In this document: positions 1-64,000 of the stretch, piece by piece
How the letters are laid out: every line of letters starts with the position of its first letter
Numbering within the stretch: position 1 is the stretch's first letter
Assembly: GCF_000384235.1 (NCBI RefSeq)
Contig: NZ_KB913033.1
Coordinates: 310,001 to 374,000, forward strand
From: Hydrogenovibrio halophilus DSM 15072
GTDB lineage: Bacteria > Pseudomonadota > Gammaproteobacteria > Thiomicrospirales > Thiomicrospiraceae
DNA length: 64,000 bases
Direction: 5' to 3'
The notes under the pieces: model-generated
Databases searched by the model: none
Told to the model about the DNA's origin: nothing
What the model saw: the letters and a program-made list of their open reading frames with translations, nothing else
Translations under genes and position numbers: made by a program

Positions 1-2319
1 GCGTCCACCGCGTTTTTTACGGGGCTTGGCCGGTTTGTTGTCGGTCTCGTCTTCGGACGCAGGTGCCGACTCGGACGGCTCCGGCTCGCTGGCGGTTTCT
101 TCAGCCGCCGGCTTGGCACTTTTGGAAGCGTCTTCCAGTGATGCCAGGAAACGCAAGTCCACTTTGCGATCGTCCAGATTGACCTGAGCGACCTGGACCT
201 TGACCCGGTCACCGATGCGGTAAACCTTGCCGGTACGCTCGCCTTTGAGGCAGTGACGCGAGGCATCGTAATGGAAATAGTCTTCGCCCAGTTCGGTAAT
301 GTGAACCAGCCCCTCGACATACAAAGGCAACAGCTCGACAAACAGACCAAAATTGGTGGCCGAGGCGACCACGCCTTCGTATTCTTCGCCCAGTCGGTGC
401 GACAGGAACTCGCACTTAAGGAAGGTTTCGGCTTCACGCGTGGCTTCGTCCGCCCGTCTTTCGGTCATGGAACAGTGCTCGCCCATGCGAGCCATGTCTT
501 CCATGCTGTAACGGAATTCGGACACCGGCTGTTTGGTTTGCACAAAACGGATGGCGCGATGAATCAACAGATCCGGGTAACGTCGGATCGGCGAGGTAAA
601 GTGAGCATAATGCTCGTAATTCAGACCGAAGTGGCCTTTGTTATCAGGCTGATAAACCGCCTGATTCATGCTGCGAAGCATGACCATGCTCACCAGATGC
701 TCGTGCGGCTTGCCTTCAACGGCTTCGGCCACTTTGGCATAATCTTCGGCTGTCGGTTCGTTGCCTCCTTCCAGCGTCAACCCGAAATCGGCCAGGAAAG
801 TGCGCAGATTGTCCAGTCGCTCTTCGGAAGGCGGCTCATGCACCCGGAACAGGATGGGCATTTTGTGCCATTTCAGGTAGCGAGCCGTGGCCACGTTGGC
901 CATCAGCATGCACTCTTCGATCAGTTTGTGTGCGTCGGTGCGCTGCACCGGCACAATCTCTTTGATCTTGCGCTGCTCGTCAAACACCATCTTGGTTTCG
1001 GTGGTGTCAAAATCCAGCGCGCCACGGGCTTCACGCGCCTGGCGCATGATCTCGAACAAGCTGTGCAAATCTTCTACCTGCGGCACCACTTCGGCAAACG
1101 TCTTGCGCGCTTCAGACTGGGGATCGGTCACAATCTGATGGACCCCATCGTAGGTCAGACGGGCTTTGGAGTTCATGACGGCATCATAAAACTGGGTGCG
1201 TTCCAGCTTGCCTTCATCGGAAATGGCCATGTCGCAGACCATACACAAACGGTCCACGGCCGGGTTCAGAGAACAAAGCCCGTTGGACAGTTTTTCCGGC
1301 AACATCGGCACCACTTTTTGCGGAAAGTAAACCGAGTTGCCGCGTTCATACGCTTCCTGATCCAAAGGCGTGCCCGGCTTGACGTAATGCGAAACGTCGG
1401 CGATGGCCACCACCAGTCGCCAACCGTTTTTGCGTCGCTTGGCAAAGACCGCATCGTCCAAATCCTTGGAATCGGCCCCATCAATGGTCACCAACGGCAG
1501 GTTGCGCAAATCTTTGCGGCCTTCAAAGTCCGCCGATTGCACTTCGTCCGGGATTTCCTTCAACTGGTCCAGCACTTCTTGCGACCATTCATCGGGAATA
1601 TTGTGCGCATGAATGGCGGCATCGATTTCCATGCCCGGTGCCAGGTAATCGCCCACTACCTCAACGATTTTGCCAATGGCGCTGGCCCGCTTGGTCGGCT
1701 GATGAATCAGTTCGACTTTGACAATCTGTCCTTCTTTGGCGCCCATCAAGCCATCGTTGGGCACAAACACGTCCTGGGCAATTTTATTGTTGTTGGGCTG
1801 AACCCAGGCCAAAGACTCTTCAAAATGCAAGCGACCGAGCAGCACCTGGTTGGTGTGTTCAATCACCTCAACCACCATGCCTTCGCGTCGCCCTCTGCGG
1901 TCGGTTCCCACCACGGACGCGATGACCTGATCGCCGTGAAGGACCTTGTGCATCTCACGCTCACCCAGAAACAAATCCGAGCCGCCATCATCCGGATGCA
2001 CAAACCCGAATCCGTTGGGATGCCCCAGCACCCGCCCCTTGACCAGATCCATTTTTTCGAGCAGGCCAAAGGCACCGCGCCGGTTGCGCAGTAGCTGACC
2101 GTCCCGCACCATGGCTTTCAACCGGCGCGACAAAGCTTCCATACGTTCCTCGTCCGCTTCGTCGATCTCGATTTCTGCCGCGATCTGTTTGAGACGCAAA
2201 GGTTTCTGTACCGCCTCCAACCGTTCAATGATGTAATCACGACTGGGAATCGGATTGTCGTATTTTTGCGCTTCCTGCGCCAGATTTGGGTCTTGCTGGT
2301 GTGTCGTCGCTTCAGTCAC
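1..2319 (-). CDS. rnr: Ribonuclease R (3' end beyond window)
   Basis: Processive 3'-5' exoribonuclease of the RNB/VacB family that degrades structured RNA and takes part in RNA quality control. Reading leftward from a GTG at 2319, the protein has an N-terminal winged-helix region, cold-shock domains, the RNB catalytic block with the metal-binding motif DSKDLDDAVF, an S1 domain and a basic Lys/Arg-rich tail (KPRKKRGG) that runs off the left edge. The GTG start is chosen because homology begins there; the Shine-Dalgarno is weak. A strong sigma70-type promoter and a long leader hairpin lie upstream. The gene is partial only at its extreme C terminus. Confidence 0.95.
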   Translation of the reverse strand, partial: MTEATTHQQDPNLAQEAQKYDNPIPSRDYIIERLEAVQKPLRLKQIAAEIEIDEADEERMEALSRRLKAMVRDGQLLRNRRGAFGLLEKMDLVKGRVLGHPNGFGFVHPDDGGSDLFLGEREMHKVLHGDQVIASVVGTDRRGRREGMVVEVIEHTNQVLLGRLHFEESLAWVQPNNNKIAQDVFVPNDGLMGAKEGQIVKVELIHQPTKRASAIGKIVEVVGDYLAPGMEIDAAIHAHNIPDEWSQEVLDQLKEIPDEVQSADFEGRKDLRNLPLVTIDGADSKDLDDAVFAKRRKNGWRLVVAIADVSHYVKPGTPLDQEAYERGNSVYFPQKVVPMLPEKLSNGLCSLNPAVDRLCMVCDMAISDEGKLERTQFYDAVMNSKARLTYDGVHQIVTDPQSEARKTFAEVVPQVEDLHSLFEIMRQAREARGALDFDTTETKMVFDEQRKIKEIVPVQRTDAHKLIEECMLMANVATARYLKWHKMPILFRVHEPPSEERLDNLRTFLADFGLTLEGGNEPTAEDYAKVAEAVEGKPHEHLVSMVMLRSMNQAVYQPDNKGHFGLNYEHYAHFTSPIRRYPDLLIHRAIRFVQTKQPVSEFRYSMEDMARMGEHCSMTERRADEATREAETFLKCEFLSHRLGEEYEGVVASATNFGLFVELLPLYVEGLVHITELGEDYFHYDASRHCLKGERTGKVYRIGDRVKVQVAQVNLDDRKVDLRFLASLEDASKSAKPAAEETASEPEPSESAPASEDETDNKPAKPRKKRGGR

Positions 2320-2385
2320 TCGAAATAAACGCTCTTGGTTGAAAATTGGAAAATCAAGAATCGATGCTCTTGACAGGGCGGGGTC

Positions 2386-2432
2386 GGTGTCGTCAATTGG
2401 ATGATTTTGTCATTGGGTCCAATCACGACACC
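2386..2432 (-). promoter_or_regulatory. Leader hairpin of rnr
   Basis: Inverted repeat in the roughly 125-nt rnr leader: left arm 2386-2401 and right arm 2418-2432 pair over about 14 bp (GGTGTCG against CGACACC, TTGGA against TCCAA) around a 16-nt loop. There is no T-run, so it is not an intrinsic terminator. It may control stability or translation of the rnr mRNA (inference). Confidence 0.45.
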
Positions 2433-2452
2433 GCCTCAAATTAAGTGGGAAT

Positions 2453-2481
2453 ACAATACAGTATGTAAACAGAGGTGTCAA
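2453..2481 (-). promoter_or_regulatory. Sigma70-type promoter of rnr
   Basis: On the minus strand a perfect -35 TTGACA (2481-2476) is followed by a 17-nt spacer and a -10 TATTGT (2458-2453), directed at rnr. The MITE at 2495-2655 begins 14 bp upstream of the -35. Confidence 0.65.
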
Positions 2482-2494
2482 AATTGTCGGCTCA

Positions 2495-2655
2495 GCAGCC
2501 TGCCGGACTTAAGCCAATCGGCTGCAAAAATCCTGAGCTTGGCCATTTTTTGTCCAATTTTTCGTTAAATAGTGAGGCTATTCGCCTCAAAATTGAACAA
2601 AAACTGTCTCAAGTCAGACTTTTTTCGCTTCGATCATTTAAGTCCGACAGGCTGC
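2495..2655. mobile_element. MITE copy 1 (161 bp)
   Basis: Non-coding element bounded by terminal inverted repeats, GCAGCCTGCCGGACTTAA on the left and the complement of GCAGCCTGTCGGACTTAA on the right. Inside are further inverted repeats (GAGGC-TATTC-GCCTC, and an A/T-rich pair around AATTGAAC), so the whole element could fold into a long imperfect hairpin. A second copy of identical length lies at 12691-12851 with 8 differences. It encodes no transposase, so it must be mobilised in trans. No clear target duplication was found. Flanks are rnr and the dihydrolipoyl-dehydrogenase-like gene. Confidence 0.8.
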
Positions 2656-2703
2656 CACGACAAAACCGCATCGACACCTTAATCAGCCAAATCGGCTCCC
2701 CAT

Positions 2704-4104
2704 TCAGGCCGGAATCAGCGCGGCCACTTCTTCGGGCGAATACAGGTTTTTGGCCAGTTCGCTGATCGCGGATTCAATCGCTTCTTCCAATACCGGGTGA
2801 TAATACGGCATCTTCAACAGATTCAACACCGTCATTTCCTGTGCCACCGCCCAGGTCAGCAAATGGGTAAAATGTTCGGCATGGGGCATGACCAGCTCGC
2901 CACCGATCAGTTTTTTGCTCTGTTTGTCGGCATACAGGGAAATCACCCCCTTGTCTTCGCCCATCACGATGGCCCGGCCATTGCTGCGTTCCAGATAAAA
3001 GTCCACCACCTCGGTCTGCGCCAGGTCCAGATCGCGATACGACTGGCCGAAAAAGCCCACCTGGGGATCGGTAAAGGCAATCCCCAGCGGGGTCAGACGC
3101 TGGTAGGCCTGAATCTGAGGGTAAGCGCGGGCGTTGGTCACGGCGATTTTGCCTTCGTGTCCGGCCTCGTGCAGAATCGGACGATAGGCATTGACGTCTC
3201 CGGCGATAAAGACCGGCAAATCCGAAACCTGCATGGTTTGATGATCAAACGGCGGCATTCCGCGCTCGTCCAGTTCCACACCCAAGTTTTCAATTCCGAT
3301 CTGATCGATGTTCGGCCGACGTCCCAGTGATGCCAGCACCGCGTCCACTTCAAAACTGCCGGACGACACCGTGACCTTCACACCTTTGTCGGTGCTTTCC
3401 AGCTCCGCAGGCTCCCCCAGATACACCGGAAATTCCTTGGTCATGTTCTTGACCAATTCCTTGGACGCCGTGGGAGAAGACAGGCCAGCCATGGTATTGG
3501 TCATTTCAAACCCATAGACTTCCACCCCCAGACGCGACAAAGCCTGCCCCAATTCCAATCCGATGATGCCCAGACCGACCACCGCGACCCGTTTAGGCAG
3601 ACGTTCCAACTCGAAAATGTCATCGCTGGTCAACAACTTGTCCCCCAGTGCCTGCCAGGATTCGGGCACCACTGGGCGGGAGCCGGTGGCAATGATAATG
3701 CGTTCGCCCTGAATGGTTTCGCCATCGACCTCAACCGTATCCGGACCGGTAAAACGGGCGTACCCTTTGATCAATTGGTCGGGCTTCAGGGTGTCGGTGG
3801 AACCCGACTGCACGCCTTTGGTAAAGCGGTCACGAAAGGTGCGCACCCGGCGCATCACCGCTTCGTCGTCCACACTGAGCTGATCGGCACCATGAATACC
3901 AAACTCATAAAAGTGTTTGCGGGCATGAAAATGCTCGGCACAATGAATCAGGGCTTTGGAAGGCATACAGCCAACCCTGGCACAGGTGGTGCCGAAATAA
4001 CCGCCATTGATCAGCACAAAATCGTCGGTTTCGCGCCGAATCTGGCCCATGGCCGTCAAGCCGGACGAACCGGCTCCCAGAATAATGTATTTAACCTTTC
4101 TCAT
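2704..4104 (-). CDS. Dihydrolipoyl dehydrogenase-like flavoprotein
   Basis: Class I pyridine-nucleotide disulfide oxidoreductase, 466 aa. It has an N-terminal FAD-binding GAGSSG, the redox pair CARVGC (C41 and C46) in the GTTCARVGCMPSK context, a central NAD-binding GLGIIGLELG and a C-terminal HPVLEE active-site base pair (H436, E441), all as expected of lipoamide dehydrogenase. Start ATG at 4104 is preceded by AAAGGA; a longer in-frame start lacks a ribosome site. No 2-oxoacid dehydrogenase E1 or E2 gene is adjacent, so its partner complex is unknown. Other family members (mercuric or glutathione reductase-like) cannot be ruled out. Confidence 0.85.
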   Translation of the reverse strand: MRKVKYIILGAGSSGLTAMGQIRRETDDFVLINGGYFGTTCARVGCMPSKALIHCAEHFHARKHFYEFGIHGADQLSVDDEAVMRRVRTFRDRFTKGVQSGSTDTLKPDQLIKGYARFTGPDTVEVDGETIQGERIIIATGSRPVVPESWQALGDKLLTSDDIFELERLPKRVAVVGLGIIGLELGQALSRLGVEVYGFEMTNTMAGLSSPTASKELVKNMTKEFPVYLGEPAELESTDKGVKVTVSSGSFEVDAVLASLGRRPNIDQIGIENLGVELDERGMPPFDHQTMQVSDLPVFIAGDVNAYRPILHEAGHEGKIAVTNARAYPQIQAYQRLTPLGIAFTDPQVGFFGQSYRDLDLAQTEVVDFYLERSNGRAIVMGEDKGVISLYADKQSKKLIGGELVMPHAEHFTHLLTWAVAQEMTVLNLLKMPYYHPVLEEAIESAISELAKNLYSPEEVAALIPA

Positions 4105-4308
4105 GCTGTTCAATCCTTTGAGTGTGCGTTTCCCAGCCAAGCGCAGACGATGGCAGAGACATGTCGTTGAATGCATTCATTATCACGATTTCGCCCCACC
4201 GCATCAAGCCGATTTATCGGTATGCCCCTGGCACGCCCTGTGTGGCTGATTATTCTGCCAGATGAGTGTGACAGAGGCGTGACGTCAGACCCGGTCACGC
4301 AATCCGAC

Positions 4309-4336
4309 TTGAAACATGGCCCAATCCGCTTAAAAT
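4309..4336 (+). promoter_or_regulatory. Candidate promoter of mltF
   Basis: TTGAAA (4309-4314), 16-nt spacer, TAAAAT (4331-4336), 30 nt before the mltF start. Read by eye only. Confidence 0.4.
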
Positions 4337-4366
4337 TGAGGACTCTGACATTGTGACGAGACATGA

Positions 4367-5953
4367 ATGCGCCCATTCCGCCGCTTCGCCCCACAACCGC
4401 TCGGTCATGGAACGCCGTACCATGGCTTGAAACCGACTTTTTTACCAGGCCTGGTGTTTTTTGTGGTGACGCTGTTCACGGCCTTGGGCTGGTCAGCGCC
4501 ATCGGCATCCGTGACCGAACAACCCGATCTGTCGGTATCAGAGCGCATTCTCAGCCCTTTCAACGGAGACCTGCCCGATTTGCGCGAACGCCGGATCATC
4601 CGGGTTCTGGTCAGCCACACCCGCACCAACTTTTTTCTGACCGAGCGCGGTTTTCGCGGCCTGGAATACGATCTGCTCAAAGCCTATGAAGCGTTTTTGA
4701 ACCGCGGGCCACGGCGTCAGCGCTACCAGACACACCTGAGCTTTGTGCCTTTGCCGTTCGGCGAGATTCTGCCCAGCCTGCAGAAAGGGCTGGGCGACAT
4801 TGCCGCCTCGGGACTGACAGTCACCCCGGAGCGTCAGAACCTGGTGGATTTTGCCGACCCTTACATCACCGAAATTCAGGAAGTGCTGGTCAGCCACAAA
4901 GATGCCCTGCCGATCGACACCCTGCGCGACTTTTCCGGCAAACAGGTGATTGTGGTGGGCAACAGCAGCTACATCATTCACCTGGAGCAGGTCAATCAGA
5001 CACTGGGCAGCATGGGTCTGGCCCCGATCGAAATCATTCGCGCCAACCCGCTGCTCGAAGCCGAGGATTTGCTGGAAATGGTCAATGAAGGCCTGCACGA
5101 CTACACCGTCACCGACAGCCACATTGCCAACATCTGGCAACAGGTATTGCCCGATGTGCGCGTTCAACGCGATCTTGTGCTCTATCACAATGCCAACATT
5201 GCCTGGGCGATCCAAAAGAACAAACCCAAGCTCAAGGCGTCGCTCAACCGCTTTGTCCAGCTCCATGCCAAACCCGGCCGTTTTCTGCGCAACAGCGTGT
5301 ATCAAAAGTACTTTGAAAACGCTTACTGGCTGCGCCAACCACTGACCCACGACCTGTTGCAGAAAGTCGACTGCCTGAAAACCTATTTTCAATATTACGG
5401 GGATTTTTACGGGTTTGACTGGCGTTTGCTGGCCGCCCTGGCCTATCAGGAATCCCGGTTCGACCAGAGCAAACGCAGCCACGCCGGAGCCGTGGGCATT
5501 ATGCAGATCAAGCCCAGCACCGCCCGCGACCGCCATGTGCAGTTGCCGGATGTCTATGATCTGGAAACCAACGTGCACGCTGGCGTACGTTATCTGGCGT
5601 TTTTGCGTGATCGTTATTTTTCCAGTCGCCAATACAGTGACGACGACCGCATGCATTTTACCCTGGCCGCCTACAACGCCGGTCCCAGACGCGTTCTGGA
5701 ATTGCAGAGACAGGCCCAGTCCATCGGCCTGTCACCCAACCAGTGGTTTTATCATGTGGAAACCATTGCCCGCAACGTCATCGGCCATGAAACCGTCAAC
5801 TACGTCACCCAGATTCTGAAAATGCGTCTGTTTCTGGCGCACTCGGAAACGCTGGAAGCGGAAAAACGGGCTTTGAAATTCCAGCAGCAACCGCCGATCG
5901 AAGACCTCCAGCCGCCGAAAGACCTGGTCACGCAGACGGGCGATACACCTTAA
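4367..5953 (+). CDS. mltF: Membrane-bound lytic murein transglycosylase F
   Basis: Periplasmic or outer-membrane-associated peptidoglycan lytic enzyme, 528 aa. A hydrophobic export segment (about residues 26-44) precedes a solute-binding-protein family 3 module (about 60-305) and a C-terminal SLT lysozyme-like domain (about 340-475). The catalytic Glu is E362 in YQESRF, followed by GIMQIKPSTA and AAYNAGP, the classical SLT motifs. One copy of the iterated palindrome (4444-4455) is built into the export segment, where it reads LPGLV. The 3' end overlaps the convergent thiI by 26 bp. Two ATGs lie 4 bp apart; only the second is in frame. Confidence 0.93.
   Translation: MRPFRRFAPQPLGHGTPYHGLKPTFLPGLVFFVVTLFTALGWSAPSASVTEQPDLSVSERILSPFNGDLPDLRERRIIRVLVSHTRTNFFLTERGFRGLEYDLLKAYEAFLNRGPRRQRYQTHLSFVPLPFGEILPSLQKGLGDIAASGLTVTPERQNLVDFADPYITEIQEVLVSHKDALPIDTLRDFSGKQVIVVGNSSYIIHLEQVNQTLGSMGLAPIEIIRANPLLEAEDLLEMVNEGLHDYTVTDSHIANIWQQVLPDVRVQRDLVLYHNANIAWAIQKNKPKLKASLNRFVQLHAKPGRFLRNSVYQKYFENAYWLRQPLTHDLLQKVDCLKTYFQYYGDFYGFDWRLLAALAYQESRFDQSKRSHAGAVGIMQIKPSTARDRHVQLPDVYDLETNVHAGVRYLAFLRDRYFSSRQYSDDDRMHFTLAAYNAGPRRVLELQRQAQSIGLSPNQWFYHVETIARNVIGHETVNYVTQILKMRLFLAHSETLEAEKRALKFQQQPPIEDLQPPKDLVTQTGDTP
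4444..4455. repeat. Iterated palindrome, copy 1 (coding)
   Basis: Perfect ACCAGGCCTGGT inside mltF, flanked by T-runs on both sides. It encodes part of the export signal. Confidence 0.9.
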
Positions 5954-7385
5954 CCGAAGCTTTTCCGGCATCCTGAAGCAACTGACCGTGCAACTGGCTC
6001 ATAACGCCCTTGTCGCAATACAACAAATACATGTCGGCCGGGGGCAGGGTGTCAAACCGATGCTGCAACTCGTAAAAGGGCAAGGCCACATCGGCCTCAG
6101 GCAACGGCGCTTGCGCCACTTTCTGAGGCGCGCGGATGTCCACCACCAATGCGCCCCTGGGTTTGTCATGCACCACCGGCAATGCGGTGTGCGCGTTCAC
6201 ATCGTCCACCACCTGATCCACATAAATCCGACGTCGGTTGGCCACGGCGTCTTCCAACAGACGATCGTCAAACGCGCTCGCCTCTTTTTCAACCCGCTTG
6301 AGAGACGCATTGACCACCGGGTTCTGAGAGATCACACCGCAGTATTCGGGAATGGATTCGGCAAAATGGCGGGTACCAATGCGGTCAGCCAGTCTGATGA
6401 TGTCGGCCTTATCCATCATCGCCAGCGGCCGCAGAATCAAAGAATCCACCGACTGGTCCAGCACATTCAGATTCTTCAGCGTCTGGCTGGAAACCTGGCC
6501 GATGGCTTCGCCGCTGACCAGTACCTCAACATCCAGCTCGGCCGCCACTTTCCGGGCGGCCTGCAACATCAGTCGCTTGAGCATGATGCCCAGATAGCTG
6601 GGATGCACCGACTGAAACAGGCCTTCGACCACCCCCTCAAACGGCACCGACACAAACGCCACCCGGTGCGACGCGCCAAAGGTTTCCCACAGATACAGCG
6701 CCACCTGCTTGACCCCGATTTCATGGGCCGGACCGCCAAGATTGAAAAACACAAAATGGGTTTTCAGTCCGCGCTTCATACTCAGGAAACTGGCCACAGT
6801 GGAATCAAACCCACCGGACATCAGACTGAGCACTTCGCCCTGGGAACCGATCGGGAAACCACCCAGTCCCGGCATCCGCCGCGTCACCACGTTCAAAGTC
6901 TGGTCGTGGATTTCCAGAATCACGGTTTCATCCGGGTGCTTCAGGCGCACACCAGCCGGTGCGCCCTGCTCAATCAAATGCGCCCCCAAAAAGCGCTCGA
7001 TCTGGTTTGAGGTAAACGAATGCGTTCCGGTGCGTTTGACCCGAACCGCAAAGCTTTTTCCCTCAATCCGGTCCAGAACATGAGGGGTCACGCGTTGGGC
7101 GATCTCGGCCATGGTCTCACCGGGTTCAACGGCGGTCAAGGTGTACTGTACGGCCTGAGAAAACTGATCCACACCGGGCGTGCTTGCCAGCACCTGCTCC
7201 ACAGTATTGACCACTTCCGCCTCACAAAAAACTTCAAACTTATCTGGATACCGCTGCAGGGTGACCGCACATTGCCGACGTTGAAACAGGGTCAGAAAAT
7301 TCTGATACAGTTGATTGACCATGCGCCTTTTTACGCTGGGGCCTTTCACCATGATTTCCGGGAAAAACCGGACGATGTATTTCAT
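5928..7385 (-). CDS. thiI: tRNA 4-thiouridine synthase / thiazole sulfurtransferase ThiI
   Basis: Adenylates U8 of tRNA and transfers sulfur to make 4-thiouridine; in many bacteria it also supplies sulfur for thiamine thiazole. 485 aa, close to the 482 of E. coli. It has an NFLD-THUMP region (about 1-165), a PP-loop SGGFDSTV at 190-197, the conserved C349 (IPEYCGVIS) and a C-terminal rhodanese domain with C457 in YCDKGVMSQ. Start ATG at 7385 follows GGAGAGTGAG; a further upstream ATG is less well placed. Convergent with mltF, divergent from fbp. Confidence 0.96.
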   Translation of the reverse strand: MKYIVRFFPEIMVKGPSVKRRMVNQLYQNFLTLFQRRQCAVTLQRYPDKFEVFCEAEVVNTVEQVLASTPGVDQFSQAVQYTLTAVEPGETMAEIAQRVTPHVLDRIEGKSFAVRVKRTGTHSFTSNQIERFLGAHLIEQGAPAGVRLKHPDETVILEIHDQTLNVVTRRMPGLGGFPIGSQGEVLSLMSGGFDSTVASFLSMKRGLKTHFVFFNLGGPAHEIGVKQVALYLWETFGASHRVAFVSVPFEGVVEGLFQSVHPSYLGIMLKRLMLQAARKVAAELDVEVLVSGEAIGQVSSQTLKNLNVLDQSVDSLILRPLAMMDKADIIRLADRIGTRHFAESIPEYCGVISQNPVVNASLKRVEKEASAFDDRLLEDAVANRRRIYVDQVVDDVNAHTALPVVHDKPRGALVVDIRAPQKVAQAPLPEADVALPFYELQHRFDTLPPADMYLLYCDKGVMSQLHGQLLQDAGKASVKVYRPSA

Positions 7386-7487
7386 CTCACTCTCCAGGTC
7401 GCGATCCATCGGGTTATTGTCGCACAAAGTGCCCCTATCCGCACTTAGACGCGATGCACACAGCATGGGGGCACGGAAGAACAAAAA

Positions 7488-7516
7488 TTGAATTTTTGCG
7501 GGGTGACTGTTATCCT
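7488..7516 (+). promoter_or_regulatory. Promoter of fbp
   Basis: TTGAAT (7488-7493), 17-nt spacer, TATCCT (7511-7516), 37 nt before the fbp ATG. A GAGAGAGAA ribosome site follows. Confidence 0.5.
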
Positions 7517-7553
7517 TAGCGCAATTTTTTCGTACTAAGAGAGAGAATATCCT

Positions 7554-8528
7554 ATGAACCGATTGGATCAAATATTGGCACGGGACAAAGTGCCGGCCGA
7601 ACTGGAACTGGTAATCGACCACGTGATTCGTGCCTGCAAAGACATTTCCTACCAACTGAAACAAGGCGAAATCGCCGGCATCCTGGGTGCGACCGAAGAT
7701 GAGAACATTCAGGGCGAAACCCAGAAAAAACTGGACGTCATTTCCAATGACCTGCTCAAGGACATTCTGATCAACAACCCTTACGTGCGCGGTGTGGGTT
7801 CGGAAGAAGAAGATTACACCATCGCCGGGGCCGACGACGGCAAATACCTGGTGACGTTTGATCCGCTGGACGGCTCGTCCAACATTGATGTCAACCTGTC
7901 GGTCGGCACCATCTTCTCCATTCTGGAAGCCCCCAGCGATGGCCGCAAAGGCGACGACCAGACGACCTTCATGCAGAACGGACGCCAACAGGTAGCCGCC
8001 GGTTATGTGTTGTATGGCCCGTCCACCCTGCTGGTGATCACCACGGGCAAAGGTGTGAACTTCTTTACCCTGGACACCACCGTCGGCGAATTTGTTCTGA
8101 CCAAGTCCAATGTCCGGATTCCGGAAGACACATCTGAATTTGCCATCAACATGTCCAACCAGCGTTTCTGGGAAGCGGAAATGAAGCAGTACATCGATGA
8201 CTGCCTCAAAGGCGAAGAAGGCCCGCTCGGCAAGCGCTACAACATGCGTTGGGTGGCCTCCATGGTCGCCGAAGTGCACCGAATTCTGGTGCGTGGTGGG
8301 ATCTTCATGTACCCGTTTGACCACCGCGATCCGTCCAAGGCCGGAAAACTGCGTCTGATGTACGAAGGCAACCCCATGTCCATGCTGGTGGAACAAGCTG
8401 GCGGCGCCTCGTCAACCGGTCGCAAAGACATTATGGACGTCGAGCCTCAGGACATTCACGACCGGGTACCGGTGGTACTTGGCTCCAAAAACGAAGTGGC
8501 GAAAGTGGTGGCTTACCACAACTCATAA
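7554..8528 (+). CDS. fbp: Fructose-1,6-bisphosphatase class 1
   Basis: Hydrolyses fructose 1,6-bisphosphate to fructose 6-phosphate for gluconeogenesis or the Calvin cycle; cytoplasmic. 324 aa, near the family norm. It shows the metal and substrate signature FDPLDGSSNIDVN and the C-terminal block PFDHRDPSKAGKLRLMYEGNPM. It has its own promoter and an intrinsic terminator and stands just before ppa. It would serve carbon fixation if the host is an autotroph, but no other Calvin-cycle gene is in the window. Confidence 0.96.
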   Translation: MNRLDQILARDKVPAELELVIDHVIRACKDISYQLKQGEIAGILGATEDENIQGETQKKLDVISNDLLKDILINNPYVRGVGSEEEDYTIAGADDGKYLVTFDPLDGSSNIDVNLSVGTIFSILEAPSDGRKGDDQTTFMQNGRQQVAAGYVLYGPSTLLVITTGKGVNFFTLDTTVGEFVLTKSNVRIPEDTSEFAINMSNQRFWEAEMKQYIDDCLKGEEGPLGKRYNMRWVASMVAEVHRILVRGGIFMYPFDHRDPSKAGKLRLMYEGNPMSMLVEQAGGASSTGRKDIMDVEPQDIHDRVPVVLGSKNEVAKVVAYHNS

Positions 8529-8553
8529 CCACGCGTTCTCTGTACGCTTGCTT

Positions 8554-8590
8554 ACCCGCCGGATCAGTGCGCTGACCGCGCGGGTTTTTT
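8554..8590 (+). terminator. Intrinsic terminator after fbp
   Basis: ACCCGC (8554-8559) pairs with GCGGGT, with an inner CGG/CCG and TCAG/CTGA extension, followed by TTTTTT (8585-8590). Confidence 0.75.
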
Positions 8591-8628
8591 GTTTGTCACC
8601 AACATTTATCTGAACAAGGAAGAAAACG

Positions 8629-9159
8629 ATGGGTTATTCCGCTGTGCCAGCTGGCAAGGACGTCCCCAACGACGTCAATGTGATCATTGAAATTCCGGCC
8701 TTTGCGCCACCGATCAAATACGAAGTGGACAAAGACACCGACCTGGTCTGGGTCGACCGTCTGCAGGGTGCGACCATGCAGTATCCGGCCAACTATGGCT
8801 ACATCAACGACACCCTGTCCGACGACGGTGATCCGGTGGACGTACTGGTGGTCACCCCGCACCCGCTGATGATCGGCTCGGTCATCCGCTGTCGTCCGAT
8901 CGGGATTTTTCACATGACCGACGACGGCGGCGAAGACGCCAAAGTGATTGCGGTGCCGGTCGACAAACTGACGCCCATCTACCAGAATGTGCAAAAAGTG
9001 GAAGACATTCCATTGCTGAAAGAACAGGTGGAACTGTTTTTCAGTCATTACAAGGACATTGAACCCGGAAAATGGGTCAAGGTGGAAGGCTGGGGCGACA
9101 TCGAAGCCGCCCGCCGCGAAATCGAAAACGGGGTCAAGCAGTACCAGAACCGAAAATAA
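8629..9159 (+). CDS. ppa: Inorganic pyrophosphatase
   Basis: Soluble family I pyrophosphatase that hydrolyses PPi and pulls biosynthetic reactions forward. 176 aa, as in E. coli. It carries the signature [10 protein letters not shown] and metal- and phosphate-binding blocks such as YPANYGYI. The ribosome site AAGGAAG is well placed. It lies between the fbp terminator and a bidirectional terminator shared with the convergent chemoreceptor gene. Confidence 0.97.
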
Positions 9160-9187
9160 CGGTTTGATAGAGTCCTTCGCACGAAAC

Positions 9188-9214
9188 AAAAAAGCGCCAA
9201 ATGGCGCTTTTTTT
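9188..9214. terminator. Bidirectional terminator between ppa and mcp
   Basis: AAAAAAGCGCC (9188-9198), loop AAAT, then GGCGC and a T-run. The A-run on the left makes it active on the minus strand too. Confidence 0.85.
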
Positions 9215-9236
9215 ATGTCTGGCCGACCCGATTTTC

Positions 9237-9248
9237 ACCAGGCCTGGT
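9237..9248. repeat. Iterated palindrome, copy 2
   Basis: ACCAGGCCTGGT in the convergent gap ppa/mcp, 11 nt beyond the mcp stop codon. Confidence 0.95.
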
Positions 9249-9259
9249 AAAAACGTTGT

Positions 9260-10525
9260 TCAGAACAAATCGATCTCGCCTTCGTCCATGGACTGCGACG
9301 ACACCCGACGCATCCGTTTGGACTCGATTTCCTGACGCTCATCGTGAATGGTCTGACGGAACTCTTCCAGACGGGCTTTGTGTTCCTCCACCGTCTGCAC
9401 CGGATTGTTTTTGTTTTCTTCAATAAACTGACTGATCTGGTGTGAGAAACCGCTCAAGTTTTCCAGGTGGTTGAGAATCTGCTCAACCAGCTGACGCACG
9501 ATGTCTTCAAACTGCAAGGAACGCATGGCATTGGAGACACTGACTTCGATTTCGGAAATCACGCCCGACACATCGCCCAGCTTGCCGGAGATGCCGGCAT
9601 TCATGGCTTCCAGATCCTGCGTCAGATCCGTCACCTTGTCCTGAGAGGTGTGGGCTTCTTCCAGATCCTTTTCCGCGGTGTCACTGACCAGACGACGCAC
9701 ATGATCCACCGTCTGTTTGGCTTTTTCGGCTTTGTTGCGAATCTGGGCGTTGAGCTGATTGGAATTCAGCGACAGTTTGCGCACTTCGTCGGCCACCACC
9801 GCAAACCCGCGTCCGGCTTCGCCGGCCCGTGCGGCCTCAATCGCGGCGTTCAATGCCAACAGGTTGGTCTGGTCGGCAATGCCCTTCACATCTTCCAGCA
9901 GCACGAAAATGGATTCGATCTGATCGACCATGTCGTCGATTTTTTCCACTGTATCACTGCTGCGCTCACTGGATTTTTTGAGCAGGCCGATCAGGTAACC
10001 CAGCACCTCTTTGATTTCTTCCGAAAACTTTTCAATGCTCATGCCTTCGCCGGTGCCGCCCAGGTTGTCCAGAATCGCCACCACCATCTGATACTCTTTG
10101 GTGGTCTGCTCGTGCAGCCCGCTGAAGCTGTTGTTGAGCGTGCCAATGGCCTCGGCCACCAGGTCTTTGACCTGAAGCAGTTCGCCGCGCACCACTTCCA
10201 CTTCTTCGTCCACCACCGAGTCGATGTCGTTCATGATCACTTGCAGGGAATCGTCGATCACGCCGGCGTCAAAGTTGGCCGCTTCTCTGGCCTGAGATGC
10301 CACTTCCCGTGCCGGCACCGCTTTGGAAGACGACGCTTTTTCAGGCGACCCGCCTCGGGAAATGGTCGCGGCCACGCGTGCTTCGTGCGCAATGGTGAGT
10401 GTCCACACCACAGACACCAGCAATACCGAGATCAACCCAATAAAGGGGATCTGGACAAAGGTAAGGGCCACGGCTACCAGGGTCAGTAACCAGGGGAGCC
10501 AGTATTGTTTCAGGATTTTGAACAT
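9260..10525 (-). CDS. Methyl-accepting chemotaxis protein without periplasmic sensor domain
   Basis: Chemoreceptor of 421 aa. Two closely spaced membrane segments (about residues 8-46) leave no room for a periplasmic ligand domain. The signalling hairpin tip is at about 218-252 ([20 protein letters not shown]). Unusually, the distal helix contains FEDIVRQ (D341, Q345), a DxxxQ arrangement like the catalytic helix of CheZ, and the protein ends in EGEIDLF, close to the CheD ending EGDVELF. Start ATG follows AAGGATG. It lies 93 bp downstream of cheB and is probably co-transcribed with cheR-cheB. What it senses is unknown; it may respond to a partner or to membrane state. Confidence 0.9.
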
Positions 10526-10618
10526 GGAAAAACCATCCTTGATTCAGAGCATTCGACTTAGCCGGTACAAAGCAGGCATCATGCCATAACCGCACCGGTC
10601 TGTTGTTGTAACGGAGGC

Positions 10619-11743
10619 TTATCCGGCTTTTTTGACCAGCTCGAGAATTTTTTCCGGGATTTTTTCCAGCGGCAGCACAAAATCCGCTGCACCCAAGTGC
10701 ACAGCTTCGCCCGGCATCCCCCAGACCACAGAAGTTTTTTCGTCCTGTGCGATGGTGGCCACGCCAATCTCATTGAGCTCTTTCAGCCCCATGGCACCGT
10801 CCGCGCCCATGCCGGTCAAGAGCACGCCCACGGCGTTTTTGCCCACATTCTGCACAACCGTGCGGAACATCACATCCACCGAGGGTTTGTGCCGATTGAC
10901 CGGCGGGCCGTCATTCAATCGACACAGATAACGGGCACCACTGCGCTCGACCAGCAGGTGCAGCCCACCCGGCGCAATGTACACATGCCCCGGCAGAATG
11001 GTCTGGCCGTCCGTGGCCTGCATCACCCGCATTTCGGAAATGGTGTCCATTCGCTCGGCAAACGGCTGGCTGAACGCCGCCGGAATGTGCTGGGTGATCA
11101 CAATGGCAGGCGTATTGGCCGGCAAGCGCATCAACAATTCCTTGATCGCTTCGGTGCCTCCGGTGGAAGCGCCCAGCGCAATGACCTTGTCGGTGGTGGC
11201 AAAATGTCGGTTGTGTGTCTTTTTAACGATGGCGTCCGTGTCGTATTTTTGGGGTGCCTGCAGTCGCGACTGCGGCAGCACCTTTGGTTTTTCCGCCTTG
11301 TTGGCGGCATAGCGGGCGTAATGGCGTTCCAGTTGAAGCTTGGTCACATGCGAGGCGGTTTTGACTTTGCGCCGGATTTCTTCGGCATAATCTTCAAACG
11401 TATGGGCCAGATCGATCTTGGGCTTGCTGACAAAATCCACCGCGCCCAGTTCCAGAGCTTCAAAGGTAATGTCTGCTCCTTTTTCCGTCAAGGTCGAGAC
11501 CATCACCACCGGCATCGGGTGCAGACGCATCAGGTTTTTCAGAAACGTCACCCCATCCATTCGCGGCATTTCCACATCCAGTGTCATCACATCCGGATGC
11601 AACTGTTTCACTTTGTCTCTGGCATCATAAGGGTCCGATGCGGTGCCGACGACCTCAAGGGCCGGGTCGGCATTGAGCATTTCGCCCAGCATTTGGCGCA
11701 CCAGCGCAGAATCATCCACCACCAGGACTTTGATTTTCGACAT
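10619..11743 (-). CDS. cheB: Chemotaxis methylesterase/glutaminase CheB
   Basis: Response regulator that removes methyl groups from chemoreceptors, 374 aa. An N-terminal receiver domain has phospho-acceptor D56 (TLDVEMPRMDG), then a linker (about 120-183), then the methylesterase domain with triad S193 (GASTGGTE), H219 (TQHIPAAF) and D315 (GMGADGAMG). These spacings are identical to those of E. coli CheB. Start ATG at 11743 (MSKIKVLVVDDS) is preferred over a longer in-frame form. It lies 33 bp after cheR in the same direction. Confidence 0.96.
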   Translation of the reverse strand: MSKIKVLVVDDSALVRQMLGEMLNADPALEVVGTASDPYDARDKVKQLHPDVMTLDVEMPRMDGVTFLKNLMRLHPMPVVMVSTLTEKGADITFEALELGAVDFVSKPKIDLAHTFEDYAEEIRRKVKTASHVTKLQLERHYARYAANKAEKPKVLPQSRLQAPQKYDTDAIVKKTHNRHFATTDKVIALGASTGGTEAIKELLMRLPANTPAIVITQHIPAAFSQPFAERMDTISEMRVMQATDGQTILPGHVYIAPGGLHLLVERSGARYLCRLNDGPPVNRHKPSVDVMFRTVVQNVGKNAVGVLLTGMGADGAMGLKELNEIGVATIAQDEKTSVVWGMPGEAVHLGAADFVLPLEKIPEKILELVKKAG

Positions 11744-11776
11744 ACAACCTTGGCTCCTTAAATCGTGCGGCAATCC

Positions 11777-12604
11777 CTAACGGATCTTCCGATAAATGGT
11801 CTGGCCCAGCAGTTTGAAACGGTCCGAGACCTTGTAAAGCGATTCGGAATGGCCGACAAACAAATGCCCGTGCGGAGGCAACAGATCGGCGTAACGTTCA
11901 AACAGGCGCGCCTGAGTGGTTTTATCAAAATAAATCACCACATTGCGGCAGAAAATCACGTCGATCTGTTCCCGAATCGGCCAGTCGTGCATCAGGTTGA
12001 TCTGACCGAAATCAATGATTTTCTGCAGTTCTGGCTTGACCTTGACCATCCCTTCGTGGCTGCCACGCCCCTTTAGAAACCAGCGTTTCACACGCTCCTG
12101 CGACACCCCTTTGAGTCGGTCCATTTTATACACCCCGCGCTGACCGGTTTCCACCACGCTGGTATCCAGATCCGTGGCCAGCACCCGCGCATCCCAACCC
12201 GACGGCACCGCTTCCTTGAGCACAATCGCCAGAGAATAGGGCTCTTCCCCAGTGGAACACCCGGCTGACCAGATGCGAATTTTTTTGCTGCTCTGATTGT
12301 CTTCCAGCAACTGGGGAATCACTTCCTCTGCCAGATACTCAAAATGATGGTTTTCGCGAAAAAAGAACGTCAGATTGGTGGTAATGGCATTGATCAGCTG
12401 AACAAATTCCACTTCCCCCTGGGCTTCGACAAAATCCAGGTATTGCTTGAACGACTGCTGCTCCAGAAAGCGAATGCGCTTGGCCAGACGGTTATAGACC
12501 AGGTTACGCTTGGACTCGTTCAGGTCAATCCCGGCAAAGTCATACACCAACTGTTTTACCCGCATAAAATCTTTATCGGTAAACTCAAATTCTCTCTGGG
12601 TCAC
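11777..12604 (-). CDS. cheR: Chemotaxis methyltransferase CheR
   Basis: Transfers methyl groups from S-adenosylmethionine to chemoreceptor glutamates. 275 aa with an N-terminal helical domain and a SAM-binding fold marked by IWSAGCSTGEEPYSLA and FCRNVVIYFD. Start is GTG at 12604 with GAGGT six bases upstream. It is the first gene of a leftward cheR-cheB-mcp unit whose -10 box lies about 45 bp upstream, next to a MITE. Confidence 0.95.
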   Translation of the reverse strand: MTQREFEFTDKDFMRVKQLVYDFAGIDLNESKRNLVYNRLAKRIRFLEQQSFKQYLDFVEAQGEVEFVQLINAITTNLTFFFRENHHFEYLAEEVIPQLLEDNQSSKKIRIWSAGCSTGEEPYSLAIVLKEAVPSGWDARVLATDLDTSVVETGQRGVYKMDRLKGVSQERVKRWFLKGRGSHEGMVKVKPELQKIIDFGQINLMHDWPIREQIDVIFCRNVVIYFDKTTQARLFERYADLLPPHGHLFVGHSESLYKVSDRFKLLGQTIYRKIR

Positions 12605-12647
12605 AGATTACCTCATCCCTTCATGGCGCACCATCGCAATTGGCATA

Positions 12648-12653
12648 ATTATA
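12648..12653 (-). promoter_or_regulatory. -10 box for cheR operon
   Basis: TATAAT on the minus strand (12653-12648). The expected -35 area (about 12671-12676) has no good match. The MITE starts at 12691. Confidence 0.35.
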
Positions 12654-12690
12654 GTTGCTCTGCTTTTGTCTTGCAGTTTAATATGGTCTA

Positions 12691-12851
12691 GCAGCCTGTC
12701 GGACTTAAGCCAATCGGCTGCAAAAATCCTGAGCCTGACCATTTTTTGCTCAATTTTTCGTTAAATAGCGAAGCTATTCGCCTCAAAATTGAACAAAAAC
12801 TGTCTCAAATCAGACTTTTTTCGCTTCGATCATTTAAGTCCGACAGGCTGC
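12691..12851. mobile_element. MITE copy 2 (161 bp)
   Basis: Same length and terminal inverted repeats (GCAGCCTGTCGGACTTAA) as the copy at 2495-2655. The two copies differ at 8 positions, all transitions. It fills most of the divergent gap between cheR and the fliK-like gene, ending 44 bp before the latter's start, so it may supply or replace promoter sequence. Confidence 0.8.
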
Positions 12852-12895
12852 CAGTCTTTACAAGAAATTCTTCGCGGTCACACTGACGAGGTCCT

Positions 12896-13954
12896 ATGGC
12901 TCAAATGCCCACTTCTTTGCCGCCCAATGCCGGTTCGCCGGGTTCGTCCGGCCCGGCGCAGCTCACCGTTCAGCCAGGCAAAGCCCTGCAGGATCTGGCG
13001 GGCCTGAAGCTGCAGGTGGGCAAAATCTACCCGGCGCAGATCGAGCGGGTCGAGGGTCAGAAAGTGCAGTTTACCCTCGCGGGCAAAGCCATGACCGCCC
13101 AGAGCAACCTGCCACTGCAGGCTGGCACCACCGTGAATGTCAAAGTCGCCCAGACCCAGCCGACCGTGGTCCTGCAAGTGCAGATTCCCAAAGACAATGC
13201 CCAACAGCTTGCCGCCCAGAGCGCTTACCGGCAACTTTTGCCGAATCAGACCCCGGTTAACCAGGGGTTGCAGCAACTGATGCAGCTGTCCCAATCCCCC
13301 GCCTTGCCAGCCGTGATCCAAACCACCCTGTCGCAATTGCTGGAACAACTGTTCCGACCGAATGCCAACCTGACGGCGCAACAACTCAAACACCAGCTGC
13401 AAAACACCGGCCTGTTTCTGGAAAACCGGCTGAGCCAGAGCCGACAGCCCCCCACGGCCGACTTCAAGGCCCGACTGCTGCAACTGGGTCAGCTGTTGCT
13501 GGGTCTGAAAGACAAAAACGCCGACATTGAACAACTCAGCAAAACCGTCAACCAAACCCTGAACCGCCTGACCCTGCAACAGTTGAATGCCGCCCAGAAT
13601 CCGCATTTGATCAACATCGAACTGCCCCTGCACCCAGATTCACGATTGAATCCGATCGAAATCGACATTCGCCGTCAGGGGGCCGCCCATGATCCACTCT
13701 GGGAAGTGATGGTCGCTCTGACCCTGCCGGACGGTCAGTTCAAGGCCCGGCTGATCTACCACCGCGAACAACTCAACGCCGGTCTCTGGGCCGATCAGGA
13801 CGCATTAAAGCAGACCCTGACCGAGCAACTGCCGGCACTGAAAACCCAGTTTCAGGAAGCCGGATTGCCATTGAACCAACTGTTCATCGCCCATCAGGAG
13901 CCCTCTCCCGATCAGGGCGCCCAGAAAGTGGCACTGATCGACATTCATATTTGA
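12896..13954 (+). CDS. FliK-like flagellar hook-length control domain protein
   Basis: 352 aa, rich in Gln and Leu, with no signal peptide. The last 110 residues or so (from about 240, including GLWADQDALKQTLTEQLPAL) resemble the C-terminal Flg_hook domain of FliK, which interacts with FlhB to switch export specificity. A small flhB-like gene sits 1 kb downstream (15000), a pairing known beside true flagellar genes in other gammaproteobacteria. The true hook-length fliK is probably elsewhere. Ribosome site GAGGTCCT precedes the ATG. A MITE ends 44 bp upstream. Confidence 0.7.
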   Translation: MAQMPTSLPPNAGSPGSSGPAQLTVQPGKALQDLAGLKLQVGKIYPAQIERVEGQKVQFTLAGKAMTAQSNLPLQAGTTVNVKVAQTQPTVVLQVQIPKDNAQQLAAQSAYRQLLPNQTPVNQGLQQLMQLSQSPALPAVIQTTLSQLLEQLFRPNANLTAQQLKHQLQNTGLFLENRLSQSRQPPTADFKARLLQLGQLLLGLKDKNADIEQLSKTVNQTLNRLTLQQLNAAQNPHLINIELPLHPDSRLNPIEIDIRRQGAAHDPLWEVMVALTLPDGQFKARLIYHREQLNAGLWADQDALKQTLTEQLPALKTQFQEAGLPLNQLFIAHQEPSPDQGAQKVALIDIHI

Positions 13955-14029
13955 TCTTGCATTGTCGTGTTCCCACACAAAAAGCGCCATAGCGAATAAA
14001 AAACGTCCCGCATGCTATAAATAACGCTT

Positions 14030-14058
14030 TTGACTTGTTAGAATCTGGGGCTTATTAT
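14030..14058 (+). promoter_or_regulatory. Candidate distal promoter of cheY-STAS
   Basis: TTGACT (14030-14035), 17-nt spacer, TATTAT (14053-14058). It would give a leader of about 200 nt containing a palindrome copy and a small hairpin. Confidence 0.4.
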
Positions 14059-14131
14059 CATTTATTGTCAAAAAATGAAACGGGCCTTCCTGACCCTAAA
14101 CAAATTCTCAGGGTTCGGAAGTGTGTTTTTA

Positions 14132-14143
14132 ACCAGGCCTGGT
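14132..14143. repeat. Iterated palindrome, copy 3
   Basis: ACCAGGCCTGGT in the 309-bp gap between the fliK-like gene and cheY, 177 nt after the former's stop. This is the furthest any intergenic copy lies from a gene end. Confidence 0.95.
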
Positions 14144-14188
14144 GATTTTGGCCTTCGTAAAAGCCAAGCGAAAAGCCGCAGAAAAATA

Positions 14189-14232
14189 ACCCCAAAAAGG
14201 GGTCGTGTTTTCGCTGGCGGCTCATGTATAAT
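14189..14232 (+). promoter_or_regulatory. Hairpin and proximal -10 of cheY
   Basis: ACCCC-AAAAA-GGGGT hairpin (14189-14203) followed by a perfect TATAAT (14227-14232), 31 nt before cheY. No good -35 was seen. The hairpin could be a weak terminator or an operator; the rest of this 309-bp gap shows nothing more. Confidence 0.35.
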
Positions 14233-14263
14233 GATACGAAAGTTTTAAATTGAGAGAGAACCC

Positions 14264-14623
14264 ATGTCAAAAATTCTTGCCGTTGATGATTCCAAGTCCA
14301 TGCGCCAGATGGTCAGCATGTCTCTGAAATCTGCCGGACACGATGTCACCGAAGCCGAAGATGGCAAGGTCGCACTCGACATTGCCCAGAAAGAAAGTTT
14401 TGATCTGGTCGTCACCGACATCAACATGCCCAATATGAACGGCATTGAACTGATCCAGGCCTTGCGCGGCAAACCCAATTACAAATTCACCCCGATTCTG
14501 TGTCTGACCACCGAATCGTCCGGTGATATGAAGACCAAAGGCAAGGAAGCCGGTGCCACAGGCTGGATCGTCAAGCCTTTCAGCCCGGAAAAGCTGCTGT
14601 CCGTGATCAACCGCGTACTCTGA
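14264..14623 (+). CDS. cheY: CheY-like single-domain response regulator
   Basis: 119-aa receiver domain. Acidic pocket D8-D9, phospho-acceptor D52 (VVTDINMPNMNG), switch Thr in CLTTES and conserved Lys in IVKPF. No output domain. It is followed 26 bp later by a STAS-domain gene. Together with the nearby cheA/cheD and cheR/cheB/mcp genes it forms an accessory chemotaxis set distinct from the flagellar-cluster cheY at 50816. Confidence 0.93.
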   Translation: MSKILAVDDSKSMRQMVSMSLKSAGHDVTEAEDGKVALDIAQKESFDLVVTDINMPNMNGIELIQALRGKPNYKFTPILCLTTESSGDMKTKGKEAGATGWIVKPFSPEKLLSVINRVL

Positions 14624-14649
14624 TACGGTCCCATTAAAGGAGCCACCTC

Positions 14650-14931
14650 ATGTCTGACACCACTCTGACACTGCCGGAAAACCTGACCATTCATCAGATC
14701 GAGGCGCACTTTGGCGGTTTCAAACTGGCCCTTGATTCGGATGCCGATGTGTTCAAACTGGATGCGGGTGAGGTGGAATCCGTGGACACAGCCGGGCTTC
14801 AGTCTCTGCTGGTGCTGATCAAGCAACTTCAGGGCGCGGGCAAACAGGTCGAATGGCTCAATGCCGGCGACGTCGTCACTCAGGCGGCCGAACGCATCGG
14901 ATTGACCCAGAAGCTGCAACTGGCTTCCTGA
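14650..14931 (+). CDS. STAS-domain protein (anti-anti-sigma-like)
   Basis: 93-aa single STAS domain with the conserved loop VDTAGLQSLL, where the Thr/Ser phospho-site would lie. Such proteins accompany cheY and cheA in some accessory chemotaxis clusters of gammaproteobacteria; their role there is not established. Ribosome site AAAGGAG. It probably shares a transcript with cheY. No cognate Ser/Thr kinase of the RsbW type is in the window. Confidence 0.8.
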   Translation: MSDTTLTLPENLTIHQIEAHFGGFKLALDSDADVFKLDAGEVESVDTAGLQSLLVLIKQLQGAGKQVEWLNAGDVVTQAAERIGLTQKLQLAS

Positions 14932-14980
14932 CCCCTCTCCTTTCCCTGTCTGGTGCCGCCGCGTCAGACAGAACGTTCTA

Positions 14981-14992
14981 ACCAGGCCTGGT
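14981..14992. repeat. Iterated palindrome, copy 4
   Basis: ACCAGGCCTGGT, extended to a perfect 16-bp palindrome. It ends 7 nt before the ATG at 15000 and occupies the place where a ribosome site would be. Confidence 0.95.
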
Positions 14993-14999
14993 TAATTTT

Positions 15000-15299
15000 A
15001 TGCCCTCTGAGACGCATCGCCCTTTGGCGGTTTCCCTGCGCTATGAAGGCGAAGGCGCCCCCAAAGTCACCGCCAAAGGTTACGGCACACTGGCCGAACA
15101 GATCCTTTCCGTGGCCAGAGAACACGACATTCCCATTCAGGAAGATCCCTATCTGGTTGAGCTGCTGGCGCAGGTCGAACTGGACAATGAAATCCCCGAA
15201 GTTCTTTACGAAGCCGTGGTGCAAGTGTTGATTTTCGCCTATCAGATTTCCGGAAAAACCATGCCCAAACCCGACCGCGACGATGCGTCCACACCCTGA
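15000..15299 (+). CDS. FlhB C-terminal-domain homologue (FhlB-like)
   Basis: 99-aa cytoplasmic protein matching the C-terminal cytoplasmic domain of FlhB/YscU, from AVSLRYEGEGAPKVTAKGYG onward, but lacking the membrane part and the NPTH autocleavage motif. Stand-alone copies can stand in for the cleaved FlhB C-terminal fragment in some bacteria. It has no visible Shine-Dalgarno: a palindrome copy lies directly upstream. The 3' end overlaps the acetyltransferase gene by 17 bp. Pairs with the fliK-like gene at 12896. Confidence 0.8.
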   Translation: MPSETHRPLAVSLRYEGEGAPKVTAKGYGTLAEQILSVAREHDIPIQEDPYLVELLAQVELDNEIPEVLYEAVVQVLIFAYQISGKTMPKPDRDDASTP

Positions 15300-15771
15300 C
15301 ACCCGCGTCCAGTGTGTTCAGGCCCCCGACCCGCGCTTTGTGGCCGCCAACCATTTTCTCAAACGCTTCCGCCAGACGCCCGCCCCGCGCAATGCCACGC
15401 TCTGGTGCGCGCATACGCCAATGGATGGCTGTGTCGGCGCGGTATGGGTCCAGGTCATGGATCAGACAAGCCTGTGGTTGCGCAGCCTGTATGTTCACCC
15501 TGAACATCGGCGTCAGGGTCTGGGGCAGACACTGCTTCGCCAGCTGCTCTCAGAGGTCGCCGTGCCCGACGAAAAAACGTTTGCGCCCTCACAACTGGTG
15601 GCGTTTGTGCCCAACCGGCCGCCCCACCTCTCGCCCTTTTATCAGGGACTCGGATTTCGGCCTGCCACCGCAACGACCTTGCCTGACAGCTTGCGTCAGC
15701 GCTGGCTGCGTACCCAGGCACAAGGCAAAGACTGGCAGCTTCTGGTTCTCGCCTTGCCCCCGGTTGACTGA
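15283..15771 (+). CDS. GNAT-family N-acetyltransferase
   Basis: 162 aa. The acetyl-CoA-binding core is seen in LWLRSLYVHPEHRRQGLGQT followed by LLRQLL, matching motif A (R/Q-x-x-G-x-G/A). A C-terminal FYQGLGFRP fits motif B. The substrate cannot be told. It overlaps the end of the flhB-like gene and converges on umuC. Confidence 0.85.
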   Translation: MRPHPDTRVQCVQAPDPRFVAANHFLKRFRQTPAPRNATLWCAHTPMDGCVGAVWVQVMDQTSLWLRSLYVHPEHRRQGLGQTLLRQLLSEVAVPDEKTFAPSQLVAFVPNRPPHLSPFYQGLGFRPATATTLPDSLRQRWLRTQAQGKDWQLLVLALPPVD

Positions 15772-15777
15772 AGGAGG

Positions 15778-17130
15778 TCAGCGCACGCGCATGAGTTCGT
15801 CCCAGCGAGTGGTGTAACGCCGGGAACAGCGATTGCGCTTCATTTGCCAGGGCCGCGTCCGCTCCCGCATGCCTGCGGCCGCCAACTGCACCGTGCCCCG
15901 CCCCATCTTCCGGTTCAGCGCGTCGAGCGTCTGCATCAGCGCCTCGGACGTGGCTGAATCGCTCTGCTGTGCGTCCGCCAGCAGACAATCATACTGAACA
16001 GGCCCATCCACCCGAATCTGAGACAGCGTCACTTGCACCTTATGGTAAGCGCGCCCGGGTTGCCACAGACTTTTCAACCCCTGCTTACCCAGCCTGGTCA
16101 GCCAGCGCGTGTCCTGAGTTGGCTGAACCAGTGGGACGGTGGTCTGTGCCTGATAATAATCCGGTGCATGAGGGTTGGTGCGAAGCATCACACTGATCGC
16201 CTGGCAGGTGGCGCCCTGTCGGCGCAGTTTTTCGCCTGCCCTTTGGGTGAAGGTGGCCAAGGCCTGAGTCAAATCGTCCCACTGGGTGACGGGCTGCCCA
16301 AAGGATCGCGACACCCGGATTTGCTGGTTCGGCCCCTCCGGGTCCAGCGCACTGAGACAGGATTCGCCGCGCAGTTCCCGCACAATTTTTTCTTCCCGAA
16401 TGGAAAAACGACGCCGGATCTGGTGCGGTTCGCACGCTTTGAAATCGCGCACCGTTTTGATGCCCATGTCTCCCAGATGACTCGACAATCGCTGGCCCAC
16501 ACCCCAGATTCTGGACACGGGGACACTGGCATAAATGGCCTCACAGGCGGCGGGGCTCAACGCGGTCAGATCGAGCACGCCCTCATACCCCCGATTGCGC
16601 TTGGCCAGATGATTGGCCAGTTTGGCCAGCGTGTGCGTCGCCCCAATGCCGATGGCCACCGGCAATCCCAGCCCCTGGGCCACGGCGGCCTTTATTTGCT
16701 GAGCATAGGCGGTGAAATCGTCACAGCGCACCCCGGACAGATCCAGAAAACACTCATCAATCGAATAAATTTCCTGCCCCGGCGCAAACCTGCCCAGCAA
16801 ACCGTGCATCCGCGCACTCATGTCGGCATAGAGTTCGTAATTGGAACTGAACACCGCCGCCCCCATTTTTTTCAGATAAGGCGCCACCTTGAAATAAGGC
16901 TGATACATCAGACTGTCGGGCATGGCCGCCTTGAACCCGCCTTTTCGTCCCAACTGGATTTTCTGATCGGCCAACCAGGCATCCAGGGCTTTGGCCCGGG
17001 CATTGGCCGCGACAATGCAGCCATCGTTGTTCGACAACACCACCACTGGCCGCTGCTTCAGCCAGGGCTGAAAAGCCTCCTCACAGGAGGCATAAAAACT
17101 GTTGCCATCCACCAGCGCAATTCTGGCCAT
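15778..17130 (-). CDS. umuC: DNA polymerase V catalytic subunit UmuC
   Basis: Y-family translesion polymerase, 450 aa (E. coli 422). Catalytic motifs are ALVDGNSFYASCE (D8) and YSIDECFLDLSG (D125, E126). Helix-hairpin-helix and little-finger regions follow, then the UmuC-specific C-terminal domain. It works with a cleaved UmuD dimer and RecA filaments. It is transcribed away from umuD across a 94-bp gap, unlike the usual umuDC operon. Convergent with the acetyltransferase gene. Confidence 0.95.
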   Translation of the reverse strand: MARIALVDGNSFYASCEEAFQPWLKQRPVVVLSNNDGCIVAANARAKALDAWLADQKIQLGRKGGFKAAMPDSLMYQPYFKVAPYLKKMGAAVFSSNYELYADMSARMHGLLGRFAPGQEIYSIDECFLDLSGVRCDDFTAYAQQIKAAVAQGLGLPVAIGIGATHTLAKLANHLAKRNRGYEGVLDLTALSPAACEAIYASVPVSRIWGVGQRLSSHLGDMGIKTVRDFKACEPHQIRRRFSIREEKIVRELRGESCLSALDPEGPNQQIRVSRSFGQPVTQWDDLTQALATFTQRAGEKLRRQGATCQAISVMLRTNPHAPDYYQAQTTVPLVQPTQDTRWLTRLGKQGLKSLWQPGRAYHKVQVTLSQIRVDGPVQYDCLLADAQQSDSATSEALMQTLDALNRKMGRGTVQLAAAGMRERTRPWQMKRNRCSRRYTTRWDELMRVR

Positions 17131-17156
17131 CCCTTGCCACCTTTTCAGCTTGATTA

Positions 17157-17191
17157 TTGTTACTGAAAAATCTTATCAGGCCGGGTATAAT
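17157..17191. promoter_or_regulatory. umuC/umuD divergent control region
   Basis: TATAAT (17186-17191) serves umuD. Overlapping the -35 area is CTG-N11-CAG (17163-17179), bounded by CTGA and TCAG. The classical LexA box is CTG-N10-CAG, so this is one base off and only a candidate operator. An A/T-rich stretch TGTAACTTTTTTCAA follows the -10. Confidence 0.35.
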
Positions 17192-17224
17192 TTGTGTAAC
17201 TTTTTTCAAAACAACGAGCCGACC

Positions 17225-17872
17225 ATGTCAGAATCGCACTCTAACAGCCGCCACGGCGGCGCTCGTCCGGGCGCCGGACGCAAAAAAGGCAGCGGCCCTT
17301 ATGGCGAACCCACCCGGGTGATGCGCGTACCCGAATCCAAAGTGAGCGCCATTCGTCATTGGCTGAAAGCACAGGCCAGTCAGGCGGAATCGGACCCGGA
17401 TTCGGAGCAGAATTCGGAATCGACCTTCCCCCAAACTCTGAGCCGTCAAGGCCATCAACTGGCGCGCCCCGATTTTGCCAGTTCGGTGTCCCTGCCGCTC
17501 TACAGCCACAAGGTCACCGCCGGTTTTCCCAGCCCGGCCGACGACTACATTGAAACCCGTCTGGATTTGAATCAAAAATTGATTCCACACCCCCACACCA
17601 CCTTTCTGGTCACAGTGGAAGGCGACTCCATGCAGAACGCCGGAATTGAACGGGACGACATACTGGTGGTGGACCGGGGACGCACTCCGCAGAATGGCGA
17701 CATTGTGATTGCCTCCGTCCACAGCGAAATCACCGTCAAACGGCTGAAGACGGAGGGCGACATTCTATGGTTATTGCCGGAAAACGATCGGTATCCGCCA
17801 ATACCGGTCAGGGACGACAGTGAGATCACGCTCTGGGGTGTGGTCACCGCTACCATCAAACAATTCAGATAA
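17225..17872 (+). CDS. umuD: N-terminally extended UmuD
   Basis: S24 self-cleaving accessory factor of polymerase V, 215 aa instead of about 139. The C-terminal part matches E. coli UmuD: cleavage A99-G100 (VTAG-FPSP), nucleophile S135 (GDSM), general base K172 (TVKRL), with the same spacings (35 and 37). The extra 75 or so N-terminal residues are basic and low in complexity at first (GGARPGAGRKKGSG), then a possible helix (VPESKVSAIRHWLKA). In Acinetobacter an extended UmuD acts as a repressor of DNA-damage genes, so a DNA-binding role is possible here. Start ATG at 17225; the longer in-frame form would run into umuC. Confidence 0.9.
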   Translation: MSESHSNSRHGGARPGAGRKKGSGPYGEPTRVMRVPESKVSAIRHWLKAQASQAESDPDSEQNSESTFPQTLSRQGHQLARPDFASSVSLPLYSHKVTAGFPSPADDYIETRLDLNQKLIPHPHTTFLVTVEGDSMQNAGIERDDILVVDRGRTPQNGDIVIASVHSEITVKRLKTEGDILWLLPENDRYPPIPVRDDSEITLWGVVTATIKQFR

Positions 17873-17879
17873 AGAGATC

Positions 17880-17904
17880 AAAAGGCCTGTCAGAGCGACA
17901 GGCC
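17880..17904 (-). terminator. Terminator of comEA-like gene
   Basis: GGCCTGTC (17884-17891), loop AGAGC, GACAGGCC (17897-17904). On the minus strand it is followed by TTTT, so it ends the leftward gene. Confidence 0.6.
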
Positions 17905-17911
17905 GGAAGGT

Positions 17912-18166
17912 TCATTCGAACTCGAGATCGTCCCGGTTCTTTTCCAGTGTTTTCGCGCCAATGCCTTTGACAGCCAGCAGATCTTCGGCCTGTTCGAACT
18001 CCCCATTCGCTTCCCGGTAGTCAACAATGCGTTCGGCCTTGACCTGACCGACCCCATTGAGCTGCACCAACTCGGACACGGACGCTTCGTTCACATTGAC
18101 CGAACCGGCCCAAGCCGCCATCGAAAACAGACTGGCAAAAAGAAAAGTCATCACTTGTTTTAACAT
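17912..18166 (-). CDS. ComEA-like helix-hairpin-helix protein
   Basis: 84-aa exported protein: signal peptide (residues 1-20, ending AWA), then tandem helix-hairpin-helix DNA-binding motifs (VSELVQLNGVGQVKAERIV and LLAVKGIGAKTLEKN). ComEA binds incoming DNA in the periplasm during natural transformation; short forms such as this occur across gammaproteobacteria. A strong ribosome site (AGGAGGA) precedes the ATG. Stands 2 kb from a LigE-type ligase, another protein linked with competence. Confidence 0.88.
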   Translation of the reverse strand: MLKQVMTFLFASLFSMAAWAGSVNVNEASVSELVQLNGVGQVKAERIVDYREANGEFEQAEDLLAVKGIGAKTLEKNRDDLEFE

Positions 18167-18358
18167 TCCATCCTCCTAGAAAAGTGTCATAAACGCGTAT
18201 CACGCCAACACACTCTATCATACGGATTTTTATGAATCAAAACTTTTTAAGAGGACGCGTTTCTCTGTAAGAACCCGTCCGGCAAACGCATCTCATCGAT
18301 GAAACACATGGCATGAAACCAACCAACGCTGGGGATGTCTATTTGCGCCCGGATTGAG

Positions 18359-18364
18359 TATAAT
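18359..18364 (+). promoter_or_regulatory. -10 box upstream of methyltransferase gene
   Basis: TATAAT at 18359-18364, 94 nt before the start at 18458; no convincing -35. The rest of the 291-bp gap 18167-18457 shows no RNA gene or riboswitch I recognise. Confidence 0.35.
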
Positions 18365-18457
18365 GCCCTGCAGTTTTGCAATTGAATGGCAACCCGTGAC
18401 AGGCGATGGCAGAAACCGAAAGGCCTGTGCACCACAAAAAGAACTTGAGGACCCAGC

Positions 18458-19105
18458 ATGAACTTTGACCAGGCCCGCTTCAATATGGTTGAGCAGCAAA
18501 TTCGTCCCTGGGACGTGCTAGACCCGCACATTCTGGAATTATTCAGCGAGATCCCGCGGCACCACTTTGTGGCCCCGGAGCAACAAACGCTGGCATACAG
18601 TGACTTTGAGCTGCCGATCGGCAAGGGACAAACCATGCTGCCGCCCAGAGTGGAAGCCCGCATATTACAGGGGCTGACCCCTTGCGCAGACGACAAGGCG
18701 CTGGAAATCGGAACCGGTTCCGGCTTCACCACCGCCTTGCTGGCGGCCAGCACCGAGTCGGTCACCACGGTCGAGATCCATCCCGAATTACAGGACACGG
18801 CCAAAACGCGATTGCAGGATTTTGACAACATTGTCTTTGCACAAGGCGACGCGCACCAGGGCTGGGAAGACGGCCAGCATTACGATGTGATTTTTGTGAC
18901 CGGTGCCGTGCCCAAAATGGTCGACGCGTTCAAGCAACAGCTGACTCTGGGCGGACGACTGGCGATCACCACCGGACAGGCCCCGGCCATGACCACACAG
19001 ATTCTGACGCGCGTCAGCGATCAGGAATGGGCAAGCGAACCGCTGTTTGAAACGGTTCTGCCCTACCTGGTGAACGCCGAACCCGGTGAAACCTTTCAAT
19101 TCTGA
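18458..19105 (+). CDS. Pcm-like SAM-dependent methyltransferase
   Basis: 215 aa, resembling protein-L-isoaspartate O-methyltransferase: N-terminal FNMVEQQIRPWDV and SAM motif I LEIGTGSGFTTALL. The Pcm substrate loop (normally around an ISAPH/ISQP sequence) is replaced by KGQTMLPPRVEA, so true isoaspartate repair is doubtful. Homologues of this divergent type are common in proteobacteria and often precede outer-membrane genes; here it is alone. Ribosome site TGAGGA. Confidence 0.75.
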   Translation: MNFDQARFNMVEQQIRPWDVLDPHILELFSEIPRHHFVAPEQQTLAYSDFELPIGKGQTMLPPRVEARILQGLTPCADDKALEIGTGSGFTTALLAASTESVTTVEIHPELQDTAKTRLQDFDNIVFAQGDAHQGWEDGQHYDVIFVTGAVPKMVDAFKQQLTLGGRLAITTGQAPAMTTQILTRVSDQEWASEPLFETVLPYLVNAEPGETFQF

Positions 19106-19147
19106 AACCGCTGGGCTGCCGTTGATCGGAATGCTGGTCGAAACGGT

Positions 19148-20137
19148 TCAGGGCAAATCCGGGCGCGCCCGCAAAAACACCGGAAATCGGGGTTTGCCGT
19201 GGCGCGTGCGCCCATAATATTTGAACGTAATCCACTCGCCGATTGCAGGGGGATTCCGACGCTGGCGATCACTCAAACCACTGCCAACCGAAAACGGCTG
19301 ATCAAACCCTGAATCCTCTGCCGGTTGACACCGCAAAGACCCCACCATGCCCTGCAAACGACCTTTTCCCGGGCGATACCCTTGAACCCGGCATTCTGCG
19401 TCCTGATGCAACTTCACCTTCAAAGCCTGATCCTGACGACCGGCCACATACGCCTGGTTTGGTGCCCGCACCACGGCGCCTTCCGCCCCTTTTGCCTGCA
19501 AGCGTTCAAACAGACGTTTGAAATGGGCTGAATCGCGCAGACGCGTCTGCGTCACCACTGCCACCGACTCGACGTCCCTGGTGCGAAGATAACGTGTCAT
19601 TTTGGCCAGACGCTGAGACAACCCTCCCTGCGCATCAGGCACATCAAACACCTGATAAGTGATTTGATCCCAGCGCTGATCCGGCACCTGCTGGCGCACG
19701 ATGGACAGGGTTTCGGCAAAAGCCTGTCTGGCCAGCCACAATTCGCCGTCCAGAGCAAAAGGTGGCAAAGCGTCAATGAACCATTCGGGGGCCTGTATTG
19801 GATTGCCCTGACGGCTCCAAAGGCGCTTGCCATCCCAGTAAGCACGCATCCCGTCATACTTCTCACTGAACCACCAGCCGGTCAGGGAAAAATCCGAGAC
19901 AGGCGTGGTGGTAGACAAGGCTTCGAGTCGCTCGGGGGGATAGATTTCAAGCAGAAAAAGTTTTGGCGGTTCCGCCAGAGAGGGTAGGCAGAGGGCGACC
20001 CATAACAGGATCGCTTTTTGGGAGACACGACGAAAAGCCCCCGTCCAGACCCAACAGACGCGTGTTAGGAGACGGGACACCATCGGGCGCAGGGCCGAAA
20101 AAGAACGGAATGGAAAAAGTCGTCGGCGCCCGAACAT
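19148..20137 (-). CDS. ligE: Periplasmic-type ATP-dependent DNA ligase (LigE)
   Basis: Minimal ATP-dependent DNA ligase, up to 329 aa. Adenylation motif I EKYDGMR (K93), motif III ALDGELW, motif IV GAEGAVVR and motif V LKVKL precede a small OB domain; no extra DNA-binding domain. A hydrophobic signal segment (about 42-55, ending SLA before EPPK) suggests export. LigE is linked with competence and extracellular DNA in Neisseria and Haemophilus relatives. The start is uncertain: an ATG at 20083 would shorten the long N-terminal region. It lies 18 bp after the CheZ-like gene and may be read through from the che operon. Confidence 0.85.
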   Translation of the reverse strand: MFGRRRLFPFRSFSALRPMVSRLLTRVCWVWTGAFRRVSQKAILLWVALCLPSLAEPPKLFLLEIYPPERLEALSTTTPVSDFSLTGWWFSEKYDGMRAYWDGKRLWSRQGNPIQAPEWFIDALPPFALDGELWLARQAFAETLSIVRQQVPDQRWDQITYQVFDVPDAQGGLSQRLAKMTRYLRTRDVESVAVVTQTRLRDSAHFKRLFERLQAKGAEGAVVRAPNQAYVAGRQDQALKVKLHQDAECRVQGYRPGKGRLQGMVGSLRCQPAEDSGFDQPFSVGSGLSDRQRRNPPAIGEWITFKYYGRTRHGKPRFPVFLRARPDLP

Positions 20138-20155
20138 GCGTCAAGCAGCCCCGGG

Positions 20156-20725
20156 TCAGAACAACTCAAAGGGATCGTCGTCTTCCACCGGCTGGCTCTT
20201 CAAACGTTCCCGCATACGGCCTTTCATGACTTCAATGGCCTCATCCACCGGTCGCTCCTGGTCAAAGATCAGCTCAAAAAGCTCTTCTTCTTCCTGCATG
20301 CTGGTGCCCTTACGAACGTTCAGTTTGAACGCTTCCCACTGAGCCTGATCCTTGGCATGCATCTCATGCGAAACGATTTCTGCCAGCCCGGAAAGGCCCA
20401 CAGAAACGTGATTCAGGCGCTGAGACAACTTGTCATAAAACTGAAAGGCAATAATGGCCTGATGCATTTTCTCCGACAGGTCCGATGTCTGCGTCAGCAG
20501 AGAGGCGTTGTGCTCGGCCATCCCATCAACCTGATCCGTCATGTCGGCAATTTTCTGACTGGATTGTTCAATCGCCTCCAGATGCTGCGACATGTAGGTA
20601 AACGAATCAATCAGCGTATTGACCGAATGATCGCCTTCGTTGATCGACAACTCAATCTGCGCCACCGACAGATTGAGCATCAATATGGTTTCCTGAACTT
20701 CTTTCGCGCCTAAAGCAAATGACAT
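20156..20725 (-). CDS. Putative CheZ-like chemotaxis protein
   Basis: 189-aa, almost wholly helical protein that I do not recognise as a named family. Residues 10-95 look like coiled coil; the segment FQFYDKLSQRL (D98, Q102) has the DxxxQ spacing of the CheZ catalytic pair, which in this window is FQDLTGQ in the true CheZ at 50067. It ends DDDPFELF, similar in character to the tails of the chemoreceptor and CheD. It lies 12 bp after cheA in the same operon. A CheY-P phosphatase or CheA-associated role is inferred, not shown. Confidence 0.55.
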   Translation of the reverse strand: MSFALGAKEVQETILMLNLSVAQIELSINEGDHSVNTLIDSFTYMSQHLEAIEQSSQKIADMTDQVDGMAEHNASLLTQTSDLSEKMHQAIIAFQFYDKLSQRLNHVSVGLSGLAEIVSHEMHAKDQAQWEAFKLNVRKGTSMQEEEELFELIFDQERPVDEAIEVMKGRMRERLKSQPVEDDDPFELF

Positions 20726-20737
20726 AATTTCCCCGGG

Positions 20738-22882
20738 TTAAGCGGCATTGTTCTGACTGCCAGAACCTTTATGATATGACAGTGTTTCCGAAATATCCAG
20801 AATCAGTGACACCGTGCCATCCCCGAGGATGGTGGCCCCGGCAATGCTCTGGATTTTCATGAAATTCTGATCCAGACTCTTGATGACCACCTGCTGCTGC
20901 CCCAGCAGGTCGTCAACAAACACCCCGGCACGACGGCCGCCGTCTTCGACCACCACCAGCAAACCTTGCTCAAGGTCGGTGCGGGCATCGCTCACACCCA
21001 ACAGCTTATGCAGACGGATCACCGGGATGTACTGATCCCGAAGTTTGTAGAGTTCGGTCTGTCCACCAATGCCCTTGACCAACGACTTGTCCACCTGAAT
21101 CGATTCGACGATGGAGATCAATGGGAAGACGTAATTCTGTGAGCCGACTTTGGCCAGCTGCCCATCGAGAATGGCCAGCGTCAACGGCAGTCGAATGGTA
21201 AACACCGACCCTTTGCCCAGCTCGGTTTTGACCTCCACCGTACCGCCCAGACCGCGGATATTACGCCGCACCACATCCATGCCCACGCCACGGCCGGACA
21301 CGTCTGAGATTTCGTCGGCGGTCGAAAAGCCGGCATTGAAAATCAAATCCACAGCTTCCTGATCACTGAGCTTGTCATCTTCGGAAATCACGCCTTTCTC
21401 GATCGCCTTCTGACGCACCTTGTCTGCATTGATGCCGGCCCCATCATCGGTAATCTGAATCAGGATATTGCCACCCTGATGGAAAGCGGCCATTTTGACC
21501 ATGCCGGTTTCCGGCTTGCCATTTTCCAGACGTTTTTCCGGTGACTCCACGCCATGGTCGATCGAATTGCGCACAATGTGAACCAGCGGATCGGTCAAAG
21601 CCTCGAGCATGGTTTTGTCCAGCTCGGTGTTTTCCCCTTCCATGACCAGGTCAATCTTTTTGCCCAGTTTCTGGCTGACGTCGTGCACGATCCGCGGCAT
21701 GCGATTGAACGCAAAGCTGACCGGCAGCATACGGATGTTCATCACGCTTTCCTGCAGATCACGGGTGTGACGCTCCAAATGAGTCAGCCCTTCTTTGAGC
21801 TTGTCCACCCACTCTTCACGGTTGGAAGCCGCCTGACCTTCCTGCGCCTCCTGATCGACCTGCTCGGCCTGTTCGCCAAACTGACTGAGCATGGACTGGG
21901 TAATGACCAGTTCGCCAACCAGATTGACCAGTTGATCGATTTTGCTCAGGTCCACCCGGATCGAACCTTCCTGTTTTTTGGCTGGCACGGGTTTGTCGGC
22001 CGCTTTTTTGGGCGCGGGCTTGGCAGCGGGCTGGCTGGTGGCTTCCGCCTCGGGTTTTTCCGCACGGGGTTGCGCTTTGGTTTCCGCTGCCGAAGGTTCG
22101 GCCTGAGGGGCGGCGGCAGATTCTGCCGGTTTGTCCTGTGCGCTTGCCGGTTCCGGCGCTGTGATTTGAATTTCGGCCCCATCGCCGTCGATCCATTCAA
22201 ACACCTCACGCACATCGTCTTCCTTGATGCCGTCACCGGAAAGGGTCAGGTGCCAGCGCAGGTACACTTCTTCCGGATTGAACGCCTCCAGTTCAGGCAC
22301 ATTGCTGTCGTCCGCCTCGACGCTCAAATCGCCGAGTGACTCCAGTTCACGGAAAATCCGAATCGGTTCATTGCCGGTCTGTAAAAGCGTGTTCTCGGGA
22401 ATGACTTCGATTTTCCAGTCGCCCCCGGATGCCGGTGCTTCCACGGCCTGTTCTGCTGCGGCGCTGTCACCGCTGCTGGCTTCGGCCGGCGCATCCCCGC
22501 CGTTGAGCAGCTTTTCCATCTGAGCCTGAACTTCGCCGGCCTTGTCGTGATCGATTTCTTCGTGGTTCTGCAGGGCCGTCATCATGTCGCGCAGAATATC
22601 GACCGCATGCAACATCACATCGGTGGCTTCCTGAGTCACATCACGGCGTCCGTCCCGCATCTCATCGAGCAGGGTTTCCAGCACATGGGTAAAGTCGATG
22701 ATGTCGTTGAAGCCGAAGGTCCCACTGCCCCCTTTGATGGAGTGGGCCGCACGGAAGATTTCATTGACTTTTTCGGTGTCCGGTGTGCCAGGTTGAAGAT
22801 CCAGCAACCCGGTTTCCATAATATCCAGACCTTCAAAACTCTCTTCCAGATAAGTTTGGCGGAACGTTTCCATCATATCCAT
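20738..22882 (-). CDS. cheA: Chemotaxis histidine kinase CheA (accessory system)
   Basis: 714 aa. HPt domain with H47 (AAHSIKGGSGTFGF), a P2-like region, a long Ala/Pro/Lys-rich linker (about 245-305), dimerisation domain, HATPase domain (N-box RNSIDHGVESP, G-boxes DDGAGIN and GRGVGMDVV) and a C-terminal CheW-like domain. Phosphorylates a CheY, probably that at 14264. Lies between cheD (21 bp) and the CheZ-like gene (12 bp). No cheW is adjacent, so it must use the flagellar-cluster CheW or one elsewhere. Three Met codons near the start leave it uncertain by a few residues. Confidence 0.95.
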   Translation of the reverse strand: MDMMETFRQTYLEESFEGLDIMETGLLDLQPGTPDTEKVNEIFRAAHSIKGGSGTFGFNDIIDFTHVLETLLDEMRDGRRDVTQEATDVMLHAVDILRDMMTALQNHEEIDHDKAGEVQAQMEKLLNGGDAPAEASSGDSAAAEQAVEAPASGGDWKIEVIPENTLLQTGNEPIRIFRELESLGDLSVEADDSNVPELEAFNPEEVYLRWHLTLSGDGIKEDDVREVFEWIDGDGAEIQITAPEPASAQDKPAESAAAPQAEPSAAETKAQPRAEKPEAEATSQPAAKPAPKKAADKPVPAKKQEGSIRVDLSKIDQLVNLVGELVITQSMLSQFGEQAEQVDQEAQEGQAASNREEWVDKLKEGLTHLERHTRDLQESVMNIRMLPVSFAFNRMPRIVHDVSQKLGKKIDLVMEGENTELDKTMLEALTDPLVHIVRNSIDHGVESPEKRLENGKPETGMVKMAAFHQGGNILIQITDDGAGINADKVRQKAIEKGVISEDDKLSDQEAVDLIFNAGFSTADEISDVSGRGVGMDVVRRNIRGLGGTVEVKTELGKGSVFTIRLPLTLAILDGQLAKVGSQNYVFPLISIVESIQVDKSLVKGIGGQTELYKLRDQYIPVIRLHKLLGVSDARTDLEQGLLVVVEDGGRRAGVFVDDLLGQQQVVIKSLDQNFMKIQSIAGATILGDGTVSLILDISETLSYHKGSGSQNNAA

Positions 22883-22903
22883 AATGTTGTTACCTCAGCT
22901 CGC

Positions 22904-23482
22904 TCAGAATAGTTCGACATCGCCCTCGACAGGTTTCGATCCGATGTTGTTGATGTAGCGGCTTTCTTCTGCCACCAGTGATTGATTGTGCATCGCATTC
23001 AACCGGCGTACCCGTACGCGGCCTGAATTGGGGTAATAAAGCACCTTGCGCGGATAAATGTCGCCAATGTCCTGCGAGATGATTTTAAACCCTTCCGTAT
23101 AAATGTAATCAAACGCAAAGCCAATATTGTACCAACCGATGTTGCTGGAGCCGGAATTCATGATCCGCCCCCCGCCAAACAGCTTGAATTCCAGGCGTTC
23201 GCGCCTTGCTCCGGAGCTCAACAGGGCGTTGACCAGATTTTCCATCGCATAGTTGCCATAACGATTGGCACCGGACAATTCCGATGCCCCGGTGCTGTTT
23301 TTGTCCACTGGCAGCATAAAATGATTCATGCCGCCGACACCGGTCACCGGGTCCCGGGCACATGCGGCGATACAGGACCCCAGGACAGTTTCAATGCGTT
23401 CGTTATTTTTGGTGACATAAAATTCACCGGGCAGGATTTTGATGGTATTCAAACCTTCTGCCGGATCCACACTTTTCTGCAT
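22904..23482 (-). CDS. cheD: Chemoreceptor glutamine deamidase CheD
   Basis: Deamidates receptor glutamines, 192 aa. Catalytic pair C37 (GSCIAAC) and H54 (GGMNHFMLP), spaced as in characterised CheD. It ends EGDVELF, nearly the same as the receptor ending EGEIDLF at 9260. First gene of the leftward cheD-cheA-CheZ-like operon. The ribosome site is weak and no clear promoter was found in the 129-bp gap to tadA. Confidence 0.95.
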   Translation of the reverse strand: MQKSVDPAEGLNTIKILPGEFYVTKNNERIETVLGSCIAACARDPVTGVGGMNHFMLPVDKNSTGASELSGANRYGNYAMENLVNALLSSGARRERLEFKLFGGGRIMNSGSSNIGWYNIGFAFDYIYTEGFKIISQDIGDIYPRKVLYYPNSGRVRVRRLNAMHNQSLVAEESRYINNIGSKPVEGDVELF

Positions 23483-23611
23483 AAAGGGTTCGATTTTGAT
23501 ATTTTTTAGAGATTACCGACATTGTACGCATTTTCGTTGGGCAGTGGAATGAATTTCCAGCCATTGAAAACCGGTTTGGGCGACGAAAAAAGGGGGACGG
23601 GATTGGGCCGT

Positions 23612-24094
23612 TCAGCGTCGTTTGGCGCGAAAAAACGCTTTCAACTGATCACTGGCCTGAGACTGACACAGACCGATGTCGGTGGCAATACGATGGTTCA
23701 AACAGGGGTGCGCCACCAGATCCATCGCACTGCCGGCCGCGCCGGTGCGTGGGTCGGTTGTGGCAATGACCAGACGGTGGATGCGCGCATGCACCATGGC
23801 CGCCGCGCACATCGGACAGGGTTCCAGAGTCACATACAGGGTCAGGTCGGGCAGACGGTAATTCTGCAACACGGAACCGGCCGCGCGCAACGCCACAATT
23901 TCGGCGTGCGCGGTCGGATCATTCTGCTGAATCACCCGATTCCAGCCAGCGGCCACCTCGTTTTGCTGCGCATCAACCAGCACCGCGCCTACCGGCACTT
24001 CGCCTTCCTGTTCCGCCTGTTCCGCCAGTGTCAGCGCCCGCTGCATCCAATGCCAGTCGGCTTCGCTGGCCCATTCAGGCAGAGAAGGCATCAA
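23612..24094 (-). CDS. tadA: tRNA-specific adenosine deaminase
   Basis: Converts A34 to inosine in tRNA-Arg(ACG). 160 aa. Zinc site H63 with catalytic E65 (PTAHAEI) and C93/C96 (LEPCPMCAAAM). It follows guaA by 6 bp, a common gammaproteobacterial order (guaB-guaA-tadA), and is probably translated from the same transcript. Confidence 0.95.
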   Translation of the reverse strand: MMPSLPEWASEADWHWMQRALTLAEQAEQEGEVPVGAVLVDAQQNEVAAGWNRVIQQNDPTAHAEIVALRAAGSVLQNYRLPDLTLYVTLEPCPMCAAAMVHARIHRLVIATTDPRTGAAGSAMDLVAHPCLNHRIATDIGLCQSQASDQLKAFFRAKRR

Positions 24095-24100
24095 GCAGCC

Positions 24101-25681
24101 TTACTCCCATTCGATCGTGGCGGGCGGTTTGCTGGAAATGTCGTAGGTGACACGGGTAATGCGCGGGATTTCATTGATGATGCGGTTGGACACTTTTTCC
24201 AGAAAATCGTACGGCAGATGCGCCCATCTGGCGGTCATGAAATCCACGGTTTCCACGGCCCGCAAAGCGACCACATAGTCATAACGACGGGCATCGCCCA
24301 CCACACCGACCGACTTGACCGGCAAAAACACCGCAAAGGCCTGGGACGTTTTGTCGTACAGCCCGGCTTCGCGCAGTTCGCTGATGAAAATATGGTCGGC
24401 CAGACGCAGAATGTCGGCGTACTCTTTTTTGACTTCGCCCAGAATACGAACGCCCAAACCCGGTCCCGGAAAAGGATGGCGATAGACCATGTCCGAAGGC
24501 AACCCCAGGGCCACGCCCAGTTTTCGGACCTCGTCCTTGAACAGTTCGCGCAAAGGCTCCAGCAGTTTCAGGGTCATGTCTTCGGGCAGACCGCCCACAT
24601 TGTGATGCGACTTGATCACTTTGGCCTTACCGGTTTTGGCCCCGGCCGATTCGATCACATCCGGGTAGATGGTGCCCTGGGCCAGCCAGTTGACCTCGGT
24701 CAGTCTGGCGGCTTCGGCATCGAACAATTCAATAAAACTGTGGCCGATGATTTTGCGCTTTTCTTCCGGATCGGACACACCGGCCAGCTTGTCCATAAAC
24801 GCATCCACCGCGTCCACCCGGATCACCTTGATCCCCATGTGGTCGCCAAACATCGCCATGACCTGATCGCCTTCCTGATAACGCAACAGCCCGTGGTCAA
24901 CAAACACACAGGTCAGCTGGTCGCCGATGGCCTTGTGCAGCAAAGCCGCCACCACCGAGGAATCAACCCCGCCCGACAGGCCCAGAAGCACTTTGTCTTT
25001 GCCCACGGTTTCCCGAATCCGGGCCACACTGTCGTCAATGATGTTGCCGGTGGTCCAGAGCTTTTCACAGCCACAGATACTGACCACAAAGCGTTCCAGA
25101 ATGCGGGCACCTTGCAGCGTATGCGTCACTTCCGGGTGAAACTGAATGCCATAAAACCGTTTTTGCTCATCGGCCATGCCCGCCACCGGGCAATTCCCGG
25201 TGGAAGCCATCAACTTAAACCCGTCTGGCATCTGATCCACGCGATCCCCGTGGGACATCCACACATCCAGCATGCCATAGCCTTCTTCGGTGACATGGTC
25301 CTCGATTTTATCCAGCAGTTGGGTATGGCCCCGTGCACGCACCTGCGCGTAGCCGTATTCATGCTCACTGGAATGAATCACCTTGCCGCCCAACTGTTCG
25401 GCCATGGTCTGCATGCCATAGCAAATGCCCAACACCGGCACCCCCAGCTCAAAAATCTGTGGGGCCGCAATCGGCGCATCGTCACCGGTCACGGTTTCCG
25501 GCCCGCCGGACAGAATCACCCCTCTGGCCCCGAAGTTTTCAATGGTGGTCAGTTCGGTATCCCAAGGTTCGACTTCGCAGTAAACCCCAATCTCACGGAT
25601 GCGCCGCGCAATCAACTGGGTGTACTGCGAACCGAAATCCAGAATAAGAATGCGGTGATCGTGAATATTGGGCTGGGTCAT
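24101..25681 (-). CDS. guaA: GMP synthase (glutamine-hydrolysing)
   Basis: Aminates XMP to GMP. 526 aa: class I glutamine amidotransferase domain with C87 (GICYGMQ) and His in FHPEV, then the ATP-pyrophosphatase domain with P-loop [10 protein letters not shown], then the dimerisation domain ending ATIEWE. It follows guaB after 127 bp that contains a palindrome copy. Confidence 0.97.
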
Positions 25682-25775
25682 TGTAAAAGTCTCTTAGTGA
25701 TTGAACAAACGGAAGAAGTGAACATCAAAAGGGGGTCAGGCGGCATCCAGATGCCCACCTTGACAGGGTCTTTTG

Positions 25776-25787
25776 ACCAGGCCTGGT
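25776..25787. repeat. Iterated palindrome, copy 5
   Basis: ACCAGGCCTGGT extended to a perfect 22-bp palindrome, 21 nt after the guaB stop. A decayed half copy, ACCAGGCCT, lies beside it at 25793-25801. Confidence 0.95.
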
Positions 25788-25808
25788 CAAAAACCAGGCC
25801 TTCTGGCA

Positions 25809-27338
<1,530 letters not shown>

Positions 27339-27477
27339 TCAGTATTTTTTAACCAAGTGACAACAAAGGCGGCGCCCCGCCAGCACACCGGACTTTTAAA
27401 CCTTTTTTCAATGACTTATGCCAATGACAGGCTGACTGACCGTGGCCATAAAGACGTTGGCCTGAAAAATTGCGTTC

Positions 27478-27506
27478 ATTATAAAGATTGACAGCCTCCG
27501 GGTAAA
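27478..27506 (-). promoter_or_regulatory. Candidate guaB promoter
   Basis: Minus strand TTTACC (27506-27501), 17-nt spacer, TATAAT (27483-27478); leader of about 200 nt. Its spacer overlaps a rightward -35, TTGACA at 27488-27493. Confidence 0.4.
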
Positions 27507-27563
27507 CTTAATAAGTTATACAGCCATACGATAAATGTAAAAAAACCGCTGTTTGGCGGGTTT
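27488..27563 (+). promoter_or_regulatory. Rightward promoter and hairpin before lipoprotein gene
   Basis: TTGACA (27488-27493), 16-nt spacer, AATAAG (27510-27515). About 25 nt further is a hairpin (CCGC-TGTTTG-GCGG with flanking A-run and GTTT, 27538-27563) resembling a weak terminator or attenuator. A second possible -10, TAGAAT, lies at 27591. The remainder of the 378-bp gap shows nothing else. Confidence 0.3.
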
Positions 27564-27647
27564 CTTACTTTCAATCGTAATTCGTAATGTTTAGAATAAG
27601 TCTCGCGAGAGAAAACAAATAAGCTTATTCAAATCCTGGAGGATTCA

Positions 27648-27980
27648 ATGAAGAAACTATTCACAGCCGCAGCCGTTGCCGCTTCCCTGACACTGGGTGC
27701 GTGTGCCAACATGCAGTCTAACGATCTGTCTACCTACAATGGTGTTATGGCCGAAGCCGCTGCACAGCACGCCATTGCCAAAGAAAACGGCAATGTCTGG
27801 AAACAGAAGAAAATGAAAAAGCCATACGTTGATCACTATATGGCCAAAGCCGAAGAAGCCAAGCAAAAAGGCGACGACGCGGCCGCAATGAAATTCGCCA
27901 AAGAAGCGTTGAAATCTGCGCAAGCGGAAGTGCGTCAGACGCAAAACCACGCTTCCACCACACCTGCCTGGCTGAAGTAA
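27648..27980 (+). CDS. Small outer-membrane-type lipoprotein
   Basis: 110 aa. Signal peptide with lipobox LGAC (lipidated C19). The mature part is helical and charged, with a pattern typical of a short TPR-like pair (HYMAKAEEAKQKGDDAAA then KFAKEAL). This recalls the small SoxXA-binding-type lipoproteins of sulfur oxidisers, but similarity is too faint to name it. A strong ribosome site (TGGAGGA) and a good terminator suggest abundant, single-gene expression. Confidence 0.85.
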   Translation: MKKLFTAAAVAASLTLGACANMQSNDLSTYNGVMAEAAAQHAIAKENGNVWKQKKMKKPYVDHYMAKAEEAKQKGDDAAAMKFAKEALKSAQAEVRQTQNHASTTPAWLK

Positions 27981-28006
27981 ATCGCACGATTTGCTCAGGC
28001 ATGAAC

Positions 28007-28037
28007 ACAAAAAAACCGGCTTTTGGCCGGTTTTTTT
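28007..28037. terminator. Terminator after lipoprotein gene
   Basis: A-run, CCGGC (28016-28020), loop TTTTG, GCCGG (28026-28030), TTTTTTT. Likely bidirectional. Confidence 0.85.
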
Positions 28038-28066
28038 GTGCCTGTCGAACCCCTGAAATCGGAATA

Positions 28067-28078
28067 ACCAGGCCTGGT
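28067..28078. repeat. Iterated palindrome, copy 6
   Basis: ACCAGGCCTGGT in the convergent gap between the lipoprotein gene and the CbiM-like gene, 41 nt beyond the latter's stop. Confidence 0.95.
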
Positions 28079-28119
28079 CAAAATGGCGGTTCCGCCTTCG
28101 TGGTCACTTTCCGTAGCGG

Positions 28120-28785
28120 TCACTTACCATTCAAATACTGTTCGTCGGTAAAGCAGCTGACCCATTGCGGTTTCATCAGCACCAGCGCCGTCAAGATCAA
28201 TCCATTAACAAAGCCTTCGGGAATCACCAGCAACGGAATAAACGGCAGAAAGGACTGTTCCAGTTTTTCCGGCGTCTGAGCCCCGCTCAGCCACATGGCC
28301 GACGCCGACAGCATCAGGGTCACAAGCACACTGAGGCCGGCCGCAAAAAACCCATTGAGCAGCACAAACACAAAAAAGTTGTGTGCCAGATACACATAGG
28401 CCAGACGCGCGATCCACCAAACAAGCAAGATCGGAATCACCCCCATCAGCACCGCATTGACTCCGAACATCAACAGACCGGCGCCACCAGTCAGGGTCAC
28501 GCCCAGCAATGCCAGAGACGCGGCCATGATCGCAAACTGGGGGCCGAACATCATGGTCACCAACGCGCTCATCAAAAAATGAAAGGTCAAACCACTGCCC
28601 ACCGAAGCAGCGACTGACCACAGAAAAAACAGCAGAACCGATGTGGCCAGAAACACATGCTGCGCTTCCCGATCTTCAATCTTGTGCCAGGGAGCCGTGC
28701 GAAAACTCCAGAACAGCGCCACCAGATACACCACAGCGCCCCCCAACATCCAGCCATGCTCAAAGCCCGTATCGTGCAAATTCAT
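28120..28785 (-). CDS. CbiM/NikM-like energy-coupling permease
   Basis: 221-aa polytopic membrane protein, about 6 helices, of the CbiM-like family (predicted substrate-capture component of cobalt or nickel uptake). Conserved stretches include SVGSGLTFHFL and LLVIPEGFVNGL. No ATPase (CbiO) or transmembrane T-component lies near, so it is an orphan component and its metal is unknown. Start ATG at 28785 follows GGGGGGAG. Divergent from the RDD gene. Confidence 0.75.
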   Translation of the reverse strand: MNLHDTGFEHGWMLGGAVVYLVALFWSFRTAPWHKIEDREAQHVFLATSVLLFFLWSVAASVGSGLTFHFLMSALVTMMFGPQFAIMAASLALLGVTLTGGAGLLMFGVNAVLMGVIPILLVWWIARLAYVYLAHNFFVFVLLNGFFAAGLSVLVTLMLSASAMWLSGAQTPEKLEQSFLPFIPLLVIPEGFVNGLILTALVLMKPQWVSCFTDEQYLNGK

Positions 28786-28828
28786 GCGCTCCCCCCTTTT
28801 GACACCTCCGCACATCAACCGGATCGCT

Positions 28829-28858
28829 CTGACACAGTCACCGCGAAACCGGTATAAT
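28829..28858 (+). promoter_or_regulatory. Promoter of RDD-serB
   Basis: CTGACA (28829-28834), 18-nt spacer, TATAAT (28853-28858), 57 nt before the RDD start. Confidence 0.55.
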
Positions 28859-28915
28859 GCCGGATTATGTTGTTTGAATCATTACCCTCTAGTTTAGCAT
28901 CATGAGTTTCGCATT

Positions 28916-29329
28916 ATGCCACTGGCGATAAAGATCCTGCTCGCGTTCGCCTACGACCTGATTTTGCTCTGTGCCATCTGGGTGGCGGGCGCCTTCCCGT
29001 TTGTGCTCTGGCAAGGCGAAGGCTTTCAGCGCAATCCCTATGCTCTGGTCGGCTTCCAGGCCTACCTGATCGGTCTGACCTACCTGTATCTGACCTATTT
29101 CTGGACCCAGAATGGCCAGACACCCGGCTTGCGGGTCTGGCGTCTGGCCCTGGTCAGGGAAGACCACTACCTGATGCCACGCTATCAAGCCAATCTGCGG
29201 TTTCTGGCCGGCATTCTGCTTTTCTGGATCGGCTGGCTCGGGCTTTTCACCCCAATGAAACGCACCTTGCAGGACCGCCTGACCGGCACACGCATTCTGC
29301 CCTTAACCTCGATCAACCCCGGACATTGA
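28916..29329 (+). CDS. RDD-family membrane protein
   Basis: 137 aa with three likely membrane segments. The start has AYD in place of the usual R-x-x-D-D, the middle has the RDD-family GQTPGLRVWRLALV, and the end MKRTLQDRLTGT is typical. Function of the family is unsettled (ion or solute transport has been suggested). It ends 4 bp before serB. Confidence 0.85.
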   Translation: MPLAIKILLAFAYDLILLCAIWVAGAFPFVLWQGEGFQRNPYALVGFQAYLIGLTYLYLTYFWTQNGQTPGLRVWRLALVREDHYLMPRYQANLRFLAGILLFWIGWLGLFTPMKRTLQDRLTGTRILPLTSINPGH

Positions 29330-29333
29330 ACCT

Positions 29334-30173
29334 ATGCCAACCATCATCCTTCATACCGACACCTTGAAGCAACCGCACCGTGACCTTTTGAGCGAACAAT
29401 TCGGCACCGAACCCACGGCCAAAGACGGGCACTTCCGCCTGACGGCTTCCGGCACTGTGGACACCCTGAAGCGCAAATGCCAGACGCTGTCTGAAAAATG
29501 GGAACTGGACATCAATGTGCTCGCAGACGATTTCGATCCCAAGCGGATCAAACTGCTGATCAGCGACATGGATTCCACTCTGATCGGCATCGAATGTGTG
29601 GACGAAATCGCCGACATGATGGGCATCAAACCCCAGGTCGCGGCCATCACCGAAGCCGCCATGCGGGGCGAACTGAATTTTGAAGAGTCCCTGAGCGAAC
29701 GGGTGGCATTACTCAAAGGGCTGGAGACTCATGCACTGGACCGGGTCATGCAGGAACGGCTGGTGCTGAACCCAGGCGCAGAAAAATGGATTGAAGGCCT
29801 CAAGGCGCGTGAGATTGCCTTTGCGCTGGTCTCGGGCGGCTTCACCTATTTCACCGACCGGCTCAAGACCCGACTGAAACTGGATTACACCCAGGCCAAC
29901 ACCCTCGAAATCGATCAGGGGCGCTTGACCGGCCGGGTCCAAGGCGCCATTGTCGGCGCCGAGGCCAAAGCCGATTTTCTGCAGGCACTGTGCCAGCAGC
30001 ATCAACTCGACTGCACCCAAACCCTGGCCATCGGCGATGGCGCCAACGACCTGAAAATGATGCAGGTCGCCGGACTGAGCATTGCCTATCACGCCAAACC
30101 GGCGGTGCAGGCACAGGCCGATGTCAGCCTCAATCACAGCGGTCTTGACAAGGTGCTGGACCTGCTCGCCTGA
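29334..30173 (+). CDS. serB: Phosphoserine phosphatase
   Basis: HAD-type phosphatase for the last step of serine synthesis. 279 aa. Nucleophile D78 and acid D80 (SDMDSTLIGIEC), motif II SGGF and motif IV GDGANDLKMM; the first 70 residues form a small N-terminal domain. Start ATG comes 4 bp after the RDD stop, suggesting coupling. It is followed by a terminator-like hairpin enclosing a palindrome copy. Confidence 0.95.
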   Translation: MPTIILHTDTLKQPHRDLLSEQFGTEPTAKDGHFRLTASGTVDTLKRKCQTLSEKWELDINVLADDFDPKRIKLLISDMDSTLIGIECVDEIADMMGIKPQVAAITEAAMRGELNFEESLSERVALLKGLETHALDRVMQERLVLNPGAEKWIEGLKAREIAFALVSGGFTYFTDRLKTRLKLDYTQANTLEIDQGRLTGRVQGAIVGAEAKADFLQALCQQHQLDCTQTLAIGDGANDLKMMQVAGLSIAYHAKPAVQAQADVSLNHSGLDKVLDLLA

Positions 30174-30188
30174 GCCTTTTACGCCCAC

Positions 30189-30227
30189 AAAAAACCCCGA
30201 AATAACCAGGCCTGGTCAATTCGGGGT
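30189..30227 (-). terminator. Terminator with palindrome in its loop
   Basis: CCCCGAA (30195-30201) pairs with TTCGGGG (30220-30226); the 18-nt loop contains the palindrome 30205-30216. Six A at 30189-30194 give a U-run on the minus strand, so it ends the metallo-beta-lactamase gene. Confidence 0.65.
30205..30216. repeat. Iterated palindrome, copy 7
   Basis: ACCAGGCCTGGT at the apex of a larger inverted repeat between convergent serB and the metallo-beta-lactamase gene. Confidence 0.95.
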
Positions 30228-30260
30228 CGGATCACGCCAGCCTAAACGCTGTCAGATCGG

Positions 30261-31265
30261 TTAAAACAGGCTCATTTCGTATTCCTGCATGGCCACATTG
30301 ATAAACGTCCCCAACGTACTCTCATAACCCGGCCACTGACTGGCCACATTTTTCATAAACGGCTCTTCTTGAATGACGGGCTTCATCTCAAAGTCCGACA
30401 TCCCTTCTTCGTACATTTCACCTACCCGGGTGTAAAGCACTTCCATAAACGTCAAGCCGTCTTCGATCAAGGTCTGATCATCATGGTCGCCATGCATGGG
30501 CACAAACGTTGCCAGATTCATGGCTTTCACCTGCTTCAGGGCGTCAATGGTGCCTTGAAAAGAACCGTCTGCCATATTGGCAATGCGGCGCATGACGGTA
30601 TCGCCCATAATCATGGTTTTGTCTTCTACCACTTCCACCGTCAAATCCGACTTGGTATGCACCGTGCCGAAATAATGAATCTTCAAAGTGGTGTCACCCA
30701 GTTCCCACACTTCGCCGCCGTTCAAATCCTTGTCGGGCAAGGTCATCACGGTGCCAGTGATTTTGTTGTCACTGTTGTTCTGCATGAAATTAAACCAGAA
30801 CTCGTCCTGGCCGTTTTTCAGCGCCTTGCGGCAATTGGGGTGGGAATAAATTTCCACATCCGGATAGGCCTGAACAAAGGCGTGATTGCCCAGCCAGTGA
30901 TCGCCGTGTTCGTGGGTATTGATGACTTTGATCACCGGCTTGTCGGTCACTTTTTTGATCTGACGCAAAAGCATTTCACCGATCTGAACCGAGCTGCCGG
31001 TATCGACCACCACCACGCCTTTTTCGGTCACAATGAAATTCGGGTTGGAGAAAAACGCATAGTTATCCGGGGTCGGAATGGATCCCATCGCCGGCACATA
31101 ATACACACGTTTGGAAGCCTGGATGGCGTCCACATCCGGAACCGCCGGACCCTTGAATTCACCCAAGTCTTCGGCATACAAAGGATTGAGCGCCGAAGCG
31201 CCGACCAGACCGGCCGACAACCCCAAAGCATTACGTAAAAACTGGCGACGACTTTGCGTTGACAT
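30261..31265 (-). CDS. Tat-exported metallo-beta-lactamase-fold hydrolase
   Basis: 334 aa. Twin-arginine signal SRRQFLRN (R6, R7) with hydrophobic stretch to about residue 27. Zinc motif THEHGDH (H118, H120, D122, H123) is followed by further ligands around FGTVHTKSD and MHGDHDD. It resembles SoxH and quinoprotein-relay hydrolases of periplasmic oxidation pathways; the substrate is unknown. Start ATG at 31265 follows GGGAG. Divergent from sufE. Confidence 0.85.
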   Translation of the reverse strand: MSTQSRRQFLRNALGLSAGLVGASALNPLYAEDLGEFKGPAVPDVDAIQASKRVYYVPAMGSIPTPDNYAFFSNPNFIVTEKGVVVVDTGSSVQIGEMLLRQIKKVTDKPVIKVINTHEHGDHWLGNHAFVQAYPDVEIYSHPNCRKALKNGQDEFWFNFMQNNSDNKITGTVMTLPDKDLNGGEVWELGDTTLKIHYFGTVHTKSDLTVEVVEDKTMIMGDTVMRRIANMADGSFQGTIDALKQVKAMNLATFVPMHGDHDDQTLIEDGLTFMEVLYTRVGEMYEEGMSDFEMKPVIQEEPFMKNVASQWPGYESTLGTFINVAMQEYEMSLF

Positions 31266-31307
31266 AGCATTCTCCCATGATTTATCGCTAAAAAACAAAA
31301 CCCGAAC

Positions 31308-31313
31308 AGTATA
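31308..31313 (-). promoter_or_regulatory. -10 box of metallo-beta-lactamase gene
   Basis: TATACT on the minus strand (31313-31308), about 43 nt before the start; weak -35. A rightward TAAAAT for sufE lies at 31388-31393. Confidence 0.35.
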
Positions 31314-31419
31314 GCCAAACGCCTGACTTTGTACAGACGCACAATGCACAAAAATCAGGGAACACCTGTTCAGCAAGCCCGACTCTGATAAAATGGCGAC
31401 ATCAAAATGGAGCGTCAAT

Positions 31420-31857
31420 ATGAACTTTACCCCGCCGGACAAATCGATCGAAGCAGTGCAAGCGGACCTGGTCAAACGCTTTACCCATTTCGACAACTGG
31501 AAAGACCGCTACAAATATCTGATTGACATGGGCAAAACCCTGCCGGACCTGGCGGAAGAACGGAAAACCGAGAGCAACCGCATTCACGGCTGCCAATCGC
31601 AAGTATGGCTGGCCATACAGGAGCACGATGGGCGACTGTACATGCAGGCCAAAAGCGATGCGGCCATTGTGTCCGGTCTGATCGCCCTGCTTCTCAAGGT
31701 CTACAACGGGCGCACACCCCAGGAAATCACAGACGCCCCGCTGGACTTTCTGGGCGAAATCGGCCTGTTGCAACAACTCTCCCCCAATCGCTCCACCGGC
31801 CTGTACCACATGATCAAACGGATCAAGGCCGAAGCCCAGGCGCGCCAGTCTGCCTGA
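31420..31857 (+). CDS. sufE: Cysteine desulfuration protein SufE
   Basis: Sulfur acceptor from the SufS cysteine desulfurase for Fe-S cluster assembly. 145 aa. Active-site C58 in RIHGCQSQVWL. Start ATG at 31420 has GGAG seven bases upstream; an in-frame ATG at 31393 is less well placed. No other suf gene is near. Confidence 0.92.
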   Translation: MNFTPPDKSIEAVQADLVKRFTHFDNWKDRYKYLIDMGKTLPDLAEERKTESNRIHGCQSQVWLAIQEHDGRLYMQAKSDAAIVSGLIALLLKVYNGRTPQEITDAPLDFLGEIGLLQQLSPNRSTGLYHMIKRIKAEAQARQSA

Positions 31858-31892
31858 GCGCTCACGCCCACAACCGCAAACCCCACGCACAA

Positions 31893-31919
31893 AAAAAAAG
31901 GGCCATCCGGCCCTTTTTT
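31893..31919. terminator. Bidirectional terminator sufE/htpX
   Basis: A-run, GGGCC (31900-31904), loop ATCC, GGCCC (31909-31913), T-run. Serves both convergent genes. Confidence 0.9.
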
Positions 31920-31943
31920 ATGTCACATTGTGGCGCGCTTGCG

Positions 31944-32840
31944 TTACGCCACCTTCAGTTTCTCCTGAGGGGTGTTCTGCAAAGACGCGATGCGGTCTTC
32001 CAAAGGCGGATGCGAACGGAACAGATCACCGAATTTTGACGGTGCGGCCGAAATACCAAAGGCCGCCATCTGATCCGGCAACTGCCCGGGCTGCATTGTC
32101 TGCAGACGCTGCAGGGCCGCGATCATGTTTTCCTTGCCAGCCAGATAAGCCCCGCCCTTGTCGGCATGAAACTCACGGTAACGCGAGAACCACATGGCAA
32201 TGACGCTGGCCAGAATGCCCAACAGAATCTGAGCGACAATGTCGACCACGATAAAGGCCAGACTGTGCCCGCCTTCCTCGTTTTTCAGAATCATGCGATC
32301 CACAATGAAGGCCGCAATCTTGGCAAAAAAGATCACAAAGGTGTTCAACACCCCTTGCAGCAAGGCCATGGTCACCATGTCGCCATTGGCAATGTGCGCC
32401 ACCTCGTGCCCAAGCACCGCTTCGACTTCGTTCTGGGTCATGGCGCGCATCAAACCGGTGGAAACCGCCACCATGGATTTGTTTTTGGTCATGCCGGTGG
32501 CAAAGGCATTGGGTTCCGGCGCATCATAAATCGCCACTTCCGGTGCTTTGATCCCGGCTTTCTGTGCCTGACGATGCACCGTCTCCAGCAACCAGCGCTC
32601 ATCCTGCGTACGCGGCTCCTCAATGACCTTGGCGCCAGTGGCCATTTTGGCCATCCACTTGGACATCGCCAGCGAGATAAAGGACCCGGCAAAACCGAAC
32701 ACCAGTGCAAACGCAAACAGGTTGCCCAAATCCAGGCTGGTGCCTTGCATGTAACTGCCGACACCCAACAGGTTCAGGGTAATCATGGCCACCGCCAGAA
32801 CGGCGATGTTGGTTAATAAAAACAAGCCAATGCGTTTCAT
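31944..32840 (-). CDS. htpX: Membrane protease HtpX
   Basis: Inner-membrane M48 zinc metalloprotease of envelope protein quality control. 298 aa. Two N-terminal membrane segments (about 5-28 and 38-60), zinc motif HEVAH (H145, E146, H149) and two further hydrophobic segments (about 165-220). Start ATG at 32840 follows GGAGG. Has its own promoter; separated from gatB by a palindrome copy. Confidence 0.96.
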   Translation of the reverse strand: MKRIGLFLLTNIAVLAVAMITLNLLGVGSYMQGTSLDLGNLFAFALVFGFAGSFISLAMSKWMAKMATGAKVIEEPRTQDERWLLETVHRQAQKAGIKAPEVAIYDAPEPNAFATGMTKNKSMVAVSTGLMRAMTQNEVEAVLGHEVAHIANGDMVTMALLQGVLNTFVIFFAKIAAFIVDRMILKNEEGGHSLAFIVVDIVAQILLGILASVIAMWFSRYREFHADKGGAYLAGKENMIAALQRLQTMQPGQLPDQMAAFGISAAPSKFGDLFRSHPPLEDRIASLQNTPQEKLKVA

Positions 32841-32903
32841 GCGTTGAAACCTCCAGGGTAACGTTGATTCAAATGGGCGGACTTCTCCACCCAAGCTTTC
32901 CTT

Positions 32904-32931
32904 AATATAAAGATTTTTTATCTGGATTCAA
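32904..32931 (-). promoter_or_regulatory. Promoter of htpX
   Basis: Minus strand TTGAAT (32931-32926), 16-nt spacer, TATATT (32909-32904). The -35 is part of CTTGAA, which also fits a heat-shock -35, but no matching CCCCAT -10 is seen. Confidence 0.45.
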
Positions 32932-32959
32932 GTTTTATTGAATGACAGACCTGTTTTTA

Positions 32960-32971
32960 ACCAGGCCTGGT
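32960..32971. repeat. Iterated palindrome, copy 8
   Basis: ACCAGGCCTGGT, extended to a perfect 22-bp palindrome, 5 nt after the gatB stop codon. Confidence 0.95.
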
Positions 32972-32976
32972 TAAAA

Positions 32977-34413
32977 TCAAGCCTGCGCCAGCCGCGCCTT
33001 GAGAACGGCATTGACCTGCGCCGGATTGGCCTGCCCTTTTGACGCCTTCATCACCTGCCCCACAAAAAAGCCCAACATTTTTTCCTGACCGGCCTGATAC
33101 GCCGCCACCTGATCCGGGTGCTCGGCCAGCACCCGGTCCACCATCTCACCGATGGCGCCTTCGTCCGTGATCTGCTTGAGTCCTTTGGCCTCAATCACAT
33201 CATCGGCATGGCCTTCGCCGGCCCACATGGCGGCAAAAACCTGCTTGGCCATTTTGCCTGAGATGGTGCCGTCGTCGACGCGCGCCATCAGACCCGCCAG
33301 CATTTTGGCGGAGACGGGTGAACGATCGATTGTCAGGCCGTCCTGATTCAACGCCTTGGACAGATCGCCCATCACCCAGTTGGCCGCTTTTTTTGCCTCG
33401 CCGGTCAGATCCACCAGGGTTTCAAAGTAATCGGCCATGGCGCGCGAAGCCGTCAACATCTGGGCATCTTCCTGCGACAGACCCCAGTTTTCCTGGTAAC
33501 GGACCCGTTTCGCGTCCGGCAGTTCCGGCATGGCGCGCGCTTCCTGATCAATGTCCGTCTGCTCAATCACCACCGGTAACAGATCGGGGCACGGAAAATA
33601 CCGGTAATCATTGGCTTCTTCTTTTTCGCGCATGGACCGGGTTTCATTGCGCTCCGGGTCGTAAAGACGCGTTTCCTGAATCACTTCGCCGCCGGATTCA
33701 ACAATCTCAATCTGACGTTCGATTTCAAACTCAATCGCCTGTTCGATAAAACGGAAAGAGTTGATGTTTTTCAGTTCGGCCCGGGTGCCAAAAGGGGTGC
33801 CCGGTTTGTGAATCGACACATTGGAATCCACCCGAAAAGAGCCTTCCTGCATGTTGCCATCACAGATGTCGAGAAACTGCACCAGCTCATGCATTTTACG
33901 GGCATAGGCCACGGCTTCCTGAGCGGAACGCATGTCCGGTTCGGACACGATTTCCAGCAGCGGGGTGCCGGCCCGGTTCAAATCCACCCCGGTCATGCCC
34001 GGAAAGGCATCGTGAATGGACTTGCCCGCGTCTTCTTCCAGGTGCGCACGGGTGATGCCGATGCGCCGGGTCTGTCCGTCCACCTCAATGTCCAGACTGC
34101 CCCCGTCCTCGACGATGGGGTAGGTAAACTGGGAGGTCTGATAGCCTTTGGGCAAATCCGGATAAAAATAATTTTTGCGGTCAAACACCGAACGCCGTCC
34201 GATATTGGCCCCCACCGCCAACCCAAAACGGATCGCTTTGGGAATCACGGCTTTGTTCAACACCGGCAACTGCCCCGGCATGCCCAAATCCAGCAGATTC
34301 GCCTGAGAATTCGGCTCCGCCCCATACGCAATGGGAGAGCCGGAAAAAATTTTGGTGTGCGTGGTGAGCTGGGCATGAATCTCCAGACCGATGACCACTT
34401 CCCAATCTTGCAT
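32977..34413 (-). CDS. gatB: Asp/Glu-tRNA amidotransferase subunit B
   Basis: Part of GatCAB, which converts mischarged Glu-tRNA(Gln) or Asp-tRNA(Asn) to the amide form. 478 aa, with the start [16 protein letters not shown], the kinase-like cradle motif and a C-terminal YqeY-like tRNA-binding domain. Start ATG at 34413 follows AGGGAG. Lies 13 bp after gatA. Confidence 0.96.
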
Positions 34414-34426
34414 TTTTACGTCTCCC

Positions 34427-35881
34427 TTAACGATAGTCGGTGGCCACCGCATGGTGCCAGTCCGTGACCTGCTGGTACTGGTGCGCCAACTGCAGAATCT
34501 TGTGCTCTTCAAAATAAGGGCCGACAATGTGCAGCCCCACCGGACGTCCGCGGGCAAAACCGGCCGGAATCGACATGGCCGGCAGACCGGCCAGATTCAC
34601 CGGAATGGTATAAAGATCGGCCAGGTACATGCTGACCGGGTCATCGGTTTTTTCGCCGATGTCAAACGCCACCGACGGCGCCACCGGCCCCACAATCAGA
34701 TCGCACTGCTCAAACGCTTTGACAAAGTCGTCACGTACCAGCCGACGCAGTTTCTGCGCCTTGCGGTAATACGCATCGTAATAGCCTTCGGAAAGCACAT
34801 AGGTCCCGACCATGATCCGGCGTTTGACTTCGTCGCCAAAGCCTTCCGAACGTGAGCGGGTGTAAAGGTCGTTCAAATCTTTTGGAGCCTCGCAACGATG
34901 GCCATAACGCACCCCATCAAACCGTGACAGGTTGGAGGAGGCTTCCGCCGGCGCCAACACATAATAGCTCGATACCGCCAGGTCCTTGTTGGGCAGATGA
35001 ATGCGGACAATCTCTGCGCCCAGCTTTTCCAGTTCGCCAATGGCCTGCTGAACCGTTTCAGCCACATCGGCCTCCAGCCCTTCGGAAAAATACTCTTCGG
35101 GCACGCCGACTTTCATCCCCTGAACGGAACGGGAGAGATCGCGACTGTAATCGGTGCTTGCCAGGGCAACACTGGTGGAATCACGCTCATCCAACCCGGC
35201 CATGGCTTCCAGCAACCAGGCCGCGTCTTCGGCGGAGCGGGCCATGGGGCCACCCTGATCAAAACTGGATGCGTACGCGATCATGCCGTAACGGGACACG
35301 GCGCCGTAAGTGGGTTTGATCCCGCTGATGCCGCAGAACGCCGCAGGCTGGCGAATGGACCCGCCCGTGTCCGACCCGGTTGCGACGGGTGCCAGACCGG
35401 CCGCCACCGCCGCAGCCGAACCGCCGGAAGACCCCCCCGGTACCGCGCGATGATCCCAGGGATTCAGGGTCCGGCCATAGTAACTGCTCTCCGTGGAAGA
35501 GCCCATGGCGAACTCATCCATATTGGTTTTGCCCAGCATGGGCATGTCCAGAGATTTCAGTTTTTCGACCACCGCAGCGTCATAGGGCGACAGAAAATTG
35601 TTCAACATTTTTGAGCCGCAACTGGTTTTGACATCCAGTGTGCAGAAAATGTCTTTGTGGGCCACCGGTATGCCGGTCAGACGATGCCCTTCGCCCCGAT
35701 CCAGCTTCGCATCGGCCGCTTGTGCCATTTCCAGCGCCAGCTCCGGCGTGACCGTCACAAACGCATTGAGTTCGCCATCAAACCGGGCAATCCGGTCGAG
35801 AAAGTGCTGAGTCAATGCCACACTGGTAAGTTCACGGCTTTGCAACCGCTCACTGAGCGTTTTTAATGATAAATTGTGCAT
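34427..35881 (-). CDS. gatA: Asp/Glu-tRNA amidotransferase subunit A
   Basis: Amidase-signature glutaminase subunit of GatCAB. 484 aa. Conserved VAHKDIF (catalytic Lys), [14 protein letters not shown] and the nucleophile region [15 protein letters not shown]. It follows gatC after 50 bp. Confidence 0.96.
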
Positions 35882-35923
35882 GTGTCTCTCTGGGTTACGT
35901 GTGCATTCGTGTTGATTTGGTCA

Positions 35924-35939
35924 GCAGCCTGTCAGACCT
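35924..35939. repeat. Possible MITE-end remnant
   Basis: GCAGCCTGTCAGACCT matches 14 of 16 bases of the MITE terminal repeat. It spans the gatC stop codon. No second end is nearby, so it could be chance or a decayed solo end. Confidence 0.25.
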
Positions 35940-36225
35940 GCTCGATCACCTGTGGCACCAGATACAAACCTTTTTCCGCTGCCGGTGCAATGCGCTGATA
36001 ACGCTCACGCTGATCCGTTTCCGTGACCCGGTCCTCGCGCAAACGCTGAACCTGATCCAGAGGGTGCGACATCGGTTCGACCTGATCCGTCTCCACCGAC
36101 TGCATGGTTTCCAGTACATCAAGAATGTGATTGAGCTTGCCCGCCACTTGACCGGCCTCTTCCTCTCCGACCGACAAGGCGGACAAGCGTGCGATGGCGG
36201 CGACATCCTGTTTTTCTATGGCCAT
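35932..36225 (-). CDS. gatC: Asp/Glu-tRNA amidotransferase subunit C
   Basis: Small belt subunit of GatCAB, 97 aa, with the usual ARLSALSVGEEEA start and a Pro-rich middle (VEPMSHP). First gene of the leftward gatCAB operon. Ribosome site GGAGAG. A small terminator-like hairpin lies in the leader. Confidence 0.95.
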   Translation of the reverse strand: MAIEKQDVAAIARLSALSVGEEEAGQVAGKLNHILDVLETMQSVETDQVEPMSHPLDQVQRLREDRVTETDQRERYQRIAPAAEKGLYLVPQVIEQV

Positions 36226-36255
36226 AATCCTGATCTCTCCGGTAGATTTGCGCTG

Positions 36256-36281
36256 AAAACAAAACGCCTTTTTCAGAGGCG
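36256..36281 (-). terminator. Terminator-like hairpin in gatC leader
   Basis: On the minus strand CGCCT, 7-nt loop, AGGCG, then TTTTGTTTT, 30 nt before gatC. Could be an attenuator. The 443-bp gap 36226-36668 otherwise holds only the mreB promoter. Confidence 0.3.
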
Positions 36282-36417
36282 CTCTGCCCCCAATCTAAAA
36301 ATCCGATTAAAGTACCACATTTGCCCATTTACCGGAAGCCATGCCCGCCATTTTTCCCGAAATTGGCTGCCAACTCGGACGCTTGTCGAGCCAATATGTG
36401 CTTTTTGTGTGAAAAGG

Positions 36418-36446
36418 ATGACTTTTCATTTTGTGTTTGTTATAAA
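36418..36446 (+). promoter_or_regulatory. Candidate promoter of mreBCD operon
   Basis: ATGACT (36418-36423), 17-nt spacer, TATAAA (36441-36446); leader of about 215 nt before mreB. Confidence 0.4.
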
Positions 36447-36620
36447 ATACCGCAGAATACAGGACAGGAGCTGGCCGCCTGATAGGCATCACGCTTCGGC
36501 CAAGGTCACAAAAAGTTGGCATCGACACTGGTTCAAGTCCGTCGACGGTTTCAGAATTGAGCGCCGTGACAGACTGTGCAACCCACTGACGCTGCGGCCA
36601 CCAAACCATTTCCCGAATGA

Positions 36621-37715
<1,095 letters not shown>

Positions 37716-37754
37716 TTCGTTGACGGACGTAACACTGAGAGAGGTTTGACAGGC

Positions 37755-37802
37755 ATGATCACAGTGCGCTTTCAGCCACAAGGAGGTCTGCAATCAACCT
37801 GA
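37755..37802 (+). CDS. 15-codon ORF at the mreC start (uORF or displaced N terminus)
   Basis: ATG at 37755 with AGAGAGG upstream, reading MITVRFQPQGGLQST then TGA. It overlaps the mreC ribosome site and start in another frame. The F-x-x-x-G pattern recalls the first residues of many MreC proteins, so it may be the true N terminus displaced by a one-base shift, or a coupled leader peptide. Confidence 0.35.
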   Translation: MITVRFQPQGGLQST

Positions 37803-38641
37803 CAACCTCTTCGCCACAGAAAGAAGCGGCCCAGTTTCTGGCCCTGTTCATTCTCTCGATTGCCTTGATGGTGGCGGATCACTACAGCCAGGCATTGACG
37901 CACTTCCGCTCTCTGCTTTTGACCACCATCGATCCGATCGAACGGACCGCGGCACTCCCCGGCGAGTGGTACGACTGGTTTCAACAGGATTATCAGACCC
38001 TCAATCAGGTCAAACTTGAAAACCAGCGATTGAAAACCGAAGTGCTGCTGCTCAAAGCGCAACAACAACAGTTGAGCAAACTCAAACTGGACGTCGAACG
38101 CCTGAATCGCCTGCTTGGCAAAGCCAGTCAAATGGACGACACCCAGGTCCAGATTGCCTCGGTCAGCTTTTACAGCCAGACCCCCTACAGCCATTTTTAC
38201 ACCCTGAACAAGGGTCAGCTTGATCAGGTGGCCCTCAACCAAACTGTGATTGACGCGAAAGGTGTGGTCGGTCAAATCACCAGCACCACCCCGGTAAGCA
38301 GCCGGGTCCGCCTGATTACCGACCCCGAAATTCAGGTGCCTGTGCGGGTGCAGCGCAACGGCCAGAGAGGCATGTTGAGCGGCATGGGCCATGACCGCCT
38401 GACCCTGCTGTTCATTCCGGACGGGGCCGCCATTCAGAAAGGCGACCTTCTGGAGACGTCCGGCCTGGGCCTCGTTTACCCGGAAGGCTACCCCATTGCG
38501 CGAGTGACCCAGGTGAATCGGATGGAAGGACGGCCTTACTTAGACGTTCAGGCTGAGCCAGTGGCCGAACTGAACCGCTCGCAAAAAGTCCTGATCCTGA
38601 CCCAATCGGCTCAACCCCGGGAAGCAGAGCATGCCAACTAA
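37793..38641 (+). CDS. mreC: Rod-shape protein MreC (non-AUG start or frameshift)
   Basis: Periplasmic scaffold with one membrane anchor (QFLALFILSIALMVADH), a coiled coil (about 60-105) and beta domains with the MreC hallmarks VIDAKGVVGQ and SGLGLVYPEGYP. From the stop at 37736 to the membrane segment this frame has no ATG, GTG or TTG. A strong AAGGAGGT sits six bases before ATC at 37793, so an AUC start is possible; the first ATG (37868) would cut the anchor in half. Alternatively the short ORF at 37755 supplies the N terminus through a frameshift or sequence error. Overlaps mreD by 11 bp. Confidence 0.85.
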   Translation: MNLTTSSPQKEAAQFLALFILSIALMVADHYSQALTHFRSLLLTTIDPIERTAALPGEWYDWFQQDYQTLNQVKLENQRLKTEVLLLKAQQQQLSKLKLDVERLNRLLGKASQMDDTQVQIASVSFYSQTPYSHFYTLNKGQLDQVALNQTVIDAKGVVGQITSTTPVSSRVRLITDPEIQVPVRVQRNGQRGMLSGMGHDRLTLLFIPDGAAIQKGDLLETSGLGLVYPEGYPIARVTQVNRMEGRPYLDVQAEPVAELNRSQKVLILTQSAQPREAEHAN

Positions 38642-39134
38642 AGTCTTTTCACTCAAACTGGCCGACGTCAAATGGCTGTGGTTTTTCAGCTTTGTGATTG
38701 GTCTGACCCTTGACATCATGCTGATCATCAGCGCCGGCATCCATCATGCGCCCTCTCTGACCCTGCTGATTCTGATCTTCTGGACCACACAGATTTTTCA
38801 GCAAACCCATCTGTTTTCCGCGTTCATACTGGGACTGCTGTTTGATGCCATTCTGGCCAGTCCGCTGGGCGCGCACGGTCTCCTGTTTGTGCTGGTGACC
38901 TTCATGATGCTGCGTATCCGCCAAAGCTTCAAAGCCTTCCCGGTCTGGCAGCAAAGCCTGATGATCATCATTTATTACGCGATTTTTCAGGGACTGAGCT
39001 GGTTGCTGCTGCAACCGACCCTAAGCGCCTCGGACTGGGTGTTTTTTGCACTGGAACCGCTTTTTGCCGGACTGGTCTGGCCTCTGGTTTCCGCCTCTCT
39101 GTCCCGCTTCACCCAAAAACTCCTGTTCCACTGA
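38631..39134 (+). CDS. mreD: Rod-shape protein MreD
   Basis: 167-aa inner-membrane protein with about five helices, partner of MreC in the elongasome. Family pattern FILGLLFDAILASPLGAHGL is clear. Start overlaps mreC by 11 bp (translational coupling). Confidence 0.92.
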   Translation: MPTKVFSLKLADVKWLWFFSFVIGLTLDIMLIISAGIHHAPSLTLLILIFWTTQIFQQTHLFSAFILGLLFDAILASPLGAHGLLFVLVTFMMLRIRQSFKAFPVWQQSLMIIIYYAIFQGLSWLLLQPTLSASDWVFFALEPLFAGLVWPLVSASLSRFTQKLLFH

Positions 39135-39140
39135 CCGTTC

Positions 39141-40961
39141 ATGCATACGCCCGGCCTCTACCAGACTGACAACGAACGCAAACAGCAGCGACGCCTGTTT
39201 CGAAACCGTGTGTATGTGGCCTTCTCACTGGCACTGCTGTTTTTCATTTTGCTTCTGGTCAGAATGACCTATCTGCAATGGGTCAATTACAACCAATACC
39301 ATTCCCTGGCCGAAGGCAACCGGATTTCGGTGGAAGCCATCCCCCCGGTACGGGGACGAATCTATGATCGCAACCACATTCTCCTGGCAGACAACCGACC
39401 GGTTTTCGCGTTAAAGTTTGACAAAACCAAAATTGCGGACATCCAAACCACTCTGTCCGAACTCGGCACGGTTTTGCCTGACCTGCCGGAGAGCCGCCTT
39501 GCAAGGTTTGCCGAGCGCTATCAGAAAGCCAGCAAACACCGCCCCATTTTTCTTTCCTATACCTTGAGCGAATCCGAAGCCTCCCAGTTTGCGGTGCACA
39601 ACTTCCGATTCCCCGGCATCTCGCTGGTATCAAAACTGCAACGGACCTACCCGCATGGCGAGGCCGCGGTTCATGCGCTGGGCTATGTGGGCCGCATCAA
39701 CCGAAAAGAACTTTCCAGCGTAGAGCCTTCCCGTTATGCCGGTACCGACTCCATTGGCAAACTGGGGATAGAAAAACAGTACGAATCGGTCCTGCACGGC
39801 TATCCTGGCGTGCAACAGGTCGAAACCAACGCCAATGGCCGAATCCTTCGAAAACTGGAAACCACCCCACCGATCCAGGGCAAAGATATCCAACTGACAC
39901 TGGACATTCGCCTGCAACTGTTTATCGAAGAATTGCTGGCCGGACAAAAAGGCTCGGCGGTGGTCACCAACCCCAATAACGGCGAAATTCTGGCCTATGT
40001 CAGCTTGCCCGGCTACGATCCCAACCACTTTGTTGACGGGATATCGCAATCGCGCTACCGGGGATTGCTATCGGACCTGAACCGACCCTTGATCAACCGT
40101 GTGGTCAATGGCCAATACCCGCCAGGTTCTACCGTCAAGCCGTTTGTGGCACTCGGGGCAATTGAACAAAACATCATCTCGCCGACCAAAAAGATTTTTG
40201 ATCCGGGTTACATGGAATTCAAGGGCCATCGCTACCGTGACTGGAAACGGGAGGGCCATGGGCTAGTTGACATGCACGATTCGGTGGTACAGTCCTGTGA
40301 CACCTATTTTTATGAACTCAGTCTCGACATGGGCATTGACGCGATTCACGACCAACTCTACCCGTTTGGATTCGGCCACAAAACCGGCATTGACCTGCCT
40401 CAGGAATCGATTGGCATCCTGCCTTCCAAGGCATGGAAACAGGCGGCCAAAGGCGAAAGCTGGTACACAGGGGAAACCGTCATAGCCGTGATTGGTCAGG
40501 GCTATTTTCTGGCCACACCGATTCAGATGGCCAAAGCCATCTCCACTCTGGCCAACTATGGCGAAATCGTTCAACCCCATTTGAACATGGCCGCTCCCAA
40601 TATTGAAAAACAACAGATTCCCATCCAGAAAATCGACAACTGGGATCGCGTGATGGCATCCATGAGAGACGTACTCGCCAGTCCCAGAGGCACAGCCTGG
40701 CGTTATGCCCGCGACATTGCCTTTCCTATGGCGGGCAAAACAGGCACATCGCAAGTGTTCAGCCTGGGCAAGGACGAAGAATACATCGAAGAGGAGCTCA
40801 GCGTCCATCTGCTGGATCATTCGTTGTTTGTCGGTTTTGCCCCGGTGGACAACCCCGAAATCACCGTCACGGTTGTGATTGAAAACGCCCAAGTCAAAGC
40901 GGCGGATGTGGCGGTAAAGATTGCCGATTACTACATGACCGAGTTGCGCGATGAAAATTGA
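39141..40961 (+). CDS. mrdA: Penicillin-binding protein 2
   Basis: Elongation-specific peptidoglycan transpeptidase, 606 aa. N-terminal membrane anchor (about 25-42), pedestal domain, then transpeptidase motifs S330-T-V-K (same number as E. coli), SCD and KTGTSQ. Works with RodA, whose gene overlaps its 3' end by 11 bp. Confidence 0.97.
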   Translation: MHTPGLYQTDNERKQQRRLFRNRVYVAFSLALLFFILLLVRMTYLQWVNYNQYHSLAEGNRISVEAIPPVRGRIYDRNHILLADNRPVFALKFDKTKIADIQTTLSELGTVLPDLPESRLARFAERYQKASKHRPIFLSYTLSESEASQFAVHNFRFPGISLVSKLQRTYPHGEAAVHALGYVGRINRKELSSVEPSRYAGTDSIGKLGIEKQYESVLHGYPGVQQVETNANGRILRKLETTPPIQGKDIQLTLDIRLQLFIEELLAGQKGSAVVTNPNNGEILAYVSLPGYDPNHFVDGISQSRYRGLLSDLNRPLINRVVNGQYPPGSTVKPFVALGAIEQNIISPTKKIFDPGYMEFKGHRYRDWKREGHGLVDMHDSVVQSCDTYFYELSLDMGIDAIHDQLYPFGFGHKTGIDLPQESIGILPSKAWKQAAKGESWYTGETVIAVIGQGYFLATPIQMAKAISTLANYGEIVQPHLNMAAPNIEKQQIPIQKIDNWDRVMASMRDVLASPRGTAWRYARDIAFPMAGKTGTSQVFSLGKDEEYIEEELSVHLLDHSLFVGFAPVDNPEITVTVVIENAQVKAADVAVKIADYYMTELRDEN

Positions 40962-42087
40962 TCTGCCCGAAAAAGAAACCGTTTATCGCCAGAACCGGCA
41001 TGGGTTGGAAGCCTTTCACCTTGACCTGTGGCTGATACTGCTGCTGCTGGCTTTGTCGGCACTGGGCAGTGTCGTAGTTTACAGCGCCTCCGGCGGCGAC
41101 ACGGAAATGCTGATGCGCCATATCATCCGCCTGGGCATTGCGTTTGGGATCATGGTTCTTTTTGCCCAGATCCCACCCAATCAACTTCGCATTCACACCC
41201 CCTGGGTGTTTGCGGTGGTCATTGTCATGCTCATTGCCGTTTTTCTGTTCGGCGACATGGGCAAAGGCGCTCAACGCTGGCTCGATCTTGGCGTCATCCG
41301 CTTTCAACCTTCCGAAATCATGAAGGTGGCGCTGCCTCTGATGCTGGCCTGGCTGTTTGCGCAGAACTCCTTGCCACCACCGGCCAAACACTTGATTCTG
41401 GGTCTGGGGTTGATCGCTCTGACCGCCGGTCTGATCATTCTGCAGCCCGATCTGGGCACCGCCATTCTGATTGCCGCCAGTGGGCTGTTTGTGATCTTTT
41501 TTGCCGGCCTTTCCTGGCGCTGGATTTTTTCGACGGTGGTGATTGTGATCGGCAGCCTGCCTGTGATCTGGCATTTCTACATGTACGACTACCAAAAACA
41601 GCGCGTCCTGACCTTTCTCAACCCGGAAAGCGATCCGCTGGGCAGTGGCTACCACATCATTCAATCCAAAATCGCCATCGGTTCCGGCGGACTGGAAGGC
41701 AAAGGGTTTATGGGCAGTTCTCAGGCCCATTTGGATTTTCTGCCTGAAAGCACCACGGATTTCATTTTTTCCGTGATGGCTGAGGAGTTTGGTCTGATCG
41801 GGGTCGCGGTGCTTCTGACCCTTTACCTTCTGGTGATTGCGCGGGGCCTGTACATCGCCGCGCAAGCTCAGGACAACTTCGCCAGACTGACCTCTGCCAG
41901 CCTGGTCATGACCTTGTTCATCTATGTGTTCGTCAACATCGGCATGGTCAGCGGCCTGTTGCCGGTGGTCGGTCTGCCCTTGCCCCTGATGAGCTATGGC
42001 GGCAGTTCCATGGTCACGCTCATGGTCAGTTTTGGCCTGCTCATGTCCTTTCATACCCACAAGCGCTTACTGTCACCGAATCACTGA
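40951..42087 (+). CDS. rodA: Rod-shape glycosyltransferase RodA
   Basis: SEDS-family peptidoglycan polymerase, 378 aa, about ten membrane helices. Family motifs include RWLDLGVIRFQPSEIMK, PESTTDFIFSVMAEEFG and PLPLMSYGGSS. Forms a complex with PBP2. Last gene of the mre-mrd unit; a palindrome copy follows. Confidence 0.97.
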   Translation: MKIDLPEKETVYRQNRHGLEAFHLDLWLILLLLALSALGSVVVYSASGGDTEMLMRHIIRLGIAFGIMVLFAQIPPNQLRIHTPWVFAVVIVMLIAVFLFGDMGKGAQRWLDLGVIRFQPSEIMKVALPLMLAWLFAQNSLPPPAKHLILGLGLIALTAGLIILQPDLGTAILIAASGLFVIFFAGLSWRWIFSTVVIVIGSLPVIWHFYMYDYQKQRVLTFLNPESDPLGSGYHIIQSKIAIGSGGLEGKGFMGSSQAHLDFLPESTTDFIFSVMAEEFGLIGVAVLLTLYLLVIARGLYIAAQAQDNFARLTSASLVMTLFIYVFVNIGMVSGLLPVVGLPLPLMSYGGSSMVTLMVSFGLLMSFHTHKRLLSPNH

Positions 42088-42097
42088 CCCAAAAACG

Positions 42098-42109
42098 ACC
42101 AGGCCTGGT
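42098..42109. repeat. Iterated palindrome, copy 9
   Basis: ACCAGGCCTGGT, 10 nt after the rodA stop, ahead of the dacC promoter. Confidence 0.95.
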
Positions 42110-42141
42110 GCCAAATTTATCCAACATCCGGGTCAGAAGCT

Positions 42142-42169
42142 TTGTATTCCACTGGAATTTCGCTAAAAT
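42142..42169 (+). promoter_or_regulatory. Promoter of dacC operon
   Basis: TTGTAT (42142-42147), 16-nt spacer, TAAAAT (42164-42169), 68 nt before dacC. Confidence 0.5.
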
Positions 42170-42237
42170 ATCCTGATGTCCCCGGTTCCGATGGCCTCAT
42201 CGGCACCCCAACCCCAATTACAGGATTGAATTGCCTC

Positions 42238-43443
42238 ATGGTTTTCCCCAGACTGTCTGCTTTTGTCACAACTGTTAGCTTGCTGTTGATCGGTTTCTGG
42301 CAACCGGTTATGGCCGAAACGCCCCAACCCAAGCCCACGCCCCATGTGGTGCCTTCGCCGCCGAACACCCAGGGCGATGCGTTTGTGCTGATCGATTTTC
42401 ACAGCGACCAGATCATTGCCAGCAAAAACCCGGAAAAACAGTTTGAGCCGGCCAGCCTGACCAAAATCATGACCGGTTACATCGTGTTCAATGAACTGGA
42501 CAAGGGCAACATCTCTCTGGACGACATGGTCACCATTTCTTCCAAAGCCTGGAAGATGCCAGGGTCTAAAATGTTCATCGAGGTAGGCAAACAGGTCAGC
42601 GTTCAGGATCTGATAAAAGGCATGGTGATTCAGTCCGGCAACGATGCCAGCGTGGCCCTGGCCGAACACATTGCCGGCAGCGAAGAAGTCTTTGCCGAGT
42701 TGATGAACAAATACGCCAAGTCACTGGGCATGGACGGCACCCACTTTATGAACGCCACCGGTCTGCCCCACCCCCAGCATTATTCCAGTGCCCGTGATAT
42801 GGCGCTTCTGACCAAGGCATTGATCACGGAGTTCCCGGAGCAATACAACTGGTACTCGGAGAAAAAATTCTCCTTCAACGGCATCACCCAATACAACCGC
42901 AACAAACTTCTGTGGCAGGACCCCAGCGTGGATGGACTCAAAACCGGCTACACCGAAGCCGCCGGTTACTGCCTGGTCACATCGGCCAACCGCGACCGGA
43001 TGCGCCTGATCTCGGTCATTCTGGGCACCGACAGTGCCAAAGCCCGGGTCCGGGAAAGCCAGAAACTGCTCAATTACGGTTTCCGCTTTTTTGAAACCCA
43101 CGCCATGTACGAAGGCGGTCAACGACTGAACGATGCCCGTATCTGGGAAGGCAAACTCGACACCATCGGCCTGGGCATCGAAAAGCCGGTGTATGTCACC
43201 GTCCCGCGCGGCCAATACCAAAACCTGCAGATCGAGACCCGCATTGACCAGAATGTGACCGCACCGGTTGAAAAAGGCCAGGAATTGGGCCAGCTGACCA
43301 TCCAGTTCAATGGCGAACAGATCATTGATCGCCCACTGGTGGCGCTGGCTGCGGTCGAAGAAGGGTCTTTCTTCAAAAAGCTGATGGACCAGATTCAAAA
43401 GCTGTTCGCCAGTCTGTTCGCTTGGCTTAACGGCGGCGAGTGA
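42238..43443 (+). CDS. dacC: D-alanyl-D-alanine carboxypeptidase (PBP5/6 type)
   Basis: Trims pentapeptides in peptidoglycan. 401 aa. Signal peptide (1-26, ending VMA), S73-L-T-K76, QSGND and KTGYT motifs, then a beta-rich domain and a C-terminal amphipathic membrane anchor (LMDQIQKLFASLFAWL). Start at 42238 fits the signal peptide; a longer in-frame start lacks one. Overlaps the next gene by one base. Confidence 0.95.
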   Translation: MVFPRLSAFVTTVSLLLIGFWQPVMAETPQPKPTPHVVPSPPNTQGDAFVLIDFHSDQIIASKNPEKQFEPASLTKIMTGYIVFNELDKGNISLDDMVTISSKAWKMPGSKMFIEVGKQVSVQDLIKGMVIQSGNDASVALAEHIAGSEEVFAELMNKYAKSLGMDGTHFMNATGLPHPQHYSSARDMALLTKALITEFPEQYNWYSEKKFSFNGITQYNRNKLLWQDPSVDGLKTGYTEAAGYCLVTSANRDRMRLISVILGTDSAKARVRESQKLLNYGFRFFETHAMYEGGQRLNDARIWEGKLDTIGLGIEKPVYVTVPRGQYQNLQIETRIDQNVTAPVEKGQELGQLTIQFNGEQIIDRPLVALAAVEEGSFFKKLMDQIQKLFASLFAWLNGGE

Positions 43444-44333
43444 TGGCCAAAACAGACGGGCAATTCGCTTACCTCAATGGCGATTTTCTGCCATTGGAAA
43501 AATGCCGGATTTCGCCACAAGACCGGGGGTTTCTGTTTGGGGACGGCGTCTATGAAGTCATTCCCGTTTTCAACGGCCAGCCTTTCGAGTTGGACGCGCA
43601 CCTGGACAGACTGGCACAGAGCCTGGCGCAAAGCGCCATTCTCAACCCTCTGACCAACGAGCAGTGGCAGGCCATGCTGGCCAAACTCATCAGCTACCAT
43701 CCCTGGTCGCATCAAGTCCTTTACCTGCAGGTAACACGAGGCACACAAATGCGCCGCGACCACCTGCCTGACGAGGATCTGTCGCCCACACTCTACGCCT
43801 ATGCCAGCGAACTCAAACCTGTGAACCCAGACTGGCTGACAGACGGACTTTCCGCGATCACCCTGCCCGATGACCGCTGGCAACACTGTGACATCAAGGC
43901 CATCACCCTGTTGCCGAACATTCGCCTGAAAATGCAGGCCAGAGACCAGGGGGCCGACGATGCCATTCTGTACGATGGTGACGATCGCATTACCGAAGGC
44001 ACCGCCAGCAATGTGTTTGCCCTGTTCGGCCAGGTACTAAAGACGCCGCCATTGTCCAACCATCTGTTGGCCGGGATCACCCGAACGGTGGTGATGCGTC
44101 TGGCCAGAGACTGCGACCTGAGCGTTTGTGAAACGCCCCTGACCCGTCAGGACTTGAAGGAAGCCGATGAAATCTGGTTGACCAGCTCCACCAAAAACGC
44201 CTTGCCCATCACCCAACTGGATCATCAGCCGGTCGGTTCCGGTCAACCGGGACCGGCCTGGCATGCATTAAATGCGCGTTTTGAAACCCTGAAACGCACC
44301 TGGCCAGAAACCTCAGCTAACCCAACTGACTGA
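43443..44333 (+). CDS. dat: D-amino-acid aminotransferase (class IV)
   Basis: Fold-type IV PLP aminotransferase, about 296 aa, expected to interconvert D-alanine and D-glutamate for peptidoglycan. PLP Lys in CDIKAITLLP, and EGTASNVF and TSSTKNALPI motifs. The ATG overlaps the dacC stop (TGATG); a GTG one codon earlier is also possible. A branched-chain aminotransferase role is less likely given the cell-wall neighbours. Confidence 0.88.
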   Translation: MAKTDGQFAYLNGDFLPLEKCRISPQDRGFLFGDGVYEVIPVFNGQPFELDAHLDRLAQSLAQSAILNPLTNEQWQAMLAKLISYHPWSHQVLYLQVTRGTQMRRDHLPDEDLSPTLYAYASELKPVNPDWLTDGLSAITLPDDRWQHCDIKAITLLPNIRLKMQARDQGADDAILYDGDDRITEGTASNVFALFGQVLKTPPLSNHLLAGITRTVVMRLARDCDLSVCETPLTRQDLKEADEIWLTSSTKNALPITQLDHQPVGSGQPGPAWHALNARFETLKRTWPETSANPTD

Positions 44334-44362
44334 AACCTCAATCGACTGAAAAAACCAAAATT

Positions 44363-44638
44363 ATGACTCGTGACCTGCATACCGAAACCCTGATTGATTT
44401 TCCCTGTGACTATCGGCTCAAGGCAATGGGACGCCAATCCGAAACGCTGGTGGAAACGGTCCTGGCGATCACCCAGAAATACGCGCCGGACACGCCACAA
44501 GAAAACATTGAGCTGAAGCATTCCAAAAAGAGCCGGTTTGTTTCGGTGAATGTGACCTTTTATGCCACCAGTCTGGAACAGTTGCACAACATTTACGCCG
44601 AACTGAAAGACCACCCAGAAATTCTGATGACCCTGTAA
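44363..44638 (+). CDS. ybeD: YbeD-family (DUF493) protein
   Basis: 91-aa small alpha/beta protein, a ferredoxin-like fold found between dacA/dacC and lipB in many gammaproteobacteria. Starts after TLIDFPCDYRLKAMG. Proposed to regulate lipoate or cell-wall enzymes; the role is unproven. 3 bp before lipB. Confidence 0.88.
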   Translation: MTRDLHTETLIDFPCDYRLKAMGRQSETLVETVLAITQKYAPDTPQENIELKHSKKSRFVSVNVTFYATSLEQLHNIYAELKDHPEILMTL

Positions 44639-44641
44639 CCC

Positions 44642-45292
44642 ATGGTTGCCATTCATGTCCGAACGCTGGGCGAACAGCCCTATCTGAACACCTGGCAGGC
44701 CATGCAGGCCTTCACCGACAGTCGGGACGACCAGACAGCGGACGAACTCTGGCTGGTGTCGCATCCGCCTGTGTACACCCAGGGACTGAACGGCCGTGAT
44801 GCCCACATTCTGCCCCAGGCGTATGACAGCGGCATCCCCATTGTGCCGACCGACCGTGGCGGTCAAGTCACATATCACGGACCGGGGCAGATTGTGTGTT
44901 ACCTGTTGCTGGACCTCAAGCGCCACCAACTCGGGGTTCGGGCACTGGTCGCACTGATGGAACAGACCCTGATCGATTTTCTGGCCGAACTGGGCATTGA
45001 AGCGCACACACGCGACCAGGCCCCCGGGGTGTACGTTCGTGAAGCCAAAATCGCCTCACTGGGACTGAAAGTCCGACGTGGCCGAACGTATCACGGCCTG
45101 GCCCTGAATTACGACATGGACCTCACCCCTTTTCAGACCATCACCCCCTGCGGTCTGAGCCAAACCCCCGTCACTCAGGTTTGTCAGGAACACTCACATG
45201 CAGGCCTGCCCGGATTCAAACAGGCGGCCGAACAACTGGCACAAACGCTCATCCAGAGACTGAAAACCCATCACTCTGATAGCCCCATCTGA
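44642..45292 (+). CDS. lipB: Octanoyltransferase LipB
   Basis: Moves octanoyl from acyl carrier protein to lipoyl domains. 216 aa. [12 protein letters not shown] motif and catalytic pair K136 (AKIASLG) and C170 (ITPCGLS), matching K135/C169 of E. coli. Followed by lipA after a promoter. Confidence 0.96.
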
Positions 45293-45324
45293 CAGCCAGG
45301 GCTGACAACGATGGGATTCTATGG

Positions 45325-45353
45325 TTTCCAAAGGCCTTTGCATCCCCTATAAT
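45325..45353 (+). promoter_or_regulatory. Promoter of lipA
   Basis: TTTCCA (45325-45330), 17-nt spacer, TATAAT (45348-45353), 31 nt before lipA. Confidence 0.5.
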
Positions 45354-45384
45354 CGATCTTTTAGCGACGATCAGAAAAGCGTTT

Positions 45385-46386
45385 ATGAGTGCATCCAACT
45401 ATCAGGAAATTTCCCTCGATTCCATCAGCGGTCTCAAAGCCCGCAATCAGGCCATGAGCAAGGGCGAATACAAAACCAAGTCCCTGAGACACAAGCCCGA
45501 TCCCACTCAGCCCAGACTGAAAAAGCCGAAATGGATCAAGGCCAAACTGCCCTCGGCCCGCCACATTGGCAAAGTCAAAGCCCTCAAAACCATACTGCGC
45601 GAACAGAAGCTCAACACCGTCTGCGAAGAAGCTTCGTGCCCCAACCTGGGCGAATGCTTCGGTCACGGCACCGCCACCTTTATGATCATGGGCCAGATCT
45701 GCACCCGCAAATGCCCTTTCTGTGATGTGGCGCATGGTCGTCCTCAGCCGCTGGACACCCATGAACCCCAACACCTGGCCGACACCATTCAGGCCATGGG
45801 GCTGGAACACGTGGTCATCACCTCCGTTGACCGGGACGATCTCAGAGACGGCGGCGCCAGCCATTTTCAGAACTGCGTTGAAGCCATTCGCCACACCGCC
45901 CCCGATGTGACCATTGAAACCCTGGTACCGGACTTTCGCGGTCGCCTGACCGTGGCCCTGAACACCTTGGAACTCGCTCCGCCCGATGTCATGAACCACA
46001 ATCTGGAAACGGTGCCCAGACTCTATGAAGAGGCCCGTCCCGGCGCGGACTATCAGGCATCACTGAGCCTGCTCAAAGCATTCAAGCAGCGCGTGCCCGA
46101 CTGCATGACCAAATCCGGCCTGATGGTAGGACTGGGCGAAACCCTGGAAGAACTGTACGAAGTGATGGCCGATTTGCGCCGGCATGACGTGGAAATGCTG
46201 ACCGTGGGCCAGTACCTGCAACCCTCGGAATTTCACCTGCCCGTGGCCCACTATTGGACACCAGAAGACTTCCAGGCCATTGAAAAAACCGGTTACGAAC
46301 TGGGCTTTACCCATGTGGCGTCCGGCCCAATGGTCCGTTCTTCCTACCACGCAGATCGCCAGGCACGGGCCGCGCAAAGCGCCTGA
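45385..46386 (+). CDS. lipA: Lipoyl synthase
   Basis: Radical-SAM enzyme inserting two sulfurs into octanoyl groups. 333 aa. Auxiliary cluster ligands [12 protein letters not shown] and radical-SAM CTRKCPFC, plus the C-terminal Ser ligand region MVRSSYHA. Completes lipoate assembly with LipB. Confidence 0.97.
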
Positions 46387-46424
46387 AGGCGCACATACCG
46401 GCTCTGAAACACGAGGACGTTATC

Positions 46425-47288
46425 ATGGATCAAACCCGCAATTTTCTGTTCACAGACCTCAATATCCGTGGCCAGCATCTGCACGTTGCCCAGGCCTGGC
46501 AAGCCATGATCGAAGATCGCCATTACACCCAGCCTTTGCAGACCTTACTGGGAGAGCTGACCGCCGTGGCGATCATGCTGGCCAAAAACATGAAACACCC
46601 CGGTCGCTTGACGATTCAGGTACAGGGCAAGGGGCCGGTGCATTTATTGATGGTGGAAGTCACCGATCAACTGCAGGTTCGAGGCGTGGCCAAAACCCGT
46701 GAGACTCTCAGCGATGACCAGAGTGGGATGAAAGTGTTGCTGGGCGACGGCCAGATCATGATCACGCTGGAAAACAGCCTCACCGACAAACTGTTCCAGT
46801 CGTTTGTGACCCGCCAGGGCGATACGGTGGCCGAGTGCTTTACCCATTACCTGAGCCAGTCCGATCAACTCGCCTCCAGACTCTGGCTGGCCGCCGATGC
46901 CCACAACATTGCCGGGCTTCTGATCCAGAAGATGCCTGATACGGATGCGCAGGACGCCGATGGCTGGGAGCGGATTGCCGCCCTGTCTGAGACGGTGGGA
47001 CCACAAGAGCTGCTGACCCTGCCGGCCGAAACTTTGCTGCACCGTTTGTTTCATGAAGAAACCGTGCGCTTGTATGACCCGTCTCAGGTCGCCTACGAAT
47101 GCCCGCGAGACCGGGAAAAAGTCAAGGAAATGATCCGTTCACTGGGCGAAACGGAGGCACGACGCATCATTGAACAGGAAGGCGAAATCGTGGTCCACAA
47201 CGAGGTGTGCAACTTCCACGAACGGTTTGATCTGGGAGACATTGAAGCGATGTTTTCCGGTCAGGACGACCAGACACTGAAACACTGA
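46425..47288 (+). CDS. hslO: Hsp33-family chaperonin with incomplete zinc site
   Basis: Redox-regulated holdase chaperone of the cytoplasm, 287 aa. The N-terminal domain is normal (FLFTDLNIRGQ, GKGPVHLLMVEV). The C-terminal switch normally has CxC and CxxC; here the matching places read YEC (only C226) and NEVC (only C262). The first Cys of each pair is replaced by Tyr and Asn, so four-cysteine zinc binding is not possible. The rest of the linker is conserved, so this is not a frameshift. Ribosome site GAGGA. Confidence 0.93.
   Translation: MDQTRNFLFTDLNIRGQHLHVAQAWQAMIEDRHYTQPLQTLLGELTAVAIMLAKNMKHPGRLTIQVQGKGPVHLLMVEVTDQLQVRGVAKTRETLSDDQSGMKVLLGDGQIMITLENSLTDKLFQSFVTRQGDTVAECFTHYLSQSDQLASRLWLAADAHNIAGLLIQKMPDTDAQDADGWERIAALSETVGPQELLTLPAETLLHRLFHEETVRLYDPSQVAYECPRDREKVKEMIRSLGETEARRIIEQEGEIVVHNEVCNFHERFDLGDIEAMFSGQDDQTLKH
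46490..46499. repeat. Core of iterated palindrome in hslO
   Basis: CCAGGCCTGG flanked by G and C instead of A and T; reads AQAWQ. It may be a degenerate copy or chance. Confidence 0.3.
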
Positions 47289-47344
47289 GGTTGCCACCAG
47301 GGCCATTACGCCCCAGTGTCCTGAACCAGTAGAAGGCAAAACTG

Positions 47345-47356
47345 ACCAGGCCTGGT
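47345..47356. repeat. Iterated palindrome, copy 10
   Basis: ACCAGGCCTGGT between convergent hslO and cheW, 28 nt beyond the cheW stop. Confidence 0.95.
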
Positions 47357-47384
47357 AAAAAAGACCATCGCCTCTTACACGATC

Positions 47385-47903
47385 TTACTCGACCGCCCCG
47401 GCAAACATGCTGTCGACGTCAATCAGAATGATGACGTCGCCCTGATAATGGGCTATGCCCTGCAGATAGCGTGAGGCATTTTCTTTGGTGGAAGACATGG
47501 GTTCGAACTGTTTTTCGGGAATGTCTTTGACTTCCATCACACTGTCGACCAGCATGCCGACGATGTTGTCTTCGTCCAGTTCAACAATGATGATCCGCGA
47601 CAGGTCATCGGGCTGTTTGGTGTTGAGCCCGTAAGTCATGCGGGTGTCAATGACCGACACGATCACGCCGCGCACGTTGATCACGCCCAAAACGGTCGGA
47701 TCGGCGCCCTGAACCTGACGAATGTGACCCACCCGCAAGACTTCACGGATTTTTTTCACATTGATGCCATAGACTTCGTCGTCCAGCTCAAACAGCACGC
47801 AACGGACACTGGGGCCGGAATACTGGCCCTCTTCGTCCAGCATGCCATCCAACGCGAGGTTACTGGTACTGTCGGCCGTAGCGGATTTCGTGGCAACACT
47901 CAT
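47385..47903 (-). CDS. cheW: Chemotaxis coupling protein CheW
   Basis: 172-aa adaptor linking receptors to CheA, with the CheW core (YGINVKKIREVLR, LGVINVRGVIVSVIDTR) after an N-terminal tail of about 30 residues. Last gene of the flagellar/chemotaxis cluster, 12 bp after cheA. The only cheW in the window. Confidence 0.95.
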   Translation of the reverse strand: MSVATKSATADSTSNLALDGMLDEEGQYSGPSVRCVLFELDDEVYGINVKKIREVLRVGHIRQVQGADPTVLGVINVRGVIVSVIDTRMTYGLNTKQPDDLSRIIIVELDEDNIVGMLVDSVMEVKDIPEKQFEPMSSTKENASRYLQGIAHYQGDVIILIDVDSMFAGAVE

Positions 47904-47915
47904 GCGTGTCCTCCT

Positions 47916-49907
47916 CTAAAACTGAAAACGTTTCAAGACGCCCGGCAAATCCAGGATCAGGGCAATATTGCCATTGCCGGTAATGGTGGCACCGGCATAG
48001 CCTTCCAGATGTTTCATCATCACGCCCAGGGGTTTGATCACCACCTCTTCCTGCCCGTTAACCTGGTCCACCACCAAACCGGCATACTGATTGCCGATCG
48101 AAACGATCACCACCTTGTCGCCGGAAAAATCGTCTTTGCTGCAGCCGGGATTCAGCCAGTCCTTCAAATAAAGCAATGGCACACTTTTTTCCCGCAGGCG
48201 CACCATCATCTGGCCGTCAATCTTATTGATCTGATTGCCGTCGTAATCAAAAATTTCCTGCACACTGGTCAGCGGAATCGCATAGCTGTCGTCTTCAAAC
48301 GCCACCATCAGGGTCGGCAAAATGGCCAGGGTCAAGGGCACTCGAATGCTGATGCGCGTGCCTTCGCCCGCGGCGGAATGGATGTCAATGCTGCCATTGA
48401 GTTTGGTGATCATGTTCTTGACCACGTCCATGCCCACCCCGCGGCCGGAAATGTCACTGACCTGATCGGCCGTGGAAAAACCGGCGGCCATGATCAGTTC
48501 AAACGCCGATTTGTCATCCAGCTGATTGGCGGTGACTTCGTCCATCACCCCTTTCTCCACCGCTTTGGCGCGCAATTTGTCCGGGTCCATGCCTTTGCCG
48601 TCATCGGTGATCGACAGCAGAATGTGATCGCCTTCCTGCTCCGCCGCCAGAATGATGGTCCCGTCACGGGATTTGCCCTCGGCCTCACGTTCATCCGGCA
48701 TTTCAATGCCGTGGTCCACCGAGTTTCGGACCAGATGCACCAACGGATCGGCCAGAGCTTCGACCAGGTTCTTGTCCAGATCCGTGTCTTCGCCTTTCAT
48801 TTCCAGGTTGATGGCTTTGCCCAGTTTGCGCGACAAATCCCGCACCACCCGTGGAAAACGGCCAAATACCTTCTTGACCGGCTGCATGCGGGTTTTCATC
48901 ACCGAGGCCTGCAAATCCGTGGTCACATGGTCCAAATTGCCGACGGCTCCGGAAAGTTCTTCCGCGGTTTCGTCATCACTGCCCCGCAGGGTCAGCAAGC
49001 GGTTGCGCACCAGCACCAGTTCCCCCACCAGGTTCATAATCTCATCCAGACGTCGGGTGTCCACCCGTACCGTGGATTCGGCCGCCGCCTTATGGGGTTT
49101 GTCTTTGCCTGCATCGGCCTTGTTGTCGTCAGGCTTTTTGTCGGGTTTGGCTGATTTCGCCGGAGCCGGCTCAGGCTTCTTCTCGGGTTTTGGGGCAGGG
49201 GCGGGTTCCGGTGCCTCGGTTTTCGGGGCCTCGCCCTGGCCTTCGATCGAATCTCGCTGCTCAAGCAGGGCTTCGAATTCGTCATCGGTGATTTCGCCTT
49301 CCGGGTCCACACCTTCAGGCAACTGCAATTTTTTGCCGGACTCGTCTTCGCCATCCTGAGGGGCCAACTGATCACGCTGCGCCAGCAAGGCTTCGAATTC
49401 GTCATCCGTGATTTCGCCTTCCGGGTCCACGCCTTCCGGCAGCTCCAGTTTGGGCGCGCCCGATTCGGCAGACCCGCCCTGACCGGAGGCGTCTTCGGCG
49501 GGTTCTTGCGCCGCATCGTCTGTGTCGCCGGTTCGCAATCGATCCAGTTCGTCGATCAACGTTTTATTGGATTCGTCGTCAAACTCACGTACGCCATCAT
49601 TGAGCTGGGTAATGAAATCACTGATTTCATCAAACGCGCGCATGATCACATCGGAAGCATGGTGATCGTATTCGAGTTGACCGTTACGGATTTTGTCAAA
49701 GACGTTCTCGGCACGGTGGCACAACTCCACCAACGGCTTGATGCCCAGAAAACCGGCACCGCCCTTGATGGTATGAAACCCCCGGAACACAGCGTTCAGC
49801 AAATCGGAATCGTCTGGCGAAGACTCCAACTCGGTTAACTGCTCATCCAGTCCTTCAATCAGCTCCGTGGCTTCTACCAGAAAATCTTGTAGTATTTCCT
49901 CATCCAC
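47916..49907 (-). CDS. cheA: Chemotaxis histidine kinase CheA (flagellar cluster)
   Basis: 663 aa. HPt H45 (FRGFHTIKGGAGFLG), dimerisation, HATPase (RNSVDHGIEMP, GRGVGMDVV) and CheW-like domains. The linker holds two near-identical 28-residue units (LPEGVDPEGEITDDEFEALL at about 154-181 and 194-221, period exactly 40 residues), then a Pro/Lys/Ala-rich stretch. These acidic helices take the place of a classical P2 domain and may bind CheY or CheB. Distinct from the CheA at 20738. Confidence 0.96.
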   Translation of the reverse strand: MDEEILQDFLVEATELIEGLDEQLTELESSPDDSDLLNAVFRGFHTIKGGAGFLGIKPLVELCHRAENVFDKIRNGQLEYDHHASDVIMRAFDEISDFITQLNDGVREFDDESNKTLIDELDRLRTGDTDDAAQEPAEDASGQGGSAESGAPKLELPEGVDPEGEITDDEFEALLAQRDQLAPQDGEDESGKKLQLPEGVDPEGEITDDEFEALLEQRDSIEGQGEAPKTEAPEPAPAPKPEKKPEPAPAKSAKPDKKPDDNKADAGKDKPHKAAAESTVRVDTRRLDEIMNLVGELVLVRNRLLTLRGSDDETAEELSGAVGNLDHVTTDLQASVMKTRMQPVKKVFGRFPRVVRDLSRKLGKAINLEMKGEDTDLDKNLVEALADPLVHLVRNSVDHGIEMPDEREAEGKSRDGTIILAAEQEGDHILLSITDDGKGMDPDKLRAKAVEKGVMDEVTANQLDDKSAFELIMAAGFSTADQVSDISGRGVGMDVVKNMITKLNGSIDIHSAAGEGTRISIRVPLTLAILPTLMVAFEDDSYAIPLTSVQEIFDYDGNQINKIDGQMMVRLREKSVPLLYLKDWLNPGCSKDDFSGDKVVIVSIGNQYAGLVVDQVNGQEEVVIKPLGVMMKHLEGYAGATITGNGNIALILDLPGVLKRFQF

Positions 49908-49945
49908 TGTGACAACCCTCTTTGATTTCGCGGCCGGCCAGGACG

Positions 49946-49963
49946 GTCGGACCTCAGTCCGAC
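49946..49963. other. Hairpin upstream of cheA
   Basis: GTCGGAC-CTCA-GTCCGAC, perfect 7-bp stem in the 159-bp gap between cheZ and cheA; no T-run. Confidence 0.4.
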
Positions 49964-50066
49964 AAACTCCCAGGCTTGGACAGAATCACTCTGTCAAACT
50001 TATGACACGATACGAATTTGCTTTAAGCAAAGATAAGCAAAGCACATGCCATGACACCGTTTTCAA

Positions 50067-50720
50067 TCAAATCCCCAGGTCATCCAGCATGGCGTCCACG
50101 TCATCCTGAGAGCCCACCGTGTCTTTTTTGCCGTCACGGGTCACATTGGGGCCCATACCGCGTTCTTGCTGGGCCTTGCGCTCGGCATCAGACTGCGCCG
50201 GTTCGGGAATCGCCTCCAGAGACAGACCGGAACGCTCGATCAAATCCTTTAACGACGCTTCCAGGCTGGTCACCAGCATAATCACACGATTCAGCACCTG
50301 ACCGGTCAAATCCTGGAACGACTGTGCGGTCATGATTTCGGTCATTTCAGCGTGCGCCTGTTTGAGATAGGCGGCAATTTTTTCATCCGAGGTCTGGGAT
50401 TCGATCGACTCCAGCAAACCGATCATATTCTCGGCGGCGTTCAGGGTTTTGTTACTGGCGTCTTCGGTGGTCTGCATCACGTATTCCAGACGTTCGGTCG
50501 CATCCGGCAGCCCATGCTTGGTGTCCTGCAACAGCTGCGAATCCTGACCGAAATTTTCCAGGGTGTCGTGCAGGTTCTGGGCAATTTCCTCGACGCCTTC
50601 GATCAAGGATTCGTTGCGTTTGGCCACAATCGCATCCAGCATCTCAGAGGCCTTATCGTAATCCTCTTTTTCCAAGGCTTTGAGCAAGGTTTTGACTTGT
50701 TTGGGTTTGATGTTTTTCAT
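50067..50720 (-). CDS. cheZ: CheY-P phosphatase CheZ
   Basis: Dephosphorylates CheY-P. 217 aa, long helical hairpin. Catalytic pair D137 and Q141 in SFQDLTGQ, and the C-terminal CheY-binding peptide DDVDAMLDDLGI. Start ATG at 50720 follows GGAGAGGA. Lies 95 bp after cheY. Confidence 0.94.
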   Translation of the reverse strand: MKNIKPKQVKTLLKALEKEDYDKASEMLDAIVAKRNESLIEGVEEIAQNLHDTLENFGQDSQLLQDTKHGLPDATERLEYVMQTTEDASNKTLNAAENMIGLLESIESQTSDEKIAAYLKQAHAEMTEIMTAQSFQDLTGQVLNRVIMLVTSLEASLKDLIERSGLSLEAIPEPAQSDAERKAQQERGMGPNVTRDGKKDTVGSQDDVDAMLDDLGI

Positions 50721-50815
50721 GTCCTCTCCCTGAAACCAAAAAAGGGCCTGACCCATTGGGCAGACCCTTTCCACTGTCTATGTATTTATCTGTGATCCTG
50801 ACCGGGCACTGTCAC

Positions 50816-51229
50816 TTACCCACCTGCCGCCTTTTTGCGTTCGGCGACACGTTCAAAGATTTTTTCGATTTTGCCATTGAGCGTGGCGGCGGTAAAAGGC
50901 TTAACAATGTAGCCGTCCACACCCGCCTCGGCCGCTTCCAGAATCTGGGCACGTTTGGCTTCGGCCGTAATCAGCAGAAAGGGCGTGCCTTTCAGCTTTT
51001 CATCGGCGCGTACATGGCGCAACAGATCAATACCGGTCATTTCCGGCATGTTCCAATCACTGACAATGAAATCGTATTTGCCGCTTTGAATCATGGGCCA
51101 TGCGGTCGCGCCATCATCCGCTTCATCGAACTTGCTGAAGCCCAGTTCTTTCAACAGGTTTTTAACGATGCGGCGCATGGTCGAAAAATCGTCCACGACC
51201 AGGATATTCATATTGCGATCTATTTGCAT
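50816..51229 (-). CDS. cheY: Chemotaxis response regulator CheY (flagellar cluster)
   Basis: 137 aa. Receiver domain starting MNILVVDDFSTMRRIV after a short N-terminal extension; phospho-acceptor D58 (VSDWNMPEMTG), switch Thr in LLITAEA, Lys in IVKPF. AGGA precedes the ATG at 51229. A short Lys/Ala/Gly tail follows the domain. The typical motor-binding CheY. Confidence 0.95.
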   Translation of the reverse strand: MQIDRNMNILVVDDFSTMRRIVKNLLKELGFSKFDEADDGATAWPMIQSGKYDFIVSDWNMPEMTGIDLLRHVRADEKLKGTPFLLITAEAKRAQILEAAEAGVDGYIVKPFTAATLNGKIEKIFERVAERKKAAGG

Positions 51230-51290
51230 GGTGCTTCCTCAAATCGTATTCGACAGACTGAGCCAGTCGCTTCAGCCGCCATTGCGTTTT

Positions 51291-51320
51291 TAAATCCAAT
51301 TAAATCCAATTAAATCCAAT
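51291..51320. repeat. 10-bp tandem repeat at fliA stop
   Basis: Three perfect copies of TAAATCCAAT; the first copy in the reading direction contains the last codons and stop of fliA (D-W-I-stop), the others lie beyond it. Confidence 0.9.
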
Positions 51321-52041
51321 CTTTCAATCGCGACTGCAGTCGCTTGATGGCCTGGCTGTGAATCTGACTGATGCGGGACTCGCTCACATCCAGTACCTGG
51401 CCGATTTCCTTCAAATTCAATTCTTCGTCGTAGTACAACGCCATCACCAATTTTTCTTTTTCCGGCAAGTTGGCAATCTGATCCGACAGGGCCTGATGAA
51501 ACCCGGCTTCCGAAAGCTCGCCAATTGGCGTTTTATTGTGGTTGACAATGCGCTCTTCGGACAAGTCGTCGTGATCCGGTTCATCAATCGAAAGCAACTG
51601 CGCTGAATTGGTGTCCTGGAGCATGCGGTAATAATCGCCCAAAGACACACCCAGTTGCTCGGCCACTTCTTCATCGCGGGCTTCCCGTCCCAGACGCGAT
51701 TCCACCTGGTTGATCGCTTCGGCCACATCACGCGATTTCCGATGCACGGACCGGGGTGTCCAGTCCCCTTTTCGGATTTCGTCCAGCATCGATCCCCGAA
51801 TGCGGATGCCCGCATAGGTTTCGAAGGTGGCCCCCTGGTTGGCATCGAATTTCTGGGCCGCTTCCATCAGCCCGATGATGCCGGACTGAATCAAATCCTC
51901 CACCATCACACTGTCGGGCAAACGCCCCTTCAGATGGTAGGCAATGCGCTTGACCAGGGGGAGATACGGCTCGATTTCGATGACCGCACGTTCACCGGCG
52001 GCCTGTTGTTGAAACTTGGCATAAACCTGGGTGCCTGTCAT
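51310..52041 (-). CDS. fliA: Flagellar sigma factor FliA (sigma28)
   Basis: 243 aa. Regions 2 (DLIQSGIIGLMEAAQKFD), 3 (LGREARDEEVAEQLG) and 4 (LNLKEIGQVLDVSESRISQIHSQA) of the sigma28 family. Directs class III/IV flagellar and chemotaxis genes. Follows flhG by 39 bp. Confidence 0.96.
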   Translation of the reverse strand: MTGTQVYAKFQQQAAGERAVIEIEPYLPLVKRIAYHLKGRLPDSVMVEDLIQSGIIGLMEAAQKFDANQGATFETYAGIRIRGSMLDEIRKGDWTPRSVHRKSRDVAEAINQVESRLGREARDEEVAEQLGVSLGDYYRMLQDTNSAQLLSIDEPDHDDLSEERIVNHNKTPIGELSEAGFHQALSDQIANLPEKEKLVMALYYDEELNLKEIGQVLDVSESRISQIHSQAIKRLQSRLKDWI

Positions 52042-52080
52042 AAACCCTTCTTCCCCATTACGCGCTGCATACAGAACGCT

Positions 52081-52998
52081 TCAGTCGGCTTTTGCCTGAA
52101 ACAAACGTTCAACAAAAAACTGCAAGTAGCCTGTCACCCCTGTCGGAACCGGCCAGCTGCTGATCTTCTGGGCCAGATCCCGGAAGGCCTTGGCCGATTC
52201 GCTCATCGGCTTGGCCAGGGTGACGGGCGTCTGTTTCTGAACAGACTCCCGCAAATCGGTATCGAACGGGATGGTGCCCAGATACTGAATGCGCACATCC
52301 AGAAACTGTTCACACACCTGCGAAAACTTATCATAAAGCATTTTGCCATGTTTTTCAGACTTGGCCATATTGGCCAGAAGCTGAAAACGGGTCAATTCGT
52401 AGTCGCGGCTGAGCACTTTGATCAACGCATAGGCATCGGTCATGGAAGCCGGTTCGTCCGTGACCACCACCACCACTTCCTGCGCGGCCCGACAGAAACT
52501 CACCACACTGTCGGCGATGCCGGCTGCGGTATCAATCAACAGAACGTCGAGCAGACCGTCGATTTCATCAAAGGCATTAATTATTCCAGCATTTTCCGCG
52601 GGGGTCAATTGCGCCATCCGCTTGACCCCGGAAGCCGCCGGAATCACTTTCAGACCACCCGGGGCATCCACCATGACGTCTTTGAGGGTTTTCTCACCGT
52701 CCAGAACGTGCGACAGATTGTACTGAGTCTGCAGTCCGAGCATCACATCCACATTGGCCAGGCTCATGTCGGCATCCATCAACAGCACCCGGTTGCCCAT
52801 TTTGGACAGCGCCACCCCAAGATTCACCGAGACATTGGTTTTGCCCACACCGCCTTTGCCGCTGGCGACGGCGAGCACTCTGACTGGCTTGTCCTTTTTC
52901 ACCTTTTTCCCCTTTGGCTGTGTTGCTGCTTGCTGCGGCCCTTCGGCCTGTCTGGCCGAACGCATGGCTCGAAGGCCGGCGGCCTGATCATTGTGCAT
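52081..52998 (-). CDS. flhG: Flagellar number regulator FlhG (FleN)
   Basis: MinD-like ATPase limiting flagellar number at the pole. 305 aa. Basic N-terminal segment, deviant Walker A SGKGGVGKTNVSVNL and Walker B LLIDTAAG. Start ATG at 52998 follows GGGAGA and overlaps the flhF end by 11 bp. Confidence 0.94.
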   Translation of the reverse strand: MHNDQAAGLRAMRSARQAEGPQQAATQPKGKKVKKDKPVRVLAVASGKGGVGKTNVSVNLGVALSKMGNRVLLMDADMSLANVDVMLGLQTQYNLSHVLDGEKTLKDVMVDAPGGLKVIPAASGVKRMAQLTPAENAGIINAFDEIDGLLDVLLIDTAAGIADSVVSFCRAAQEVVVVVTDEPASMTDAYALIKVLSRDYELTRFQLLANMAKSEKHGKMLYDKFSQVCEQFLDVRIQYLGTIPFDTDLRESVQKQTPVTLAKPMSESAKAFRDLAQKISSWPVPTGVTGYLQFFVERLFQAKAD

Positions 52999-54166
52999 CG
53001 GTGATCTCCCGGCCCAATCCCAGGCGGAACGCATCGTCCGGGTCCATTTGCGTGTTCTGCTGGCCCAGCACAATCGCCTTATCGACCAGATCCCGCACTT
53101 TTACCGGTTCCAAATCTTCTGGCACGCGCTGTCCTCCCGACAAATACGACACCGACAACCGGTGTTCGATTAATACCGTTATGATGTGCCCCAACTGCAG
53201 GGCCTCATCCACCTTGGTCAGAATGCAGCCATGCAATCCGACCTGACCGAAGGCGCGAACCACATCCTGCATCACGTTCAATTGTGTCGCCGCCGACATC
53301 ACCAGATAATTGCGAATCGAATTCAAACCCGGCTGCTCTTTGGTGAACTGCTGCGACAGCATGATGTCTTTCTGGCTGATGCCGGCGGTGTCAATCAACA
53401 CCAGCTTTTTGCCCGCCAGTGAGCTCAAAAGGTTGTAAAGCTCGCCCTGCGAGTTGGCCACATGCACCGGCACACCCAGCAAATCGGCAAAGGTTTTCAA
53501 TTGCGCCTGAGCGCCAATTTTGTAGCAATCCGTGGTCACCAGCGCCATCTGGCTGGCACTGTTGCGCATCACAAAACGGCTGGCCATTTTGGCAATGGTG
53601 GTGGTTTTCCCCACGCCGGTCGGCCCAACCAGTGCGACAATGCCACCTTTTTCAATCACATCCCTTGAGTCCACCGGGATTTCCTGCTCAATCTGAGCCA
53701 GCACATTTGACCAGGCCTGGTCAGAATTGCCTGACGCCAGGGCTTCATCGGACAGTCGTTGCGCCAGCTTCCAGCCCAGTCCCAGCTTCACCAGGCGTTT
53801 GATCAACGCCACTTTTTCCGGCTCTCGGGTTTCAGACTGGCTCCAGGCCAATCCGGAAAGCTGGTTTTCCAGCATCTGTTTGACCGCTTGCAATTCATCG
53901 GCCATTTTCTGAATTTCGGGGCCGCCTGAACTGGACATGGCATTGGCCTGCCCTGCGTACTCGGGCGAATAATAACTGCTGCGCGCCGCCGGTTCTTCCT
54001 TGGGCTGCGCATTGTAAGCCTGTGCTTCCGGGTCGATGGCGGCGACCACTTCCACGCCGGAATCGGTTTTGCGGCTGGACATGATCACCGCGTCATCGCC
54101 CAATTCGTCTCGCACCAACGCCATTGCCTGACGCATGGTCGGGGCCAGATAGCGTTTGAGTTTCAT
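52988..54166 (-). CDS. flhF: Flagellar SRP-like GTPase FlhF
   Basis: Sets polar flagellar placement. 392 aa: N-terminal basic B region, linker (about 60-95), NG GTPase domain with P-loop GPTGVGKTTTIAK and G3 LIDTAG. A palindrome copy (53709-53720) lies in the coding sequence and reads DQAWS. The gene begins directly after the flhA stop. Its presence suggests polar flagella. Confidence 0.95.
   Translation of the reverse strand: MKLKRYLAPTMRQAMALVRDELGDDAVIMSSRKTDSGVEVVAAIDPEAQAYNAQPKEEPAARSSYYSPEYAGQANAMSSSGGPEIQKMADELQAVKQMLENQLSGLAWSQSETREPEKVALIKRLVKLGLGWKLAQRLSDEALASGNSDQAWSNVLAQIEQEIPVDSRDVIEKGGIVALVGPTGVGKTTTIAKMASRFVMRNSASQMALVTTDCYKIGAQAQLKTFADLLGVPVHVANSQGELYNLLSSLAGKKLVLIDTAGISQKDIMLSQQFTKEQPGLNSIRNYLVMSAATQLNVMQDVVRAFGQVGLHGCILTKVDEALQLGHIITVLIEHRLSVSYLSGGQRVPEDLEPVKVRDLVDKAIVLGQQNTQMDPDDAFRLGLGREITDAQ
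53709..53720. repeat. Iterated palindrome, copy 11 (coding)
   Basis: ACCAGGCCTGGT within flhF, flanked to give a 16-bp palindrome; encodes DQAW. Confidence 0.95.
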
Positions 54167-56266
<2,100 letters not shown>

Positions 56267-56277
56267 TTAGGGTCTTT

Positions 56278-57435
56278 TTACGTCATCCGGTCGGTGTCAG
56301 TTGAAGGCGGTGCCGCCGTTTGCATGGCATTGGGAATCGGCAGATTGTCAAAATCCACCGACTGCGTGGGCTTGCCTTCCTTAAGCTGAAAGACATAAGC
56401 CAGAATCGTCGCCACGGCTTTAAACAAGTCATAGGGAATCGGACGGTCCACTTCGGCATTATAGTACAAAGCGCGCGCCAGGGGCGGGGCTTCCACAATG
56501 GGAATGTCGTTTTCCTGCGCCAGTGTCCGTATCTGCACCGCCATAAAGTCCGAGCCCATGGCCATGACCACCGGCTCGGACATTTCGTCGGCCTCGTATT
56601 TCAGTGCCACGGCAAAATGGGTGGGGTTGGTGATCACCACATCCGCCTCCGGTACCTGCTGCATCATCCGCTTTTGAGCGGTCTCGCGCTGCACCTGACG
56701 GATTCGGGCCTTGACCTCCGGACTCCCCTCCTGCTGTTTCTGCTCGTCCTTGACTTCCTGCTTGGTCATTTTGAGCTTGGTGATGTGCTGATGCATCTGA
56801 AACGGCACATCAATTGCGGCCACCACCAGCAGTGCCAGGGACACAATGATAAAGGCTTCGGTAATCAACTGTCCGGCATGGGCCAACCCCTGTTTGGAGG
56901 GTTCGGCACCAAGAGACAGCACCTCCTGATAGGAATACCAGAGCAAAAAGCCCGCGACGATCGACACCAGAGTGAATTTGGCAAAAGCCTTGAGAAACTC
57001 CATCAGCGCATTCATTGACACCATGCGCTTGAGCCCGCTGAGCGGATTCATTTTGCTGATTTTCGGAGACATGGCCTGAGTGCTGAAGTTCCACCCGCCC
57101 AACAGGGCCGATGAGACAATGGCGATCAACACCATCAACAGCAGAAATGGCGCAATCATCCACAGGGATTCGATCACCATGCCAATGACGCGATTGGAGA
57201 GCATGCCGAAATCGTAGGCATGGGCCCGATCAAAACTGAGACCTTTTTTGACAATGCCTTCAAACTTGACCAGCATGTCGCCACCGAACAGATACAGAAA
57301 CACCGCCGCCCCGAATGTCATCACAAACGTGGTAAGCTCCTTTGAACGGGCGACGTCGCCCTTTTCTCTGGCTTCACGCAGCTTCTTTTCGGTGGGTTCT
57401 TCGGTTTTTTCGGTTCCGTCCTGGTTTTCGGCCAT
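56278..57435 (-). CDS. flhB: Flagellar export switch protein FlhB
   Basis: 385 aa, four membrane helices and a cytoplasmic domain with the autocleavage site N270-PTH, used to switch export from hook to filament. Follows fliR by 16 bp. A separate C-terminal-domain homologue occurs at 15000. Confidence 0.96.
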   Translation of the reverse strand: MAENQDGTEKTEEPTEKKLREAREKGDVARSKELTTFVMTFGAAVFLYLFGGDMLVKFEGIVKKGLSFDRAHAYDFGMLSNRVIGMVIESLWMIAPFLLLMVLIAIVSSALLGGWNFSTQAMSPKISKMNPLSGLKRMVSMNALMEFLKAFAKFTLVSIVAGFLLWYSYQEVLSLGAEPSKQGLAHAGQLITEAFIIVSLALLVVAAIDVPFQMHQHITKLKMTKQEVKDEQKQQEGSPEVKARIRQVQRETAQKRMMQQVPEADVVITNPTHFAVALKYEADEMSEPVVMAMGSDFMAVQIRTLAQENDIPIVEAPPLARALYYNAEVDRPIPYDLFKAVATILAYVFQLKEGKPTQSVDFDNLPIPNAMQTAAPPSTDTDRMT

Positions 57436-57451
57436 CCAGCTTAAAGTCCTG

Positions 57452-58231
57452 TCAAGGTTGGCTTAAACGTAATTGTGAAAGCACCTGATCACTGGCGTGA
57501 ATCAGGTGCTGCAAATTCGGCAACAGCAGCGGGGTGATCAGAATCAGCATCACCATACCCGCCATCAAGGTGATCGGAAAACCGACCGCAAAAATGTTCA
57601 TCGCCGGTGCGGCCCGGGAAATGACCCCGAAGGAAATATTGACCAGCAGCAATGCTGTCACCAGCGGCAGGGCAATCGCCACCCCGTAGGTAAACATTTG
57701 CGAGCCGAACTCGTACAACAGCTTGAGGCTGTCCTGATTGAAAAAGGTCGTCCCGATCGGCAGGGTTTCAAAGCTGCTGACCACGGCCTGAAAAACAAAC
57801 ACATGACCATTGAGCAACAGAAACAACAGGGTCGCCATAATCGTGAAATAGCGACCGATGATCGGCGTATTGACACCGGTGGCCGGGTCCACCATCGACG
57901 CCATCGCCAGCCCCATGGCCATCGAGGCCAGATGCCCGGCAACGATAAAAGCCTGAAAGACCACTGCAAACACCAGACCAATGGCCACTCCGATGCCGAC
58001 CTGCTGCACAATCAGCATCACCCCGTGCAGGGTAAACGGACTCACCGGCGGCGGCAGATTCATGGCCGGTGCCACCGCCAGGGTAATAAACACCGCCAGC
58101 ATCAGCCGAACCCGCACCGGCACGTATTCACCCGAGAACACAGGCACCATCAACAACATACCGGAAATGCGCACAAACGGCCAGAAATACAAGCCCAGCA
58201 ACTGCAGGAATTCGTCATAGCTGAAAGTCAT
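57452..58231 (-). CDS. fliR: Flagellar export protein FliR
   Basis: 259 aa, about six membrane helices, export gate component. Start ATG at 58231 (MTFSYDEF) is preceded by AAGGGA; a TTG three codons earlier is less likely. A palindrome copy lies 19 nt upstream of the start, between fliQ and fliR. Confidence 0.93.
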   Translation of the reverse strand: MTFSYDEFLQLLGLYFWPFVRISGMLLMVPVFSGEYVPVRVRLMLAVFITLAVAPAMNLPPPVSPFTLHGVMLIVQQVGIGVAIGLVFAVVFQAFIVAGHLASMAMGLAMASMVDPATGVNTPIIGRYFTIMATLLFLLLNGHVFVFQAVVSSFETLPIGTTFFNQDSLKLLYEFGSQMFTYGVAIALPLVTALLLVNISFGVISRAAPAMNIFAVGFPITLMAGMVMLILITPLLLPNLQHLIHASDQVLSQLRLSQP

Positions 58232-58250
58232 ACGCGCCAATCCCTTTTTG

Positions 58251-58262
58251 ACCAGGCCTGGT
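58251..58262. repeat. Iterated palindrome, copy 12
   Basis: ACCAGGCCTGGT between fliQ and fliR, 23 nt after the fliQ stop, inside an otherwise tightly packed operon. Confidence 0.95.
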
Positions 58263-58285
58263 AATGTTTGGCCGGCGTCATCGCA

Positions 58286-58555
58286 TCAACCGATGAAGTT
58301 GGGGATGTTCAAAAACAGCTCACGGGTAAAAGACACCAGATTGTCCAGCATCCAGGGGCCCAGCAACACCAGCACCACCCCCACTATCGCGACTTTGGGA
58401 ATAAAACTCAGCGTCATCTCGTTGATTTGCGTGGCCGCCTGAAACATGCCCACCAGCAGCCCCACCAACAGGGCCGGAATCAGCAAGGGACCGGCCAGCA
58501 TAAAGATGAGCTCCAGCATGCGTTGCCCAATTGAGAGAACGGTTTCCGGTGTCAT
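58286..58555 (-). CDS. fliQ: Flagellar export protein FliQ
   Basis: 89 aa, two membrane helices, export gate component with the usual MTPETVLSIGQ start. A longer in-frame ORF is rejected since it reads into fliP. Confidence 0.95.
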   Translation of the reverse strand: MTPETVLSIGQRMLELIFMLAGPLLIPALLVGLLVGMFQAATQINEMTLSFIPKVAIVGVVLVLLGPWMLDNLVSFTRELFLNIPNFIG

Positions 58556-58569
58556 CTCAGAACCCTCAC

Positions 58570-59391
58570 CTAAATGCCCCCGCCAGACACCACAAAGCTG
58601 TTGGCCAGCGTGCCCATGATCAACGCCCAACCATCAATCAACACAAACAGCATGATCTTGAACGGCAACGAGATGATCATGGGCGAGAGCATCATCATCC
58701 CCATCGACATCAGCAGCGTCGCCACCACCAGATCAATGATCAGAAACGGAATAAAAATCAAGAACCCGATCTGAAACGCGGTCTTAAGTTCGCTGGTCAT
58801 GTATGCAGGAATCAGAATCTTGAACGGCACCTCCGACGGCTCGGTCAGAGTCACCTCCGCCATTTCGGCAAACATGCCCAGATCGTCCTGCCGGGTCTGT
58901 TGCAGCATAAACTGATGCATCGGCTTGGAAGCAATGTCAATCGCCTCCACGAACTGAATTTCCTCTTCCAGATACGGCGACACCGCCGTCTCGTATATCC
59001 GCTCCAGCACCGGGGACATGATAAACAGGGTCAGAAACAGCGCCAGCCCGATCAACACCTGACTGGACGGTGTCTGCTGTGTCCCAAGCGCCAGGCGCAA
59101 CAACGCCAGCACCACAATGATTCGCAGAAACGCCGTCATCGCAATCAGCACCGCTGGCAACAGAGTCAGCCCCGTCATCAGCAGCAGTATCTGCATGGTC
59201 AGGGTATAGTCCTGATTGCCGTCGGCGTCGGTTTCCACCGTAAACGCCGGAATGCCCGGTTCGGCCCAGGCCTGAACCGACCACAACAACATGCTCACCG
59301 GCACCAGCGCCAACAGGCCGAACCAGAACAAGCCCCGCGCCCAGCCGGGCAGCGCCATCCGGCGCTTCTGTGCACTGGTCTCTGCACTCAT
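58570..59391 (-). CDS. fliP: Flagellar export protein FliP
   Basis: 273 aa. Signal-like N-terminal hydrophobic segment (about 20-43, ending AWA), then four helices and the FliP hallmarks MTAFLRIIVVLALLR and GLALFLTLF. Overlaps fliO by 4 bp. Confidence 0.96.
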   Translation of the reverse strand: MSAETSAQKRRMALPGWARGLFWFGLLALVPVSMLLWSVQAWAEPGIPAFTVETDADGNQDYTLTMQILLLMTGLTLLPAVLIAMTAFLRIIVVLALLRLALGTQQTPSSQVLIGLALFLTLFIMSPVLERIYETAVSPYLEEEIQFVEAIDIASKPMHQFMLQQTRQDDLGMFAEMAEVTLTEPSEVPFKILIPAYMTSELKTAFQIGFLIFIPFLIIDLVVATLLMSMGMMMLSPMIISLPFKIMLFVLIDGWALIMGTLANSFVVSGGGI

Positions 59392-59906
59392 TGGCCGCTC
59401 CCTTTGTTTGGTTTGGCCGATGTGCGTTTCAACGCCTCCTGCAACCGATTGGCAAAGGCCCCGCTTGGCAGGCTCGAACGCGTGGCCACCTCAATCGGTG
59501 TCTCCAGTTCTTTCAACAAAGTGATTTTGGCTGTGGTCACCCCTACCAGCAACTGCTGATCGCCCACCTGCATCAGCACAATGCGCTCTTTCTGGCCCAC
59601 ACTCATCACGCTCAGCACTTTCATGGCTTCACCGGCCACGCCCTGAACCCGCCCGAAACGTTTCAACAGCCAAGCGCTGGCAAAAATGATCAGCAGAATG
59701 AAAATCAGCGACAGGATGATCTGCGAAATGTAACTCGATGGCTCCAGCCCAGCGGTCATGCCGGTTTCAGGCAAGGATGCCTGCGTTTGTGACGATGACG
59801 CAACCGGACCGTTTTCGGAATCGGCAGGCGTCTGTGCCCAGCTTTTTTCCCCAAAAAACAGGGAAACGCAGAAAATAAAAAGAATAACAGGTAACAAGGA
59901 TTTCAT
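59388..59906 (-). CDS. fliO: Flagellar assembly protein FliO
   Basis: 172 aa. N-terminal signal-like segment, one strong membrane helix (about 68-92) and a C-terminal SpoIIIJ-like beta domain (VLSVMSVGQKERIVLMQVGDQQLLVGVT). Helps assemble FliP. First gene of this cluster; the usual upstream fliLMN are not in the window and ygfZ is divergent. Start ATG at 59906 is preferred to one at 59939. Confidence 0.88.
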   Translation of the reverse strand: MKSLLPVILFIFCVSLFFGEKSWAQTPADSENGPVASSSQTQASLPETGMTAGLEPSSYISQIILSLIFILLIIFASAWLLKRFGRVQGVAGEAMKVLSVMSVGQKERIVLMQVGDQQLLVGVTTAKITLLKELETPIEVATRSSLPSGAFANRLQEALKRTSAKPNKGSGQ

Positions 59907-59994
59907 GACCTTGAATTGTAATGGATATTCCGGTGCCATGTCAGTAATTATTGGTCTTGCAACCCGCCCCTTACCCCGGACCTGTGACCTCAGG

Positions 59995-60000
59995 TATAAT
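59995..60000 (+). promoter_or_regulatory. -10 box of ygfZ
   Basis: TATAAT, 55 nt before ygfZ, with a weak TTACCC 18 nt upstream. Confidence 0.4.
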
Positions 60001-60055
60001 AACCAAATTCCATACCAAATCAGTCAGAAATTACGACAGAAACAAAGGAACCACT

Positions 60056-61120
60056 ATGCACCCACAATGGCAGACGTTTTTACAGGAACAGGGCGCCACG
60101 CTCAACGATCAGGGCGCGGTCACCAGCTGGGGTCAGCCCGAGCTGGAACGAATCATGGTCAAGCACGGCCCGGTGCGTGCCAGTCTGGCCCACAAAGGCC
60201 TGATCCGCCTCAGCGGCGAAGAAGCGTTTGACTTTCTGCAGGGACAGCTGACCAACGACCTGACAAACGTGAGCGAAGAACACGCCCAGCTCAGCGGCTA
60301 CTGCGACCCGCAAGGCCATTTGCTGGCGCTGTTTACCGTCTTCAAAATTGACCAGGCCTGGTATCTGCACTGCGACCCGGACGTCACCGACAACGTGGTC
60401 AAACGCCTGAACATGTACAAGCTGCGGGCCAAAGTCGAGATCGAAGACGTCAGTGACCAACTGGTCCAAATTGGCTATGCCGGGGAGTTTGCCGACCTGA
60501 ACATTCAGCGTCTGCTCGACACCAAAATCAAAGACCTGTATCAGACCCATCCTTTGCATGACCTGCCCGACAGTTACGGCATCAAGGTGCCGGGGCCTTA
60601 TCACCGCTATCTGTTCGTGGCCCCGCCGGACCATGCACAAACCCTCTGGCAGGCTCTGACCGGCAACGGCGAAGCCACCAATGACGCCGACTGGCAGTTG
60701 CTGGATGTGGTCAGCGGCCTGCCGCGTCTGGCCCAAGCCACGACAGGCCAGTTCATCGCCCAGTTTCTCAATCTGGACAAGCTTGATGCCATCAACTTCC
60801 GCAAAGGCTGTTTTCCGGGCCAGGAAGTGATCGCCCGCCTGCATTTTCGCGGCAAGGTCACCAAACGCATGGTGCGTCTGCACCTGAAAGACAATCAAGC
60901 CGAACTGGCACCCGGCGAGACGTTCAAACTGCTGGACCAGAACGACAAAGCCTACAAATTCACCCTGATCAATGCCGCCGAAGACATTGAAGACGGCAAA
61001 GTCTGTCTCGCCATCACCACCCTCAAACCGCTGGAATCGGCCCTGGCCCCGCTCAAAACCGAAGCTGGCCAGCCTGCCACGATCGAACCCCTGCCCTACG
61101 ACATCCTGTCGGAAGATTGA
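60056..61120 (+). CDS. ygfZ: Folate-dependent Fe-S cluster protein YgfZ
   Basis: Tetrahydrofolate-binding protein aiding Fe-S cluster enzymes. 354 aa. GcvT-like fold with the signature KGCFPGQEVIAR (C252). A palindrome copy (60351-60362) in the coding region reads DQAWY. Start ATG follows AAAGGA. Ends at a strong terminator. Confidence 0.93.
   Translation: MHPQWQTFLQEQGATLNDQGAVTSWGQPELERIMVKHGPVRASLAHKGLIRLSGEEAFDFLQGQLTNDLTNVSEEHAQLSGYCDPQGHLLALFTVFKIDQAWYLHCDPDVTDNVVKRLNMYKLRAKVEIEDVSDQLVQIGYAGEFADLNIQRLLDTKIKDLYQTHPLHDLPDSYGIKVPGPYHRYLFVAPPDHAQTLWQALTGNGEATNDADWQLLDVVSGLPRLAQATTGQFIAQFLNLDKLDAINFRKGCFPGQEVIARLHFRGKVTKRMVRLHLKDNQAELAPGETFKLLDQNDKAYKFTLINAAEDIEDGKVCLAITTLKPLESALAPLKTEAGQPATIEPLPYDILSED
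60351..60362. repeat. Iterated palindrome, copy 13 (coding)
   Basis: ACCAGGCCTGGT within ygfZ; encodes DQAW, as in flhF. Confidence 0.95.
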
Positions 61121-61140
61121 TCCGACAACCGCCAGACGCA

Positions 61141-61182
61141 AAAAAGCCGCCATGACTTTGTTCGGTCATGGCGGCTTTTTTC
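61141..61182. terminator. Strong bidirectional terminator ygfZ/lysS
   Basis: Perfect 17-bp stem (61141-61157 with 61166-61182), 8-nt loop, A-run and T-run on either side. Serves both convergent genes. Confidence 0.92.
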
Positions 61183-61250
61183 ATGGCACCGCGACACCGC
61201 CATCTTGCGGCTTAAGAAGATACGACACGATACGACGCGGTCGAACCTGA

Positions 61251-62765
61251 TCAGGCTTGGCGCATATGCGGAAACAGCAGCACATCGCGGATGCTGGGCT
61301 TGTCGGCGAAGAGCATGACCAGACGGTCGATGCCGATGCCTTCGCCTGCGGCCGGTGGCATACCGTGCTCCAGGGCGACGATGTAATCTTCGTCGTAATG
61401 CATGGCCTCTTCGTCGCCCGCGTCCTTGGCATTGGCCTGTTCGCGGAAACGCGCGGCCTGATCTTCGGCGTCGTTCAACTCGTTAAAGCCGTTGGCCAGT
61501 TCACGCCCGCCGATGAACAGCTCAAAACGATCGGTGATAAACGGATCGGCGTCATTGCAGCGTGCCAATGGCGACACTTCGGCCGGGTACTCGGTAATGA
61601 AAGTCGGATCTTTGAGCTGATGCTCAGCGGTTTCTTCAAAAATCTCGGTCTGAATTTTGCCCAGACCGGCCTCGCCATCCACCTGAATTTTCAGGCGCTC
61701 CGCCACGGCTCTGGCCGCGTCCAGCGTGGCCAGATCGGCTTCGGTCAAATCCGGGTTGTATTTCAAAATCGCGTCTTTCAGCGTCATCCGCGCAAACGGT
61801 TTGCCGAAATCGTAAATCTCGCCCTGATAATGCACTTGCGACGTGCCCTGGGTCAACTCGGCCAGCTCTTTGAGCAGTTGCTCGGTCGCGTCCATCAATT
61901 CGGTGTAATCGGTGTAGGCAGCGTAAAACTCCACCATGGTAAATTCAGGATTGTGGCGTGTGGACAACCCTTCATTGCGGAAACTGCGGTTGATCTCAAA
62001 CACCCGCTCAAATCCGCCAACCAGCAAACGCTTAAGGTACAGCTCCGGCGCAATCCGCAGATACAGCGGCATGTCCAGCGCATTGTGATGGGTGGCAAAC
62101 GGCTTGGCCGTGGCCCCGCCCGGAATCACATGCATCATCGGCGTTTCCACTTCCATAAACCCTTCGCGGATCAGGAACTCGCGCACATGCTGAACCACTT
62201 TTGAACGCAGCATAAAGGTGTCGCGGCTGTCTTCGTTCACGATCAGGTCAATGTAACGCTGACGGTATTTGACTTCCTGGTCCTGCAGACCGTGGAACTT
62301 GTCCGGCAGCGGACGGATCGCCTTGGTGATCAATTCAATGTGGGTGACATGCACCGTCAGTTCACCGGTATTGGTTTTGAACAGCGTGCCTTCCGCGCCC
62401 ACGATGTCGCCCAGATCCCATTTTTTGAACTGGGTGTTGTAAAAGCCCTCCGGCAACTCATCGCGGGTCACATAAATCTGAATGCGCCCGTGTGTGTCCT
62501 GCAAGGTGGCAAAACTGGCCTTGCCCATGATCCGGCGCAGCACCATGCGCCCGGCCACTTTGACCTGAACCGGTTCGGCCTCGGCCAGTGCCTCTTTGCT
62601 CAAAGCATCATAGCCTTCATGCAAGTCTACTGACACATCAGTACGGCGAAACGTATTGGGGTAAGCCTGTCCGGCTTTCCGCAGATTCTGCAGCTTGGCG
62701 CGTCTTTCCGCGATGATCTGGTTTTCGTCCACTTCGGGTTTCTCGGCCTGATTGTTGTTTGCCAT
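61251..62765 (-). CDS. lysS: Lysyl-tRNA synthetase (class II)
   Basis: 504 aa. OB-fold anticodon-binding domain (about 60-175), class II motif 1, motif 2 ([20 protein letters not shown]) and motif 3 ([10 protein letters not shown]). Start ATG at 62765 follows AGGA. Downstream of prfB as in many bacteria; a palindrome copy lies between. Confidence 0.97.
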
Positions 62766-62827
62766 ACCTTTTCCTGTCATGTTTTAAAACGTTGGTGTGA
62801 TGTTTGCGCAGACGCAATGCTTTTTTA

Positions 62828-62839
62828 ACCAGGCCTGGT
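62828..62839. repeat. Iterated palindrome, copy 14
   Basis: ACCAGGCCTGGT, 5 nt after the prfB stop. Confidence 0.95.
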
Positions 62840-62844
62840 CAATA

Positions 62845-63940
62845 TCAGACCCCGGCCTGCAGATTGGGCACAATGAATTGATCCAGATCGCCGTCCAGCA
62901 CCGCTTGGGTATTGCCGGTTTCCACATTGGTACGCAGATCCTTGATCCGCCCGGAATCGAGCACGTAAGAACGAATCTGACTGCCCCAGCCAATGTCGGA
63001 CTTGTTGTCTTCCATTGCCTGTTTCTCGGCATTGCGGCTGAGCAATTCCTGCTCATACAACTTGGCCCGCAACTGCTTCATCGCCTCGGCCTTGTTCTGG
63101 TGCTGGGAGCGCCCCATCTGACACTGGGTCACCGTATTGGTGGGCAAATGGGTGATTCGCACCGCCGATTCGGTCCGGTTGACGTGCTGACCACCGGCCC
63201 CGCTGGCGCGGTAAACATCGATCCGCAAATCCGCCGGATTGATGTCGATTTCAAAACTGTCGTCGATCTCAGGCGACACAAACACCGACGCAAACGAGGT
63301 ATGGCGACGGTTGCCCGAATCAAACGGCGACTTGCGCACCAGACGGTGCACACCGGTTTCGGTGCGCAGCCAGCCAAAGGCATGATCGCCCTGAATGTGA
63401 ATGGTCGCGCTTTTGATCCCGGCGACGTCCCCGTCCGAAGCCTCCAGCAAATCGGCCTTGAAGCCGTGGCTCTCGGCCCAACGCAAATACATGCGCAACA
63501 GCATATTGGCCCAGTCCTGGGCTTCGGTGCCGCCGGAGCCGGACTGAATGTCCAGATAGGCGTTGTTGGCGTCCATTTCGCCCGAGAACATGCGCTGAAA
63601 TTCCAGCTTCTCCAGCAGGGTTTCCAGCCGACGCATTTCGTCTCGGACCTCGTCGGCCATTTCCTCGTCGTCTTCGGCCTCGACCATCTCCAGCAGTTCT
63701 TCCACCGACTGCAGGGATTCGCCCAGATCGGCCAAGACCTCCACCACCGATTCCAGATGGGACTTTTCCTTGCCCAGAGCCTGCGCCTTGTCTGGATTGC
63801 TCCAGACATCCGGATCTTCCAGCTCGCGGGCGACTTCCTCTAAGCGTTCCTGCTTCTGGTCAAAGTCAAAGATACCCCCTCAGCGAACTGCCTCGCTCCC
63901 GGAAGTCCTTAATCTGTTGATAAATTGGATTGAGCTCCAT
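62845..63940 (-). CDS. prfB: Peptide chain release factor 2 (programmed +1 frameshift)
   Basis: Recognises UAA and UGA stops. ATG at 63940 opens a 24-codon ORF ending at UGA (63868-63866) in the context AGGGGG-TAT-CTT-TGA-C; a +1 shift at CTT continues into the main frame from 63867, giving 364 aa (E. coli 365). SPF codon-recognition motif in RKSPFDSG and catalytic GGQ in [11 protein letters not shown]. The frameshift lets RF2 level control its own synthesis. Confidence 0.97.
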
Positions 63941-63979
63941 TGATAACGCCCTTGATTGAACCAAAAAAAGTAAACGAAA

Positions 63980-63985
63980 ATTATA
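63980..63985 (-). promoter_or_regulatory. -10 box of prfB
   Basis: TATAAT on the minus strand, 39 nt before the prfB ATG. The -35 would lie at or beyond the window edge. Confidence 0.45.
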
Positions 63986-64000
63986 GCACCCCCATGGGTT

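What the first reader, a model, noticed from the sequence alone, without database searches (positions are those of the whole stretch)
9260..23482. Shared acidic-LF C-terminal tail in receptor, CheD and CheZ-like protein
Seen: the receptor ends EGEIDLF, CheD ends EGDVELF and the CheZ-like protein ends DDDPFELF. CheB, CheR and both CheA proteins lack it. C-terminal peptides are established docking tags in chemotaxis (NWETF of receptors for CheR/CheB; the CheZ tail for CheY). One partner, perhaps the accessory CheY, may recognise all three tails.
Basis: partly seen in the sequence, partly recalled or inferred. Interest (0 to 1): 0.7.

Follow-up and report, generated by a model that had tools for sequence, protein, structure and literature searches.

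The report
Shared tail tag on chemotaxis proteins
Several bacterial chemotaxis proteins with different jobs end in the same short acidic Leu-Phe tail, conserved across many species, which probably lets one common partner, perhaps a CheY-type messenger protein, grip them all.

Summary
Of 11 genome-wide hits to [hydrophobic][D/E][L/F]F-stop, only three end gene-length ORFs: the three named proteins. All three keep the tail in 11 of 11 same-genus genomes. The CheZ-like family ends in Phe in 80 of 80 loci. In 22 diverse genomes the pattern ends 65 gene-length ORFs: 21 CheZ-like, 20 receptors, 13 GGDEF proteins, 10 CheD, 1 receiver protein. It is neither the CheR pentapeptide nor the canonical CheZ tail; both occur elsewhere in this genome. 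The CheZ-like protein and the receptor also share a CheZ-type motif, [A/S]xxFxDxxxQ, at CheZ-like distance from the tail. Best reading: a C-terminal docking tag for one shared partner, most likely a CheY-type receiver. No binding was shown. Two tail-bearing genomes (G014, G075) lack a close relative of this CheY, and a GFP fusion of a McpA receptor still clusters with CheA, so the tail is not simply an array-entry signal. Ortega et al. 2020 called the conserved McpA C-terminus unexplained (passages).

The parts
9263..9283 (-). Acidic-LF tail of the receptor (EGEIDLF, residues 415-421)
   Evidence: E415 G416 D419 L420 F421 invariant in 11 of 11 same-genus sequences
9260..10525 (-). McpA-like chemoreceptor: N-terminal hydrophobic segment (by eye), no sensor domain found by Pfam, MCP signalling domain
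   Evidence: (PF00015, 3.8e-28)
9491..9520 (-). CheZ-type active-site motif in the receptor ([10 protein letters not shown], residues 336-345)
10619..11773 (-). CheB, no tail
11777..12604 (-). CheR, no tail
14264..14623 (+). CheY, candidate tail partner
   Evidence: PF00072; co-occurrence
14650..14931 (+). STAS-domain protein next to CheY
20156..20725 (-). CheZ-like protein, 189 aa, no Pfam or NCBIfam family above cut-off
   Evidence: helical hairpin
20159..20182 (-). Acidic-LF tail of the CheZ-like protein (DDDPFELF, residues 182-189)
   Evidence: predicted disordered
20420..20449 (-). CheZ-type active-site motif in the CheZ-like protein (AFQFYDKLSQ, residues 93-102)
20738..22882 (-). CheA between CheD and the CheZ-like gene, no tail
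22904..23482 (-). CheD deamidase
   Evidence: PF03975; NF010013 above cut-off
22907..22927 (-). Acidic-LF tail of CheD (EGDVELF, residues 186-192)
   Evidence: predicted disordered
50067..50720 (-). Canonical CheZ, ending QDDVDAMLDDLGI: a separate CheZ with the canonical tail, used as comparison

Best explanation
The tail [D/E][I/V][D/E][L/F]F-COOH is a conserved, flexible C-terminal docking tag that lets one shared partner hold several accessory chemosensory proteins. Steps shown: conservation; near-exclusive presence on CheD, McpA-like receptors, CheZ-like proteins and GGDEF proteins in the genomes scanned; predicted disorder of two of the tails. Steps inferred: the partner is a CheY-type receiver domain. 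In the CheZ-like protein and the receptor the tail would tether CheY-P so that the upstream [A/S]xxFxDxxxQ helix can dephosphorylate it, as in canonical CheZ, whose C-terminal helix binds CheY. In CheD and the cyclases the same tag would let CheY (or CheY-P) steer receptor deamidation and c-di-GMP synthesis. My step estimates: functional tag 0.95, one common partner 0.75, partner a CheY-type receiver 0.5.
For: Tail in 11 of 11 same-genus orthologues of each protein. CheZ-like family: F at the end in 80 of 80, D/E third from the end in 80 of 80, I/V fourth from the end in 77 of 80. 22-genome scan: 65 of 65 gene-length carriers (60 aa or more, true stop) are CheZ-like, MCP, CheD, GGDEF or receiver proteins. 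In 30 genomes without the CheZ-like gene, 13 of 16 gene-length hits are CheD (7) or MCP (6). Motif [A/S]xxFxDxxxQ in 80 of 80 CheZ-like loci (partly ascertained by the search word AFQFYDK), in 30 of 36 of a profile-based sample with the looser FxDxxxQ in all 36, and in 30 of 37 tail-bearing MCPs; not even the loose motif in the 16 other MCPs of this genome as read. Distance from motif to C-terminus 77-93 (CheZ-like), 70-77 (those 30 MCPs), 65-81 (canonical CheZ, 23 of 26 with the motif). AxxFQ directly before DxxxQ is the published CheZ signature (PMC7750401, passages). Profile comparison puts the MCP motif in register with CheZ (P 6e-4, probability 29%) and the CheZ-like motif in register with the MCP (P 1e-4, probability 57%). 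CheY relatives (E 1e-36 or better) in 29 of 31 tail-bearing and 1 of 22 tail-less genomes, Fisher P 1.6e-11.
Against: No binding data. G014 has the CheZ-like tail but no relative of CheY 14264 at E 1e-22, and G075 (rated 100% complete) has a tailed CheD and only a 43%-identical CheY. Co-occurrence may follow the whole cluster, not CheY alone, and the genomes are related, so the Fisher P is not a clean probability. In this genus the canonical CheZ tail ends in I or L in 11 of 11 genomes while the acidic-LF tails keep F, which argues against both tails using the same pocket of the same CheY. The CheZ-like profile does not align with CheZ directly (P 0.08) and fold search is uninformative. The motif was not noted in CheD or GGDEF carriers (the list holds only CheZ-like proteins). 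7 of 37 tail-bearing MCPs lack the motif. Not every homologue has a free LF end: the CheD of G022 ends DIELFD (L394), 2 of 34 CheD in the loci end AELF and 3 end PTLF, and three receptor-like proteins end EITFF, DVVFF and GLEFF.
Confidence: 0.45

Rival explanations
1. The tail is an address tag read by a non-receiver hub at the cell pole or in the motility (F6) array, for example a FimV/HubP- or ParP-type scaffold, bringing CheD, cyclases and the CheZ-like phosphatase to the array where McpA-like receptors sit.
For: Carriers may share a place of action rather than an activity. McpA-like receptors encoded with the F7 system cluster with F6 CheA in Shewanella (section read). G014 keeps the CheZ-like tail without the close CheY relative.
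Against: A GFP fusion named McpAso-GFP still formed CheA3-dependent polar clusters, so a free tail is probably not needed for array entry of the receptor. No hub was tested here; its presence in these genomes was not searched.
Confidence: 0.27
2. The tail is a variant of the CheR/CheB-binding pentapeptide, read by the CheR or CheB encoded with the receptor.
For: Same register of a C-terminal Phe with an acidic residue; CheR and CheB are encoded beside the receptor. The window's CheZ-like end PFELF alone fits x-[HFYW]-x2-[HFYW].
Against: I/V replaces the aromatic residue in nearly all tails. Ortega et al. report, citing Garcia-Fontana 2014, that this replacement (Val) in P. aeruginosa McpA prevents binding to all four CheRs (passages; the 2014 paper itself not seen). 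Four other receptors of this genome carry DEW[A/S]EF, and most receptors in the fetched clusters end EWEEF-like, so the CheR tag is already present. CheD and a phosphatase gain nothing obvious from CheR (inference).
Confidence: 0.1
3. The tail is a shared proteolysis signal that sets the level of these proteins.
For: C-terminal and predicted disordered, on proteins of one pathway.
Against: Strong acidity and sequence conservation over distant relatives look like docking rather than a hydrophobic degron (inference, recalled knowledge).
Confidence: 0.06
4. No common partner: acidic tails that arose separately or help solubility.
For: Acidic C-termini are common in general (recalled).
Against: Exact end positions are conserved and the pattern is almost exclusive to these families in the genomes scanned.
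Confidence: 0.05

Closest known systems
C-terminal end of McpA-like (CttP/PA0180) receptors of F7 clusters (Ortega et al. 2020, PMC7184735)
   Same: Conserved receptor C-terminus lacking the CheR pentapeptide, with Val in its second position in P. aeruginosa; receptor encoded with CheD, CheB, CheR, CheY and anti-sigma-factor antagonist genes (passages)
   Different: In the passages I read it is described for McpA only, with an unclear role. The same end on CheD, a CheZ-like family and GGDEF proteins, and a CheZ-type motif in the receptor, are not in those passages. Their Supplementary Fig. 4 and Table 12 were not seen.
C-terminal CheY-binding helix of canonical CheZ
   Same: Acidic plus hydrophobic tail 65-81 residues after DxxxQ in this set
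   Different: Canonical end is Qxx[V/A]Dx[L/M]LxxLG[F/I/L] in 27 of 28 loci read, longer and different; this genome has both kinds
CheR/CheB pentapeptide (NWETF type)
   Same: Short C-terminal tag ending in Phe on a receptor
   Different: I/V instead of an aromatic residue four from the end; also on non-receptors
FliM N-terminal CheY-binding peptide (EIDALL, recalled)
   Same: [D/E][I/V][D/E] followed by Leu and a hydrophobic residue
   Different: At an N-terminus and one residue longer; similarity is by eye only

Membership tests
CheR-tethering pentapeptide x-[HFYW]-x2-[HFYW] | Aromatic residue four from the C-terminus | tested here: not met
   CheZ-like: I 62, V 15, D 2, F 1 of 80; CheD and receptor in 11 of 11 genus genomes I or V. 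Exception: the window's own CheZ-like end PFELF fits.
CheZ (PF04344) | Match to the curated CheZ profile | tested here: not met
   No CheZ hit for the 189-aa protein at E up to 1; the genome has a separate PF04344 protein
CheZ (PF04344) | AxxFQ-DxxxQ active-site signature on a helical hairpin | tested here: met
   [A/S]xxFxDxxxQ in 80 of 80 loci and FxDxxxQ in 36 of 36 class-sample ORFs; the signature's Q before D is Y in the CheZ-like family and E or Q in the receptors; hairpin H5-61/H69-119 at modest confidence, pLDDT 65
CheZ (PF04344) | Same fold as solved CheZ | tested here: inconclusive
   The 50 rows shown are mostly generic coiled coils
CheZ (PF04344) | CheY-P phosphatase activity | not testable with these tools
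   needs an assay
CheD | CheD profile | tested here: met
   PF03975 3.2e-25; NF010013 233 bits over cut-off 223, matched to its last position 201
McpA-like receptor | MCP domain with a conserved non-pentapeptide C-terminus carrying Val/Ile | tested here: met
McpA-like receptor | Orthology to P. aeruginosa PA0180 | not tested
   sequence not fetched
F7 chemosensory class | Gene order STAS, CheY, CheA, CheW, receptors, CheR, CheD, CheB, McpA | tested here: inconclusive
   Near-complete with a tailed McpA in L380 and L392, without one in L393 and L397 (CheW not tested there); in the window the genes are split into three groups. Class-specific CheA models were not run.
CheY-binding peptide | Binds a receiver domain | not testable with these tools
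   no complex prediction or binding assay available

The most novel reading that the evidence does not exclude
One C-terminal tag defines a CheY-docking set of proteins in gamma- and betaproteobacteria: a second family of CheZ-type phosphatases without a Pfam entry, chemoreceptors that carry their own CheZ-type phosphatase site, the deamidase CheD, and diguanylate cyclases. CheY-P would thereby feed back on receptor adaptation and feed forward to c-di-GMP, linking F7 and F6 chemosensory systems.
Probability: 0.33. Interest if true: 0.88.

Novelty: new variant of a known kind. Interest (0 to 1): 0.74.

Why it matters
Ortega et al. 2020 found the McpA C-terminus strikingly conserved and its role unclear, and asked what McpA does for the F7 system while sitting in the F6 array (passages). 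Finding the same end on CheD, on a CheZ-like family and on GGDEF proteins turns that into a direct test: find the one protein that binds the tail. It would also suggest how CheD is controlled where I know of no CheC (recalled; CheC was not searched here), and a physical link between chemotaxis and c-di-GMP.

Tried and rejected
CheR/CheB pentapeptide: rejected as the main reading (see rivals). Canonical CheZ tail: rejected, because canonical CheZ with its own tail is encoded at 50067-50720. First pattern [D/E]x[L/F]F was mis-designed: it leaves out all three tails (68 places, unused); replaced. Direct profile comparison CheZ-like against CheZ: no support (P 0.08). Sequence search of PDB with the CheZ-like profile: 9 weak matches to designed or unrelated, mostly helical proteins. 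Fold search: generic helical hairpins; solved CheZ is not among the 50 rows shown. Self-docking of the CheD tail: not supported, residues 183-192 have pLDDT under 50. Papers seen: PMC7184735 passages; PMC9855816 outline, passages, sections 3.4 and Discussion; PMC7534058 passages; PMC7750401 passages; PMC6391922 passages, nothing used; the rest as search listings.

Ascertainment limits: the 80 loci are the best of 313 and were found with the words AFQFYDK and KEVQETI[ML], so motif conservation (not the tail) is partly built in there. The tail-bearing MCP, CheD and GGDEF sets were chosen by the tail, so only their identity and the motif are informative. I chose the 22 genomes from the 80 loci for variety, and the 30 control genomes from 241 without a match by handle order and size. 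Raw hit counts against the reversed pattern: 78 against 39 in the 22 genomes, 33 against 49 in the 30. A tail with another residue at a fixed position is missed by the patterns (for example the CheZ-like DQIEFF of L150/G032, the DEDELF and EEDELF receiver proteins of L392/L393, the PTLF CheD of L133/L134/L149). Alignment A4 used 64 of the 80 CheZ-like loci plus the window; A5 used 31 of 34 CheD loci plus the window.
Full report
OBSERVATION. The window (310001-374000 of a 2.36-Mb single-contig genome) encodes a chemoreceptor (9260-10525), CheB, CheR, a CheY-STAS pair (14264-14931), a 189-aa CheZ-like protein (20156-20725), CheA (20738-22882) and CheD (22904-23482). A genome-wide scan for [IMVFL][DE][LF]F-stop gave 11 places; only three are ends of gene-length ORFs, and they are these three. 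The other eight are frames of 4-120 aa, three of them followed by TGG rather than a stop. The reversed-pattern control gave 28 places, so the hit count as such is not raised.

CONSERVATION. In 11 of 11 same-genus genomes (own included) the receptor ends EG[D/E][I/V]DLF, CheD ends GDVELF, and the CheZ-like protein ends in an acidic-LF form, EEEIEFF in 7 of 11. A scan of named bacterial genomes with the CheZ-like alignment gave 313 relatives, of which the best 80 were kept: Thiomicrospira, Hydrogenovibrio, Thiomicrorhabdus, Colwellia, Thalassotalea, Zoogloea, Competibacter relatives, Acidiferrobacteraceae and others. All 80 end in Phe, all 80 have D or E third from the end, 77 have I or V fourth from the end, although identity falls to about 35%. 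CheD was found in 34 of these loci: 29 end in the strict tail, 2 in DAELF, 3 in PTLF. A profile search found the CheZ-like family in 33 of 274 genomes of the class. Of the 36 non-window ORFs read back, 33 are CheZ-like, and 31 of these end [I/V/F][D/E][L/F]F; the exceptions are L300 (IDLF followed by extra residues) and L313. The other three are 396-408-aa receptor-like proteins ending EITFF, DVVFF and GLEFF, a looser form.

WHO ELSE CARRIES IT. I scanned 22 genomes that have the CheZ-like gene for [D/E][I/M/V][D/E][L/F]F-stop: 78 places, 13 under 60 aa or followed by TGG, 65 gene-length. By profile or signature these are 21 CheZ-like proteins, 20 MCPs, 13 GGDEF proteins (12 genomes), 10 CheD and one receiver-domain protein. 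Three GGDEF carriers and the receiver protein were checked with Pfam; the other ten were assigned by the GGDEF/GGEEF signature alone. In 30 genomes of the class without a CheZ-like match, 33 places gave 16 ORFs of 60 aa or more: 7 CheD, 6 MCPs and 3 others, of which one is followed by TGG, one resembles a frame with no recognisable protein, and one is a 68-aa piece near a contig start. No GGDEF carrier appeared there. So in the 53 genomes scanned with one or other pattern the tail is a near-private mark of chemosensory and GGDEF proteins.

NOT THE KNOWN TAILS. Seventeen MCP genes were found in this genome. Four others end DEW[A/S]EF, the CheR pentapeptide type. A canonical CheZ lies at 50067-50720 and ends QDDVDAMLDDLGI; canonical CheZ was found in 28 of 33 genomes searched, and 27 of the 28 loci read end Qxx[V/A]Dx[L/M]LxxLG[F/I/L], the 28th (L276) being broken by a stop. 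The acidic-LF tail is therefore a third kind, present beside the other two.

CHEZ-TYPE MOTIF. The CheZ-like protein has no Pfam or NCBIfam family above cut-off. AlphaFold2 gives a helical hairpin with further short helices and a disordered tail (mean pLDDT 65); fold searches give only generic coiled coils among the rows shown. Its invariant core in 65 sequences is AFQFYDKLxQRxxH. CheZ proteins carry AxxFQ directly before DxxxQ (PMC7750401, passages). The receptor has [10 protein letters not shown]. Strict [A/S]xxFxDxxxQ is in 80 of 80 CheZ-like loci, 30 of 36 of the class sample (looser FxDxxxQ in all 36), 23 of 26 canonical CheZ and 30 of 37 tail-bearing MCPs; the 16 other MCPs of this genome, as read, do not have even FxDxxxQ. 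From Q to the C-terminus there are 77-93, 70-77 and 65-81 residues in the CheZ-like proteins, MCPs and canonical CheZ that have the strict motif (the 77-93 for the 80 loci). Profile comparison aligns the receptor motif with CheZ (P 6e-4, probability 29%) and the CheZ-like motif with the receptors (P 1e-4, probability 57%), both in register, but CheZ-like with CheZ directly not (P 0.08). Alone these are weak; with the spacing they suggest a common phosphatase-plus-tether design.

MECHANISM. By analogy with CheZ, whose conserved C-terminal region is involved in CheY binding (passages), the tail would tether CheY-P near the D/Q pair. That explains two of the carriers. CheD and the cyclases show no such motif, so for them the tag would only recruit. 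Close relatives of CheY 14264 (E 1e-36 or better) occur in 29 of 31 tail-bearing genomes and in 1 of 22 others. This fits, but it also fits any other member of the same cluster: in L380 and L392 STAS, CheY, CheA, receptors ending EWEEF, CheR, tailed CheD, CheB and tailed McpA lie together, and other fetched regions show parts of this order. Against CheY stand G014 and G075, which lack a close relative of that CheY, and the different last residue of canonical CheZ in the genus. Against a need for a free end stands the CheD of G022, which ends DIELFD (L394). Against an array-entry role stands Shewanella McpAso-GFP (a C-terminal fusion, to judge by its name), which still forms CheA3-dependent polar clusters (PMC9855816, sections 3.4 and Discussion read). 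AlphaFold2 leaves the last ten residues of CheD disordered, so self-docking is not indicated.

LITERATURE. Ortega et al. 2020 (PMC7184735, passages only) report that McpA-like C-termini are highly conserved and lack the pentapeptide, that in P. aeruginosa Val takes its second position and CheR binding is lost (citing Garcia-Fontana 2014, not seen), and that the role is unclear. In the listings and passages I saw there was no report of the same end on CheD, a CheZ-like family or GGDEF proteins.

VERDICT. Observation confirmed and extended; interpretation partly supported; partner unknown, CheY-type receiver most likely at about one in two.

Noticed in passing
window 47916-49907 (-): The second CheA, next to canonical CheZ, has a tandem repeat containing LPEGVDPEGEITDDEFEALL in the linker after its first domain; DEFEALL resembles CheY-binding peptides and the DPFELF tail by eye.
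   Followed up: no
L392:18631-19812 and L393:18481-19731; G029 protein in L235: Receiver-domain proteins of about 400 aa end DEDELF or EEDELF (L392, L393) or DIELF (L235); in L392 and L393 they lie in the chemosensory cluster after a receiver-like protein of about 585 aa.
   Followed up: partly
12 of 22 genomes, e.g. L199, L196, L231, L243: GGDEF proteins with the strict tail were seen in 12 of 22 genomes that have the CheZ-like gene and in 0 of 30 without it.
   Followed up: partly
L380, L381, L388, L390, L394, L396: A ParA-like ATPase by sequence start (NQKGGVGKTTT type, cut short in two print-outs) sits inside these six chemosensory clusters.
   Followed up: no
L394:357-1019 (-): The CheD of G022 ends DIELFD, one residue beyond the tail.
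   Followed up: no
window 19148-20137 (-): Downstream of the CheZ-like gene this genome (and G004) has a different gene from the roughly 300-aa one found there in nine of the eleven genus genomes.
   Followed up: no
window 60080-61153 (-): A 357-aa ORF near fliP has no Pfam or NCBIfam match at the thresholds used; it may not be a gene.
   Followed up: no
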